Assembly (NCBI GenBank): GCA_947561715.1
Contig: OX387204.1
Span: 7,259,001-7,323,000, forward strand
Direction: 5' to 3'
Source: Ascidia mentula
Lineage: Eukaryota > Chordata > Ascidiacea > Phlebobranchia > Ascidiidae
DNA: 64,000 nt
Shown here: one piece after another, positions 1 through 64,000 of the stretch
How positions within the stretch are numbered: the stretch's first letter is position 1
Layout of the letters: each line of letters starts with the position of its first letter
Translations under genes and position numbers: made by a program
Notes under the pieces: generated by a model
What the model saw: the letters and a program-made list of their open reading frames with translations, nothing else
What the model was told of the DNA's origin: nothing
Databases searched by the model: none

Positions 1-8
1 CCACAGAC

Positions 9-650
9 CTTCAATTCAAACACTGGTGTATCAAGTGTTGTCGCTCCATGGCGTTTGAAACACTTTATCACACAGTCAAACACTTTCTCCCGTACAGACA
101 TTTGCTCTGCTCCATAATCCCTGGTTCCTTTTGGTGTTTTCAGTTGAAACTTTGGTGCTGGGGAATCACCCAGTTGTGCTTTTAAAGCAAGTAGTTTGGC
201 AACCTCTTCATCAATCTAAAAAATCACAACTTGATGGTTCTTCAATCAGTAAAGTATTTGGAATAGTATTTTTGGAGGTTCATACACAGGTAGTAATAAT
301 GTACTGGTTATTTGTCCCTGTAATGCACGAATTTAAACTTGCATATTTTGGCCCATATTCACCTTGTTAATTTGTTCAGCAACACTGACATTGTTACAAA
401 ACAAACGTTGAACTTTCTGGCAATAGGCATTTTGCAAGCCTAATTTCAGACATCGTCTGACGCAGTACGTAAAATTAAGCATAGAGTATAACGGATGCAA
501 CCGACCCTGACCAACAACTCTGCAAATACACGAAACATATACGGTAAGTATTTTTGTTTGTACCTGTTGTTTATCAGCTTTGTCCGTCTTCAACTTGCGA
601 ACTAAATCCCCTTGGGCTCGAATTTCCTCCTGTACTGCTTTCCTTTCCAT
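9..650 (-). CDS. HARS: Histidyl-tRNA synthetase, first two coding exons (partial at left edge)
   Basis: Charges tRNA-His with histidine in the cytosol (and often in mitochondria from the same gene in invertebrates). Exon 1 (650-564, 29 codons) begins MERKAVQEE and carries the start of a WHEP domain ([10 protein letters not shown]). Exon 2 (215-9, 69 codons) continues it ([16 protein letters not shown]) and enters the catalytic domain with [19 protein letters not shown] and [16 protein letters not shown], which match the N-terminal region of animal HARS closely. The intron is phase 0, with GT at 563 and AG at 217-216. The donor after exon 2 (GTCTGT) is atypical but falls where the homology ends. 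The rest of the gene lies beyond the window. It is not part of the array that follows. Confidence 0.93.
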
Positions 651-1794
651 GAAGAAAATTGTGCAAACTATCAACAAATGCTAAACTTATCGTACAACGA
701 CAAAACAAAGTTAAGACTTCCAAAAACACATCTAAAAGTGATTAGCTAGTGAACCCAAACCTGACGCAATCAATAGCATGCAACAACGCACATGTGGATA
801 CGGTTGGAAGATCTTGTATCGGATGACAGGAAGGATTTTTTGATGCTAAGTATAATACCATAGTACAGAGGTCTCTTACCTTTTTTGCACTACGGACCGG
901 TGTAACGCTGGTAGTATTTTTACAGACCGGTTTTCAGGGTGTAGCAGAATAACGATTGTAATGTGTCCGTTAGTTATACTTCTCCATACGATTGAGGCCA
1001 ATGAAAATATCATGTGACCAGCTGACTGGATAAGTGCGCAACAAGTATTTGCAACTTCGTGAATGTAAAGTATGTCGCACCGGTCGCACTCACAAATTAT
1101 GGTCAATATTTTTTTTCTCTTTGGACCGGTGACAAATGCCTCACGGATTGGTGGTTGGAACCTTTGCCTTTGTATAACCACATTCGGTAAGTTATAGTCT
1201 CCGCTAACAGAAAAGCTATATTTTCGTCTGGCAAGACAACTTACAACGTTCGAAACGGTCAAATTACTGTTCATGCTGTTTATCGTACGTTTCGTGATAT
1301 TTATTGTTTTACACGGAGCTTTTGACTGATTGATATGTTCCCCTCTGTCTTTTTTTTTAATAAATAACCCATCTTTAAACAGTTTGTATATTTTAATAAC
1401 TCGACGCTCGGTAATAAAACGGACAGAACAACAAGGGCGTTATCATTGCACAGGCTGCGAGCAGATATTTGGCAAGCAAACACACTTGTGTTTGGAGTTT
1501 CGTTTGCTCTCGTGAATATGCTAATATGTATTCCGGCTACAGGACATGGCCTTGAGAGCACAAAAAAATTTCTGGAGTGTGACTTTATTGGTGATCATAT
1601 TCATTGACCCTTACGGACTTGTATGGAACCTGCTACGCCGCACCGGCTGCACCATACTCTCCTGGGGTCTGTAGCAGGAAAGTACATATACTGTACGAAA
1701 CTGTACGCCATGTACGAAACGAAACAGGTGGTTCCAACTCTTTATGATGTTTTGTTTGTCGTGTTCTTTCACACACAGCTCACAATCAAAAACG
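651..1794. other. Intergenic; one unrecognised open frame and a short dispersed repeat
   Basis: No gene is supported here. A 132-codon minus-strand open frame (1274-876) begins with ATG and has a possible donor GTAAGT after ten codons, but no familiar domain. At about 1440-1490 the minus strand shares TGTTTGCTTGCCAAATATC-type sequence with the plus strand near 43.6 kb, which points to a dispersed repeat. Confidence 0.4.
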
Positions 1795-2366
1795 CTACAC
1801 AATGTCTTGTCCCTCGGTGCAGGCGTAATTAACATGTCCGCAATGACACGTTCCTTTCACCTTTTTTTTATCTTCTTTTCGTTCGTGATAGAAGCCAACG
1901 CATGATCTCCAGCAAGAAATCAGCACCAGCGCAACGAGCAATATTCCAGTCCCGACAAGAGTCCACGATTTGGTTACGCACGAGTGTTCGTCAATATCAG
2001 GTGACGCTACCACAAAAAGGTAGATCAAAGGGCCAAGCAGCATACCAAGGCCAATGAGCATAATGCCGTCGAATCGTGAAGCTGTGAAAGTAATTTCGAC
2101 TGTTTTAATTCCTGACAAACAGAGTTAATCATAAATGCAGGATACCACAAATGCCTGCCTATGTTACGCAATTTTATATTAAAAATGCGATGTTGTTTTG
2201 CAAAGTACACTACACTGTATGCGGGTTTTGGTAATGAAGCTTTTCACATAGAAGCTTTATCACGTAAAGAACACAAACAGCACTCACGCGCGCAGCAGAA
2301 AATGGCGTGACAACTGCACGAGCGACTGTGGAGCTCCTCATTGTCCATGAAGTTTTGCTGAGACAT
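1795..2366 (-). CDS. Two-exon small membrane protein, two TM segments, no PY motif (array gene 1)
   Basis: Unrecognised protein of 131 residues. Exon 1 is 2366-2288 (26 codons plus one base, MSQQNFMDNEEL..., ending CHAIFCCA) with donor GTGAGT. Exon 2 is 2111-1795, with acceptor CTCTGTTTGTCAG; the joined frame is open to TAG. Hydrophobic segments lie at about residues 43-62 (IMLIGLGMLLGPLIYLFVVA) and 76-95 (LVGTGILLVALVLISC). The tail is basic and then Cys-rich (KKKVKGTCHCGH). It has the phase-1 intron of the whole array but neither the PPxY nor the VATVS tail, so it is a divergent member or a founder-like relative. An alternative acceptor at 2101-2100 would change residues 27-31. Confidence 0.6.
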
Positions 2367-3671
2367 TTTTGCTAATCAGTATCTTACCAATCTGTTCAAA
2401 AAAGATTTAAAAACTAAAATTTTCTGATCATTGCCACACAACACCTATTTCATCTTTCGAATTAAAATAACAAATGCTGTTTTGTATCAAATCCTACAGT
2501 GATACAAACATTTTTCGCAAAGCATGTTGTAGAAACAAGGATTCCTACCTATATCACCTTTAGAATGTTTATTATCCGCGTCTAAGGTCTGTACTAAGCT
2601 TTTTATCATATTTGTACCAACACCACTTGTTGCTGCCTATCAAAATGTCAACAGTGATAAGTTGTTGTCGTGCATTAAATATATTTTGGCTCAAAGAAAT
2701 CGTTTGAAATAAAAACCCTTTTTTGTTTTTGCACGAACTGTATACATTGCGTATGTAGGCTGTAACGCTGGCGAAGTTCCTTTTGCTGAAAGCACACAAC
2801 TGTTTTATGCTTGAAACCAGTCGGACCCTTTGTGTCGCATCTATCTGCGTGGCATTATTGTTAACCGGACCAAGCAACTTCTATTTAGGTCTGACCCCGC
2901 CGAAAACTATTATATTACACAGAGTGTCCCTTTTTTTCCTAAGTGTGTTTGCTATGAAAGGATAGCATTTAGAAACCTTTAATCTTCGACCCTTAGCAGT
3001 GAAGCTACTCCCGATTTTAATTGTCAGTTCAGTTAAATTTCATGACCCGTTTTCGCACATAATGTGGGTAAAACGACTAAGAACTCACGCACAGCGCCAA
3101 AACTTTGTTTGCGTTGCATAATAAAACTGATCTCCCCACCAGCGTAGGTAGAAACTTTGTTCCTCGTGTTAGGAAAAACATAACAGTTAATCCATACAGT
3201 ATAAGAAGAAAAATGCAGCGATACATTTATTGTTTAAAAAAACACCTGGCGACAGCCTTGCATTAATATCCCTGTCAAGTCAAACGTACCACAAACTTTT
3301 GTCGGTCGTGATTATTTTGCAAAACATTGCTCCTTGGTTAATAATTATATCCAATTCGTGGTTCAGCCATTCGATCAAACAGTAGCACTTCTTAATAAAC
3401 GCGCGGCAATCTGGCGCTCTCTCTGCACCGTTGTGGTGCTGAGTTGACAACTAGCAAGTTTTTACATGTCTGGAAAACATGAACTATTGTAGCAAACGGA
3501 TGCTGTGTGCTTGCTCAGTGGGTGTGACGGACTCAATTTGCCCGGGGCCCTCTCGCATGGTTGCACACAAATATTTGAAGGGTGCTTGCCCCGCCCCCTT
3601 GAACGCCATGACATCCTGGACACTCTATATTGTGGGCGTCCAATAAGGGTCATAGTTCGCAAAAAGAACAC
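2367..3671. other. Intergenic, no gene seen
   Basis: Short overlapping open frames (for example 2572-2877 minus) have no splice context or motif. The stretch 3520-3620 is unusually G+C-rich for this window. Otherwise nothing is recognisable. Confidence 0.4.
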
Positions 3672-3790
3672 GTTGCTTATTTAACCAACATGTTGCTTTC
3701 TAGACAACGTGTTATATTTGCGCCAAAAAGCCAAAATTTACTAGAAGATGTTATTTTCCCTAAATAAGCAACATGTTGGTTTTATGACCA
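3672..3790. repeat. Short inverted repeat around an AACATGTT core
   Basis: GCTTATTTAACCAACATGTTG near 3674 is mirrored by AAATAAGCAACATGTTGGTT near 3764, giving a hairpin of about 100 bp. A half-copy (TTTAACCAACATGTTGCTAAG) sits at 44397 beside the truncated MGNC gene. It may be a small MITE; no target duplication was identified. Confidence 0.5.
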
Positions 3791-3893
3791 TTGTGTTGAT
3801 TCAGACGAATTCTAACCCCTTTGGCCGCACATGGAATGCTGTCCTGTTTTACGGCATTTGGGCAAAACATATTTCAAAGGTCGGACTTTTTAA

Positions 3894-5009
3894 TTACTTT
3901 CGAACTCCCTGAGACCTTGTGTCAACGTTGTGGTTTCCAGCTGCGGAACAAGTTTTATATGAAGGCGACGATGCCTGCGGCAGGCGTAAAGCCTTTTCGT
4001 ATGACGGAGGTTTGTCCACTGATTGCCCAGCGTGTGTCGGCACAATGCAAAAATCTCTTCTTGAACAGTTTGGTCGGCGGGGAAGGACATTGTCTTCTGA
4101 CGTATCGGAATCGTCTTCATGATTTCTGGTGTCTTTTATCCATCTTCGCAGGGCGTAGATATACAAGAGCAAGCACACAACGCCTACAGACCCTGTGGTC
4201 ATTTGGGCGGGGTAGTTGGTGGTGATGGCCGCGGTCATGAAACCAGTGACGGTAAATACTAACAGCACCCGCGGTTGAAAAAGGGTTCGCCTCCAAATTC
4301 TCCTTTCTGCAACAAGAAAATTTATCACGTACAAATCGATGCATTTTCAGTTATATTGTATATCATATAATATGCGTCTTTCCGCGAATACAATGGCATT
4401 TGACTGAATCTATCTACACGATTATTTACGTTTCCTTTTTATGCGGAATGTTGTAAGGTGAACAGTTGTTAATTGGTTCTATACTTCATCAAATGTTTCG
4501 TTGGGAACATCACAGAGGCGCAAACATTGTTCACTCACCGAACCATGTTTGAACATCAACGGAAAAAATATCAAAATGGGGTACATGGTATGTTCGGCAA
4601 TAAAACAACATACATGCGATAAAAGGTCTAGCTATCAAAAAACGCGATTAACAATTAAGTTTATGGCAGAAATGGGAGGAGAATCTGTATATGTAATAAT
4701 GCCAAATATGACATGTGATTAAGTTGTCCTATATTGTTGCTTAGGAAATATTTTTACAGTAGAGGTAATAGTGCGAATGATGCACGAAGTTCTTCCACAA
4801 AAGAATACGACTGAGATAAAAGGATGACGTTTGTAATGTTTCCACTTCACGCAAGATATAATTACCTACACTACGTCATTTCACGCTTTGCTGACCAATA
4901 AATGTTTTATCACTAATCGTTATTGAACAGTCAGCACTCCAACAACTTGAAAATCAGTCAACTTTGCAATAAAAGTCAACTTACCGCAAAAATTCTTTAT
5001 TGTTGCCAT
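3894..5009 (-). CDS. Two-exon small membrane protein with a PPSY motif (array gene 2)
   Basis: Unrecognised protein of 145 residues. Exon 1 is 5009-4985 (MATIKNFC plus one base; donor GTAAGT). Exon 2 is 4306-3894, with acceptor TTTTCTTGTTGCAG. A basic stretch (RRIWRR) precedes hydrophobic segments at about residues 21-38 and 48-61. An acidic linker (HEDDSDTSED) leads to PPSYEKA at residues 108-114. PPxY motifs bind WW domains, so the C-terminus is probably cytosolic and may recruit a WW-domain partner such as a Nedd4-type ligase. The 678 bp intron holds no other gene. It belongs to the same family as the next genes by intron phase, layout and tail. Confidence 0.68.
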
Positions 5010-5262
5010 TCAGCCTTTCGTAGTTGCATGTCAGCATAAGTCTGAAAAGATCGTAAACAATTTTTTGGGCTCTGCCTACATGTACGCTGCAACTGTTGTC
5101 TGAAGTTTTTTTTGTTGTAGTCTAGTGACCTGATTGAAATGTGGGGTTTTGTGCCGAACGCTTTTGTTTATGCGTGGCGAACTGTTCAGCCCCACCTCGG
5201 TAGGTATTTTCGCAAAATTGGGACAAGTTAAGGCTGGTATTTAAACCAAACTTTCTGGTGGG

Positions 5263-5296
5263 TATATATATATATATACATATATATATTTATATA
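5263..5296. repeat. TA-rich microsatellite
   Basis: Alternating TA dinucleotides with a few interruptions, in the spacer upstream of array gene 2. Confidence 0.9.
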
Positions 5297-5804
5297 AAGG
5301 ACTTACATTGCGGAACAAAGTACTGGTGTAGCCACAAGTTAGATGTTTACAATCACAAAATTTGCAACAAACGGATTTGATGAAGTCAAAAATTTGTTTA
5401 ATCGTGTTTATTTTATCAATAAATACAAACTTGATTTTCAAATTACATTTCTAAAAACTTGCCTTCACACAAAATGTATAGGGTGATTGACAAAACAGTT
5501 AATTGTTTTTCCACCCATCAGTTGGCGATTTGTCGTAACTACAGAAATGTGTACATGACGCAACAAAGCTGTTTGCAGCCCATAGTTTCACAACAAAGCA
5601 GAAAAACATGCATTGAAATCTATCCATATAACATAGTATTACACGTTGCGAAAAATCTTTATTTGGCGAATTTGTGTGCAATAAAGTTCCACCTCAGCAA
5701 AGCAATGCGCCATTTCGAAATGCGCTCACTCGGGTATTCGGCGCACGCAACTTCAATGCTAAATCGCCGCATGCGTGCGTTCGAAAAATATGCAGGGATT
5801 TTCT

Positions 5805-6655
5805 TCACGACGAACTGGATGGAACGTGCGGCATGTTAATGCTCCGGTCATAACTCGGGGGATCCACCTGTATCTCCTCGTATGCCGGCGGAGGTACCTC
5901 CACCAGACCCGGCAATGCATGTCTGTGCTGGCCTGGTGTGAAGGCAATGCTCTCATAAGCGGGCGCCTCGTCACTGTATCTTCGGGACGATGAAACCGCT
6001 TCGTTTGCAGGAAAACACCGGGCACAGCACGAGGGGCATTTTCTTCTCGAGCCGCAGCAGAAAAAAGTTACGACGGCAAACGTGAGTGTGGCGATGAAAA
6101 TGGCAAGAAACGCGACGGCCAGATTTGTTTGCCCGGACAGCCAACCAGTGAGCATTCCAGGTAGCATGACAGCCAGTAGGTACAGAGAAATCACGCGAAG
6201 ATTTCGTACATACTGTGGCGCTGTGATGAAGATGTAAAAGAGTTTGTCACAAACGATCGGACAATATATGCTTGTGTTGAGACGTTGGTATCATTGAGAA
6301 ACAAAATAGGTTTACGTTTTATATGAATCAGTAAAAAGGGTTATTTGTCAAGGCAAGTGATCTACTGTACAGAACAAGTTACAGTAGTAGCGAAATTTAA
6401 GCGAAGGCGCCATAACGTAACAAATCGAATGGCTCTGTGTCGAAAAGCAGAATTTATCTTACTGTAGCAAATAGCAAAGTAGACTGATTGTTCAAGGGCT
6501 AAAATAGTGAACTGAGCGTTGGCTATGTAACATATTCTGCTGTTATGTCTAATACTTGCTCAAGATTAAATTTAACGTGTAGTCTGTTACTCACTGCGTC
6601 TTCTGCTACAACGTCGGGTTTCCCTTCTTGTCCGCCGATCGTGCTGGGAAGGCAT
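5805..6655 (-). CDS. Two-exon Cys-rich membrane protein with PPAY and PPSY motifs (array gene 3)
   Basis: Unrecognised protein of 158 residues, the longest of the array. Exon 1 (6655-6595) encodes an Arg-rich head, MPSQHDRRTRRETRRCSRRR, then donor GTGAGT. Exon 2 (6220-5805) follows acceptor CATCTTCATCACAG. Hydrophobic segments lie at about residues 30-46 and 53-74, followed by a Cys cluster (FFCCGS..KCPSCCARC, residues 73-89) that suggests palmitoylation or metal binding. The tail has EAPAYES, PPPAYEE (residues 130-136) and DPPSYDR (140-145). The Cys cluster after the membrane segment plus PPxY repeats recalls WBP1/Shisa-type adaptors in layout, but no direct homology is claimed. Confidence 0.7.
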
Positions 6656-7382
6656 TGGGTTATCTACAATTTACATTCTACTCCTTGAAACATTGTAAAT
6701 CATCCAATGGGTGACGTTGCAATTCGCGCTGAACCTTTACTTTTTGAGCGTTAATCGCGCTGCCAAATACTTACTTTCCGTACACATGTATTCTCGACGA
6801 GATTAGGTGACTGTTTCAATTAGAACAGGGCTTTACATTGCTGGGCACGACACTGCCTCATTGTATCGCGAAAAAAACAATGATGATACGTAACTTACCG
6901 TCTTCATTGTTACGAAATAAAACTCTTTGTGGCAGTTGTCAAAACAAAAAAACTGTATTGCTTTCAAACTGTAGGCGTTGTTGCTTTTTGCTTGACTGTG
7001 CCACTGCCAACAACCGATATAAATATTATTTTTGGATATGGATATTTCGGCCAAACATTTTTCTACTAGTGGCGGTTTTGCCGACGTATGCATTGCTTGT
7101 GTTGCCAAAAGTTGCAAAATGTAATGGGTTTGCTTTTTGTACAATTGATTTCTTTTTATTTGTGTAGTCAACTTGACAGAATTTTACCTACTACAGAGGA
7201 ATGTGTAAAAGCTACACACAGAAGTGTAACATGAAAGCGTGTAGAAAACAATTAATTTCCAACATCTTTTGAGCACATTGCACATCATCTTACGAAAACG
7301 TTCCATCACGAAAAAATATTGTGCTGGTAAGAAATTGCGCCTATATATCCACCCTTGTCATATGGTCATGTCAATGCGTATT

Positions 7383-7867
7383 TTACGAGGATTCTGGCGA
7401 CGCAGTGTGTGGTGTGTACGGTGGAGGTGGCGGTTCTATGTATCCCGGCAGCAGCTGGTCGCGGTTGTTCCTCATCACTTCATAGTATGACGGAGGGGGA
7501 TCCAAACTTTCCTCTGTGCTCTCTGCATTTTCCTCGCCGTTTTGCGTTCTGCATGGGTTTGTAATACAGCGGTAGACCTCCTGAACGATCTGGTATATGG
7601 CATATAATATGTAGTAGAGCAAAAGCAAGCAGAGGTACACGGCAAAGAATGGTATCGCTACCGCGTAAACGCAGCAAGTCACTAGTTTTTCCACAAATGT
7701 CTGACATGTTTCGCCTGTCCGGGCTGAAATATAAAGATTTTATTTAAGATTCAAACAAACTTGTATTGTTGAGAAATAATCATCACTCTTATGTCTATTG
7801 TGCAGTGAGATAAAAAATGAACACGAAGTTTATTTAATCGCAAACCTGTTCTTTGACTGGAAGGCAT
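7383..7867 (-). CDS. Two-exon membrane protein with PPSY and PPPPPY motifs (array gene 4)
   Basis: Unrecognised protein of 120 residues. Exon 1 is 7867-7846 (MPSSQRT plus one base; donor GTTTGC). Exon 2 is 7723-7383, with acceptor ATCTTTATATTTCAG. A long hydrophobic stretch spans about residues 21-52 (VTCCVYAVAIPFFAVYL onward), enough for one long or two short membrane passes. After a CITNPC segment and a Glu-rich linker come PPPSYYEVMR (residues 83-92) and EPPPPPY (104-110). The pattern PPxY-x-EVMR then LPGY-x-EPPPPY is shared with array gene 5, so these two are close paralogues. A possible alternative first exon lies at 8441-8426. Confidence 0.72.
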
Positions 7868-9147
7868 TGTATTGAACTAGATGACATGTATTTGAGCACA
7901 CTGGCCAGCATGAGATCAACGATTAATAATACAAACAACATTTTGTACACATTTCACAACCATACAATATTTTACATAAATGCTATACCATCTGGAAGAA
8001 ATTCAATCAACAACTGGATTAAGATTTGATGACGCTATACATTGTTAACATGCGTTAGACTTACTAATTTTGGCATGTCTGATTTCGCAAGTAACACATT
8101 TGAAGCTTCTACACAAACAAACCGCAATTAAAAATAACTGAGCTTACTGGCTCTTGGCGTCCCTACAGCACAACAAGCTTTCGTTGTCAGTTATGTATAT
8201 TCAGAATTAACAATGGTCGTCGTCTCGACGTGAAAGGTTCAACAGAAACGTGAGAGGATGCCGTGCTGTCCGTATGTAGTCGTATGTTCGGTCGCTTGTA
8301 GCCTCATTTAACTTAACTACGTAATTAAAATGAATAAATAAACGAATTATGTTAAAATATATCGTATGCAAACATCAAAATTAGCCAAAATGGTAAATAC
8401 CCAAATTGCTTTAAGCGTTTTTTACTCTGATTGGAAGGCATTGCCCCGTGTCTTATTTTGTCTCTAAACATGTGACATGACAACGGCTTGTTTAGTGGCA
8501 GCGACATATAACTTTGCATCTAATAGGTCACTGCCGGTCGCGTCGATATATGAAATGGAAGCTCATTGGTGCCATCACGCGGCCACGGTTGTATTGTTTT
8601 AGATTTGCACTGTTCACAGTAAATGTAACGCTTTGCGATGATTCCAAAAACGGCCAAGTTCTACGTAATACAGCTTTGATTCGTTTTGTTTATTAAACGA
8701 TTTCCTCATGCATATTTCTACAATTGAATAAACTTAAAGTTATCCTTTTAAATGTCAGAAGAACAATAGATGCGGGTTAAACGCCTTCTTACCTCGATAG
8801 ATCATTATCGGTAAACCCATTTTTCCTACAATCCCGGAATATATAAACACAGAACATATACAACATAACACAGCACCACAAAAGCGCAGATTTAAGGCGC
8901 CATGCATAATACACACAATACAGCGCTAGTAGTGCTGCACTACTGGGAAACGATGCGCGGGATAAAACAGTAGAACAGTGGCCTGGAGTTATACAAACCC
9001 CTCTCGATACTGATAGAACTTACCGCACCTTTGAAACAACTTCTCCTATTCCAGATGCTACCAGCATTTGCACAGTTAATGCATGTCTTATTACATTGGC
9101 GATTCTAACCCAATAAGGAATTCAACGTCGCCATATTTAGGTTTAAT
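7868..9147. other. Intergenic between array genes 4 and 5
   Basis: Holds no gene that I can support apart from the isolated exon-1-like piece at 8426-8441. The minus-strand promoter regions of gene 4 and any relic copy would fall here. Confidence 0.4.
8426..8441 (-). pseudogene. Orphan or alternative first exon of an array gene
   Basis: ATG CCT TCC AAT CAG A followed by GTAAAA reads MPSNQ with a phase-1 donor, nearly the same as the first exon of gene 4 (MPSSQ). No second exon was found between it and gene 4, so it is either an alternative start exon for gene 4 or what is left of a lost copy. Confidence 0.45.
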
Positions 9148-9703
9148 CTATGGCACGTATGGTGGTGGCGGTTCACAGTAACCAGGCAACGACCGATCGT
9201 GACCATGTCGCATCACTTCTGCGTAGGGAGGCGGTTGGACGTGGTGCTGATGTCCTTGCTGACTACCACCCTGCTGTATGATATCAGCAGTGTCGGTGCA
9301 CTCAGTGTTGTACTGTCGTTCCGATCCAAAGCATATTTGTATAACGAGCATACTTAGGTAGTACAGAAACAACACAGGAAACAACACGATCATGAATGGT
9401 AGCACTAATATGATGTTGCAACAGGTCGTGGTTATATCACTGCTCCTGTCTGCAAAAAACAAGGTGTTTATTACCAAAATATGATTATTCAGAAGAAACA
9501 GTGCATATGGGCTATGCAGTGTTTGTGTTCTATCTTTAAGCATGTAGTCACATTTTAGGTCTGACACGTAAGTACGTAACATTATACAATATTAACGATT
9601 CGGGTTGTTCATAGGTGCGATACACTATATCGCACGAAAGACATTTGTCTGAAATGAAGTCTCAGCAATAAAAGAACTTACTGTTAATCCTCGCGGTTGC
9701 CAT
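9148..9703 (-). CDS. Two-exon membrane protein with two PPPY motifs (array gene 5)
   Basis: Unrecognised protein of 107 residues. Exon 1 is 9703-9682 (MATARIN plus one base; donor GTAAGT). Exon 2 is 9449-9148, with acceptor CTTGTTTTTTGCAG. A Cys pair (TTTCCN) leads into a strongly hydrophobic stretch at about residues 20-47 (ILVLPFMIVLFPVLFLYYL). A Gln/His-rich linker precedes QPPPYAEVMR (79-88) and the C-terminal EPPPPYVP (100-107). Two PPPY motifs spaced about 20 residues apart are a typical WW-domain ligand arrangement. The gene straddles the left border of a 2.8 kb tandem duplication: the copy at 12.2 kb retains exon 1 and the membrane segment but not the PPPY tail. Confidence 0.74.
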
Positions 9704-12151
9704 TTTGTAGCGTTTATATCCCTTCGTCTAGTCATACAAGTTTTTGAAACAAGTGTCCTGTCCTTTTGATATCGGTGACGGTCAGTTTTTCTGGCTGTTA
9801 CGGAATGCTTTCAGATTAGTTACAAATCCATGATTTTATGCATCTGAAATATTCAGAGTCAAACGAGAAATTTCACTACACACAATGCTTTGGCAATACT
9901 CATTGTTAATTCAGAGTTGTATTTACTGTGTCAGAGCAAGCTGAGGCCAGCAACTAGCTGAACTTTGAGTCTAGATAAGGTACGATCAACCGCTGCCTTA
10001 CACAAACATAAACCTGTTTGCGTAATGCCGCGGGACGAATTTAAGAGCACACACCCACACAAGTTCACGTCGATAATAATTAACGTTTTTTTGAATTCGG
10101 ATCATTTTTGTCGGCAAAACAATTGTTTAAGGTTTGGTGAATACGTGGCCCTATGTGCCCACGTCACCCACAGCCAATAAAAATGATATTTGGATTTTGC
10201 GCAAAAATTCCAATTTGAACCCTTGTTTTTTGTAAAAATGTTAATGAGATAATATTTCCATTTGCCCCCCCCATCTACACGAAGATTTTGCTGTGTCCGA
10301 TTCTCGCTGGTAAACAAACACAGGCTATCTTGGAAATAAAATAGGTTTAGTCCTTCTTGGTGTATGCTTTATTGTTGCCAAGCGTGTGCATACGTGTCAT
10401 CTATAATCAGTTTGGTGTAAACCATCGCAATTTGCATTTTTCAAGCACAAACCAACATATCTAACGAAACTAAATTTCCGGAATTGTGCACAGGCTGCAT
10501 ATACTCAACCAATATGACCAGAAATAACAGTTGGATAAATAATGTTTAGCCTTATTATGTGATTATATGGACAAAAACAAGAACGGGGAAAGACTGATAA
10601 AACAGGAATTCATGTCCAGCAATAATGTCACTCTACACTATATACAAGCCCTAACTCTCGACATCAATAACTTGCCCTTTAGCTAACCGTGGCCACACCG
10701 TCACTAAAGTGAATGGGCTTCTGAATAACCTCCACACTATTCTGTTGGGGTTCGGGATTTTGAACGACTTCGGCTTGCTGAGATGGTTTGTCGTTGTCGT
10801 CGTTTGGACTGTAGCAGAGGTTCATAAATCTGCACGTCACGTAGAAACAGTAGCATGGGGTGCACCAGAAAGCACAACACATGTGCATAATCATTATGTC
10901 TGGTAAAATAATAGTTGTGTTAGTTTCACTTGTGTTCACGTTAGTTAAAGCGCGACTATTGCTACGATCTGTTTGAGGACGATATGTTAGTTGTGCAATA
11001 GAGAAAACTGACCAAAGAAAATTTAAACACACTTAGTATATAATATGGTCACAATTAGGACCGTCATCATATAAAAGCCACTCTCCTCAGGTCCCAAGTG
11101 GTAATACTGAAAAGTTCATAGTGATAAAAAAACAATTAAGTAACCAAACCATTTCATTACATTATCTATGTAGGGAACCGATTCACTCGAGACAGCCAAG
11201 ACTGCAATTATCTATCACGGTGACAGAATATTATAGAAGAAGGTAATAGTGACCAAAACTGTATCCTTGGTTTGCACTCACCTTCGACTTCATCCCTCGA
11301 TGTCATGATGAAATTTCTCAAAACAAATTAATGCTAAACTGTGCAAGAAATGTGTTGCTGTTAGGAGCAAAGTGCTGGAGCGATATTGTGTTAAAGTTTA
11401 TGACGATGCAATAATATTCTGGTACTTAACTTTCCTGGGGGCAGAAGCACGAAAACATGCTTGCGCAGGACTTAGCACTACGCTTCCTATAGTAATTTCC
11501 GTTCTCGCAACCTCGTGCAGATTATTGTTCGAGAAACAACCTAAGAAGTCCTGCAATGTTGATTAAGTCAATTCGCGATACCTAGGTTTCCCTTCTCGGA
11601 TCACTTACAAGTTAGTGATGGTCTACAGCTGTTGCTTCTTTGTCCAAATTGGTCACACAATACCTTCCCAGAGTCAGTGGGTTTTTTTTCTCGCTGATGT
11701 GTTATCGTGTAACACAAGACCTTTCCATTATTAAAAACAACTCGTCTGTAGAGCAAAGAGCTAGTTTACAAACCAACGCTAATAAATGCTCGAAGTTAGT
11801 CGCCGCAGCTAACAGTGCAATTAGCAAAAAGGTTGATAAGATGAAATGTTATAAACATAAGGAGTCACGCGAATAGGAATAAAATTGAAACATCGAGACC
11901 AATATTATTTCTTGTAAAGCCTTTCTGGAAATAAATCTGTTCAATGTAATCACTTTTTACTTGTGGTTTCTTGGTGAAAACGTGATAACAATTTTTGTTT
12001 TGTACGGCTTCTGATAATGAGATAATGCCAAAATAAATATTGCCATTTGCCTGCGTTTTAATGTAAACCCTGATTGACATTTTGGTAAATAGCATATCTG
12101 AGAAATAGAATACGTTTTCTTGGAAGGTAAGCACTTCTTAACATCTCACTA
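9280..12151. repeat. Tandem segmental duplication, left copy
   Basis: About 2.87 kb, near-identical to 12229-14960. Matching landmarks are ATATCAGCAGTGTCGGTGC (9281 and 12230) and AACATCTCACTAA at the right ends. The left border cuts through exon 2 of array gene 5, so only the left copy has the complete gene. Confidence 0.92.
10679..11306 (-). CDS. Two-exon Cys-rich membrane protein, VATVS tail cut short (array gene 6)
   Basis: Unrecognised protein of 81 residues. Exon 1 is 11306-11282 (MTSRDEVE plus one base; donor GTGAGT). Exon 2 is 10899-10679, with acceptor ATTATTTTACCAG. The membrane segment is Cys- and aromatic-rich (CCAFWCTPCYCFYVTC, about residues 15-30), followed by an Asp/Asn-rich linker and a Gln-rich region. 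It ends SDGVATVS at TAA. Paralogues continue ERVQVIGVER; here the Glu codon reads TAA, and two bases are missing a little further on, so the last ten residues are lost. This is the first gene of the VATVS-tailed subfamily in the array. Truncation may or may not abolish function. Confidence 0.68.
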
Positions 12152-12192
12152 AATATACTAAATATATGCACCGGGCAGTGAAAAAATATACC

Positions 12193-12653
12193 CTAAAAAT
12201 ATAGGGTACAGCAAAAAATAGCCGCTATGATATCAGCAGTGTCGGTGCACTCAGTGTTGTACTGTCGTTCCGATTCAAAGCATATTTGTATAACGAGCAT
12301 ACTTAGGTAGCACAGAAACAACACAGGAAACAACACGATCATGAATGGTAGCACGAATATGATGTTGCAACAGGTCGTGGCTATATCACTGCTCCTGTCT
12401 GCAAAATACAAGGTGTTTATTACCAAAATATGAGTATTCAAAGGAAACAATGCATATGGGCTATGCAGTGTTTGTGTTCTATCTTTAAGTTGTCACATTT
12501 TAGGTCTGACACGTAAGTACGCAACATTATACAGTATTAACGATTCGGGTTGTTCATAGGTGCTATACACTATATCGCACGAAAGACATTTGTCTGAAAT
12601 GAGTTCAAGTCTTAACAATAAAAGAACATACTGTAAATCCTCGCGGTTTCCAT
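12193..12653 (-). pseudogene. Duplicate of array gene 5, PY tail lost
   Basis: Exon 1 (12653-12632, METARIY plus one base; donor GTATGT) and the start of exon 2 (12398 downward) match array gene 5 almost base for base through the Cys pair and hydrophobic segment. The duplication border replaces the sequence after DTADII with an unrelated tail (AAIFCCTLYF). Both PPPY motifs are absent, so any WW-domain binding would be lost. The reading frame stays open for 75 residues, so a short membrane peptide could still be made, but I regard it as a truncated copy. Confidence 0.7.
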
Positions 12654-14960
12654 TTTGTAGCGTTTATATCCCTTCGTCTAGTCATACAAGTTTTTGAAAC
12701 AAGTGTCCTGTCCTTTTGATATCGGTGACGGTCAGTTTTTCTGGCTGAGTTGTATTTACTGTGTCAGAGCAAACTGAGGCCAGCAACTAGCTGAACTTTG
12801 AGTCTAGATAAGGTAAGATCAACCGCTGCCTTACACAAACATAAACCTGTTTGCGTAATGCCGTGGGACGAATTTAAGAGCACACACCCACACAAGTTCA
12901 CGTCGATAATAATTAACGTTTTTTTGAATTCGGATCATTTTTGTCGGTAAAACAATTGTTTAAGGTTTGGTGAATACGTGGCCCTATGTGCCCACGTCAC
13001 TCACAGCCAATATAAATGAAATTTGAATTTTGCGTAAAAATTCCAATTTGGCCCCTTGTTTTTGTAAAAATATTATTGAGACAATGTCAAAAATAATATT
13101 TCCATTTTCCCCCCCTTCACACGGTGCAAGATTTTGCTGTGTCCGATTCTTGCTGGTAAATAAACACAGGCCATCTTGAAAATAAAATAGGTTTAGGGTT
13201 AGCCCTTCTTGATGTATGCTTTATTGTTTCGAGCAAAACGTGTCATCCATAATCAGCTCGGTGTAAACCATCGCAATTTACATTTTTCAAGCACAAACCA
13301 ACATATCTAACGAAACTAAATTTCCGGAATTGTGCACAGGCTGCATATACTCAACCAATTTGGCTAGAAATAAAAGTTGGAAAAATAATGTTTAGCCTTA
13401 TCCTGTGATTATATGGACAAAAACAAGAACGAGGAAAGACTGGTAAAACAGGAATTCATGTCCAGCAATAATGTCACTCTACACTATATACAAGCCCTAA
13501 CTCTCGACGTCAATAACTTGCCCTTTAGCTAACCGTGGCTACACCGTCACTGAAGTGAATGGTCTTTTGAACGACTTCGGCTTGCTGAGATGGTTCGTCG
13601 TTGTCGTCGTTTGGACTGGAGCAGTATTTCCCAATTCTGTACACCACGTAGAGAAGGTACAAGGGAGTGAGCAAGAAAAAAAAACAGATGTGGCACATCA
13701 CGATTCCTGGTAAAATAATAGTTGTGTTATTTGCACATGTGTTCACGTTAGTTAAAGCGCGACTATTGCTACGATCTGCTTGAGGACGATATGTTAGTTG
13801 TGCAATAGAGAAAACTGACCAAAGAAAGTTTAAACACACTTAGTATATAATATGGTCACAATTAGGACCGTCATCATATAAAAGCCACTCTCCTCAGGTC
13901 CCAAGTGGTAATACTGAAAAAGTCATAGTGATATAAAAACAATTAAGTAACCAAACCATTTCATTACATTATCTATGTAGGGAACCGATTCACTCGAGAC
14001 AGCCAAGACTGCAATTATCTATCACGGTGACAGAATATTATAGAAGAAGGTAATAGTGACCAAAACTGTATCCTTGGTTTGCACTCACCTTCAACTTCAT
14101 CCTTCGATGTCATGATGAAATTTCTCAAAACAAATTAATGCTAAACTGTGCAAGAAATGTGTTGCTGTTAGGAGCAAAGTGCTGGAGCGATATTGTGTTA
14201 AAGTTTATGACGATGCAATAATATTCTGGTACTTAACTTTCCTGGGGGCAGAAGCACGAAAACATGCTTGCGCAGGACTTAGCACTACGCTTCCTATAGT
14301 AATTTCCGTTCTCGCAACCTTGTGCAGATTATTGTTCGAGAAACAACCTAAGAAGTCCTGCAATGTTGATTAAGTCAATTGGCGATACCTAGGTTTCCCT
14401 TCTCGGATCACTTACAAGTTAGTGATGGGCTACAGCTGTTGCTTCTTTGTGTAAGGTTGGTCACACAATACCTTCCCAGAGTCAGTGGGGTTTTTTCTCG
14501 ATGATGTGTTATCGTGTAACACAAGACCTTTCCATTATTAAAAACAACTCGTCTGTAGAGCAAAGAGCTAGTTTACAAACCAACGCTAATAAATGCTCGA
14601 AGTTAGTCGCCGCAGCTAACAGCGCAATTAGCAAATAAGTTGACAAGATGAAATGTTATAAGCATAAGGAGTCACGCGAATAGGAATAAAATTGAAACAT
14701 CGAGACCAATATTATTGCTTGTAAAGCCTTTCTGGAAATAAATCTGTTCAATGTAAGCACTTTTTACTTGTGGTTTCTTGGTGAAAACGTGATAACAATT
14801 TTTGTTTTGTACGACTTCTGCTAAGCAGATAATGCCAAAATAAATATTGCCATTTGCCTGCGTTATAATGTATACCCCGATTGGCATTTTGGTAAATAGT
14901 ATATCTGAGAAATAGAATACGTTTTCTTGGAAGGTAAGCGCTTCTTAACATCTCACTAAC
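12229..14960. repeat. Tandem segmental duplication, right copy
   Basis: Copy of 9280-12151, shorter mainly because a stretch near 12745 is missing. The 77 bp between the copies contains ACCCTAAAAATATAGGGT, a short palindrome. Differences are few, so the duplication is recent compared with the age of the family. Confidence 0.92.
13525..14113 (-). CDS. Duplicate of array gene 6 with a divergent membrane segment
   Basis: Unrecognised protein of 68 residues. Exon 1 is 14113-14089 (MTSKDEVE plus one base; donor GTGAGT). Exon 2 is 13706-13525, with acceptor ATTATTTTACCAG. The membrane segment reads CHICFFFLLTPLYLLYVVYRI, clearly different from CCAFWCTPCYCFYVTC in the left copy, although flanking DNA is almost identical. 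The Gln-rich linker is also shorter. It ends at VATVS with the same TAA and the same two-base loss, so the truncated tail predates the duplication. The local divergence of the membrane segment suggests gene conversion from another paralogue or selection on that part. Confidence 0.68.
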
Positions 14961-15115
14961 ATAGCAAAAACGAAAGACTTATAACTGACTAATAAGTTTT
15001 CGAGAGATTTTCTGTCACAGTTTTCGGTTTCATTGATTATTCGTTGAAAAACTACACAACATAAATTCGAGTATAAGAACAAAACTGTACTTTATTTTTG
15101 CACTGTAGGCAAGTC

Positions 15116-15943
15116 TTAACGCTCGACACCAATGACTTGCACCCTTTCGCTAACAACAGCTACACCGTCTTGAACATGAACTTGCTTTGAAACAACAGCC
15201 ACAACTTCCTGTTGTCGGGGTCGGGGTTGGGGTTGGTACTGGGCCACTTGCTGCGACGGTCGAGAAGTATTTTTGTCGTCATTACCACAGCACTTGGACA
15301 CACATATGTACATCAAGTAGATAAGATAGAAGGGAAAGCATACAAGGCAGCATACGATGTGGCACGCGAGGGTTTCTAATAAACAAAAGCAGTTTGTGTT
15401 TTCTACTTGAGTTCACAATCACGACTATTTCTACAGCATGCCCGAAAGTTCAATTGGGGATTAGGGCCGTGGTCGAGGCCGTGCCCAACCTTTTATATGT
15501 GTTGCGGGCCAGTTTTGTAAGGAGAAAGATTTTGCGGGCCACTAAGGTTTTCAAAAAATCAAATACGAAACAATCCTTTGATTTTTTAAAACATCACAGT
15601 TTATACGTTATCATTTTGCAGATGTTTGCATTTTAACTATGTAAAGAACTGTTATATACGTATGTATTTAAAGTTCTGGCAATATTCCTAATGTACATTT
15701 AAACCTTACTCAAATAACAGTAAATTGACGCCAATTGAGATCCAAATCGTATAGAGTTTAAATTTTTAAAGCCGTATACAAATAATTCAGTAAAAACTTA
15801 ATTTTCTGTATAGGAAGACGCAGGTACGCAATAACCTATCCTGGCCACATAATGCTAATCATCAAAAGGTGTAAATATATTTGTGGCCATTACTGCAATA
15901 TTGCTTGCTACTACTCACCATTGTCATCATCATCGGATCCCAT
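15116..15943 (-). CDS. Two-exon Cys-rich membrane protein with full VATVS tail (array gene 7)
   Basis: Unrecognised protein of 94 residues. Exon 1 is 15943-15919 (MGSDDDDN plus one base; donor GTGAGT). Exon 2 is 15375-15116, with acceptor GCTTTTGTTTATTAG. The membrane segment (ACHIVCCLVCFPFYLIYLMY, about residues 12-31) is followed by VSKCCGNDD, a Pro/Gln-rich linker (QPQPRPRQQ) and the tail VAVVSKQVHVQDGVAVVSERVQVIGVER. The alternating Val/Ile tail looks like a beta-strand repeat and is the hallmark of this subfamily. MGS at the N-terminus is compatible with myristoylation, and the Cys cluster with palmitoylation. The intron includes a hAT-like repeat at about 15465-15550. Confidence 0.75.
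15465..15550. mobile_element. hAT-like DNA transposon end (non-autonomous)
   Basis: GGCCGTGCCCAACCTTTTAT followed by TGCGGGCCAG and a second TTTTGCGGGCCACTAAGG resembles the end sequences of hAT-type MITEs. It lies inside the intron of array gene 7. No transposase is present. Confidence 0.45.
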
Positions 15944-16944
15944 GATTAATGTTCTAACAAATGCTACGAACAAAAGTAATTCGGCTTGGAAAGACTTAAC
16001 TTTTCCACTATTAGCGCAATTCCTGCAGCCAAGCGTCCTTTGGAATGTTGATCTACTCAATTCGTTGCGCTGGGTTTCCAATCTTGGATCATTTACATGT
16101 TACTTTTGCAGAGACAATAAGATTCTGGTGTTAGCAACAATAGCAGATAGGCTCTTCTTGTTTCATGATTGATCACACAAAACACCAGACAGTGAAGGGT
16201 TTTTCCACAAGACAAACAAATCAAAAGACATGTCTTTTACATTCCGAACAGCTCTGACAAACAAAACTTTTAATGAACAAACGCAAATAAATACTTTCTT
16301 CACCTTGAAGTATTTTTCTTTCTGTTTCCAGTGTTTTGCAATACGCGACTTGTTTCGGTTTTAAAGTAACTACAGTTTCTTTTCGATACGGTTGCCGTGT
16401 ATTTTGTCATCGTGAGGCCAATCATAAACTTCTTCTCTTGACCAGGAAATCGTGAAAGTGCTTACTGGGAAGAATGGTTCCATGAAGACAAAGCACGCAC
16501 AAGTTTGTTTACACAACACCAATGTTTTATTTTCAACTCACAAACTACAGTTCCAACAGGTGTTGGTAATTGTGCTCAATCACACAAAAACAATTCATAA
16601 GGGAAGCGAACTTGGGATCTTCTGCACGACCACCACGTGAACCCGATTATCGTCTTGCGTTACCACGGCAAGTTGTATACGCGACCAATATTGGTGGGAA
16701 TAAAAAAAAACACCATCAGTTTGCACACGGGCACCCGAATATGTGTCAACAAGCATGATTAATATCAGCAGTTCACTACAGTGGGCATGCCGCAGCCTGC
16801 AATAATAGTGTTGAAATCTTTGGCATTAATATATGGCGTGAGGACATAACAAATTTTTTTGTAACACTGTACATAATATATACACATACTACACAAACGC
16901 CAATTATAACACTATCATGTATCATTCTCCACCATAACAAAGAC
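15944..16944. other. Intergenic between array genes 7 and 8
   Basis: About 1 kb with no supported gene. Upstream DNA of gene 7 (around 16000-16100, CAAGCGTCCTTTGG, GATCATTTACATGTTA) is shared in part with upstream DNA of genes 6 and 8, consistent with copies of one promoter-containing unit. Confidence 0.45.
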
Positions 16945-17571
16945 TTAACGCCCGGCTCCAATAACCTGGACCCTTTCGCTGACAGTAGCTACATCGCCAA
17001 GAATTTGAACTTGCTTGTGAACAATAGCCAGCACGAAACTCGGTTCGGATTCGGGTCGTTCCGGCGGCGTGGCTTCGTCGTCGTCTCCGTTGCAGCAGCA
17101 TAGCATACAGCATATATATATCCAGTAAATAAAGTAGAAAGGGAAGCAGAAAAGACAACATACGATGTGACACGCGACGGTTCCTAACAAAAAAGAGCGG
17201 AATAAGTTTAAACATGACTATTCCTACCATTGCCATATCTGGATAGTTGGGTACAAAGTCAGTTCCATCATATATTAGATATGCAATATTTCGCGTAAAT
17301 TTGGTAACAACATGTTGATCAGCACCGCCATCACGCTCCATGGACCAATGGAAGCGGAGCCCATGATCGATAGTTCACAGAAAAAAAGTTGGAAAAAGTT
17401 ATAAGACAGTAGCTGATTTTCTGTGTGGAAAACTACTTATGTATGAAAGACCATGGACGCAACTATCTTTCACGGTAGCAGAGTGTTGGTCATTTAAAAG
17501 TGTCAACGTAACGTTTAAGTGACCAAAACTGTCATCTAGTACTTACCTGACCCGTTGTCTTCAGATTCCAT
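16945..17571 (-). CDS. Two-exon Cys-rich membrane protein with VATVS tail (array gene 8)
   Basis: Unrecognised protein of 87 residues. Exon 1 is 17571-17547 (MESEDNGS plus one base; donor GTAAGT). Exon 2 is 17183-16945, with acceptor CTCTTTTTTGTTAG. The membrane segment (ACHIVCCLFCFPFYFIYWIY, about residues 12-31) runs into ICCMLCCCNGDDDE, giving eight Cys within about 25 residues, then a Pro/Glu linker (PPERPESEP). The tail is VLAIVHKQVQILGDVATVSERVQVIGAGR. The closest relatives are gene 7 and the gene at 59.3 kb (same CHI-CCLFC-PFY pattern). It is the last gene of the left half of the array; the right half resumes at 39.4 kb. Confidence 0.75.
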
Positions 17572-17980
17572 AACGAAGCTTTCTCAAAAGGTTTTGCGAA
17601 GTTAATTTATTGTTTGACAAAAGAACCTAAACAGTCCTGCAGTAGCTACATCAGCGTCCTTCAGAATGTTTAACAACCTATGTTCACTATATCCAGGTTT
17701 TCGAATTAGGATCATTTACATGTTAGTTTTGTATAGCGACGCTAGTGTCGTTGTTTCTGTATTACAAGGCGGGTGCTTCTTTGTCTGAGATTCAACACAC
17801 GAAACATCCAGGTAGTAAAAGAGTGTTTTACCCACCATTTGCCAGCGTGTAACACGAGACGTTTTCACTAAGGCTAACCAGCTTAGCATCGGGACAAGCA
17901 ATTGTCAATCGACTTTTTTTACGTGGTCTTTTTTCAAGTAGTTCCGCCGACTATGACCTTTTTTTGTGTTAAAAAGCAAT
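17572..17980. other. Upstream region of array gene 8
   Basis: No gene is seen. Sequence at 17620-17800 resembles the upstream DNA of genes 6 and 7, again pointing to a duplicated gene-plus-promoter unit. Confidence 0.4.
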
Positions 17981-18640
17981 TTTTACGGGAATGAAAAGAG
18001 AAAAGAAATGTATGTTAGTTAAAACGACTAGCCACGCTTTGAACTGAAGGTGGTTGTCACAAAATATGCTCCATTATCACAGAATTTTTTTTAGGATAGT
18101 GCTAATGAATACAATCGCGTTTATGTGACGGCATATCACTCATTACGGCGTTGGTAATCCCCACGACAAAAATGTGGACGCGTGGCAAGTTGTGTGCTTG
18201 TCTTGTGGCAAGTTGTGTGCTGTTGTAAACCACTACGCAGGAATAACAGGTGAGTTCCCGTATTGCTCAGTCGGTATAGAGCTGTATTCCGGAATAACCA
18301 GGATGGTGAGATTAAACTTCACCGTAGATTTTTGACTATCGGGACAGATTAAATTATGTGTGTATAGCTTTGACAAGCCAAAGTCTGCAAAACGCTGACA
18401 GTTTGATTGTTAAAATCCGCGTGGTGTACAATTTTGTATTTCTATGTAAACGTTGTATTCGGAATGTAGCAATTAGATTAAGCATGGATAACCCTCCTTT
18501 ATGTGAAACTCCATTTTACTGTTCGTGCTCAGGGAGGGTAAGTAGTTACAAATTTTACTTTTTCAGGCTATAACAGTTATTTTTTTTAGTACTGAGGGCT
18601 GTTGTCGTCATGTAAGTGCTGCAATGTATGCATTCCATAG
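17981..18640. repeat. Dispersed repeat with tRNA-like boxes and a possible mini-exon (left copy)
   Basis: Closely related to 42495-43290. Shared parts are AGAGAAAAGAAATGTATGTT, a GTGACG...ACGGCGTTGGT block, and TTGCTCAGTCGGTATAGAGC followed about 50 bp later by GGTGAGATTAAACTTCACC. The last two resemble the A and B boxes of a tRNA-derived SINE. Further on, both copies contain a short open exon: ATG GAT ... TCAGGGAGG then GTAAGT (18484-18538; MDNPPLCETPFYCSCSGR). Partial copies of the first block occur near 49.08, 49.39, 54.65, 54.93 and 58.05 kb. Confidence 0.6.
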
Positions 18641-19199
18641 GCTTGTAAATAACTCTGAGGGTCTCAAAGATATTTAACATTGTCTCGATGGCCTAAACGG
18701 TTATTGAGTCTCTTTGATGGTTAAACCTGCTTCTGCCCCGTTCTATAAAGCATCCAGAACCAAGATCTCTTCCCGAATAATTGTATTCATTTCTGTTATC
18801 TTCTTCATTACGACGGTACATTACAGCTTTCAATACAACGTTGATAGGATGCCAACAAATAGAATGGCAGCAAATAGAATGAATTTACCGGTCTAAACTG
18901 GGCTCTTTAACGCTCTCCATTATGAGAGCTGATTGGTCAATAATGTCACGTGATATCATGAGGCGCTTGAAGTAATATATTGCAGGAACATAAAATACAG
19001 TACACATCAAGATTATCTGTGGGAGCGGATATAGATGATTCACGCGTGCTGTACTAGCAGTCGCTTGTTCACACATTCTGTTGCACACTAGCTGAAGGAG
19101 TTGATCCTCCTTGTATTATCTGGGACGCATTAAAATGGTTAGTTTAATACAAGAGTTTGTATCTTGTGATAATATTTTATGTGGTAAACAGGATATTGA

Positions 19200-21277
19200 A
19201 TGACTCACTTTACTCGAGAACATTCGATGAATTTATCATATGGGTCAATGCGACTACATGACCAAGCTCCAGTTCTTACGACACTCGCTAAAGCCAAACC
19301 CAAGCTTGCTCAAACGATTATAAAAGTCGCTGATCGTGAATTAATCCAGTGCATTTGCGAATGTGCATACAACGTTTTGAAGGGAAACGTAACATTGACA
19401 CCCACGGAACGAGCCAAACTTTGCAGATATAAAAACGACATCCGTGAACTCCTGCAAAAAAAACGTCAGATTATACAACGTGGAGGATTTTTATCAGTGT
19501 TGTTAGCTCCGTTGATTGGCAGCAAAATACCCGCCGTCACTAGTCTTCTGTCTGGTGGGAAATGAAATGAAAAGTGTTCAAAAATTCGCTTTGGTGGAAC
19601 CTCGTATTTTGAAAAGTCTACAGGGAAACACACCTTCACAAACGACGCCTGTTGAAAACGCATTAACCACACTGGATCGGAAAATGAAGGACATCATAAA
19701 CGAGCCTGGGACGATGGAAGACAAAGTAAAACTTTACAACCAGGCACTTCAACGGTATCAATTTTATAAGGACACCCTTGTGAATAAACCACTTAAGTTT
19801 ACGGTTACCGAAGAAGCCCGAGGAAAAACTGTGACTGGAGAAGTTGAGGAAACAAAGAAAAATGTTGTCTAAAGTCGTGTAATTGATTCTATGCCGAAGA
19901 CGTTCAAATACAAAGCAAAGCGAGTCATGGATATTATCAAGGAAAGTCCAGAAATTGATTTCAACTCGACAGGAGAGCTTTCGGTTAAAGGTGAAGTTGT
20001 CAAGGGAAGTAACATTGAGGATCTGATTCACAATGCTGTGCGACGCCGCGGATCGACGTCAACGACCTCTATCGGATGGACTGATTTCCAGTCGGCATTG
20101 GAAAAAGCAAATGCACCAAAGTCATTGCTTGGGTATACAAATACAAGACCCGCGCCAGGTCAGCGCCCAGTTGGATCTAAACCGCCACCGGTGCAGAATA
20201 GACGATTTGCAAAGCAATGGGTAAATCTGTAAAGTTTTCTGAGGAATATTATTACCCCTTGCAACCAGGAAGTCTCGGGGGCGTGAAGCGCCTCGCCCGT
20301 GCTTTAAAACGAAATAGAGTTGAAGTAAAAGATTGGCTGCGAAAGCAGGACACTTACACACTCCACAAACCTCTACGTCGAAATTTTAAACGTCTTCGTG
20401 TTGTAGTCGGAGGTATTGATTTTCAGTGGCAGGCTGATTTGGTTGATTTGGTGAAACTAAGTCGTTACAACAATGGGTTCAAATACTTACTTACCGTTAT
20501 TGATGTGATTTCAAAGTATGCGTGGGTTGTCCCAATAAAACAAAATACGGGGCCAAGTCTTGTTTGAGCTTTCGACAAAATCTTGCAAGATGGGGACCGC
20601 CAACCGCAGAAATTACAGACAGATCGTGGTAAAGAGTTTGTGAATAAACTTTTTTAGAATTGGTTACAAAATCACGGTATTCAATTTTTTACGACGTACA
20701 ATGACGAAACAAAAGCTTCCATTGTTGAGCGATTTAATCGGACTTTGAAGGAGCGTTTATGGCGGTACTTTACGTATGTCCAGACATCGAAACATATTGA
20801 CGTGCTAGATGATGTAGTGGAAAGCTACAACAACAGCTATCACGCATTCGAACTACTCCCTCGTCCGTGAAACGAGATAATCAGGATACTGTCTGGGAAA
20901 ATTTATACGGCGATATATCGCATCCACCTATGTCCTGCAAGTTTGCAGTGGGTTCCCCACTTAGAGACGCAGTAACCCGTACAAAGTTTAAAAAGGTTTA
21001 CTTACCAAACTGGACGGAAGAAGTGTTTTTTGTAAAATCACGGCGCCAAACCAATCCCCATATCTATTCTCTAGTCGATTATAATCGTGAACCGATAGAA
21101 GGGTCGTTTTATGATGAGGAACTCCAAAGTGTGGAAAAGGACCTTTATAACATTGAGAAGATATTGAAAAAGCGAAAAAGGCTCGGGGTAGAGCAATGGC
21201 TTATGAAATGGGTCGACTACCCCGATAGTTTCAATTCGTGGCTCAACGCAGAGGACGTCGTACATTACAGCGTATAG
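19200..21277 (+). mobile_element. Polinton/Maverick-like fossil: structural-protein-like frames and integrase with chromodomain
   Basis: A degraded element fragment of about 2 kb. In order, it has a frame at 19200-19565 (LIQCICECAYNVLKGNVTLT ... RRKRQ-type basic run, then RGGFLSVLLAPLIG) of the kind found in Polinton and adintovirus-like elements beside the capsid genes; two further frames at 19567-19872 and 19891-20232 of uncertain role; and an integrase region at 20217-21277 with a retroviral-type core and a C-terminal chromodomain (WLMKWVDYPDSFNSW). No polymerase, ATPase or terminal repeats were found. It is broken in several places and is a fossil. It separates array gene 8 from the C1A protease copies. 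Confidence 0.72.
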
Positions 21278-21344
21278 AGTGTCAATGACTTCAGGAGGAG
21301 ATTGGGTGTGGTGTGGGCGAAGTTTGCCTCGTGAAGAAGTTGTT

Positions 21345-21660
21345 TTTTTGTCAAGTGTTTCTCATTTTTGTTGTAGTCATCACCAGTCTTGTAAATTTGA
21401 CGTTGGGACACCCAAACCCGAATCTCTGGACAGCGTTACTGGCAAGTGGGCGGTCGATCGAAATCGTTTGTGGACGACCTCCCATGTCCAAAGTGATAGT
21501 TTTGTCTGACGCTTGTAAAACCTTGTACGGGCCGGTCGCCACAATATTGCCGATTTGTGAAACCAGTGTAAAGTACTTCCAAAGCCTTTTCTAAGAGAGA
21601 GACATCAGTAAAGATTCTGTTTGAGTTGCTGTGGTTGTGTTTATGAGGTCGCCGATCCAT
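21345..21660 (-). mobile_element. Ty3/gypsy pol fragment
   Basis: The reverse strand encodes GPYKVLQASDKTITLDMGGR followed by PQTISIDRP, the C-terminal end of a gypsy-type integrase (compare FVLDISGTRQTVSIDRLKPA in the fossil at 36-38 kb). It is a short, broken remnant lying between the Polinton-like fossil and the C1A pseudogene. Confidence 0.65.
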
Positions 21661-22739
21661 TCCTCACACGGCTCATTTCTCACCCGCGCTGCCGAAATAA
21701 ATTCTTTGACATTATCAGGCAACGAGCCTTTTTTCACATAGCTTTTGTATATAACTGTTTCAGGAATCGAGTACAAGGATGAGGATGAAGAGCAAAAGAG
21801 AAAGAGTGTTTGGAAAACACAATTAGCCAAAATTAAAAATCATAATCTGGCATATGACAATGGAGAGGTTACTTACCGCATTGGTCTATCAAGATTCAGT
21901 AATAAGGTTTGCGAAATAGCGTTTGGTTGCATTAGTCAAAAACAGATTTTGGTTTATCGATTTGTAGATATAAAAATTTTTGGTTTGTAATAAATAAAAC
22001 ATATAAACAAGTTTAACAAAAGTAGTAAAATCAACAAAAATCTGTTTTATGTATACCAACAGAATCCTGAAGATCTTCCTTGGATCAATGGTGCTGACGT
22101 CGAAACAAGTGATGATGAAGATGATAGTGGAAAAGCTTACAAACTTGATGGCGATGGTAGTGATCATGATGATGATGATAGTGAAGATGATAGTGAAGAT
22201 GATGATGATGCTTTTGGTGGTGTTGTTTGCTACAGTAATCGTGAAGGTGAGATCAACACTGGAGGTACCGGTGACAGAGACTGGTGAGATGAGGGGTACA
22301 TCACTGACATTAAAGATCAAAAAGAATTGCCAGTTTGCTGGATATTTGCCGTTGTAAGTGTCTGATTAGACTCTATGTAATTTGTCGTTGTTTTGTCACA
22401 AGTTACTTTTAGGTTGCTGCTGTGGAATCTCATAGCAAAATTAGGAATGGAGAATTAATCGAACTATCAGAACAACAACTTGTTGATTCCATGAAAAATG
22501 GTGACCGTAGTGGAAAATCGAGACACGCATTTAAACATATCAAAAGATACGGCATCACAAGCTCTCAACAGTACCCGTATAATGAAAAAGTATGTATATA
22601 AGCGTTGTCAATGTTACGTATTGTCTTTGTGGTGTAATCGTGCTTGTATGTACCAATTTAGAGAGAGGATTGCAAACGGAGTTCAACAAAAGTTGTGTGC
22701 GAAATTACTGATTGGATAAAAATTAACGATGAAAATGAT

Positions 22740-23019
22740 AATGTATTAAAATCCAAACACAGCGATCTTCAGACAGCTCAGATCGATTTATTTAGAGAAA
22801 AATATATTTCGCCTAAAACGGCATCATCAGTTTCTCCATTTACCAAAACTTATTCAAATAGATTCTATTTATAGAATTTTTTCTCTAAATAAATCGATCT
22901 GAGCTGTCTGAAGATCGCTGTTTTGGATTTTAATACATTATTATTGATACGGTGTGCGATCGACAGCCTGCCAGGGGCCTTTGGTTTTTTTGATCCAGAT
23001 TTGATTTACTAATCACATT
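22740..23019. mobile_element. Foldback insertion in a C1A exon, with 13 bp target duplication
   Basis: The insert is flanked on both sides by CGATGAAAATGAT (22727-22739 and 23020-23032). It begins with an arm at about 22740-22804 (ATTAAAATCCAAACACAGCG, GATCTTCAGACAGCTCAGAT) whose reverse complement occupies about 22872-22946, and ends with a 73 bp unpaired tail. On the minus strand its loop contains CTGATGA-TGCC-GTTTTA-GGC-GAAA flanked by GAGAAA and TTTCTC, which resembles a hammerhead with a minimal stem III as found in Penelope-like elements, although stem II has one unpaired base. Confidence 0.8.
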
Positions 23020-23539
23020 CGATGAAAATGATCTGATGACATCCGTGAGAGAACGAGGACCTGTTGCGGTTTGTCTCACCATATCGAATTACGATTTATT
23101 TTCCCATGTTACGGATTTTGATGGTAACTGAACATATTAACTTTGTGATGGAAATATCAATTTAACTTACATTCAGATATATATTTTGATCCGGACTGGA
23201 AAACTGTACCCCAAAAAATAGAAGATCCCCGCCAATTTAGGCATTATGTTTTGGTGGTTGGATTCGGGACTGATACTAATAAAGAGGTCGTGAAAGATTA
23301 CTGGATTATCAAAAACAGGTTAAAAGATTTGCAAACTTTTGTGTTTCATTGTATTCTCTCGAACTCTTGTAAACAATAGATTGAAAAACGGCTGGGGAAT
23401 TTTATAGGGTAGGGAATTGCATTTAAAATCACCACGCACACAAGCAACAATCACGCAGTATAGACTGCGGCACATTCCACGAATCAGGCTCGGGCATATG
23501 TAATGAGGCGTGGCTACGGTAGTATGAGTAAAATGCATT

Positions 23540-24280
23540 ACTTAAATACAAATTTCTTGGCTGTACGACTAACATGTAGCTTTAGGACCTATATAGGTAT
23601 TAAATTGGAGAAATCCTGTTTTCAAGGCCCTCGGCTGTAATGCATCTAGCGACTGTTCCGCTTGTTTCCCAATGACTGTTGATGGGTCTTGTGACTTACA
23701 TAGGGACCTAAAAGTTGAAAAAAAAATTTGCTCCTGGATGAGACTGTACAGAGCATGGACTTGTTGGGCCTCCTGGAAGATCATATGACCAACAGGGGGG
23801 TATACCCAGCCCTTGGGGAAGGGCTTTGACACTTTTTCAGCAACTAAATTTGATGCCATCGCATAGAGAAGAGTTGGAACTTACAAAAAATGCAAATGAG
23901 TGGGTAGTTGAACGATTCATTTTTCTGCAAAATCCAGTTCCATTATTTGTTGCCCTTTTAACCAAAATACTAAGTAACCAGGGGGGCGAATGGCCCTAGG
24001 GGGGTGGCTAAACCATTTTTTCGGAGACTGATTTTGATCAAAATATGTAGATATAAAAAGGATCTTTCATAAAATCACAAATGATTGGACACTTAAACGA
24101 TTCATGTTTCCACAAATACAGCCTGATTTTCTTGCTCCATTTTCAACATAAATTTCAGCAGCACCCACCAGCAAGTTACTACCTAATTGGAATAGCTCAA
24201 AACCCCACTACAACTGCCCCAAACACCTTAACATTCGCCATGACAACAGCACGCACATGTGCGCTCATTCAACCGTAAAT
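23540..24280. repeat. Unrecognised repeat-like insert in the last intron of the C1A copy
   Basis: Contains G-runs (CCAGGGGGGCGAATGG), two related blocks with TTGAACGATTCATTTTTCTGC and TTAAACGATTCATGTTTCC, and a minus-strand open frame of 96 codons (23859-23569) with no motif I know. Its base composition differs from the flanks. It is probably transposon-derived, class unknown. Confidence 0.4.
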
Positions 24281-24655
24281 TTAACTTAATTGCGTCACTG
24301 CTTTGCTTGGTGATGCATGAACTTCCATTGTGACACAGGTCTACACGGTGGGCATTTCCCAGCACCAAAACTAATTTTCATAGAAATACCAATATGCGTC
24401 CTTAAGTATTTGAATTGATATTTTGCAGTTGGGGAAAATACACCAAAGGTGAAAATAATTCCGGTTTCCTGAAAATTGCAAGGGGTGAAAACCACTGCAA
24501 CATTTCTGCTCATGCATATTATCCTGTAGTGGAATATAATCCACAAGGTTTGTTATCATCGAAGTAATGACTTACCATAAATCCGTGCGAAGTTGTTAAA
24601 AAACTTGGCATAACAATTAATAGGGCCTTTAGAAGCAGTTTACTACATAATAAAT

Positions 24656-25232
24656 TTGATACATAACTACGTAAAATGGCATTGAAGAACATTGTTCACA
24701 TGCACAGCCGGATTACGTCATTAACGTTCGGAATCCTCTTCCAACTTATATAAAGGGCCCTTAGGAAAGTTCCCTGTCGCATTTCACTATGTGCAGAAAC
24801 GGTCTTGTCTTCGAAATCAATCGACTGACGATTTCCAATGTAATGTTAATTTCCACTCGAAATTGTGTTCTTACGAGATTATATTGTTCAGTTAAAGCTG
24901 TTTGCTTCGGTAGTCTTAGAGATTGTAGATTTCTCGTGTGAAAACCCATTATTTTGTGTTTTTCATGTTTACTGAGAGCTCGTAATCGCCTCGCCTCTCT
25001 CAAGTTTATATAATGGATGACTTCTCGTGTAACCCAGTCTACTCTACGTCTAATCTGGCCTTTTCTTTTCAAAGTGTACTTCGTTTTCATTTGGCTTCGC
25101 GTTTTGGCTCTGTACTACTCATGTGTGTTGCAAGCGTGTATTATTCATCAACTGACTAACCCTTATGTAATAAATAGTGGCGTGGTTTTACATCAGGTTT
25201 TCAATTAAAGTCCGGTTGGGGAACACAACAAT
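24656..25232 (+). mobile_element. Probable solo LTR (fossil)
   Basis: Shares its start (ATACATAACTACGTAA) and its end (CATCAGGTTTTCAATTAAAGT ... GGGGAACACAACA) with 34066-34556. It has a TATA-like TTATATAAAG near 24750 and an AATAAA near 25169. No internal genes are adjacent. It is an old LTR copy, broken. Confidence 0.45.
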
Positions 25233-25705
25233 TAGAACACACGTGCGACCTTATGTCAAATGTACTGAACAAACAGGGTTTCGTACCATGTAGGCACATT
25301 AGTTAAGTGACAGACACTTATCGGTCCACAAAAGTTCTAAACGCAAGCAAGATTATTTTGTGTTGAACAAAATATGTCACTGTTGTAATCCCATGTAGGC
25401 ACTGTGAATATTGAAAACCGTGGCAATCTCACAATTCAGCCATGGTTGGGTACATTCAAGGATTGAACTTAAAAAGCAAAAGGTTTTAAGTATTTGTTTG
25501 ATAGAAAACAACATATTTTTTACCGCAAGCTGTTTGATTTATCACAATCCACGTAAAGCAATGTACAACGTTTGTAACATAATTTATTATTGCAACTCCG
25601 TATTCGGCGTGGGGCCCATAATGCCACCCTATAGGATTAAATAAAGAAGGATCAAGTTTGACATAAATAAAATAACTTTTGAAACAGTTTGACTACTTTT
25701 CACAG

Positions 25706-25764
25706 TTGGGGAATCGATGATGAAAATGATCCGAATTCCGGGCACATAAAAATAGCAAAGAATT
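25706..25764 (+). pseudogene. C1A protease last-exon fragment
   Basis: After acceptor CTTTTCACAG the frame reads SWGIDDENDPNSGHIKIAKNS, matching the start of the last exon of the two larger C1A copies (SWG..., KIAK). It stops resembling C1A at a junction with non-LTR retroelement sequence. The remaining exons of this copy were not found. Confidence 0.6.
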
Positions 25765-26260
25765 CTGAGCACCCAGCAACAAACGCAACTGAAACGATTA
25801 AGTTCTGGCTGAGCATCTGGGCCAAGTATAAGAGACACAATAGCCGGGCTAATTGGATCCAGGAGATAAAGACAAACATGCAAGCTGCACCAGAGAAAGA
25901 ACAAATCAGGACCACACCCGCCGACATCCGAAAGAAGAAAGAAGATGTTTAACTGGAAAGCAGCTGGGCCTTGTTCACAGGAGCAAATGCGATCACTACA
26001 AGCTCCCAGTGGCAAAAAGGCCGTGGATGCATAAACCGGAGACCTTATTCGAGAACGAGTTGGTCAAGATCCTGTGGGACATGAAAATACGAACTGAAAT
26101 GAAAGAATCCAGCAAGGCGCCCCGACATCACAGTGATCGACAATATATCTGTAATCGCGACAATAATAGACATCGCGGTCCCGGACGACAGAAACATCGA
26201 TCTCAAAGAGCAGGAGAAGAACACTAAACACCTACCGACCAAGAGAGTCGTGAAATGAAA
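25765..26260 (+). mobile_element. Non-LTR retrotransposon fragment with restriction-like endonuclease end
   Basis: The first part reads EHPATNATETIKFWLSIWAK and RTTPADIRKKK, as found upstream of or within the reverse transcriptase of R2-group-like elements. A different frame gives ENELVKILWDMKIRTEMK, and then APDITVIDNISVIATIIDIA plus VPDDRNIDLKEQEKNTK, which fits a PD-x(n)-D-x-K restriction-like endonuclease region. The reverse transcriptase core is missing between them, so this is an internally deleted remnant. It is joined directly to a C1A exon fragment on the left. Confidence 0.6.
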
Positions 26261-27910
26261 CCACTAAAATTTTAATTTTACAGAGGACTCGCTAGCTGGA
26301 ATTAGTTGACACATCACTCCTTGATACACGATAAAAGTTAACGATCGTTTGGGTATAGGACAGCACAAGTCAGGTTGCTCAAGTTTCCACCAGATCGCAT
26401 GCGTGAGTTAAACTTATTTTGTGCAAAATAAAATCGAACTGAATTCTAATAATATACAAGTTAAATTTTGCGACAAACAAGTTTCGTGATGGAGTTGGAT
26501 GTAGGAAAACAACTAATTTAGAAAAGCAGTTACTTTTCCATCTTCCACTCCGCAAGAAAAAGAGCAAGTCAAATTATTATTTCATAGGAAAACACGGCTT
26601 TTGGCAAGAAAGGTGGTTCTTGTTTGTTGGTGACTCAATTACTCTTTGACTGATAATTAATTGGATGAAAGGTTGCGAATGGAATAGAAGAAATATTTTT
26701 TTTCACATTGTGTCACACAAGACATACGATATTGCCGCTGTGCACTTTAAATTTCCAAAGAATGTGAGGAGATCGCAGTGATTTTTAATATTTACAAGTC
26801 ATTTGGTGTCATGTATTCATTTTAACATACATGCTTATTCGATTATTGGAGCAAACTTTATTTTTTATTCTGACTATTTCCTTAGCCCTTGAGTTACCCT
26901 ACTGGACTTACTGTTGGTATTGATTTGTTGTTTTGGTTCTTGTTTTGTTACCCCAAACTGCGCCACGAAACGGACAATTTTAAAATCAGAGAACAAAGAA
27001 ACTTAAGAGATATACAAATTTGGAATTTGTCTGATATACACATACCGATAGACAACATCAAGCGCTTAATTGCAGAAAACGGTTAATTTATTTTCCTAAA
27101 AACTCGCATTGAAAGAATAACCAAAAGTATGTTTCGAAGTGACATAAGGTGTTGGATTAGGTCGATATTGATTACAATGGTTGCAAACCATATACTACGT
27201 TTAAATGTGTGACTTAATCTTGCCTTTTTGCACAAACATTTCTTGTATACTTTTATATCGCATTAATTGACAAGCAACAAATAAATTCGTTGTTTTTTGT
27301 CTGTTCTGTTGGGCGTTGTTAAATGACTAAGGTGTTTGGGGGGCGGTGCAGAAAAAAAGTTTGGGAAACACTGACCTATACCATCATATTTGTACTGCTG
27401 TTTGTCGCAATCCATCAACTCCCAGTGTGACTGTGTTCCTGCGGCAGTCGGTGATTCTCTTTACACGGGCAACTTGATCTCATGGTGTCTTTTCAAATGA
27501 GAGACAAAAGGTACTTTTGCTTTTTTGCGCTTTTGTATCTTTTTTGAACTTTTATCACCGGTTTTCATTTTCCTTTTCTCGATTGCGACGCAAAACATTG
27601 CTATTAGCTCTGGATAACTTAGGGCCTGTTGGGTTTGTGGAATGTTTCTGTTAAATCCCTCCTAAAACGACTCCCCGAATTCAGAATATACTGATTGCTA
27701 ATGTGTCGAGAAGAAGGAAGTTCATTAGCAAGTAGTAAAACTGTAGTGACAATATCGGACCAGTGGTTGTTTGTTTAACCTACTATAATCGATTTGGATT
27801 TATTAATCAGACTTATTACATGGGTAACGATACAAACTGTTGTGGCAGCGGAGAAGATGTATCTAAAATTCAGCTCTTTTAGAGATTTTCTGTCTTGATA
27901 ATTCTTCTGG
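26261..27910. other. No supported gene; repeat debris
   Basis: The only recognisable item is AAAAAAAGTTTGGGAAACACTG near 27352, a typical end of hAT-type MITEs. A 65-codon open frame at 26889 lacks an ATG start and any motif. Confidence 0.4.
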
Positions 27911-28276
27911 CAACAAAGAACCACTGGTTATGCTGTGTTGTTGGTTGGATTCGGAAGGATCTGGATCATGACAGAACAGGTGAGCAACTATCTAAGATTT
28001 TAATTCAGATTGGTAATATGCGCTGTGTGTTCACAAGTCTAGTGATGGGATAACATCGACATATTCTGAGAGTTTCGTTATAGATAACCTAAAAAAATCG
28101 TTTGTATATCAACTACAATAATAACTACATCTTCAAGTGAAACGGTCAAACAGTAACTTTTTGCAGTTGTGGAGTGAAAAATGGCGAAATTGAAGAAGGT
28201 GAAAATGCGAGTTACAGAAAAATGGGGAAACGCCCTGTATCCCAGGATGCAGGGTTGTACCATCCTTATAGCTTGA
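27911..28276 (+). pseudogene. Decayed C1A protease exons
   Basis: GGTTATGCTGTGTTGTTGGT gives GYAVLLVGFG, like the catalytic-His region (RHTVLVVGYG) of the intact gene, before a GTGAGC donor at about 27980. At 28165, after TTTTTGCAG, the frame reads SCGVKNGEIEEGENASYRKM then YHPYS, laid out like a last exon (SWG ... YP). The His and Trp are already changed. It would be a fourth C1A copy in this stretch. Confidence 0.38.
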
Positions 28277-29141
28277 TCGTAACTACAGCGATGCTCAAAT
28301 TAAAAATACGGTAGTATAGTAGGGGCTAGGTCAGTGTGTATTTGATTGATTAAATGTCGATTAACGATCTCGTTTGATTTAGGTGGAACAAAGGAAGAAG
28401 CAAAGCACAAAAACGTATAAGCGTAAAGGAGGTGGCACAAATGCGCGTGTGTGACATTGGCGCAACATTGTCTGTGGGAAGTTTGTACGCTATAGGAATA
28501 CTAAAAATCTGAGTTTCCAGCCACAGGAAAATCCACAGGTTGGTTAATGGCTGAGCCGTAAGGCCGGGTCCACACTCACGTTTTGCGCCGGCGGATTCTC
28601 TGTTTGTTTCATTATACGCCGACATGCGGGCGTACGCTCGGGACATGTGCTGTCAGCAACTCGGTCCAAACCGTTTTATTGTATTTCGTTAGTACGAAAA
28701 TGTTGGCTGGCAGTTGTCACCCTTAACGCTTATGTGCTGTGCAAGCACTGCTCCTACAGCCCATTCAGATACATCAACAGTCAAGGTGATTGTAACATCT
28801 GGATGTGGATGGTTTTACTTTATTGGATAAAGATTTTGGCATCATCCAGACGATCTATGAACTAGAGTTTTTTTTCTCTGAAACACACTTTACATTGATA
28901 AGAATAAAACATTTCTGCAGGCAAAGGAAATGCAAAAAAATATGCCTGGTATGCCGTAGCATCTTTCAGCAAGGATAAGCAGCCATTTATACCCTGCACT
29001 ACTAAGCATCACATGCAACAAACGCGTCGCTCCCACTTAGGGGATAATTAGAAGAAAGACAACGATCACAATACACGCTGTTTAGCAGTTTTATCGTCAT
29101 CATCACCATTTAAAACATCCTCTTAAGGTGACATAAATTCA
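28277..29141. other. No supported gene
   Basis: Only short frames without splice context. Confidence 0.35.
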
Positions 29142-30167
29142 AGTGGATGACACGAACACTTTGTTGTAGTTAAACTGTGCTTTGTGTATGTCAAGTCTTT
29201 GTATTGTGCGTTCGTATTCTTTAAACCAGTTGTATGAAATCACAATCTCGTTAAACATCAGCCACGTAGGATAGTTACGTCTGTGCAAACAATCATTCAG
29301 AATCACAAGCTTTGTGTTTACTTTGCTTGGTTTAGAATTTGCTCTGCGTAGTTCAATGGTCTGTATAAATTCCGGCAAACCCGAGTTCAGTCTGATATTC
29401 TTAAATCACTTTCGGTTCCTTTGCGCTTCCAGTTGTCTGACTGATTAAATATTTATCGTAACTAAATTTGCACCAGAGAACATCTTTACCACATATTGCG
29501 TTTCACGTTTCGACGATACAAAGAAATATCCTTCTAACGTCGGTTGTTCTTTAATGAAAACGTTATTTAAATGGGACTAAGTTAGTTAACTATAACCTAT
29601 GCCTGCAGTATAAAATACCCGAAGTATGTCAGCAAGGTCAAGACTAGTCGGAATCAGAGGATAAGAGTGCTATGGTGTCACACGAGCTGCTGGTGCTTGA
29701 ATGAAGAGACTCCAAAAAAAGTAAACACGGAATAAAAAGTGTTGCAAAATAAGTTTTTTAGTGACACTATCTAATGAACCACAAACCAGCAATGATAAAA
29801 ACCAGTGCCATAATGATCTATCAAGCGCAGGTTTAAATATTGCCATTGACCTCCATAGGGTTTATTCAATTTTAGGCCTAGCGACCCACAGACTCATATT
29901 AGTTTGGAAACTTTTTAGGATAAGTGCGAAGCCAGACAACAATACATCAGATTTCGGCATTTATGGCTTTAAATGAGAATAGCCATGATACACATACCTT
30001 GTAAAAGTCTCCACCAGCAATACATAAAAACATACAAGTGAAACCAATAAGAGTATATTTACTACTACCATTACAAACCATAATGACGCGAGGCGAAATA
30101 ACTTAATTGCTTCTGAATCACTTCGTCTTCTTGGCTGGTCCGAATCAGCCACATTTGATCTGCTCTC
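29142..30167 (-). CDS. Possible exons of an unrecognised type II membrane protein
   Basis: A candidate exon at 30167-30000 lies between acceptor ATACTTTACACAG and donor GTATGT. It encodes a charged head (DSDQPRRRSDSEAIK) followed by one strong membrane segment (LWFVMVVVNILLLVSLVCFY), the layout of a Golgi type II enzyme. A second candidate at about 29390-29142, after GTGATTTAAG, reads GLPEFIQTIELRRANSKPSK, LNDCLHRRNYPTWLMFNEI and ends VFVSST at a stop. The NDCLxR segment recalls GT92-type glycosyltransferases, but the resemblance is too short to rely on. Whether the two exons belong together is unproven. Confidence 0.35.
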
Positions 30168-31137
30168 TGTGTAAAGTATGTTATAGATTTCAAGATCCAA
30201 GTAGATTTTGTGATTACGTTATCTACAAGTCATACCCAGCACTTTAGTTGGAGGTGACAAGACATTGGAGGTGACATTTTCATCTAGAAAAAACATACAT
30301 TGGCAATTTTGTTGGAAAACAACAGTATTTTTACTGAAGTATAATTCATTTCCATAAAACAAAACGGACCAAATTTTTACCCCACAAATGCAGCTTTTCT
30401 TTTTGATGGAGTTTCGCCATCTTTTGGTTACGTCACTAGCGACGTTGAAAAGCAGTGACATATTGGTATTTTTTTAATGTAGGCTTGACGCTTGAGTGCG
30501 GAACCTTCCCTCAACGCGAAACACAGGCTTAAGTTACGCCTCAACTACTATGCAAAACGTGACGGTTACGACCCACTGAAACTAAACACACCCTGTCTCC
30601 TCGCTACCAGCTTTCAGTTGTTGTGTGTGTAGTAGTTTGCTGATTTACCGTAGGTTTGTAAGGGTTAATATTTGTTGCTAACTCAGCCTCATTGTGAGGT
30701 GGGCAGGTTTCTACAAAAACTGAGGAAACGTTATGTGGAAACGGTTTATAGAAAATGTTGATTTTTTCGTATTTTCGGAGTTACCTTTTAATATAATCAG
30801 TTGTGAAGACAATTGTGCACACGGTCTTAACAATTCAGCAGTACAGCTGGTGACTGACGACGTTCTGGTCGACCAACTAGCCACACAGAGTCTATTTGAG
30901 TTGTATGTGGTGGTTAAATATAAACATTACATGTTCAGATTATATTTGCGATCAATCAACTCACCAACGTTGGAATTCAAGGATGTAATTTTAATAGTTC
31001 TCAAACTGTTCGTTGCGTAACCTCGGTGGGTCGTTTCGAATATGGCGTCGGGTAAATTTAATCCCAGCCTTTCACAATAATCGGTGCGTCACACGTACTG
31101 TGATTATCTCCAAATGCGTCGCACTGGAATATGTTCA
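30168..31137. other. No clearly supported gene
   Basis: A 95-codon plus-strand frame at 30733-31020 begins with ATG but has no motif, no splice support and ordinary composition; it is left unassigned. Confidence 0.35.
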
Positions 31138-31245
31138 TTTACTTATTTGTTGCCACACCGGGATTCGAACCCACGACATCCTGGGGGCGAATCCACATCG
31201 TTTTTTTGTTTGTATGACTCGGGTGCTTTAACCGATGTAGAAGTT
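31138..31245 (-). repeat. tRNA-derived SINE or tRNA pseudogene
   Basis: On the minus strand GGGTTCGAATCCCGG is a textbook B box (T-arm), about 50 bp downstream of TCGGTTAAAGCACCCGAG, which resembles an A box (D-arm). The anticodon arm between them is not a clean stem and the acceptor stem does not close, so this is a tRNA-like repeat rather than a functional tRNA. Confidence 0.6.
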
Positions 31246-31904
31246 TCATGTCATTCGATGTGCTCTCCAGCGACACCTACCGAATCAGTCACAGATATAA
31301 AGTCATTTCTCATGACGTAACAGCAGTCGGTTGCGCTTTGCAATCACTTGTTTTGATCGCGCACCGTTAAAATGAGTTGAATGCGAGAAGTTAGCAAATG
31401 ATATGTGACGTCAAGTAGCAAATGTGGAGACTCACAGTTTTATGTACGGTTGTGAATGCGTACAAAGCTGTTGTATTGGAACAAGAATTTGTATGTCAAA
31501 TTTTATTTGCTACACACCGAAAAGATTGTAACATTTTTAGTCAATGGTAAACTAAACAAGATCTTGCTTTATTTACTTGCGATATATTGCACAGCAGTAG
31601 TTTAGCCTTGATTAAATTATTCCGGCAATTACTGAGTTATTTATTCCAACATTTAATTTAGTTAATTAGCTAATTAAAAAGCACTGATTTGTTTATCAAA
31701 TGCAGTGTCACCTCGTATTGTGCACGGCAAAAATGTGGCTGCATCGTATATAATACTGAAACTTCTACGCAGCAAATGATGTAACCCATAGTATATCTTG
31801 GCGTTGAAATGTTGATAACTTATCATATACCCTTATCATGTTAATACATACTGGCATTTTTATGTAGGCATAAATTGTTTGTTTCAACGTGCTGTGCCTT
31901 AACA
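31246..31904. other. Upstream region of the complete C1A protease gene
   Basis: No gene is seen. Just upstream of the chosen ATG, after a possible acceptor TTTTTATGTAG at 31867, the frame continues KLFVSTCCALTMSG, which resembles the end of a signal peptide, but no initiating ATG for it was found. Confidence 0.4.
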
Positions 31905-33944
31905 ATGTCTGGCGATCTTGATGATGATGTAGATCAAGTATGGAATGACTGGATTGCAAAATTCAGTAAGTTTATTCCTGGTTTCCACCAAATTGCTTTA
32001 ATAAGTTTCATTCTTAATATACATCCATTTAACATTTATAGTTGTGTTGTAGTAATTTCGATGGTTTGCAGATAAACAATATTTAAACGAGGACGAACTT
32101 CGTGAAAGAAAAATTATTTGGGAAAGAAGTTTAGCTGAAGTGAAAGAACACAATGAAGATTTCAAAAGTGGGAAGTTCACATACAGGATTTCACTGACAC
32201 AGTTCAGCGATCGGGTAAAAAAAACAACACATGTCCAAATCAACGCGGTAATGTTTCATACAATGGGGGACTGATCCAGTTAGACTGCGATACCTGGGCT
32301 GCGGAGCCTGTCAACCTAATGATTTCCAACTAAGTTTGAATTAACGTTTGTTTAAATACATTTCAACACAGAAAAACGATGAACTACCATGGATGGGCGA
32401 TCGGAATGTGGCAGAATGTTGCAGACCGCCCTTGTCATTCGGAGCATCGAAAGAACCTCAAGAAACTGATCCAAATGTTGGCATTGAGGGACCCAACCCT
32501 GAAAGTTTTGACTGGAGGGTCGAGGGTTGTGTAACACCCGTGAAGGACCAAGGAACTGTGTTACCTGCTTGCTGGATATTCAGTGCAGTAAGCGTTCGTA
32601 ACAAAAGTCTAACTGGTATAACTACTGTGATTTATATATGCAGGTAGCAGCCGTTGAATCTCATCATAAGATAAACAACGAAGAATTGGTCAAACTTTCT
32701 GAACAACAATTAGTGGATTGTGACAAAAAGGGTGGAGGAACAGGAGATCTGGAATGGGCGTTTGACTACATTCAAAGGAATGGACTCGTTTTTGAACATG
32801 AATATCCGTTTATTGGCGAGGTTTGTTTAACGAAAATCTATTTTTAATATTAAACAATAATTGGATCTTCAGTGTGCTTTTTACCTCATAACATACTTCC
32901 CATAGACGTCCATTACTAAAGTACCTTGTAGATTGCCAGAGTTATAACGTAACCACCACTAAAGTACTGGTTTCTGCAAATGAGAGTCTTGAAATTAGAT
33001 ATGTTTCATTGTATCTTCCAGTACTAATTAGTTTTGAGAAACCAAACATTGAAATCAGTAAAATTTATTAGGTGGAACCATTGAATCGAAATTTACGAAA
33101 GATCTTCGTAAACAAAAAGTTACATAACATACATCATGATTTGGCGAAAATATGTGTACGTTTGCATTAGTGAGGTTACATTGGACAGAGAACAACATGC
33201 AGAGATGGACCATGCAGACGTATCGGAATCAAAGGATTCAAGAAAATAAAAGGATGTGAAAAAGAACTTGAAAATGTGGTGGCGAAAGTTGGGCCGGTTG
33301 CTGTCAGTTTGGTTGCTTCAAATAAATCCAAATTCCACGCTCACACCAACTATGAAGGTAATATTTGGAAACAACTTCTCATAACTTATCTGTATACAAA
33401 TTTGCCTCTTTGCGAGCAAATATTAAATATCATAGCAGTGAAATCAACTTTCAGATATATTTTATGATCCTGATTGGGTAAAAGGTTTAAATCCATCGAA
33501 CGAAAACGCGTTACGTCACACAGTGTTGGTTGTTGGTTATGGAAAAGATCAGAGCAAACCACGTGGCGAGGACAAGTACTGGATTATCAAGAACAGGTAA
33601 ACGATCATATTTTGTGTAAACGCCATGAAGACAACATGTTATAAAACCATTAGCCACCAATATGGAACAAACTACGAAAAAAGGTTTAAATCAGCGATGT
33701 GTTTATCGTTTTTATCGTGCACAATTATACCTTGAATAAGATACATCCTTGTTGCTAGAGTCTTTAAAGTTCTTAAAAAAAAATTTCAAATTTTTCAAAT
33801 TGCCAATATTTGCTCAGTTGGGGAGTTGGTGACGATGATTCGGGTTTCAAGAAAATTGCCAAAGATCGAGACAACAATTGTTTTGTTTCTGGACAAGCAA
33901 TCTATCCTGTTGGCGTGGGTTGCTACTCACCAGAGGAAAGCTAG
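31905..33944 (+). CDS. Papain-family (C1A) cysteine protease, complete
   Basis: A cathepsin-type endopeptidase, normally acting in lysosomes or secretions, made as a proenzyme. Seven exons (31905-31965, 32072-32214, 32372-32587, 32644-32820, 33189-33357, 33455-33596, 33818-33944) join to 344 codons without a break, with AATAAA at 33978. An I29 propeptide (WNDWIAKF, ERKIIWERSLAEVKEHNEDF, LTQFSD) is followed by the mature enzyme: oxyanion Gln in VKDQG, catalytic Cys in PACWIFSA, LSEQQLVDC, catalytic His in LRHTVLVVGYG, catalytic Asn in IIKNSWG. The usual GCNGG is absent (GGGTGDLEWAF). A roughly 40-residue insert precedes SFDWR. The ATG used gives no signal peptide; an upstream start exon may be missing. 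Confidence 0.85.
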
Positions 33945-34065
33945 ACCACAGTTAACAAATGTCAATGTGCCAAGAAGAATAAAAACGTAACAAGAACTCG
34001 CATATTTTGGTTAAAATAGTAAAATAGTTTTGTCCGATCAGTCCGACAACACTTTGTGAAATGCC

Positions 34066-34556
34066 TGTTACGTAACTACGTAACCTAGCAACCAAGATAA
34101 CAAGAACTTAGGTCACATAAAAAGCAGAAAATAGATTAAGCTTCCCGTGGCATATTGTTTTCACGTAATATAGTTGTCATGTAATTTGCTGGTGGATTGT
34201 TTGTTGGTCCTCTCTCCAGCGCCAGTTTTCCTGGGTAAAGTTTAACCCGGTTTTCCAGTTACTAATTGTCATCTGTTAAATGCTCGCTTTAAACAACCTT
34301 TTTTCAGAACTCCTAAATCGTCACCCCTCTCACTAGTATATAAAGTGTGCTTTTATCAGTCTCAGCCTCTGCTACTTAAACTAATAGTATTCGCTTTGTG
34401 TGTTAACTCTGTGTACTTGTATACCGATAGTGTAGTTAATGCGTGTGACTAAATCTTTGACTAACTTTGTATCAACGTAGTTTTAATGAAGTAATAAAGA
34501 TTTATTTAGTGTAATTCTCTGCATCAGGTTTTCAATTAAAGTCAGGTTAGGGAACA
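34066..34556 (+). mobile_element. Probable solo LTR (fossil)
   Basis: Begins TGTTACGTAACTACGTAACC and ends GGTTAGGGAACAACA, with TATATAAAG near 34337 and AATAAA near 34494, a normal LTR layout of about 490 bp. Related to 24656-25232. No internal region is attached. An old copy. Confidence 0.5.
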
Positions 34557-36159
34557 ACATAAGAACTCACGTGCGACTTTATGTCAAATGTACTAAACAA
34601 ATAGGATTTACCAATTAAATGTTACTCAAGTTACATGAGATTTATTTATCGCAAAATTGGAGAACAAATTGGAAAAAAAAATGCAGCGATTGAAGAATGC
34701 AATTCATGATTACGTAATCAAAAATTTGGGTAAATTCAATGTTATCAAGTGAACACAAAATTAATATCAACAGAACAAAATGCCATGTTTAATATTTACA
34801 TCCCAGTAATAAATGCTTAACTGATCCGAACCCTGGGGTTGTGGATTATTGATTTAAGCGTGTGAGAAGTCACAAGGTTTGTGTTAAAAAACTTCAAGTT
34901 TCAACATTCTGCCCCAGGGTACAATGCAGATTCTTACGTCGTTTTGTCTGACTCGCGCCTTGGAATTTGTTTGCTGCATTCGTGCAACTTTGAAACGTAA
35001 ATTCCAATGCGAAAAACGTGTGGCCTTGTAATTATCATGCTTTTTGTTTTTGGTTAACATTAATGCCGGATAATTGTCCATGCTTTAACGGTTTAGTCTT
35101 TCGACAATTTCTACGAAGGAATGTGAACCGTTAAGTTATTATTATACACCTTTAGTTGTTCAGCCACAATTTACGCTTCCGTCAGGATATTTATATTATT
35201 TTTGGTACAATCTATCCCGGTGGAGTTAACATGGACGTGAGCCACTAGCAAAACGTTGCGCGTCATCTTCTCCATGGGGTGTATGCAGATATCATAGACA
35301 ATTTAATACATGAGTTACATCTCTGTGATATTTGGTCCCGAAATAAAAGTGAGAACATGCATACGATGAACAAACTCTCCTTTGTTTGTGATCAACGTTG
35401 TAATTATTTATATATAGCGTCCTGAAACCCGGTAGTAATAAACATTGCTGGGCTTGCACGCACGTTCACGTCTCCTTACCGTGTTTACTGCGTGTCTGTG
35501 ATTGTAGTGTTATGATGTCATGCAGTACGTGGTTCAAGATTAATCTCAGTTTGTTTGGTGGGAGACGAGATTAGAAGATGAAGTAAGCGCTTGGCGGTGC
35601 GTGTCGCTGTTGCTAAAAGTAGCGTTTGCCACAAAAACTTGAAATTGACAATTGCACACGCGTCCTTGAAAACACCTATTTATAAAAGTCGTGATGGTTG
35701 AACCCAGAATAATAGTTGAATGTGTCTGATATTCTGAATGCAAACGAAGAAAAGGAAACAATGCAAACGAATGTCGTTTTGCGAACACTTTTCAACCACC
35801 TGTCTGTAAATGATAGAGAACTGTAATAATGACAAATTGATTGCAAACATAACCTTAATACAAAGAGACCTGTTTAATCTTACCCTCCTGGTATTAAATT
35901 CTTAACTGATCGAAACCTGACCGTACCAAGTAACATTGAGTTAAGTGTGTGAGAAGTCGAGAATTTTGTTTTAAAAAAGTCGCCTGAAACACTCGATCGG
36001 AGCAACATATTGTAAATAAAATAAAATCAGAACCGAAATGCGAAACTTTCTGCCCCCATATTGTTACGTCATTTTGTCTGACACGCGACTGCAATTTCGG
36101 TCTTTCTGCATTAGGGGACGAAACCTGGTCTAATTTTTATAGAATTATAAACAATTTTC
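34557..36159. repeat. Repeat-rich spacer with two related segments
   Basis: Segments at about 34805-34985 and 35890-36125 share CTTAACTGATC, AGCGTGTGAGAAGTC/AGTGTGTGAGAAGTC, TTCTGCCCC and CGTCGTTTTGTCTGACTCGC/CGTCATTTTGTCTGACACGC. The second ends GGGGACGAAACCTGGTCTAAT, which recurs near 45551 and 52141 (GACGAAAGCTGGTCTAAT, GACGAACCCTGGTCTG). This is a dispersed family of unknown class. No genes are seen. Confidence 0.5.
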
Positions 36160-38094
36160 TGGTAAAAATTTACAGCTGCAGTGGACACCTAAATTAAATG
36201 CCTCCTTTGAAAACGCAAAAATGGCTCTGCAACGTGCAACCATTTTGTGCCATCCGCAACCACGGGCTCCAACGGCATTAACCATCGATGCGTCGGATAA
36301 AGCTATTGGCGCGGTATTGGAGCAGCAAATCAATGGAATTTGGAAGCCGTTGGCTTTCTTCAGCAAGCATCTGCGACCCGCAGAAACAAAGTACAGCACT
36401 TTTGATCGTGAACTCTTGGCGTTGCACCTTTCTGTTCGCCACTTTCGCTATTTTCTTGAAGGTCGAACGTTCACCGCATACACTGATCACAAGCCTTTAA
36501 CATTCGCTCTGAAGAAGCAGTCAGAACCTCTTTCTGCTCGACAGCAACGCCATTTAACTGCTATATCCAAATTTACAGCGGATGTTAGACACATAGAGGG
36601 AAAACAAAATGTTGTTGCAGATGCATTGTCCCGGTCGTACATTGCCTCTGCAGACCAAGCACATATTGACTTTGATTACAACGCCCTCGCTGCTGCTCAA
36701 CAAAGCCAAGAAGTACAAGCATACCGCACAGCGCTTACCAAGTTAAAGCTTCAAGACATAAAGTTTGAACCCGGTTTAACGCTCTTATGTGACATGTCAA
36801 CCGGTTCCCCTCGACCAATCATTCCACAACCATGGCAACGTCGTGTATTTGACGTAATTCACGGGTTGGCGCATCCTTCTGTTCGAACCACACAGAAGCT
36901 GATATCAAGTAAATTTGTCTGGCATGGCATGAATAAGCAAGTTCGCACATGGGCTCAACAGTGCAATGCTTGCCAGAAGGCAAAAGTTGGCAGACACACG
37001 CGTGCACCATTGAAGCATTATCCTACAGCTGCAAGCCGTTTTCAACACATCAACGTTGACATTGTGGGGCCTCTTCCACAATGCCAAGGTAACAAATACT
37101 CATTCACAATCGTTGATCGGTTTACTAGGTGGCCTGAGGCTATACCTATGCCCGATGCTACCACAGAAACTTGCGCACGTGCTCTTATTCACCATTGGAT
37201 AGCCCGATTTGGCGTTCCATCTCAAGTTGCCTCCGATAGAGGTTCGCAATTTACATCGCATCTGTGGGCGACTGTTACCAACGTTATTGGTATTAAGCGC
37301 AACTGCACAACAGCTTTCCGCCCTCAGGCAAATGGTCTTGTGGAACGTTTTCACCGACACTTAAAAAGTTCCTTAATGGCCAGACTCAACTCTTCAAATT
37401 GGATAGATGAGGTGCCATGGGTGTTGCTGGGAATCAGGGCCATGCCGAAAGATGATCTTCAATCCTCCAGCGCTGAGCTGGTATATGGCGAACCGATCGC
37501 TGTACCGGGTGATTGCATTCCGCACGCCACCACTGCCGTTGAACCCTCGCAATTTCTTAAAACGCGTCGCAGTTCCGTTTCCCGTGTTCTACCTGTACCG
37601 ATGTCCCGCCATCGAACTTATCGTACTTTTGTTCCTGATTTGCTTTTTACTTGCGAGTATGTGTTTGTTCGGAAAGATGGATATCGTCCTCCTTTAAATT
37701 CACCATATCAGGGACCTTTTCATGTTGTAACGCGCAACGACAAATATTTTGTGTTAGATATTTCTGGAACTCGGCAAACAGTCTCCATTGATCGCCTTAA
37801 GCCGGCCTTTATTGATGCAACACAGCCAGTTCTTACACCAAAGCCTAAAAAAAGAGGCCGACCTCCAAAAAGTGCAAAACCCGCTTCTGGGGGGTGAGTA
37901 ATGTAGCGACATAATATGTTGTAAAGATGTACCGTCGCGGGTTCCGTTAGTTTCAGTGCTTGTTACCTTTTTCTTGCGTTTCTCTTACGTGTCATGTGTC
38001 ACGCCATGTTCGCATCATTCGATTTACTACGAATAAAGAGCAAGCACGCCACAAGATAATGTTAAATCTGCAGGGCAGGGTTAGGTCGCAACAC
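36160..38094 (+). mobile_element. Ty3/gypsy retrotransposon fossil (RNase H, integrase, 3' LTR)
   Basis: A long open region encodes the end of the reverse transcriptase, RNase H (ALTIDASDKAIGAVLEQ, YSTFDRELLALHLSVRHFRY, YTDHKPLTFAL) and integrase with a zinc-binding region (GLAHPSVRTTQKLI ... CNACQKAK), a catalytic core (VDIVGPLPQ, ASDRGSQFTSHLW, FHRHLKSSLMARL) and a C-terminal segment (TVSIDRLKPAF). A basic end (KKRGRPPKS) precedes a likely 3' LTR at 37904-38094 (TGTAGCGACA ... GTCGCAACA, with AATAAA). Most of gag, protease and reverse transcriptase and the 5' LTR are absent. It is a 5'-truncated fossil whose remaining part looks young. Confidence 0.92.
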
Positions 38095-39435
38095 AGGGTT
38101 TGTTGAATTGTCAAACGATACAACTGGAGCGACCCCAAGTGCAAACATTAAAGATGTACTTATGGTTAAACGAACACCTTAACTGAGCTAAAAATATTTG
38201 TTCATTTTTGCAAAGTTAAGGGAAACCAAACATAGCACTTCAAAACCTGTGACAAAGACTACAAAATGTGTAATTTTTAGCAGCAGCTAATGCATCGATG
38301 CGTTATGGGTTTTGAAACTACAGAACTGAAGTTATTTGTTTATTGAGACAATGCTTTTAAACTGCAATTCACCTTTAACGCGTTGACATACATTAATGTT
38401 TTCATCATTTTACCGTCTTGTTTTTTTTATTATAGTTAGTTCAGTATGTACTAGCATGCCAGTACAAACAAGCCCACAAGGGAAATGCTGCCATGATGTC
38501 ACTGCAGAGCAAATATGCTCAAGCATTTTAGTTCTCCATTCGATTGCAAAAGTTTTTTGGCAAACATTTGACCTGGGTGAGCTCACTTATACGCGACTTT
38601 TTGTATTGTAAATGATTAACGACTAGGAAAACACAAGACAATGCCTTACAATCCTCTTTTAGTGAAGCCAAATATTTGTATAAATTTCGTTTGTTTGCAA
38701 TAACTTCAGTCAATGCGGCCTGGGCCAGTCCTCTCATTTGGCCGATTAAATAATTTAAGCAGTTTAACCTAAGCCAAGTTTCTGCATGCAATTAGCATAA
38801 TTGTTCAAATATCATGACTGGGAAAGACATCTCACAAAAAAGCATTTTGTAATCGCCGCATATTTGTACAGTCGGCCTCGGATGCAGCCGAACTGTATTC
38901 AGTGATGTGTTTGCATTCAGTCACGTGTATAACACGAGCACGGCACATTTATTTCTGGAAAACCTCCTGCTCAAGTTCTACCAAATTCCATGTATATAGC
39001 TGCTACATCTTTACATGGTGGTGCATGTTACAGCATGATATATTAACGTTTGTATACAGGTCCTCAACACGCAAGCGGCGCTGTATACGCACCGCATATT
39101 GCATGAATATATATTCATATGCGTATGAAACACATGTTTTCTGCATAATTATTAGCAGACGTTTTTGGATTTATTATGATGATCATGTAATTACATTACA
39201 TAAGTCAGTCTTTTACAAAAGAGTGCCAATCTAGAGAATTGTATGTAAATATAGTGTCTCTATTGTGATATAATGCAATATGAACTAATACGCCTGACTT
39301 GATTTAAGTTGTACATTTTGCTGTATCATATAATTATAATCTAGGTAAGTAAGTATTGGTAACATTTTTTGCTCCTAATCTCTAGTATTGGTTCTAGTAC
39401 GTAATTAACATGAATTGGTCGAAAGGCCCCAGGAA
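38095..39435. other. Spacer; right part belongs to the array's duplicated downstream unit
   Basis: From about 38870 (CTCGGATGCAGCCGAACTGTATTCAG onward) the DNA matches the downstream regions of the paralogues at 45.6-46.1 kb and 52.2-52.7 kb. The left part holds no supported gene. Confidence 0.55.
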
Positions 39436-39961
39436 TTATTCTTGGATACCAATAACAGTGACCCTTTCCGTAACGGTGGCCACTCCTTCACGTATGTGTA
39501 CTTGCTTTTGCACCGCAACGAGGACGCGCTGGTTTTTAGGTGGTGCTTGCCGTTGTTGTGGAACTACTGCATCAAACTGCTGGTGCGATTGTAGATGGGC
39601 TCTTTGTTCTGTTTGGTCGTTTTCGTCGGCCCGGCAACCTTTTGCACAGTGGTAGATGCAAAAGCACGGACAGAAGAAAATGCAGCAAAGTAGTTGAAGA
39701 CAATCTGAAAACAAAGATTGTGTGAGTAACTTATTGCATTGCGTTGCGGCATCGTTGAATTTTGCCAAAACAATCGACTAGCAATGCAGAATCATTGGTG
39801 TATTCACCATACAAAAAGTCTCGAACTAATGTGAAATGTAGTTTCTGGATATTGTATGCTATATATTCCTTGTCTGTTTAAAATATGACATATTGCATTA
39901 ACTGAAATATATGTAATGTGCTAAAAGTGCATTGTTTACCGCTTGTGTCGTTGGACCCCAT
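39436..39961 (-). CDS. Two-exon Cys-rich membrane protein with VATVT tail (array gene 9)
   Basis: Unrecognised protein of 96 residues. Exon 1 is 39961-39940 (MGSNDTS plus one base; donor GTAAAC). Exon 2 is 39704-39436, with acceptor AATCTTTGTTTTCAG. The membrane segment is LLCCIFFCPCFCIYHC (about residues 12-27), with six Cys, then an acidic and Gln-rich linker and the tail VLVAVQKQVHIREGVATVTERVTVIGIQE. The FFCPC core defines the right-half subgroup of the array. MGSN suggests N-myristoylation. The gene and its flanks are paralogous to the damaged loci at 46.1 and 52.7 kb, and this is the best-preserved copy of that set. Confidence 0.77.
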
Positions 39962-41092
39962 TTGGTAAAGGAGTTTTCAGCTTCACAAGAAAATGTCACT
40001 TTTCTGCCAAGACATATGTGTAGTTTTAAATAAACAAAAACGCCAAATTACACTATTGCGACCCAACAGAGGGAGCTGGTTGACTAAATTACAACGCACG
40101 CTTCTCCCTTTGCGGACGTAAAACCTAGCTTACGCGCGCATGCTACTGTGTACTTGCATTGCTTTGCTGGCCATTCAAGAATTTCTCATATGCTCTCATA
40201 TACCTATAGTACCAATATCTAGTACCGTTTATGTTTAATCAGACCTGTTTCCAAACCTACATGTGCTTAAACTGTGCGGTTCCTCATTATATGTTCATAC
40301 CGAAACCAGGGAAGTTCCTCTTTTGTATATGTACTCAATGACAGCTAAATTTGTTTGGCAAAGGTTCGGTCAAAAGACGAATATTGTGATTTGGTCAAAT
40401 GAACAGTGACTGACGATGACTTTAATTTTAAATTAGATATCTGAGATGTATATTTTGAGTGTTATTTGTTTGTTTTTGTTAATTTCGAGGTGTTTAAAAA
40501 CCTCTATTAGCAGAGTCCGAATTAAATGCCATCAATCCGACATTAGTTTGCTTGACAAGTTCACGCTTTGCAGATTCAAAGGACAAAGAATAAATCACAG
40601 GACTTACAAAAATATAGTATATGGTTGCAACGCTAAACCGTTGATACGTGTTGCATTTTGTATTGTAGAAACTTGAATGTAATTTTTCAAAAGATTGAGC
40701 ATTTTCTGGTTAAAAATTCTTATCTGTTTATGTTTAAACAAGATTGTAGTTCACTACACAACCTTGCAAATGATTATCGACTGTAGGGCAAAGGAAAATC
40801 ACCAAATATTTTTTTTTGTGAGGATCCATGTGAGAAAAACGTTTTTTCGTATAATAATAGTTGAGTGAAAGACGCCAATATGCTTAATAAAAGAAAGTTG
40901 GTTGAAAATAGGAAGAAACACTCTTTTCAATGAAGGTGATTGGAGTCAAAACGATTACAACCTGAGATCAGCTAACATCATTTCAATAAAAACATTCATT
41001 GTTGTTGTTATTCAAAAAACGCATTTACTCAACAATGGAATCAAAAATAAAAGTGTCAATTAAGTGCTAATTGTTTAAAAGGCCCCTAGGAA
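39962..41092. other. Intergenic between array genes 9 and 10
   Basis: The first 400 bp matches the upstream DNA of the 46.1 kb paralogue (for example TGTTTCCAAACCT, CGGTTCC). A 77-codon frame at 40446 has no support. No other gene is seen. Confidence 0.45.
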
Positions 41093-41637
41093 CTATTCTT
41101 GGACACCAATAATAGTGACCTGTTCCGAAACGGTGGCCACCCCTTCACTTATGTGTACTTCCTTGCGCACCGCAACGAGGACGTTCTGACTTTGTGCTTG
41201 TGCTTGCCGTTGATGTGGAACTACTGCGTTAACTTGCCGCTGGGTTGTTTTTTCTTCTTCATCGTCGTCGTCGTCGTTACAGCAACAGCAGTAGATGAAA
41301 TAGCATGGGCAGAAGAAGAGACAACAAAACAAATGGAGGCAGGCTAAAACACAACGGTGATTTAAGTAATATATTACATGGCGTAGAAGAGTGGTTCTTA
41401 AACTGTGGTACGCGTAGCACATACCACAAACCACAAGTGGTAAGTTCGTGAAATTGATGCTAACTAAGTTGCAATTTAAGTCTGTTTTACGAATAAAACA
41501 TTTGTATGAATCACAGGTAATGATGTGATACAAAATAACTTGCTGAAATAACTAGATTTGTTTACATCCAACTACCATGTAGTTTACCAAAACAGAAAAA
41601 ATGACATCGCTTAAATACCGTTGCTGTTGGATCCCAT
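41093..41637 (-). CDS. Two-exon Cys-rich membrane protein with VATVS tail (array gene 10)
   Basis: Unrecognised protein of 89 residues. Exon 1 is 41637-41619 (MGSNSN plus one base; donor GTATTT). Exon 2 is 41343-41093, with acceptor CGTTGTGTTTTAG. The membrane segment LFCCLFFCPCYFIYCCCC (about residues 11-28) carries eight Cys, followed by an acidic run (NDDDDDEEE), a Gln-rich linker and VLVAVRKEVHISEGVATVSEQVTIIGVQE. The acidic run directly after the Cys cluster is the most extreme in the family. A hAT-like end lies in its 275 bp intron. Confidence 0.77.
41385..41450. mobile_element. hAT-like transposon end in intron of array gene 10
   Basis: GTGGTTCTTAAACTGTGGTA then CGCGTAGCACATACCAC and CAAGTGGTA is the typical start of hAT-type non-autonomous elements. 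No transposase is present. Confidence 0.55.
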
Positions 41638-42212
41638 GGTAAAAGAATTTTGTTTACCCACAAAAAGTTGTACTTTTCGTCCCTTAAAACAAGGAAATAA
41701 CTACTTCTTTTACTACCTGTAAGCAAGAATGGCTTTAACGATACAATAAAATCGTAGCGGGCGGTAAACCTTGATCTACGAATACGTTTTCGAATTATTT
41801 GCATTATTCAAGCAAAAACTCTTAATACGCTGATCTTATATCTAACTCCTGCGTTTGTGTTGTTTTACAGACATACAGATTACAATTTTGTTCTTGTCCA
41901 AACTGTACAGTTGTTCATGTTATGTTTAAACCGAAAGCAAAGTAGTTCCTCCTTTGACTGTTGTCGAACAAATCGGACGTCATTCATTAACTACATACCA
42001 ATATTTTCACAAGCACATTAAACACGACAGCAAAGTGAACAAGGCACGCAAACATTGAAGTCCCATTAGCTAAATAAGTTCCTTCTACTATGCTCCGTGT
42101 TTTGTAACAGCAAAAACGCATTTTGGAACAGGGCTATGTGTTGTTTCTTTTCTGTTTGGATTATCTACCTGTTTTATGACAAATATTTTATGCAAACCTA
42201 ACTTGATTACAG

Positions 42213-42332
42213 AACATGGTCGGGAACTCCATGATCGGGTTGTATGGAGGCAACAGCAAAGGAATGGTAATTAATCTTGACGATCAACTGCCCAACGAGT
42301 TGGACAACCTCCCTGTAGCCCAGAGAGTCTAA
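42213..42332 (+). pseudogene. Orphan last exon of the MGNC gene family
   Basis: After GATTACAG the frame reads NMVGNSMIGLYGGNSKGMVI, then LDNLPVAQRV and TAA, identical in length (120 nt) to exon 7 of the complete genes at 50.3 and 55.9 kb. No upstream exons of this copy were found within 500 bp. Downstream DNA (CTTTATACACATGCTGTGCCC) also matches. It resembles exon 7 of the 55.9 kb gene more than that of the 50.3 kb gene. Confidence 0.8.
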
Positions 42333-42494
42333 CTTTATACACATGCTGTGCCCTTATCTCTATTTTTTAGTTGTTGTTCAATTTGATACTATTTTCGTAG
42401 TAAAATATTTTTTACAGATATGGGTTTGTGTTTAGAAGAATACTCAATCAGTTGATAATACTGAACTGAACTTGCTTGTACACTTGCAAACAAA

Positions 42495-43290
42495 CAAATG
42501 GAAAGAGAAAAGAAATGTATGTTTGTTTAAACGACTAGCCACACTTTGAACCGAAGGTGGGTATTACAAAATATACTGCATTATAACAGAATTTTTTGGG
42601 GATGGTTCTCATGAATTCGATCGCGTTTATATGACGTCATGTCCCTCATTACGGTGTTGGTGTTCCCCCACACAAATGCGTTCGTGTGGCAAGTTGTTCG
42701 CTTGTGTTCCAATGTGAACCAGGAATAACAGGTGAGTTATTGCTCGGTCGGTGATGACTCCATCCCAAAATATCCAGGATGGCGAGTTTAAACTTCACCG
42801 TAGGCGTTTGAGATTCACAAGTGACCTGTATACGATAACCACTATTAAAGACAGCCAACTAATGTTTGTCTAGTTTTGACAAGCCTAAATCTGTAAAACG
42901 CCGAAAGTTTGGTTAAATGATTTCTTCATGCCAATAAACCTCCTTCCAAACAAATCCGCTTGGTGTCGCCAGAGCAAACGTCCGACAGGCTGCTCTCTGG
43001 CAAGTACGGTTTTCCCGCCTTGTATGTTGAGAATTATTTGTAAATTGGTAAATACGCGCGTTGTACAATTTTATAATTCTATATAAACGTTATATTCGGA
43101 ATGTAGCAATCAGATTAAGCATGGATATCCCTTTCTCATGTGAAACACGGATTTACTGTTGGCGCTCAGGGAGGGTAAGTAGTTACAAATTCCCCTTTTA
43201 GTCTTTTACAGTTACCAGATTTTTTTTGTGCTGATTGTTGTTGTCGTCATGTAAGTGCTGCAATGTATGCATTCCGTAGGCTACACAGCA
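42495..43290. repeat. Dispersed repeat with tRNA-like boxes and a possible mini-exon (right copy)
   Basis: Counterpart of 17981-18640. It has TTGCTCGGTCGGTGATGACTCC and GGCGAGTTTAAACTTCACC as degenerate A- and B-box-like parts, plus the short exon ATG GAT ATC CCT ... TCAGGGAGG with donor GTAAGT (43122-43176; MDIPFSCETRIYCWRSGR). About 150 bp in the middle has no counterpart in the left copy. Confidence 0.6.
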
Positions 43291-44419
43291 AACCTCGGTG
43301 ACAAGTGGTCCTTCACAATGGGCTATAAGAGATCCCGACCACCTGATGAACCATGTGTTCCATCCCAGTTGAAATTTAAATCATTAAAGTTAGTCAGTGG
43401 TGCAAATTTATTTACAGTGTGAACCATTGAAGAAATTACACTTGAACAAAGGTATACACAATCATTCTGCAAGAAACAGGGTTAAATAGCCTGTGCATTA
43501 TATTGCCTGCACAACATACGAACTACCACTAATTTTTTCGTTTATGTTGAATGCGACATGGTTCCTTTTCGTTTGTTCAGCCCGAACTGTGAGTTCAACA
43601 GGTGTGTTTTCTTGCCAAATATCAACATTAATTTTTTATAATTTCGCGGCTTTGTGGAGAAACATAAAAGTTCTTTTTCACCTAAGACAAAAAAAAATGG
43701 GTTACAAGTTGCTGAATCGTCATTTTGGTTAAACTTCATTCATCGTACTGGAGCTAAACTTAGTCTGCAGAATATCATTTATTTCCAGTCTGAACATAAA
43801 TATATTTTAAACTCAAAACAAATATATGTGCCATAGTAAACCATCATTTTCCTGAATGTTTAAAATGATTTGCTTTGTCAGAATTATTTATGATTTTGTT
43901 ATGTACATGCTGTATGTTGTGTACTGTATTCAACCTAATTAAAGTATAACACATTAAAAGTATAACATCAAAAAGTTCTTCCTTTTTTACTTTAGTTTTT
44001 GCACAGCACCTTCATTCCAGTCCAGTCTGTTTTGATTCATCTGGTAATGCTATGCAATAAATGCCAAACATTACCACCTCAAGTAACTTGCAGAAGACAA
44101 TTTGCCACAAAATAAAACGAATGTAATGGAACAATTAATACTAAACAAAGTATATATCCTTAAATGTTTAGGTACAATCTTACAAAGACAAAAAAATCCA
44201 AGGTATTTGAATTGCTTTCATACGCAATTATGAAGGCATTATGACGATTTCCTTGATCCCAGCTTGGAAAACGTGACAATAAACGCGTCATCTAATGCTA
44301 AACAAAGGGCAAATTTGGGCTGTTTCAAAAATGGAATCCTTGAGAGTGTGGTCAGTTGTACAGAGATGACAAAAACGTCTAGGACATAAACATTCTTTAA
44401 CCAACATGTTGCTAAGCAG
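43291..44419. other. Spacer; right half matches upstream DNA of the MGNC genes
   Basis: From about 44040 (GAAGACAATTTGCCACAAAA onward) this matches 49920-50270 and 55490-55840. Near 43570-43740 it shares a short repeat with 1.4 kb (reverse strand there). No separate gene is supported. Confidence 0.45.
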
Positions 44420-44690
44420 ATTGACAATGGGCTACAGGAAGACAATATGGCGCCTTCCACTGTTGCGGACCTTATGTTTTCTGTTGATATTGGCGCCCTT
44501 GGGGTTTTCGATCGAGTAAGTTTGATTAACTACATGTCTTGTCACAACAAATTTTCATGCAAACCTAACTTGATTACAGAACATGGTCGGGAGCTCCATG
44601 ATCGGGTTGTATGGAGGCAACGGCAAAGGAATGACATTTGATCTTGACGATCAACAGCTCAACGAGTTGGACAACCTCCCTGTAGCCTAG
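44420..44690 (+). pseudogene. MGNC gene copy lacking exons 1-5
   Basis: Exon 6 (44420-44515) reads IDNGLQEDNMAPSTVADLMF and ends GVFDR, five codons shorter than in the complete genes. Exon 7 (44580-44690) reads NMVGSSMIGLYGG and stops at PVA-TAG, three codons early. A deletion joins the upstream region (TCAGTTGTACAGAGA) directly to the end of intron 5 (GGACATAAACATTCTTT), removing the myristoylation exon and exons 2-5. Both splice sites around intron 6 remain, but no start codon with the family N-terminus is left. Confidence 0.8.
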
Positions 44691-46114
44691 ACAATCTAAC
44701 TTTATACACATGCTGTGCCCCTATCTTTATATATTTGTTGTTGTTCTATTTGATAATATTTTCGAAATAAAATATTGTTTGCATGTTTCAATGCTGTCAT
44801 GTTTGTATTTGGAAGAATGGTTAATCAGTTTATACTGAACTGAACTTGCTTGTACACTTGCAAACTAACCACAATACCAAACAAGTTCCCACGTTGCTGT
44901 ATATATAATCCCACGTTGCTGTATACATGACCCCATGCATTTTAGTAAATAACCAAACCCGAAACAATTTTGTGTACAAGTAGCAGTGTGCTCTGTGACA
45001 TGATAATAACGAACCATTCAACTTGCGCATATTATATTTTGTGATAAGCGAAGAACGTATGAAAGACTAAATACTAATTAGATACTTCAAAGCATCGCCA
45101 TAGATTATGTAAACTGGACATTTTTCTAAAATCGCCAAGTGTTAATTGCAACTACTTGGTTCTATAACTTGACAAATGACTTCAGCTATAACTTCCTTCA
45201 TCATAGTGAACGTAATCATGGTGCAAGAAAAACAGGCGACAAAACTAAGGTCGTTTATTGCGAAATTAACTAAAAGGCGAAGGATTGTAAATGTTACTTG
45301 TTTGTCGTTCAATATACGTGAAGGAAAGAAAAAAGCGACAACAATTTTCAAACAACCAAGATGTCAATTGCTACTTTACGCTATAGGCTTGTCTGTTCAC
45401 TTTATGTTTTAAGTGACAGCACCAACATATACACACCTTTCAAGTTGCATAAAACCTACTTTCGGAGGTAGTGGTCACGGGACTAAAATTCAAAATTTTC
45501 TGCCAGGAACAAAGGTTTTTGTAGTGCCCTCGTAAACAATCACTTTGCACGCGGACGAAAGCTGGTCTAATTATTAAAACTTATTTAACTTAAAAAAACG
45601 TATTTAACCATTTTGTACAGCCTAACCTGGATGCAGCCGAACTGTATTCACTTAGTGTTTGCATTCAGTTATGTGTATAACCAAGCATACTGTAAAGTAG
45701 TCCAGTCTGTCCATATTTAGAGACCAGCAACAGCTTCCGGTATTTTAAGCCACTTTCCTAATAAAATAGGGCGAAATTTTAATTAAATTTTTTTGCCGTT
45801 TGCCAGAATTTTGATAACTTCTTCTTTCTAAATAACTCTCCCAATGAGTTGTGCAACTAAACGTCAAAAGTCAGAGTTGTCGTAAAATACGATCACGGCA
45901 CATATTTATTTATAAAAAAACCCTGCTCAATTTCTACCAAATTTTATGCAACTGCTACATTTCTACATTGTGGTGCATGTTACAACGCGATATATAAGTG
46001 TTTTAAATTGCTTGAATATATATTTATATTCGTAAAACACATTTTTTCTACAAAATTATAAGCAGACGTTTTTGTATTCATATAACTTTATATCTAAGTA
46101 AGTATTGGCGACAT
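44691..46114. repeat. Duplicated spacer, matches 51.34-52.67 kb
   Basis: Shared landmarks are TGAACTTGCTTGTACACTTG, AAGGCGAAGGATTG, AAACCTGCTTTCGGAGGTAG (one change) and CAACAGCTTCCGGTATTTTA. The spacer lies between an MGNC gene copy and a minus-strand array gene in both cases. No independent gene is seen. Confidence 0.75.
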
Positions 46115-46642
46115 TTATTGCTGCTCATCAATAATATGGTTACTGATATGTAATATACGTGAGTTGGTCCAATCTATCTGGGATAACAATAACAGTGCCC
46201 GTTCCGACACAGTGGCCACTCCACCACGTACGTGTACTTGCTTTGGCATCGCAACGAGAACGCGCTGGTTTTTAAGTGGTACTTGTCGTTGTTGCAGAGC
46301 CACTGCCTGAAACTGGCGCGACTGTGACCGGGCTCTTAATTGTTTGTTGACGGCAACTCTGAAGCCCTTAGCAGAGTAGTAGATGCAAAGGCACGGGCAG
46401 AAGAAAAGCCAGCAAATCAAATCAAGACAATCTGAAAAATTGTCTGAATAACATATTGCATTGCGTTTCGGAATCGTAGGATTTTGCCAAAAATATTGAC
46501 TAGCAATGCAGATTCATTGGTATATTCACCATGAAAAAAGTCTTTGCCTGTTTAACCCATAAAATGTGGCATATTGCAATAAATGAAATATATGCAATGT
46601 GCAAAAATTACGTTGTTTACCGCTTGCGGCGTTGGATCCCAT
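46115..46642 (-). pseudogene. Array gene 11, FFCPC type, tail frame shifted
   Basis: Exon 1 (46642-46621, MGSNAAS plus one base; donor GTAAAC) and exon 2 (from 46431, acceptor CAATTTTTCAG) are intact through the membrane segment (DLICWLFFCPCLCIYY) and the start of the tail (VLVAMPKQVHVRGGVATVSER). Near 46198 one base is missing compared with the paralogue at 52.79 kb, so the final VTVI segment is replaced by about 28 unrelated residues. A membrane protein may still be made, but the conserved tail end is lost. Confidence 0.72.
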
Positions 46643-46959
46643 GTGGTATAGGAGTTTTCAGCTTTACTATAAAAATGTCACTTTTCTGCCATCAACACAT
46701 ATGTGCAGTTTTAAATAAACAATAACGCCAAATTACATATTTGCGACCCAACCGTGGGAGCTTACGCGCGCTTGCTGTGTATATTGCATTGCTGGCCATT
46801 CAAGAACTTCCCATAGGCTGTCATATACTCAGTACCAATGTATAGTACCGTTTATTTTAATTCAGACCTGTTTCCAAACCTGTCTCTGCTTAAACTGTGC
46901 GGTTCCACATTATGTGTTCAAATCGAAACCAGGCAAGTTCCTCTGTTGACCGAACCCTT

Positions 46960-47400
46960 GCCAAAAAATTTAGCTCTCATTAATAGAAGAGCGAGCAACA
47001 CAAAACACACGTTTAGAAAGCGGAAACCGCGACAGAAGAAAAAGGCAATGCACGCTTCGATGCGGTCGCCATAGGACCCCCCTCCAGAAGCGGGCAAGTG
47101 TCACTGGAGGTACCGCAACCGTAGAACCTTGTACGGGCCATCGTATGGCCTGGTCAATGGAGGTCGATGAACGTCGCGGCGAATAAATACATATTGGTCT
47201 TCAACGAGGAAGAGACCAACGCCCGAAGGTTATTGTGACGTGACGTCGGCTGCGGCAAAATTCGTTGCTAGGTATCCCGCAATAACGGCAAAAGTTTGGC
47301 GGTGCCGTGCACCAGCTCTGCAGAAGAGGCTTGCAGGTCATCTTTGGGGACTCTCAATACGCTGATCTTGGGTTAATCAGTCTGTGCAATAAACCGCCTG
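46960..47400 (-). mobile_element. Ty3/gypsy pol fragment
   Basis: The reverse strand carries LRVPKDDLQASSAELVHGT, the same integrase segment as MPKDDLQSSSAELVYGE in the 36-38 kb fossil. It is a short, broken remnant. Its outer end is also present at about 53003-53075, where the segmental duplication has a junction. Confidence 0.7.
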
Positions 47401-48313
47401 CGCAAGACATTACTAACTACAACTGAATTTTTCCTTATGTTCCTTCCCTTTTGAAAGCGCCGACACGGTTCCAGTTTATTCGTTAATTAACCCGAAATTA
47501 GCCAACGTTTCTGACTTCGATTTCATGTCAAATATGGTTTGCTTTCAATCATCTACATTAAATCTAATAATTTTATAGCTGTGGACACCTCAAAGTTCTT
47601 TTTATCACAAAAGCGACAAAAAAGACAACCTGAAGCATTACATTACATTTAAACATATAGCATAAGCGCAATTGACTATTGGTGATGAGTACGGAAACCC
47701 TTTTGTTGAACTGACAACACAAAAAATTACCGGGCCTTTTAAACTTTGAACATTTAAGGTGAAGCTTGGCCAATTGCACTACCACGTTATGCGGCTGCGT
47801 ATACACAATGTATGTTCGCAAGCAATGAAAATTGTGTGTTTGGCAAACCTGTGGTTTACACTTTACAGTGTAGCCGATCGTGTTTACTTCGTAACGTTGG
47901 CAAACTTACGAGATATCCAAACTCTTCAGCTTTTAACAACGGTTTGTATTTTAAATATCAAACGTTGTGCTTTTTTTCCCTCTTTCGTGAACGTATCAGT
48001 TTCCGTTTGCGGCACGTCAAATGAAATGTCAAGAAAAAGCACCATCTGCAATTTGGTTTATTTACAGTTTGACAATTTTTTGTCCAATATCGTTTTTTTA
48101 CAAGAAATTCTAGATTATGGAAACAAACATTGCGGAAACAAAATGCGACAGTTTATAATATGGAATAACAAAAAAAGCAATGACTTGAAACGTTCCTTGA
48201 TTGCCGCTGCACGGAGAGGAAACTGCATTAGAAAAGTGATACTACAGCTTTAATAAATTGAAAATGCAATACGGAAATAAGGGACTTGTAGTTGGTTGAA
48301 AATCATTTCGCAA

Positions 48314-48707
48314 TTATTCTTGCACGCCAATAACAGTAACCTTTTGCGAAACAGTCGCGACACCATCATCGTTTATTTGTACTCGTTTCTCCACTGCAAC
48401 GAACACCTTTTTATCATCTGTGGCTCTTTGAGCCTGATGGGAAACACGTAAAGACTGTTGTGGTTGTTCCTCTGCCTTTGTATCGCAAGTGTACTTCAGG
48501 CACTGGTAGAGGCAATAGCACGGACAGAAGAAAAGGCAACAAAAACATTCGATGCAGCCTAAACGCAGCAATTGTTATTTTGAGTGATGTTAATCATGGA
48601 CTTGTTTACAAGCAGCACTTAAGTTATAGCTGATATTCTCTTATTAGTAATTAACAATGCACGCATACCGCAACCTTACCACAGTCGTTGTCATCTTCGT
48701 TCGCCAT
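48314..48707 (-). CDS. Two-exon Cys-rich membrane protein with VATVS tail (array gene 12)
   Basis: Unrecognised protein of 90 residues. Exon 1 is 48707-48680 (MANEDDNDC plus one base; donor GTAAGG). Exon 2 is 48558-48314, with acceptor AATTGCTGCGTTTAG. The membrane segment is IECFCCLFFCPCYCLYQC (about residues 12-29), then a Gln/Ser linker and VFVAVEKRVQINDDGVATVSQKVTVIGVQE. The first exon lacks the Gly at position 2 seen in the MGSN genes, so myristoylation is not expected here; membrane attachment would rely on the hydrophobic Cys segment. It lies about 1.6 kb from, and is divergently transcribed to, the MGNC gene at 50.3 kb. Confidence 0.78.
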
Positions 48708-49679
48708 GGTGAACAAGTTTCTTTTGTCACTTTGCGTTTTAACAAATATGTATAATAATCTTAAATCAAAAAACTGTCTGGTAAACACATCCGTCGACTT
48801 CACGCTACAAGCCAGAATGAAACTTGGACTTTCAGTAAAAATCCTCAGCAGATTTGATTATTTAGTCATCAATCAACCATATATTTAAACGTGATCAGAT
48901 CATACTTTTTTAATAGTATGGGTTATTGTTAAACGTTGTCACGTCTCCTCTTGAATCGTTTAATTTGAAAACTCATTAAGTCCATTAACGACACTTGGTC
49001 TTAGCCGAAAAAAGTTTGTTGTCATTTCTCATACAAAACATTTTTTTAAGCACTGCTCATGAATTCGACAACGTATGTGACGTCACCTCATTACGGAGCT
49101 GGTGATCACACAAATGTGAAGGTCGCGTGCCAAGTTAAGCGCGTGTTTCGACAAATATATATTATAATGTTCAATCAAAAATCTGTCTGGTAAACACACC
49201 CGTCGACTTCACGTTAAAGGAGACTCACAGTAAAAATTCTCAGCGGATTTGATCATTTAGTCGATACTCATTTTGTGTCCTCTTGATTCGTTTGAATTAA
49301 AAAGGAAGTCTCATAATGACACATGGTGCCAAGCCAATTATAACTTGCTGCTATCAATAAACCTGTTTAGCACAGTGCTCGTCATGTGACGTCATCTAAT
49401 ACGAAGGTGGAGATTCACCATACAAATGTGAAGGTCGCCTGGCAAGTTGTACATTTACATTTCAGTGTTACTTGACCTTTATACCCTCTGTGTTTGTACT
49501 GTCTGTTTTTAAATTACAAAATACAAGGTGTTAGACCCACATTCAATGTGCTCCCAGCACAAAAATTTTGATGCAACCTTTGCAGAATATTTCTATTAAC
49601 CCTTTTCATACATGTCATAATAATGAAGAATAGTCAGGTTTTTGGTAATAATATATGTGGAAAATTATTTTTGAATAAG

Positions 49680-49870
49680 TGATACTGGTGAAGTAGTGCG
49701 CACTCAAATTAGAGTAGGGCTAGAGTCAAAGTTGGTGAAGTTGCTTGGCTTGGCCAAGATAAGTTACTTAATAAAGTTGCTTGGCCAAGAGAAGTTACTT
49801 GTTGAAGTGCGTGTACTGTATGGTGCAAGCACTTTGTCGAGTGAGGTTAGGTGAAGTCCCTCACCAGGTG
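49680..49870. repeat. Short tandem repeats upstream of the first MGNC gene
   Basis: Two units of a roughly 31 bp repeat (AAGTTGCTTGGCCAAGATAA, GTTACTTAATGAAG) lie in a block that continues as the tail of the zinc-finger-like pseudogene at 63.4 kb. The matching block at 55.28 kb has three units and the one at 63.42 kb has one. Confidence 0.75.
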
Positions 49871-50313
49871 GACTAAGGTTTAGTTTTCCAAACTAAATGG
49901 AAATATTATCTAAAGTCATAATAAACAGCTATTTGCCATAATAAACCAAACATTTCCATCTCCCAATATCTTGTAGAAGACAATTTGCCACAAAACAAAA
50001 AGATTATAATCGCACAATTCATAAAACAAAGAGAATATATCCATAATCTTCATGAACAAACTTACCAAGACAAAAAGCACAGGGTATTTGCATTGCATTT
50101 GTACGCAATAATGAATGCATTATGACGATTTCCTTGATCCCAGCTTGGAAAACGTAACAATCCAAGGGTCACAATCGTTTCCTTGCAACTAATGCTAAAC
50201 AAAGGGCAAATTTGGGCTGTTTTGAAAATGGAATTTTTGAGAGTGTGGTCAGTTGTACAGAGAGGACGTATATTATTTGCGGGGAGTTTTAAGACAATTT
50301 ATTCGAGAAAACG

Positions 50314-51333
50314 ATGGGAAACTGTTTTGCAAGGAGAAACCGTGTAAAGGTAAGATATTGACTTGTACCCAGACAGTGTTTACCGTTTGTTTTTGCAGCA
50401 GTTTTCTTTACAATTGAATTTGTTTTGCAGAAAGTGCGCCAAAGCTTTAAAGCTGTGCCATTACATTCGAGAGTGGTGGAAGATGATGCGCCATCAATGC
50501 CAATTTTGAAGGTATAGTTACACTGTATTGCATATACACATTGCATTTAAATTACCAATTTTTTAATCTATATATATACATTATGATTTTGTTGATTCAT
50601 TCCACAGGCAAATATCGTTGAAATACACGAACCAAAACAAAGGCGCACCACACCGGTAAGAAAAGCGCATAATACAACTTATATTTGTTTTGTTTTTGAC
50701 TAAGAAACGCTTAATTGTGACTAAAAATTAATTTTCAGAAAATCGAAGGTCAGTTTATTACTGTTGAAGTCGATGTTCACCGCAGCCAGGATAGCATCAG
50801 TGCCACTGCAAATGTATGTTGAGCTTTAAATAGAGCTGCTAGGTTTTAACAAACGTTTTTTTTTTTACTTTTGTGTTGGTTTTTATCACTAGATGGTTGA
50901 TCGAGATCTAAAGGCTGGTGGTGACCACATAATTGACGGACAGGAAAAGGTTTTGACAGCCGAGGTAATATACACTTTGAAGTTATGACGAAAACTTTAG
51001 GACATAAACATTCTTTACCTATAATTTTGCTTTTGCAGGCTGACACTGGGTTACAGCAAGACAAAATGGCGCCTTCCACTGTTGTCGACCTTTTGTTTTC
51101 AGAGAACATTGGCGCCGTCATTAAAACTCTTGATGAGGTTTTCGACCGGGTAAGTTTGATTATCTACATGTCTCATGACAAAAACTTTTCATGCAAACCC
51201 AACTTAATTACAGAACATGGTCGGGAAATCTATGATCGGGTTGTATGGAGGCAACAGCAAAGGAATGATAATTGATCTTGACGATCAACTGCTCAAAGAG
51301 TTGGACAACCTCCCTGTAGCCCAGAGAGTCTAA
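50314..51333 (+). CDS. Seven-exon acylated-type small protein, MGNC family copy 1
   Basis: Unrecognised protein of 180 residues. Exons 50314-50349, 50431-50511, 50608-50655, 50739-50813, 50893-50964, 51039-51149 and 51214-51333 all start and end on codon borders, with good GT/AG sites; AATAAA lies at 51400. The N-terminus MGNCFARRNRVK (Gly2, Cys4, then basic residues) is the classic layout for myristoylation plus palmitoylation, so inner-membrane attachment is expected. The rest is soluble-looking: a strand-like segment (GQFITVEVDVHR), a helix-like segment (VDLLFSENIGAVIKTLDEVF) and a Gly-rich turn (LYGGNSKGM) before a Leu/Asp-rich end. No transmembrane segment. It is divergent from the neighbouring minus-strand membrane genes, suggesting possible co-regulation. 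Confidence 0.82.
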
Positions 51334-51430
51334 CTTTATACACATGTTGTGCCCCTATCTTTATATATTTATTGTTGTTCTATTTGATAATACTTTCGTA
51401 ATAAAATATATTTTGCATGTATTATTGCTG

Positions 51431-52674
51431 TTATGTTTATATTTGGAAGAATACTCAATCAGTTAATACTGAACTGAACTTGCTTGTACACTTGCAAACA
51501 AACCGTACTTAATATATAATCCCACGTTGCTGTTGTTTACATACCCCCATGCATTTTAGTAAATAACCACACCCGAACCAATTTTGTGTACAAGTAGCTG
51601 TTTGACTTGATAACAACGAACCAATCAACTAAGCGCGCATTATTATTTGTGATGTGTTTTGAGCAATGGAGTTTGATCAATAGAATGTACGAAAGACTAA
51701 ATGCAATAGCACTGCCATAGACTAAACAAACCGGCCATTTCACTAAAATCGCTAGCTGTTAAATGACAAATGACTCCCGCTATAACTTCCTTCATCATAC
51801 TAAACGTAATCATGGTGCAAGAAAAACAGGCGACAAAACTAAGGTCGTTTGTTGCGAAATTAACTGAAAGGCGAAGGATTGCAAATGTCACATGATTGTC
51901 CTTCAATATACGTGAAGGAAAGAAAAAAGCGATAACGTTTTTCGACCAAGATGTCAATTGCTATTTCACGCTTTAGGCATGTCTGTTCACTTTATGTTTT
52001 AAGTGACAGCACCAAAGTGTACACACCTTTCAAGTTGCATAAAACCTGCTTTCGGAGGTAGTGGTAATGGGACTAAAATTCAATATTTTCTCACAGGAAC
52101 AAAGGTTTTTGTAGGGCCCCCACAAACAATCACTTTGCATGGGGACGAACCCTGGTCTGCTTATTAAAATTTATTTAACTTAAAAACTTAATAAACCATT
52201 TTGTACAGCCTGCCCTGGATGCAGCCGAACTGTAATCAGTTAGGTGTTTGCATTCAGTTATAACCAAGCATACTGTAAAGCAGTCAAGTCTGTCCATATG
52301 TAGAGACCAGCAACAGCTTCCGGTATTTTAAGCCACTTTCCTAATAAAATAGGGCGAAATTTTAATTAAATTTTTTAGCCGTTTGCCAGAATTTTAAGAA
52401 CGGTTCTTTCTAAAGAAATCTGTCCAAATAACTCTCCCAATGAGTTGTGCAACTAAACGTCAAGAGTCAGAGTTGTCGTAAAATACGATCACGGCACATA
52501 TTTATTTATAAAAAAAAACATGCTCCAGTTCTACCAGATTTTATGCAACTGCTCCAATTTTACATAGTGGTGCATGTTACAACGCGATATATTAGTGTTT
52601 TAAATTGCATGAATATATAATCATATGCGTAAAACACATGTTTTCTACAAAATTATAAGAAGACGTTTTTGTAT
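51431..52674. repeat. Duplicated spacer, matches 44.8-46.1 kb
   Basis: Lies between MGNC copy 1 and the damaged array gene 13 and is equivalent to 44691-46114. A shared block at 52.14 kb (GGGGACGAACCCTGGTCTG) belongs to the dispersed repeat seen at 36.1 kb. No gene is seen. Confidence 0.7.
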
Positions 52675-53003
52675 TCATACAACTTTATATATAGGTAAGT
52701 ATTGGCGACGTTTATTGCTGCTCATCAATAATATGGTTACTGATACGTACGTGAGTTGGTCCAATCTATCTGGGATAACAATAACAGTGACCCGTTCCGA
52801 CACGGTGGCCACTTCACCACGTACATGTACTTGCTTTGGCATCGCAACGAGAACGCGCTGGTTTTTAAGTGGTGCTTGTCGTTGTTGCAGAGCCACTGCC
52901 TGAAACTGGCGCGACTGTGACCGGGATCTTTGTTTGTTGACGGCATCTCTAAAGCCCTTTGTACAGTAGTAGATGCAAAGGCACGGGCAGAAGAAAAGCC
53001 GCA
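52675..53003 (-). pseudogene. Array gene 13, FFCPC type, head lost at a duplication junction
   Basis: The membrane core (LFFCPCLCIYYCTKG), linker and tail (VLVAMPKQVHVRGEVATVSE, RVTVIVIP) match array gene 11. At 53003 the sequence switches to the outer end of the gypsy fragment seen at 47.33 kb, so the start of exon 2, its acceptor, the intron and exon 1 are all gone. The usual stop after VTVIG is also absent, so the frame runs on about 30 residues. The open frame continues into the gypsy-derived sequence, but this is best seen as a broken copy. Confidence 0.75.
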
Positions 53004-53075
53004 GGTCAGAGGCTTGCAGGTCATCTTTGGGGACTCTCAATACGCTGATCTTGGGCCTGTGCATTAAACCGCCTG
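53004..53075 (-). mobile_element. End of Ty3/gypsy fragment at the duplication junction
   Basis: GCTTGCAGGTCATCTTTGGG through CGCTGATCTTGGG is the same as 47328-47372. Relative to the left copy about 0.9 kb is missing here. Confidence 0.7.
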
Positions 53076-53876
53076 CGCAAGATATTACTAACTACAACTG
53101 AATTTTTCCTTATGTTCCTTTCCTTTTTGAAGCGCCGACACGGTTCCAGTTTATTCGTTAATTAACCCGAAATTAGCCCATGTTTCTGACTTTGATTTCA
53201 TGCCAAATATGATTTGCTTTCAATCATCTATATTAAATCTAATAATTTTATAGCTGTGGACACATCAACGTTCTTTTTATCACAAAAGCGACAAAAAAGA
53301 CAACCTGAAGCATTACATTACATTTAAACATATAGCATAAGCGCAATTGACTATTGGTGATGAGTACGGAAACCCTTTTGTTGAACTGACAACACAAAGT
53401 GCATGGCAAACCTGTGGTTTATACTTTACAGTGTAGCAAATCGTGTGTACTTCGTAACGTTGGCAAACTTACGAGATATCCAAACTGTTCAGCTTTTAAC
53501 AACGGTTTGTATTTTAAATATCAAACGCTGTGATTTTTTTCTCTCTTTCGTGAACGTATCAGTTTCCGTTTGCGGCACGTCAAATGAAATGTCAAGAAAA
53601 AGCACCATCTGCAATTTGGTTTATTTACAGTTTGACAATTTTTTGTCCAATATCGTTTTTTTACAAGAAATTCTAGATTATGGAAACAAACATTGCGGAA
53701 AAAAAATGCGACAGTTTATAATATGGAATAACAAAAAAAGCAATGACTTGAAACGTTCCTTGATTGCCGCTGCACGGAGAGGAAACTGCATTAGAAAAGT
53801 GATACTACAGCTTTAATAAATTGAAAATGCAATACGGAAATAAGGGACTTGTAGTTGGTTGAAAATCATTTCGCAA

Positions 53877-54271
53877 TTATTCTTGCACGCCAATAACAGT
53901 AACCTTTTGCGAAACAGTCGCGACACCATCATCGTTTATTTGTACTCGTTTCTCCACTGCAACGAACACCTTTTTATCATCTGTGGCTCTTTGAGCCTGA
54001 TGGGAAACACGTAAAGACTGTTGTGGTTGTTCCTCTGCCTTTGTATCGCAAGTGTACTTCAGGCACTGGTAGAGGCAATAGCAAGGACAGAAGAAAAGGC
54101 AACAAAAACATTCGATGCAGCCTAAACGCAGCAATTGTTATTTTGAGTGATGTTAATCATGGACTTGTTTACAAGCAGCACTTAAGTATTAAGCTGATAT
54201 TCTCTTATTAGTAATTAACAATGTACGCATACCGCAACCTTACCACAGTCGTTGTCATCTTCGTCCGCCAT
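53877..54271 (-). CDS. Two-exon Cys-rich membrane protein, near-identical duplicate of array gene 12
   Basis: Protein of 90 residues. Exon 1 is 54271-54244 (MADEDDNDC plus one base; donor GTAAGG). Exon 2 is 54121-53877 with the same acceptor (AATTGCTGCGTTTAG). It differs from array gene 12 in one residue (Asp for Asn at position 3). The membrane segment IECFCCLFFCPCYCLYQC and the tail VATVSQKVTVIGVQE are the same. The intact duplicate shows that the 5.6 kb duplication raised the copy number of this gene without damage, in contrast to the neighbouring FFCPC gene 13. Divergent to MGNC copy 2. Confidence 0.78.
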
Positions 54272-55275
54272 GGTGAACAAGTTTCTTTTGTCACTTTGCG
54301 TTTTAACAAATATGTATAATAATCTTAAATCAAAAAACTGTCTGGTAAACACATCCGTCGACTTCACGCTACAAGCCAGAATGAAACTTGGACTTTCAGT
54401 AAAAATCCTCAGCAGATTTGATTATTTAGTCATCAATCAACCATATATTTAAACGTGATCAGATCATACTTTTTTAATAGTATGGGTTATTGTTAAACGT
54501 TGTCACGTCTCCTCTTGAATCGTTTAATTTGAAAACTCATGAAGTCCATTAACGACACTTGGTCTTAGCCGAAAAAAGTTTGTTGTCATTTCTCATACAA
54601 AACATTTTTTTAAGCACTGCTCATGAATTCGACAACGTATGTGACGTCACCTCATTACGGAGCTGGTGATCACACAAATGTGAAGGTCGCGTGCCAAGTT
54701 AAGCGCATGTTTCAACAATTATATATTATAATGTTCAATCAAAAATCTGTCTGGTAAACACACCAGTCGACTTCACGTTAAAGGAGACTCACAGTAAAAA
54801 TTCTCGATACTCATTTTGTGTCCTCTTGATTCGTTTGAATTAAAAAGGAAGTCTCATAATGACACATGGTGCCAAGCCAATTATAACTTGCTGCTATCAA
54901 TAAACCTGTTTAGCACAGTGCTCGTCATGTTACGTCATCTAATACGAAGGTGGTGATTCACCATACAAATGTGAAGGTCGCCTGGCAAGTTGTACATTTA
55001 CATTTCATTGTAACCTGACCTTTATACCCTCTGTGTTTGTACTGTCTGTTTTTAAATTACAAAATACAAGGTGTTAGACCCACATTCAATGTGCTCCCAG
55101 CACAAAATTTTTGATGCCACCTTTGCAGAATATTTCTATTAACCCTTTTCATACATGTCATAATAATGAAGAATAGTCAGGTTTTTGGTAATAATATATG
55201 TGGAAAATTATTTTTGAATAAGTGATACTGGTGAAGTAGTGCGCACTCAAATTAGAGTAGGGCTAGAGTCAAAGT

Positions 55276-55375
55276 TGGTGAAGTTGCTTGGCCAAGATAA
55301 GTTACTTAATGAAGTTGCTTGGCCAAGATAAGTTACTTAATAAAGTTGCTTGGCCAAGAGAAGTTACTTGTTGAA
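55276..55375. repeat. Three-unit tandem repeat upstream of MGNC copy 2
   Basis: Three roughly 31 bp units (GAAGTTGCTTGGCCAAGATA, AGTTACTTAAT) where copy 1 has two. Unit-number change since the duplication is the simplest reading. Confidence 0.8.
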
Positions 55376-55882
55376 GTGCGTGTACTGTGTGGTGCAAGCA
55401 CTTTGTCGAGTGAGGTTAGGTGAAGTCCCTCACCAGGTGGACTAAGGTTTAGTTTTCCAAACTAAATGGAAATATTATCTAAAGTCATAATAAACAGCTA
55501 TTTGCCATAATAAACCAAACATTTCCATCTCCCAATATCTTGTAGAAGACAATTTGCCACAAAACAAAAAGATTATAATCGCACAATTCATAAAACAAAG
55601 AGAATATATCCATAATCTTCATGTACAAACTTACCAAGACAAAAAGCACAAGGTATTTGCATTGCATTTACACGCAATAATGAATGTATTATGACGATTT
55701 CCTTGATCCCAGCTAGGAAAACGTAACAATACACGCGTCACAATCGTTTCCTTGTAACTAATGCTATACAAAGGGCAAATTTGGGCTGTTTTGAAAATGG
55801 AATTTTTGAGAGTGTGGTCAGTTGTACAGAGAGGACGTATATTATTTGCGGCGAGTTTTAAGACAATTTATTCGAGAAAACG

Positions 55883-56898
55883 ATGGGAAACTGTTTTGCA
55901 AGGAGAAACCGTGTAAAGGTAAGTCATCGACTTGTACCCAGACAGTGTTTACCGTTTGTTTTTGCAGCAGTTTTCTTTACAATTGAATTTGTTTTGCAGA
56001 AAGTGCACCAAAGCTTTAAAGCTGTGCCACTTCATTCGAGAGTGGTGGAAGATGATGCGCCATCAATGCCAATTTTGAAGGTATAGTTACACTGTATTGC
56101 ATATACACATTGCATTTAAATTACCAATTTTTTAACCTATATATATACATTATGATTTTGTTGATTCATTCCACAGGCAAATATCGTTGAAATACACGAA
56201 CCAAAACAAAGGCGCACCACACCGGTAAGAAAAACACATAACACAACTTATATTTGTTTTGTTTTTGACAAAGAAACGCTTAATTGTGACTAAAAATTAA
56301 TTTTCAGAAAATCGAAGGTCAGTTTATTACAGTTGAAGTCGATGTTCACCGCAGCCAGGATAGCATCAGTGCCACTGCAAATGTATGTTGAGCTTTAAAT
56401 AGAGCTGCTAGGTTTTAACAAACGTTTTTTTTTTTACTTTTGTGTTGGTTTTTATCACTAGATGGTTGATCGAGATCTAAAGGCTGCTGGTGACCACATA
56501 ATTGACGGACCGGAAAAGGTTTTGACAGCCGAGGTAATATACACTTTGAAGTTATGACGAAAACTTTAGGACATAAACATTCTTTACCTATAATTTTGCT
56601 TTTGCAGGCTGACACTGGGTTACAGCAAGAAAAAATGGCGCCTTCCACTGTTGTGGACCTTTTGTTTTCAAAGAACATTGGCGCCGTCATTAAAACTCTT
56701 GATGGGGTTTTCGAACGAGTAAGTTTGATTATCTACCTGTCTTGACAAATATTTTATGTAAACTAATCTTGATTACAGAACATGATCGGGAACTCCATGA
56801 TCGGGTTGTATGGAGGCAACAGCAAAGGAATGGTAATTGATCTTGACGATCAACTGCTCAACGAGTTGGACAACCTCCCTGTAGCCCAGACAGTCTAA
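55883..56898 (+). CDS. Seven-exon acylated-type small protein, MGNC family copy 2
   Basis: Protein of 180 residues. Exons 55883-55918, 56000-56080, 56177-56224, 56308-56382, 56462-56533, 56608-56718 and 56779-56898, all phase 0; AATAAA at 56965. It has the same MGNCFARRN head. It differs from copy 1 at about a dozen positions, most of them in exons 6 and 7 (for example GNSMIG for GKSMIG, GMVID for GMIID, LLNEL for LLKEL, PVAQTV for PVAQRV), while introns 1-4 are almost unchanged. Exon 7 and the intron before it look more like the orphan exon at 42.2 kb, which suggests gene conversion. All splice sites are intact. Confidence 0.82.
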
Positions 56899-56990
56899 CT
56901 TTATACACATGCTGTGCCCCTATCTTTATATATTTATTGTTGTTCTATTTGATAATATTTTTGTAATAAAATATATTTTGCATGTATTTT

Positions 56991-57612
56991 TACTGGTTTG
57001 TGGTTTGATTTAGGGTAATCGACATTGAGTTGATGTCGAACTGAATTTGTTTGTTATCTTGAGTTATTTTACCCCAATTAACTCATTAAGTATTTTCACG
57101 CTAAAAACAAAACTTTTTAACCCGCGCTAAAAACAAAACTGGTCAAGCTCAGACTTAGACAACCGTGCTTAATATAAAACCACGCAATGCGGTGTTTATA
57201 TACATATATGTACATGTCAACATTCATGTTGATTTATAGCCATAAAAGCCAACCACTTTTGTAACAAACCATTCAACTGATGTACTCGCGTGCTCTACTA
57301 CTTTGTAATGGTTTATGATCAAGCGACAGTGATCAAGATCTTAATCTCGAGAATGTTTGAAATGAAAATACAAAGGCATCGACATAGAATACAAACCGAC
57401 TATTTGCTTGTGGGTGAAATACAACGAGACAAAACGGTCGTTTGTTGCAAAGTTAACCGAAGGTGCATGATTGTAAATGTTACTTGATTGTCGTTTAATA
57501 TATGCAAAGGAAATCACATCAGATAACACTGATATTTACAAAAAATAAACTACATGATATTGAGGTGAATGATGAAATACAGCACTAATTGGTAAAAAAG
57601 GATAATATACAA
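56991..57612. other. Spacer, no gene seen
   Basis: Past the duplication border. Partly related to 51.5-51.9 kb (antisense CGATTGTTTGTTGCAAAGTTAAC-like block) but more diverged. Nothing else is recognised. Confidence 0.4.
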
Positions 57613-58327
57613 TTACTCATTCACGCTTAGAACAGTGACTCTTTGCGACACGGTAGCAACACCATCGTTTATGCGTACTTGTTTTTCCACCGCAATGATT
57701 ACCTTCTTGTCTTGTGGGGCTGCTTGTTGCTGATGCGGAACAACCGATAGTTGCTGATTACTTTGCGCTCTTTTTTCACTAACTTCGGAGTTAGCTTTCA
57801 AGCAATGGTAGATGCAGAAGCAGGGACAAAAGATGAGGCAACACAAACACGCGATGCAGTCTGAATACAAAAAAAATTGATTTAAGTTTTGTGAATTTAA
57901 TCTTTCAGATCTGGTTCCAAAGGAAAAAAAGTAACTGCCCTGTGTCTGGCCTGAGTTGCCAGTAATCCTAATTATATAAACACCAATAGCTGAGTTGGCT
58001 AATAGGTCTGAACAGTGAGGTGATCCTACTTTCTCAATGCAATGGCATAGAGCCCCACTATACGTAAATGTAAGGCCTCCTGGCAAGTTGTGCGCTTGCA
58101 AACCACAGTATCTTCGTCACAATATACCTCTTTAACCCCTGGACAGTCAATAGAGCGTTGGGTCTGTTTGGCCATCGGGTCGTGAGTAAAATCCTCACCG
58201 GGGCTTGATTTTGAAATCCTGCTAAGACTTATCGGGACAAAGTGCCGATCCAGATCGTCTGTAATGCCAATGAACTTAACAATAAACAACACAAACTTTT
58301 ACCGCAGTCGTTGTCGTTCGATGTCAT
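57613..58327 (-). CDS. Two-exon Cys-rich membrane protein with VATVS tail (array gene 15)
   Basis: Unrecognised protein of 90 residues. Exon 1 is 58327-58303 (MTSNDNDC plus one base; donor GTAAAA). Exon 2 is 57860-57613, with acceptor TTTTTTGTATTCAG. The membrane segment IACLCCLIFCPCFCIYHC (about residues 11-28) has seven Cys, followed by a Gln-rich linker (PHQQQAAPQ) and VIIAVEKQVRINDGVATVSQRVTVLSVNE. The exon-1 end NDC is shared with array gene 12, so the two are sister paralogues, this one outside the recent duplication. Its 442 bp intron contains part of the dispersed repeat described at 18 and 42.5 kb (GGCCTCCTGGCAAGTTGTGC). Confidence 0.77.
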
Positions 58328-59263
58328 GGTGAAGGGATTTCCCAAAGTAAATCTGAATTGCAATCTTAGAAATATACCTCAGCAAATCTTTCTCGAAGCA
58401 ATGTTTTATGTAAAGTACATTAGTCCTGAGAATAAATGGCATAAGCACTTGCCGAAACGTTTTAAACAACTAAAACATTTCAATATTTTCAGCAGTAGGG
58501 ACCATAGTCTCCTTATTCTCAGAATTATGAGTAAATCCGTAAATAGTGTTCCTAACCACATCTAGTCCTGTACGAAATTACTGCTTTCTCCACGGCAAAT
58601 ACTAGCTTTTCAGCTTTATTTTTCAACCGTGTACTGAGTTTAAACCCATGCCGTACCTACGCAGTTAGCAATACTCCGGCCTACACAGTTGGAAACGTAG
58701 TACGTAACCTGTGTGATTCAGTTGTAAATTTGTGATGATTTTTCGACCCCCGCACGATACAGGCGTTTAACATTTCCACCTAATCTAAAATCAACTGGTT
58801 AGTAAAACGCAGTATACTTGCTTTGTGAAAAGTGTCGCCAGAGTCTTGTATAATAGCATATAGTGATGCGGATTGTCATGCTGGGTAACTTCAACATAAT
58901 TTCGTGGAACGTAGCTACAATGAGGACTTGTTTTGGTTATGTTGCCAAAACCGTAGTGTTTATAAAGAGTTAGTTCGAACATTTATTTAAACTCTTTGCT
59001 TGATCTGCACTTATAGACGGCCAGTTAACTATTCTGCAGCACATTAATTATTCGTCACATTATTTTCATTACCCAAAGCAACAACACATGAGACAACACA
59101 TTAGTCGTAGTGCACTACAGGCACACAAAAAAACTAACATTGTACACTAAGTAATATTTCATTGGATAACGCACGCACAGCAAGTAATAACACATTTACA
59201 AAAACAAACAGTATTGTATTAGCAGCTGATCAGGCATCATGAATTCGTTACAATGGGAAAGGT
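58328..59263. other. Intergenic between array genes 15 and 16
   Basis: No gene is supported; short frames only. Confidence 0.4.
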
Positions 59264-59508
59264 CTAACGTTGGACTCCTATAACTTGGACCTTTTCGCTG
59301 ACTGTAGCTACGCCGTCATGGATGTGAATTTGCTTCTGGACAACAGCCACGACCGTTGGTTCAGGTTTGGGCTCTGATTTTTGATAGACGACGACTCTTT
59401 GAGGTGGTGGCGCATCTCCGGCATCCACGCAACACATTATACACTTGTACAACAAGTACGCCAAGTAGAAGGGTGTGCAGAAGAGGCAGCAAATGATGTG
59501 ACATGTCA
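59264..59508 (-). CDS. Cys-rich membrane protein with VATVS tail, second exon only (array gene 16)
   Basis: Exon 2 is 59508-59264, after acceptor CCTGTATGTTTTAG in the usual phase. It reads VTCHIICCLFCTPFYLAYLL for the membrane segment, then KCIMCCVDAGDAPPP and VVAVVQKQIHIHDGVATVSEKVQVIGVQR. The nearest relatives are array genes 7 and 8 at 15-17 kb, on the other side of the fossil-rich block, so the array predates those insertions. A first exon could not be settled: ATGGAATCGGATGGAGACTC at 60053 resembles the MESEDN start of gene 8 but is not followed by a phase-1 donor. The gene may therefore be incomplete. Confidence 0.62.
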
Positions 59509-59682
59509 CTAAAACATACAGGTCTAAATTTGTAACATGGCACCCATTGACGACATGGAGTTGCCAAGTTGCTATTGCCCGCTTTAGGCGTTTCTGGCAA
59601 CCCAATCATTCCACTATATATTTAAATCTATAGTTTTTGGTCTAATAGTTAAAACTTATTTGAAAGCTGTTTGAAAGTTTGA

Positions 59683-59740
59683 AAGCTGCAGACAGAAGGT
59701 CTCATCAGGGCAGCTGGACCTTAGAGGTCGAAACAACATT
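59683..59740. ncRNA. Rearranged hammerhead ribozyme remnant
   Basis: The minus strand has AGCTGC-C-CTGATGA-GACC followed at once by CTGTCTGCAGCT, that is stem I and the catalytic core without the rest of stem II. The plus strand carries the missing half, GGACCTTAGAGGTCGAAAC. It looks like an inverted, partly deleted relative of the ribozyme at 61253-61312 and is unlikely to cleave. Confidence 0.5.
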
Positions 59741-60202
59741 TCCTTTTGATTATATTTCAGGAGTAAAACAGGTCGCCTAAGCGGGTGGGAATCTCCCAGT
59801 CTTATTTAACTTTTACATCGTTGTAGTGACACGAGCATAGCCGATAACTATTTTAGCGAAATAAGTAAGGCACTGTGGCAGAGAACTTTCCTCGGTAATG
59901 CTGTATTTTCGCGAGTGATGCAATACTGTCTGTCTCATTTCAAACTAAATTTTAGTACCTGCATTGGTGATGCACGACTACTTTTCGTTTAGTCTTCCCA
60001 CAGATTACATATGGAAAGTAAACAAAGCATATCGAGTCTCCATCCGATTCCATAATTGTTAGCATACGTACAAGCAAAAACCAGTATACGTTGTTTAGGG
60101 TTTTATAATTGTGGATAACATATTCTCATGCACATCATGTTCGTACTCAAAATACTATCTAATTTGAAATGAATATTATGTTTTTACGTCTTGACAGCAG
60201 TG
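59741..60202. other. Spacer downstream of array gene 17
   Basis: Contains the unsettled ATG (60053) discussed for gene 16. Nothing else is supported. Confidence 0.4.
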
Positions 60203-60667
60203 CTAGCGTATCTCAGCGATTTGAACCCGTTCGCTCACAGTAGCAACGCCATCATTCACATAGACTTCCTTTTGAACAGCAATGAACACTTTATTTTGAG
60301 GCGGGGCGACAGATTGCTTGTAAACCACGACTTGTCCCGGCTGGACCACTTGTTCTTCTTTGGTGCAATGTTGGTAGATTTTGTAAATGGCCCAAATAAG
60401 CATGAAAGGCAAAGCAATGACAAAGAGGAAGAGATAGCAGAGACACAGCACCAAATCTGGGTTAAAACACATGGATAATTAAATGCCTTGAATTGTCCGA
60501 AAGAAAGAATCCAATAAGCTTTTATTTAACAGATATAGAGCAAAAAAAAATTCCACAGACCATGACTAAATTGCACCCACCGCAGTAAATTGCACAATTG
60601 CACCCACTGCAAAGAATAAACATTGAATAAACGACTTACCAAATTCATCGTCGTCTGATGATCCCAT
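60203..60667 (-). CDS. Two-exon membrane protein with VATVS tail (array gene 17)
   Basis: Unrecognised protein of 93 residues. Exon 1 is 60667-60640 (MGSSDDDEF plus one base; donor GTAAGT). Exon 2 is 60456-60203, with acceptor GTTTTAACCCAG. The membrane segment is longer and less Cys-rich than in its relatives (LVLCLCYLFLFVIALPFMLI, about residues 11-30, then WAIYKIY). After a short Gln/Val linker (VVQPGQVVVYKQ) comes VFIAVQKEVYVNDGVATVSERVQIAEIR. Gly2 and Ser3 fit a myristoylation signal. It is the last recognisable array gene before the right edge. An inverted-repeat element begins about 100 bp upstream of its start and may overlap its promoter. Confidence 0.77.
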
Positions 60668-60790
60668 TTCGAACGATGTCAGTTTTGTTATCCAAATGTC
60701 AACTTGAAAACTATAGCTGTGTACAATACGTATATAATGGTTTCTCAATATGTACATTATATGCTCAAAGGAGCCATAATAATCAATGAG

Positions 60791-60850
60791 AGCCGCAGAC
60801 AGGGTGTATACACACACTTCGACCTGTAAGGTCTCATCAGTGCAGTTGTT
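60791..60850 (-). ncRNA. Hammerhead ribozyme copy, degenerate (left arm)
   Basis: Reverse complement of the ribozyme on the right arm. CTGATGA and stem II (GACCTTACAGGTC) are kept, but the GAAA box reads GAAG and stem I pairs poorly (AACTGCA with TGCGGCT), so cleavage is not expected. Confidence 0.6.
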
Positions 60851-61252
60851 GATGTGGCACTGTGCTAGCTGGTAGACTAAAAGGCACACAGATTTCCACT
60901 TTGTGGTACCTTTCGGTCAATCGTCGATATGTTGGGTACCAAACTAGGTACCAATCAACACAGACGAACCACGTGGAGCGCACTATGGCTAAAACAACTG
61001 TTTGGGATCCAATAGCGCTATCGACTTGGCTTTCACCCAAATCATATTATATGCGCAAAAGAGCCATAATAATCAATGAGAGCTGCGCAGCTTGTTCTGT
61101 ATGTTGTTTTGGCCATAGTGCGCTCCACGTGGTTCGTCTGTGTTGATTGTTACCTAATTTGGTACCCAACATATCGACGATTGACCGAAAGGTACCACAA
61201 GTGGAAATCTGTGTGCCTGCTAGTCTACCAGCTAGCACAGTGCCACATCAAC

Positions 61253-61312
61253 AGCTGCACTGATGAGACCTTACAGGTCGAAACAGTGCGTGTATACACC
61301 CTGTCTGCAGCT
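61253..61312 (+). ncRNA. Hammerhead ribozyme, core complete
   Basis: Stem I is AGCUGCA (61253-61259) paired with UGCAGCU (61306-61312), seven perfect pairs. CUGAUGA is at 61260-61266. Stem II is GACCU/AGGUC (61267-61271 with 61275-61279) and a 3 nt loop. GAAA is at 61280-61283. Stem III is ACAG (61283-61286) with CUGU (61301-61304), its loop containing the self-complementary GUGUAUACAC. The cleavage triplet is GUC, predicting cutting after C at 61305. Every conserved core residue I know of is present. Whether loops I and II contact each other cannot be judged by eye, as stem I is open-ended here. Confidence 0.82.
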
Positions 61313-61322
61313 CTCATGTATA

Positions 61323-62579
61323 TTATAGTTTTATAATATGTATATCCCAGCATTTTGCTCCGTCTTTTTACTTGTATATGTACAATGGACTGGTAATACA
61401 GCCTGCTGCTGTTATTTTCGACCTAATAAAAATGTCATTTTGCTACTGTTATCCAGTCAGTTGCAAATGTTTAATGCCCAGTTAGAAAACTCATTTGTAA
61501 GCAATACATTTAGCGGTAAATTAGGTTAATCTGCCTTCCTTATCTTCTTGTTTCTATTTAGGCATATCAGGCTAATAAATCTTCCCAACCAAATTAATAG
61601 GTGACTTGAAAACAGTTTCTTCTTTGTCGACAAAGTTAAATGTCGTCACGCGCCTTCTTAAACTTTAGCTAAATTCTGTTAGGTACGTGCACACTCTTCT
61701 GATTTAGTTCTATATGGCGTGACTTTGTATTGCGTTTCAATGCACAACCATTGGACAAAGGTGAGGTAAACATATGGGGACCATAAACGCACTTCATTCC
61801 TTTACTAGAAGTTTTGCTAGAAGTACTGTAGAACGGCTTCAAACAACTTGACAAGGCATTCCCTTGCCAGCCGATCCCTTGATTTCCAGTGTGTTTACAA
61901 ACGAACAGACGCCCGCGTCGCATGTCAACACAATAAGGTTTGTAACAAGGGACCACGAGTTTATTGTCTGGACTTCGTAAGGTGATCGAATGACGACGCC
62001 ACTACAGTGTTAAAAAAAATCCGTAAATTTAACAGTGTTTTTCCCGGAAATATGTACAGTCTCGACATCGTTTGTTTTTCTTACAAAGTTTTATCGGTAC
62101 ATGTCTAAGAAATACGTATTTTATTCGTAAAATATCATTATATTTACGTGAAGTATCGATTTTGTACGTAAAATATAGCTCGTTACTTTACAATGTTTTT
62201 TTGGTATTTTGCGAAGAGGTAAAGTACTTGTTAAATGTTAAAGTACGGTCTGAGCACTAAATCCAGCGTGGGACTAATGATGCATGACGAAAAAAATACA
62301 ACCAGTCACAACATCACACGGCTTTCTGTCTGCTCTGCTGTTCGGTAGTGTTTAGTGTCGGAAGTGTGGAAGATTACACGATTTGGAAAATTACGACCGT
62401 TTTGTGGGTAAGTTTGCTATCTGTAACAGATGGTTAGTGATGTTATTTGTTGTTCGCAATGCAGACTAAGCAGGAAATAATTGATGACAGTTAGGTTTGG
62501 TATAAATAATCGTATTTGGCCCATAGCCCATAATTAACTTGTACTTTGGTTGTATTGTTACAGAAACGTACATAATAAT
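61323..62579. other. Spacer, no gene seen
   Basis: A 95-codon minus-strand frame (61956-61669) has no motif. Runs of CGTAAAAT-type sequence near 62120-62180 are simple AT-rich DNA. Confidence 0.4.
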
Positions 62580-63490
62580 GTGGTATAATGTCTTCGAATG
62601 TTCAGTTTCTTTGTTGTTTGCAGTTTTTGCAAAAAAAATTGCACAGAATACAAAGAAATAATTGTTCACAAGGAGCACATCCGATGTGGTATCTCAGTAA
62701 CTTGCTCAGTTTCAAACTGCAACAAAAAGTATGTTGTTGTCTCTTCATTTTCATCTCATTGTTATGTGGATGACAGCACTACTTGCACTGAACTAGCCTT
62801 TCCATCAGGCCAATGTTTGAACCACAATTGCCCGTGTCTGTGGAAGCAATAAAGGACCATATCTCAATCGTCTGGTTCAAAGGATATGAGCAAATGAGCA
62901 AAAGATATGCTTTGTTTCATTCTATGCTTCAGCACAAGTACTTTGTTCCTGGGTCCACCATAGGCAAAATACTAGAGCATCTTAAAAGAACTATTAATTG
63001 ACCAAGCCATGCACACAAACAAAAACGTACAGTGTATATTATCAAAATACTTATTTGATGAGGAGGCCATGTCCAATGTGTTGCAGGATATATAACACAG
63101 GCTGATTCATTTAAACTTTATGACAGCGGGAATCTACGTTCCGCTTATTCATGTGAGCAATATTTCAAATCTACATTTTACTATGTCGAACCACTGTCAA
63201 TTAATCTTACTCGTGCAGATGATTTTTCTGTATGTACCGATATTAAATACCTTGAAAGCACTGTGTATGGATCCATTTATAGGGCATCAACTTTCACATC
63301 CACTACAGAAGAAACACAAAATATTTCAACAAACCCTTTTGAAACATGTTGTTATAAATATAGAACAGGGTGAAGTAGTACGCACTGAAATCAGAGTAGG
63401 CCTGGAGTCAAAGTTGGTGAAGTTGTTTGGCCAAGAGAAGTTACTTGGTGAAGTACGTGTACAGTGCAAGCACTTTGTCGAGTGAGGTTA
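62580..63490 (+). pseudogene. Decayed zinc-finger-like repetitive gene
   Basis: The first part (62598-62852) reads VCSFCKKNCTEYKEIIVHKE and CSVSNCNKKYVVVSSFSSHC, C2H2-like fingers of the type found in a repetitive gene family of fish and marine invertebrates. Later frames give NLRSAYSCEQYFKSTFYYVE and LYVPILNTLKALCMDPFIG, also reminiscent of that family (YVPIL-x-TLK). The frames do not connect, so it is broken. Its last 130 bp (GAAGTAGTACGCACTGAAAT onward) recur upstream of both complete MGNC genes, showing that it is part of the duplicated unit. Whether the family is a host gene or a mobile element is not known to me. Confidence 0.4.
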
Positions 63491-63559
63491 GGTGACGCCC
63501 CTCACCAAGTGGAGTAAGGTTAAGTAACTTCACTGAGGTGAATTCCCCCCCCTGCGTTT

Positions 63560-64000
63560 CCGTCTCTAAAAAAACAGTACTAAATGTCATTTATTTCCAA
63601 ATTAAATGAAAATATTATATTTAAAGTCATATTAAACAGCTATTTACCATAATAAACCAAACATTTCCTTCTCCCAATAACTTACAATTTGCCACAAAAC
63701 AAAAAGATTGTAATCGCACAATTTATAAAACAAAGAGAATATATCCATAGCCTTCATGTACAAACTTACCAAGACAAAACGCACAAGGTATTTGCATTGC
63801 ATTCATACGTAATAATGAATGTATTATGACGATTTCCTTGATCCCAGCTTGGCAAACGTAACAATAAACGCGTCACAATCGTTTCCTTGTAACTAATGCT
63901 AAACAAAGGGCAAATTTGGGCTGTTTTGAAAATGGAATTTTTGAGATTGTGGTCAGTTGTACAGAGAGGACCTATATATATTGCGGGGAGTTTTAAGACG
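63560..64000 (+). promoter_or_regulatory. Upstream region of a further MGNC gene copy, cut by the right edge
   Basis: Matches 49880-50300 and 55450-55868 closely up to GCGGGGAGTTTTAAGACG. In the complete copies the start codon follows about 20 bp after this point, so another MGNC gene probably starts just outside the window. Confidence 0.8.

Follow-up and report, generated by a model that had tools for sequence, protein, structure and literature searches.

This part of chromosome 8 of Ascidia mentula (OX387204.1) raises the question of whether a run of small minus-strand loci is a single gene family, and what such genes might do. The window is the whole 64-kb stretch of DNA that was analysed. 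An earlier note had described it as one array of about 17 two-exon, Cys-rich membrane protein genes ending at position 60667. The repeated, duplicated loci are real, but they are a mixture of gene groups rather than one family, and the array extends rightward to ~111.6 kb in window coordinates, ~110 kb in all. Thirteen minus-strand second exons in the window belong to an orphan family, here called family A, which has ~20 copies in the cluster overall. Five further genes (group B) lie at the left end of the window, and the right-hand extension contains additional A copies and a third group, C. The loci in the window are listed in Table 1. Many tandem duplicate blocks, of differing ages, are found in the array. 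Transposon fragments also lie inside it.

Table 1. Family A and group B loci in the window, all on the minus strand
Locus	Span	Exon 1	Exon 2	Features
B1.8	1795..2366	2366-2288 (tentative)	2111-1795 (tentative)	phase 1; two hydrophobic segments; without PPxY
B3.9	3894..5009	5009-4985 (tentative; phase 1)	4306-3894 (acceptor by eye)	PPSY tail
B5.8	5805..6220	several candidates	acceptor 6220	two hydrophobic segments; PPAY/PPSY tail
B7	7383..7867	7867-7846 (tentative; weak donor)	7723-7383 (by eye)	hydrophobic segment; PPSY/PPPY tail
B9	9148..9703	9703-9682	9449-9148	hydrophobic segment; PPPY tail
A10	10679..11306	11306-11282	10899-10679	tail short
B12	12190..12653			copy of B9 at 12.2 kb, tail missing; probable relic
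A13	13525..14113	14113-14089	13706-13525	tandem copy of A10; membrane segment differs; tail short
A15	15116..15943	15943-15919	15375-15116	
A17	16945..17571	17571-17547	17183-16945	
A39	39436..39961	39961-39940	39704-39436	
A41	41093..41637	41637-41619	41343-41093	
A46	46115..46642	46642-46621	46431-46115	tail end off family frame; probably decaying
A48	48314..48707	48707-48680	48558-48314	
A52	52675..53010			second-exon-like; start of membrane segment altered; probable relic
A54	53877..54271	54271-54244	54121-53877	recent duplicate of A48
A57	57613..58327	58327-58303	57860-57613	
A59	59264..59523			exon 2 alone
A60	60203..60667	60667-60640	60456-60203	

The loci at 1.8, 3.9, 5.8, 7.4 and 9.1 kb, previously counted with the Cys-rich family, encode other proteins. 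Comparison of family A with B9 and B7, two of the five B genes, using hhalign revealed no link (probabilities 1.7 and 3.6), and a single family of 17 loci was rejected. B9 and B7 are 40 % identical to each other. Searches of the genome recovered no further match for B3.9 and a single weak match, on another contig, for B5.8 (E 0.135). The B genes share the layout of family A, though not demonstrably its ancestry. Among them, B9 (9.1 kb) alone has a first exon that is neither tentative nor one of several candidates. PPxY tails are present in four of the five B genes and in seven of the ten minus-strand C genes, and the C genes, like B1.8 and B5.8, have two hydrophobic segments. When open frames across 134 kb were searched for a hydrophobic segment followed by PPxY, there were ten on the minus strand (three of them in the window), one on the plus strand and 0 in 20 simulations. 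PPxY was found in none of the 12 aligned family A proteins. A relic at 70.9 kb combines an A-like membrane segment with a PPSY motif and, judged by eye, an A-like tail.

Gene structure of family A

In family A, a short exon 1 encoding a polar N-terminus of 6-9 residues is followed by a phase-1 intron and an exon 2 that encodes a hydrophobic Cys-rich segment, then a linker that varies between copies and, last, a conserved tail, ~30 residues long, around DGVATVSE. The minus-strand repeats of this form reported in the earlier note are present, with an exon 2 that is hydrophobic and usually Cys-rich (A60 has just 3 Cys among its first 45 residues). Both exon pairs that had been given as examples, 39940 to 39704 and 60640 to 60456, were found exactly and join in frame.

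A matching exon 1, defined as short and polar, with a G/GT donor in phase 1 and ≤600 nt from exon 2, was found for 11 of the 13 family A second exons in the window. The same rule gave matches in 3.2 % of 5000 random 570-nt plus-strand stretches (binomial P 2.8e-15, a value that is optimistic because the rule was set after the genes had been viewed). For alternative donor phases the counts were 0 of 13 (phase 0) and 4 of 13 (phase 2). The statement that first exons are codon-consistent in every intact case was not confirmed: A52 (52.7 kb) and A59 (59.3 kb) lack an exon 1, and other exceptions are the end of A46, the short tails of A10 and A13, and the lost tail of B12. The duplicated block that A59 shares with A67 ends before reaching exon 1 of A67.

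All 12 A copies have a KD19 maximum of 1.71-2.92, indicating small proteins with a membrane segment. A structure model of A60 exon 2 contains one confident helix and, at low confidence, a tail folded as a beta-hairpin; a PDB search returned nothing at E ≤0.001. Fragments of one larger known gene are not supported, as intact copies carry their own start, stop and tail. As judged from sequence, the phase, the splice sites and codon-level constraint provide good support for the two-exon genes being real, and for family A being coding.

Constraint and divergence among copies

In 11 of 15 chosen A pairs dN/dS was 0.19-0.62, and constraint therefore dominates. The diversifying pressure that had been proposed is mostly unsupported: general diversifying selection was rejected for most pairs on these ratios, and was retained only for the membrane segment of A10/A13, to which an excess of amino acid changes is confined. 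In a wrong-frame control of eight pairs, the true frame had the lowest ratio in three, did not in four, and one was uninformative. Divergence between A41 and A69 is 10 % in exon 2, 42 % in the intron and 44 % in the 3′ flank, and for A39/A41 the values are 24 % in exon 2 versus 46 % and 48 %. In A60/A87, exon (9.8 %) and intron (9.9 %) diverge alike, and in pairs involving A85 the exon is more diverged than the rest. Mean pairwise identity among 12 copies is 61 % for the tail, 42 % for exon 1 plus the membrane segment and 23 % for the linker. The sequences themselves thus demonstrate exon structure, constraint, duplication, and a tail conserved above membrane segment and linker.

The tandem pair A10/A13 differs at 8 of 382 intron bases and at 30 of 99 bases in the membrane segment, 27 of the latter being nonsynonymous. 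Relative to the flanks, 27 of ~81.5 nonsynonymous sites are changed versus 50 of 1005 bases (P 1.3e-13), and this flank count contains a stretch that is probably misaligned. Synonymous change in the segment is also raised (dS 0.19; P 0.053 against the flanks), and dN versus dS taken on their own do not differ significantly (P 0.16). A peak in the membrane segment is absent from five other duplicate blocks in which a second exon is annotated; A60/A87 has a peak in exon 2, yet it lies past that segment. None of the best candidates elsewhere in the assembly proved to be a donor of the A13 segment.

Relatives and possible role

Searches of Pfam, PDB and a protein collection, whose coverage of ascidian proteins is not established, found no relatives, and queries of the protein collection with A48, the A alignment and one C-type protein yielded no homologues. 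The designation of these genes as undescribed therefore holds within the libraries and literature searched, neither of established ascidian coverage. A viral origin was set aside, one IMG/VR scan with one sequence having revealed no relative. The best Pfam score for any A copy, 18.8 bits, was to SPAR (PF22004), likewise a small protein with a single transmembrane segment, but this is below the cut-off of 27 and involves one of 12 copies. Some C-type proteins score weakly with the small membrane proteins TMEM51 (PF15345), TMEM252 (PF15664) and Melan-A (PF14991), which have PPxY-like tails; E values were 0.013 to 0.15, all under the curated cut-offs (for TMEM51 and one C-type protein, 13.7 bits against 25.5).

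IFITM/dispanins are small two-exon, Cys-acylated membrane proteins found in tandem arrays. Unlike in these, PPxY, where present in A. mentula, follows the membrane segment. In the plant Cys-rich TM family the Cys-rich segment is C-terminal, whereas in family A it is near the N-terminus. Neither the IFITM/dispanin nor the Cys-rich TM (CYSTM) Pfam model is among the matches that the 12 A proteins gave at E ≤1. The plant pathogen-induced members are described as small, with a Cys-rich transmembrane segment, and to that extent resemble family A (PMC8049917). Commissureless, PRRG4 and yeast Rcr1 are described as short membrane proteins with PY motifs, through which other membrane proteins are controlled, and those B and C genes that carry PPxY-type motifs after a membrane segment resemble them in this and in being small (PMC5578492). 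However, intact A copies have no PPxY, there is no Gla domain or demonstrated sequence relation, and the two hydrophobic segments of B1.8, B5.8 and C differ from the single segment of these proteins. Herpesvirus UL56, UL42 and U24 are likewise described as small membrane proteins, with a PPxY on the cytosolic side to which ligases of the Nedd4 family bind (PMC5849660); unlike the A. mentula genes they are viral, and the likeness is one of description.

The function that we infer for family A, with a probability of roughly 40 %, is that of a lineage-specific tandem family of tiny membrane proteins working as membrane adaptors in A. mentula. From exon 2 would come a hydrophobic, mostly Cys-rich helix, followed by the variable linker and the conserved tail, the latter putatively a beta-hairpin. 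The N-terminus would be outside or lumenal and the tail cytosolic, and the membrane-proximal cysteines may be S-acylated. The membrane segment would pair laterally with a partner membrane protein while the tail recruited a common cytosolic protein. In the B and C neighbours, recruitment may be through PPxY binding to the WW domains of Nedd4-type ligases, altering the sorting or turnover of the membrane partner. New membrane segments would arise by duplication, with the tail kept nearly constant. Counting towards this reading are the exon-1 matches, the dN/dS ratios, the stronger divergence of intron and flank than of exon 2 in A41/A69 and A39/A41, the conserved tail, the confident helix, the minus-strand PPxY frames, the 70.9-kb relic and the known PY-motif proteins; counting against it are the lack of PPxY in intact A copies, the missing hhalign link to B7 and B9, the mixed wrong-frame control, the divergence patterns of A60/A87 and of the A85 pairs, and the low confidence of the hairpin together with the empty PDB search. 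It is unlikely, though conceivable, that this amounts to a modular tunicate adaptor class, in which duplication is followed by exchange of the transmembrane segment, or by pressure on it to change, while the cytosolic tail stays almost constant, so that each copy addresses a membrane partner of its own, perhaps with a part in recognition or defence. Annotation often overlooks small membrane proteins. In an invertebrate chordate, ~20 copies of an orphan family absent from the libraries searched, with variable membrane segments on a near-constant tail and with genes nearby that carry PPxY, would be a natural series for studying how a transmembrane helix picks its partner.

The array can also be read as a cluster of real genes for small membrane proteins that undergoes ordinary birth and death and has neither a common adaptor role nor special diversification. 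In this reading the A10/A13 difference stems from gene conversion over a short tract, the donor paralogue being lost or on the other haplotype. Slightly less than even odds seem appropriate. Blocks of many ages, decaying copies, the raised synonymous change in A10/A13 with its non-significant dN versus dS, and the isolation of that one membrane-segment peak all fit, but the candidate searches yielded no donor, and neighbours of unlike sequence share a layout and PPxY tails. It is decidedly unlikely that these genes are a fast-evolving family for recognition or defence whose membrane-proximal part is under diversifying selection, the reading first suggested. The A10/A13 contrast with its flanks, misalignment included, the orphan status and the turnover in copy number point that way; against it are the low ratios in 11 pairs and the dependence on a single pair, both members of which are short-tailed. 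Mostly non-coding or dead repeats that resemble genes are highly improbable: several copies are visibly broken, transposon fragments are present and the motif rules were post hoc, but exon-1 matches are well over background, and frames, splice sites and the tail motif are retained between copies with synonymous sites near saturation.

N-myristoylation of the copies that start MGS was considered and set aside, because several copies begin MA, MT or ME. We note that the first exons of family A all end in phase 1, so one exon 1 could splice to the exon 2 of a neighbour; A60 exon 1 would join A59 exon 2 in frame.

Extent and composition of the cluster

The published Ascidia mentula genome is 197.0 Mb in 95 scaffolds, with a chromosome 8 of 19.66 Mb and a mitochondrion of 19.46 kb (PMC11109543); the assembly copy searched here, 195.8 Mb in 79 contigs, is not identical to that version. 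In this copy the window covers bases 7,259,001-7,323,000 of a 19,661,885-base contig. The mitochondrial contig has 19,461 bases, and its COX1 translates best, by eye among tables 4, 5 and 13, when AGA/AGG stand for glycine, as they do in the ascidian code. The window contains 13 second exons of family A, the orphan two-exon small membrane protein genes (copies are named by kb position), all on the minus strand, and seven more lie to its right at approximately 67.0, 69.1, 80.5, 82.4, 83.1, 85.0 and 87.0 kb (window coordinates). Whole-genome searches for family A returned at least 15 and at least 12 places, which overlap in part, and every one listed falls inside the cluster. The array of about 17 genes described in the earlier note is real, but it is not one uniform array of that size, being larger and more mixed.

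None of the proteins scanned from family A and from the neighbouring gene groups B and C scored above the cut-off in Pfam, and the best match among PDB sequences was rhodopsin (E 0.083). No homologue was found in the protein collection for the queries tried, one of which carried a wrong residue at the exon junction, and one scan of IMG/VR with that same query found no relative. None of the papers listed by literature searches describes this cluster. The gene cluster is real and lineage-specific and, as far as can be seen, undescribed. Further features of the region are listed in the table.

Features in and around the cluster (window coordinates unless a chromosome is named)
Feature	Position	Strand	Remarks
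Integrase core match (weak, below cut-off) and chromodomain, separate neighbouring frames	20217-20567, 20867-21277	+	Transposon fragments
Papain-family protease frame	32348-32647	+	Fragment
RNase H-like, integrase zinc-binding and integrase core domains, one open frame	36221-37897	+	Part of an LTR retrotransposon
Short tandem repeats, 31-base unit	49748-50047, 55286-55377		Within 5.6-kb duplicated blocks
Duplicated block, A59 and A67	59725-57804, 67439-65511		90.6 % identity
Two nested inverted repeats, near-perfect, upstream of A60	60818-61282		Foldback element; arms 98 and 84 nt, 96-97 % complementary
Relic, outside window	70639-71010		A-like membrane segment, stop, PPSY and, by eye, A-like tail
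Two abutting 2586-base units bearing A copies, outside window	80231-85401		99.9 % identical; very recent duplication or assembly effect
Relatives of C-type PPxY genes (4 matches)	chromosome 8:6621729-6702582	+	0.6 Mb away

Gene structure and constraint in family A

The second exon encodes a hydrophobic segment (3-10 Cys among residues 1-45, 12 proteins measured), a variable linker and a tail, in that order, and the tail consensus is roughly V.VAV.K.V.I.DGVATVSERV.VIG. Mean pairwise amino acid identity among 12 sequences is 61 % for the tail, 42 % for both exon 1 and the membrane segment, and 23 % for the linker. Exon 1, modelled for 11 of the 13 copies in the window, consists of 6-9 codons in which S, N, D, E and G are frequent, with a final G before a phase-1 GT donor. 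The rule used was drawn up only after the genes had been inspected, and 3.2 % of 5000 plus-strand stretches of 570 nt, taken as random background, match it; with other donor phases it matched none (phase 0) and four (phase 2) of the 13 copies. A52 and A59 lack an exon 1; in the case of A59, the block shared with its sister A67 ends before reaching A67 exon 1. The AlphaFold2 model of the A60 second exon (12-row alignment, mean pLDDT 60) has a confident helix at 2-32 and low-confidence strands at 60-67 and 70-77; Foldseek found no match to it in the PDB at E ≤0.001.

The 16 copies compared allow 120 pairs, and dN/dS was examined for 15 chosen ones. The ratio was 0.19-0.62 in the 11 pairs without A10, A13 or A85, which include A46 once and A59 twice (neither is intact) and two pairs with four changes or fewer, and 0.61-0.99 in three pairs containing A13 or A85. 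The A60/A59 comparison was saturated. A frame control covered eight pairs. The ratio was lowest for the true frame in three of them (A41/A69, A59/A67 and A39/A41) and not in four (A60/A87, A60/A85, A85/A87 and A10/A13); A48/A54 had too few changes. Divergence in exon 2, intron and 3′ flank was 10, 42 and 44 % for A41/A69, and 24, 46 and 48 % for A39/A41. Exon 2 and intron are equally conserved in A60/A87, and exon 2 diverges more than the intron in both pairs with A85 (A60/A85 and A85/A87). Overall, family A is therefore under constraint, with some members probably decaying or relaxed.

The A10/A13 pair

A tandem duplication of 2.8 kb contains A10 and A13. The two introns align with no gaps and with 8 differences in 382 bases, yet the code for the membrane segment differs at 30 of 99 (27 nonsynonymous, 3 synonymous; dN 0.44, dS 0.19). 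The divergent block extends from the exon-2 acceptor to the end of the membrane segment, and the linker contains a 39-base gap that keeps the frame. Nonsynonymous sites were compared with flanks (P 1.3e-13) in which 50 of 1005 bases had changed, 32 of these in an upstream stretch that is probably misaligned through an indel; P was 0.053 for synonymous sites against flanks and 0.16 for dN against dS alone. When the A13 membrane segment was searched across the assembly, the best candidates included no match other than A13 and A10. Among 10 aligned duplicate blocks scanned for divergence peaks, five besides A10/A13 have an annotated second exon (A54, A67, A87 and the group C members C99 and C101), and none of these five has a comparable membrane-segment peak; in the A87/A60 block the peak is in exon 2, past the membrane segment. 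Given the ratios in the 11 pairs, the diversifying pressure suggested earlier is mostly unsupported, and diversifying selection is shown in one pair at most, A10/A13, both copies of which are short-tailed.

Neighbouring genes and a possible adaptor role

Five non-A genes (B) at the left end of the window have hydrophobic second exons, four with a PPxY tail; exon 1 is placed tentatively in B1.8, B3.9 and B7, and B5.8 has several candidates for it. B7 and B9 share 40 % identity, and nothing else in the genome closely resembles B3.9 or B5.8. At 88-112 kb there are 10 minus-strand genes (C) with two hydrophobic segments each, seven bearing PPxY. In 134 kb, open frames that span 70 codons or more and encode a hydrophobic segment with PPxY after it number 10 on the minus strand (three in the window) and one on the plus strand, compared with none in both reversed sequences and none when the minus strand was simulated 20 times with an order-2 model.

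According to PMC5578492, Commissureless, PRRG4 and Rcr1 are short PY-motif membrane proteins that control other membrane proteins, partly via Nedd4-type ligases (also PMC5849660). The B and C genes share the layout described there, and family A is built alike, although its conserved tail differs. These likenesses, together with a relic at 70.9 kb that mixes an A-like segment with PPSY, favour the reading that family-A proteins may be membrane adaptors, in which a near-constant tail would be kept across copies and the membrane segment would be specific to the partner. Gene structure and constraint are well supported, and whatever goes beyond them is inference. The relic might connect families A and B.
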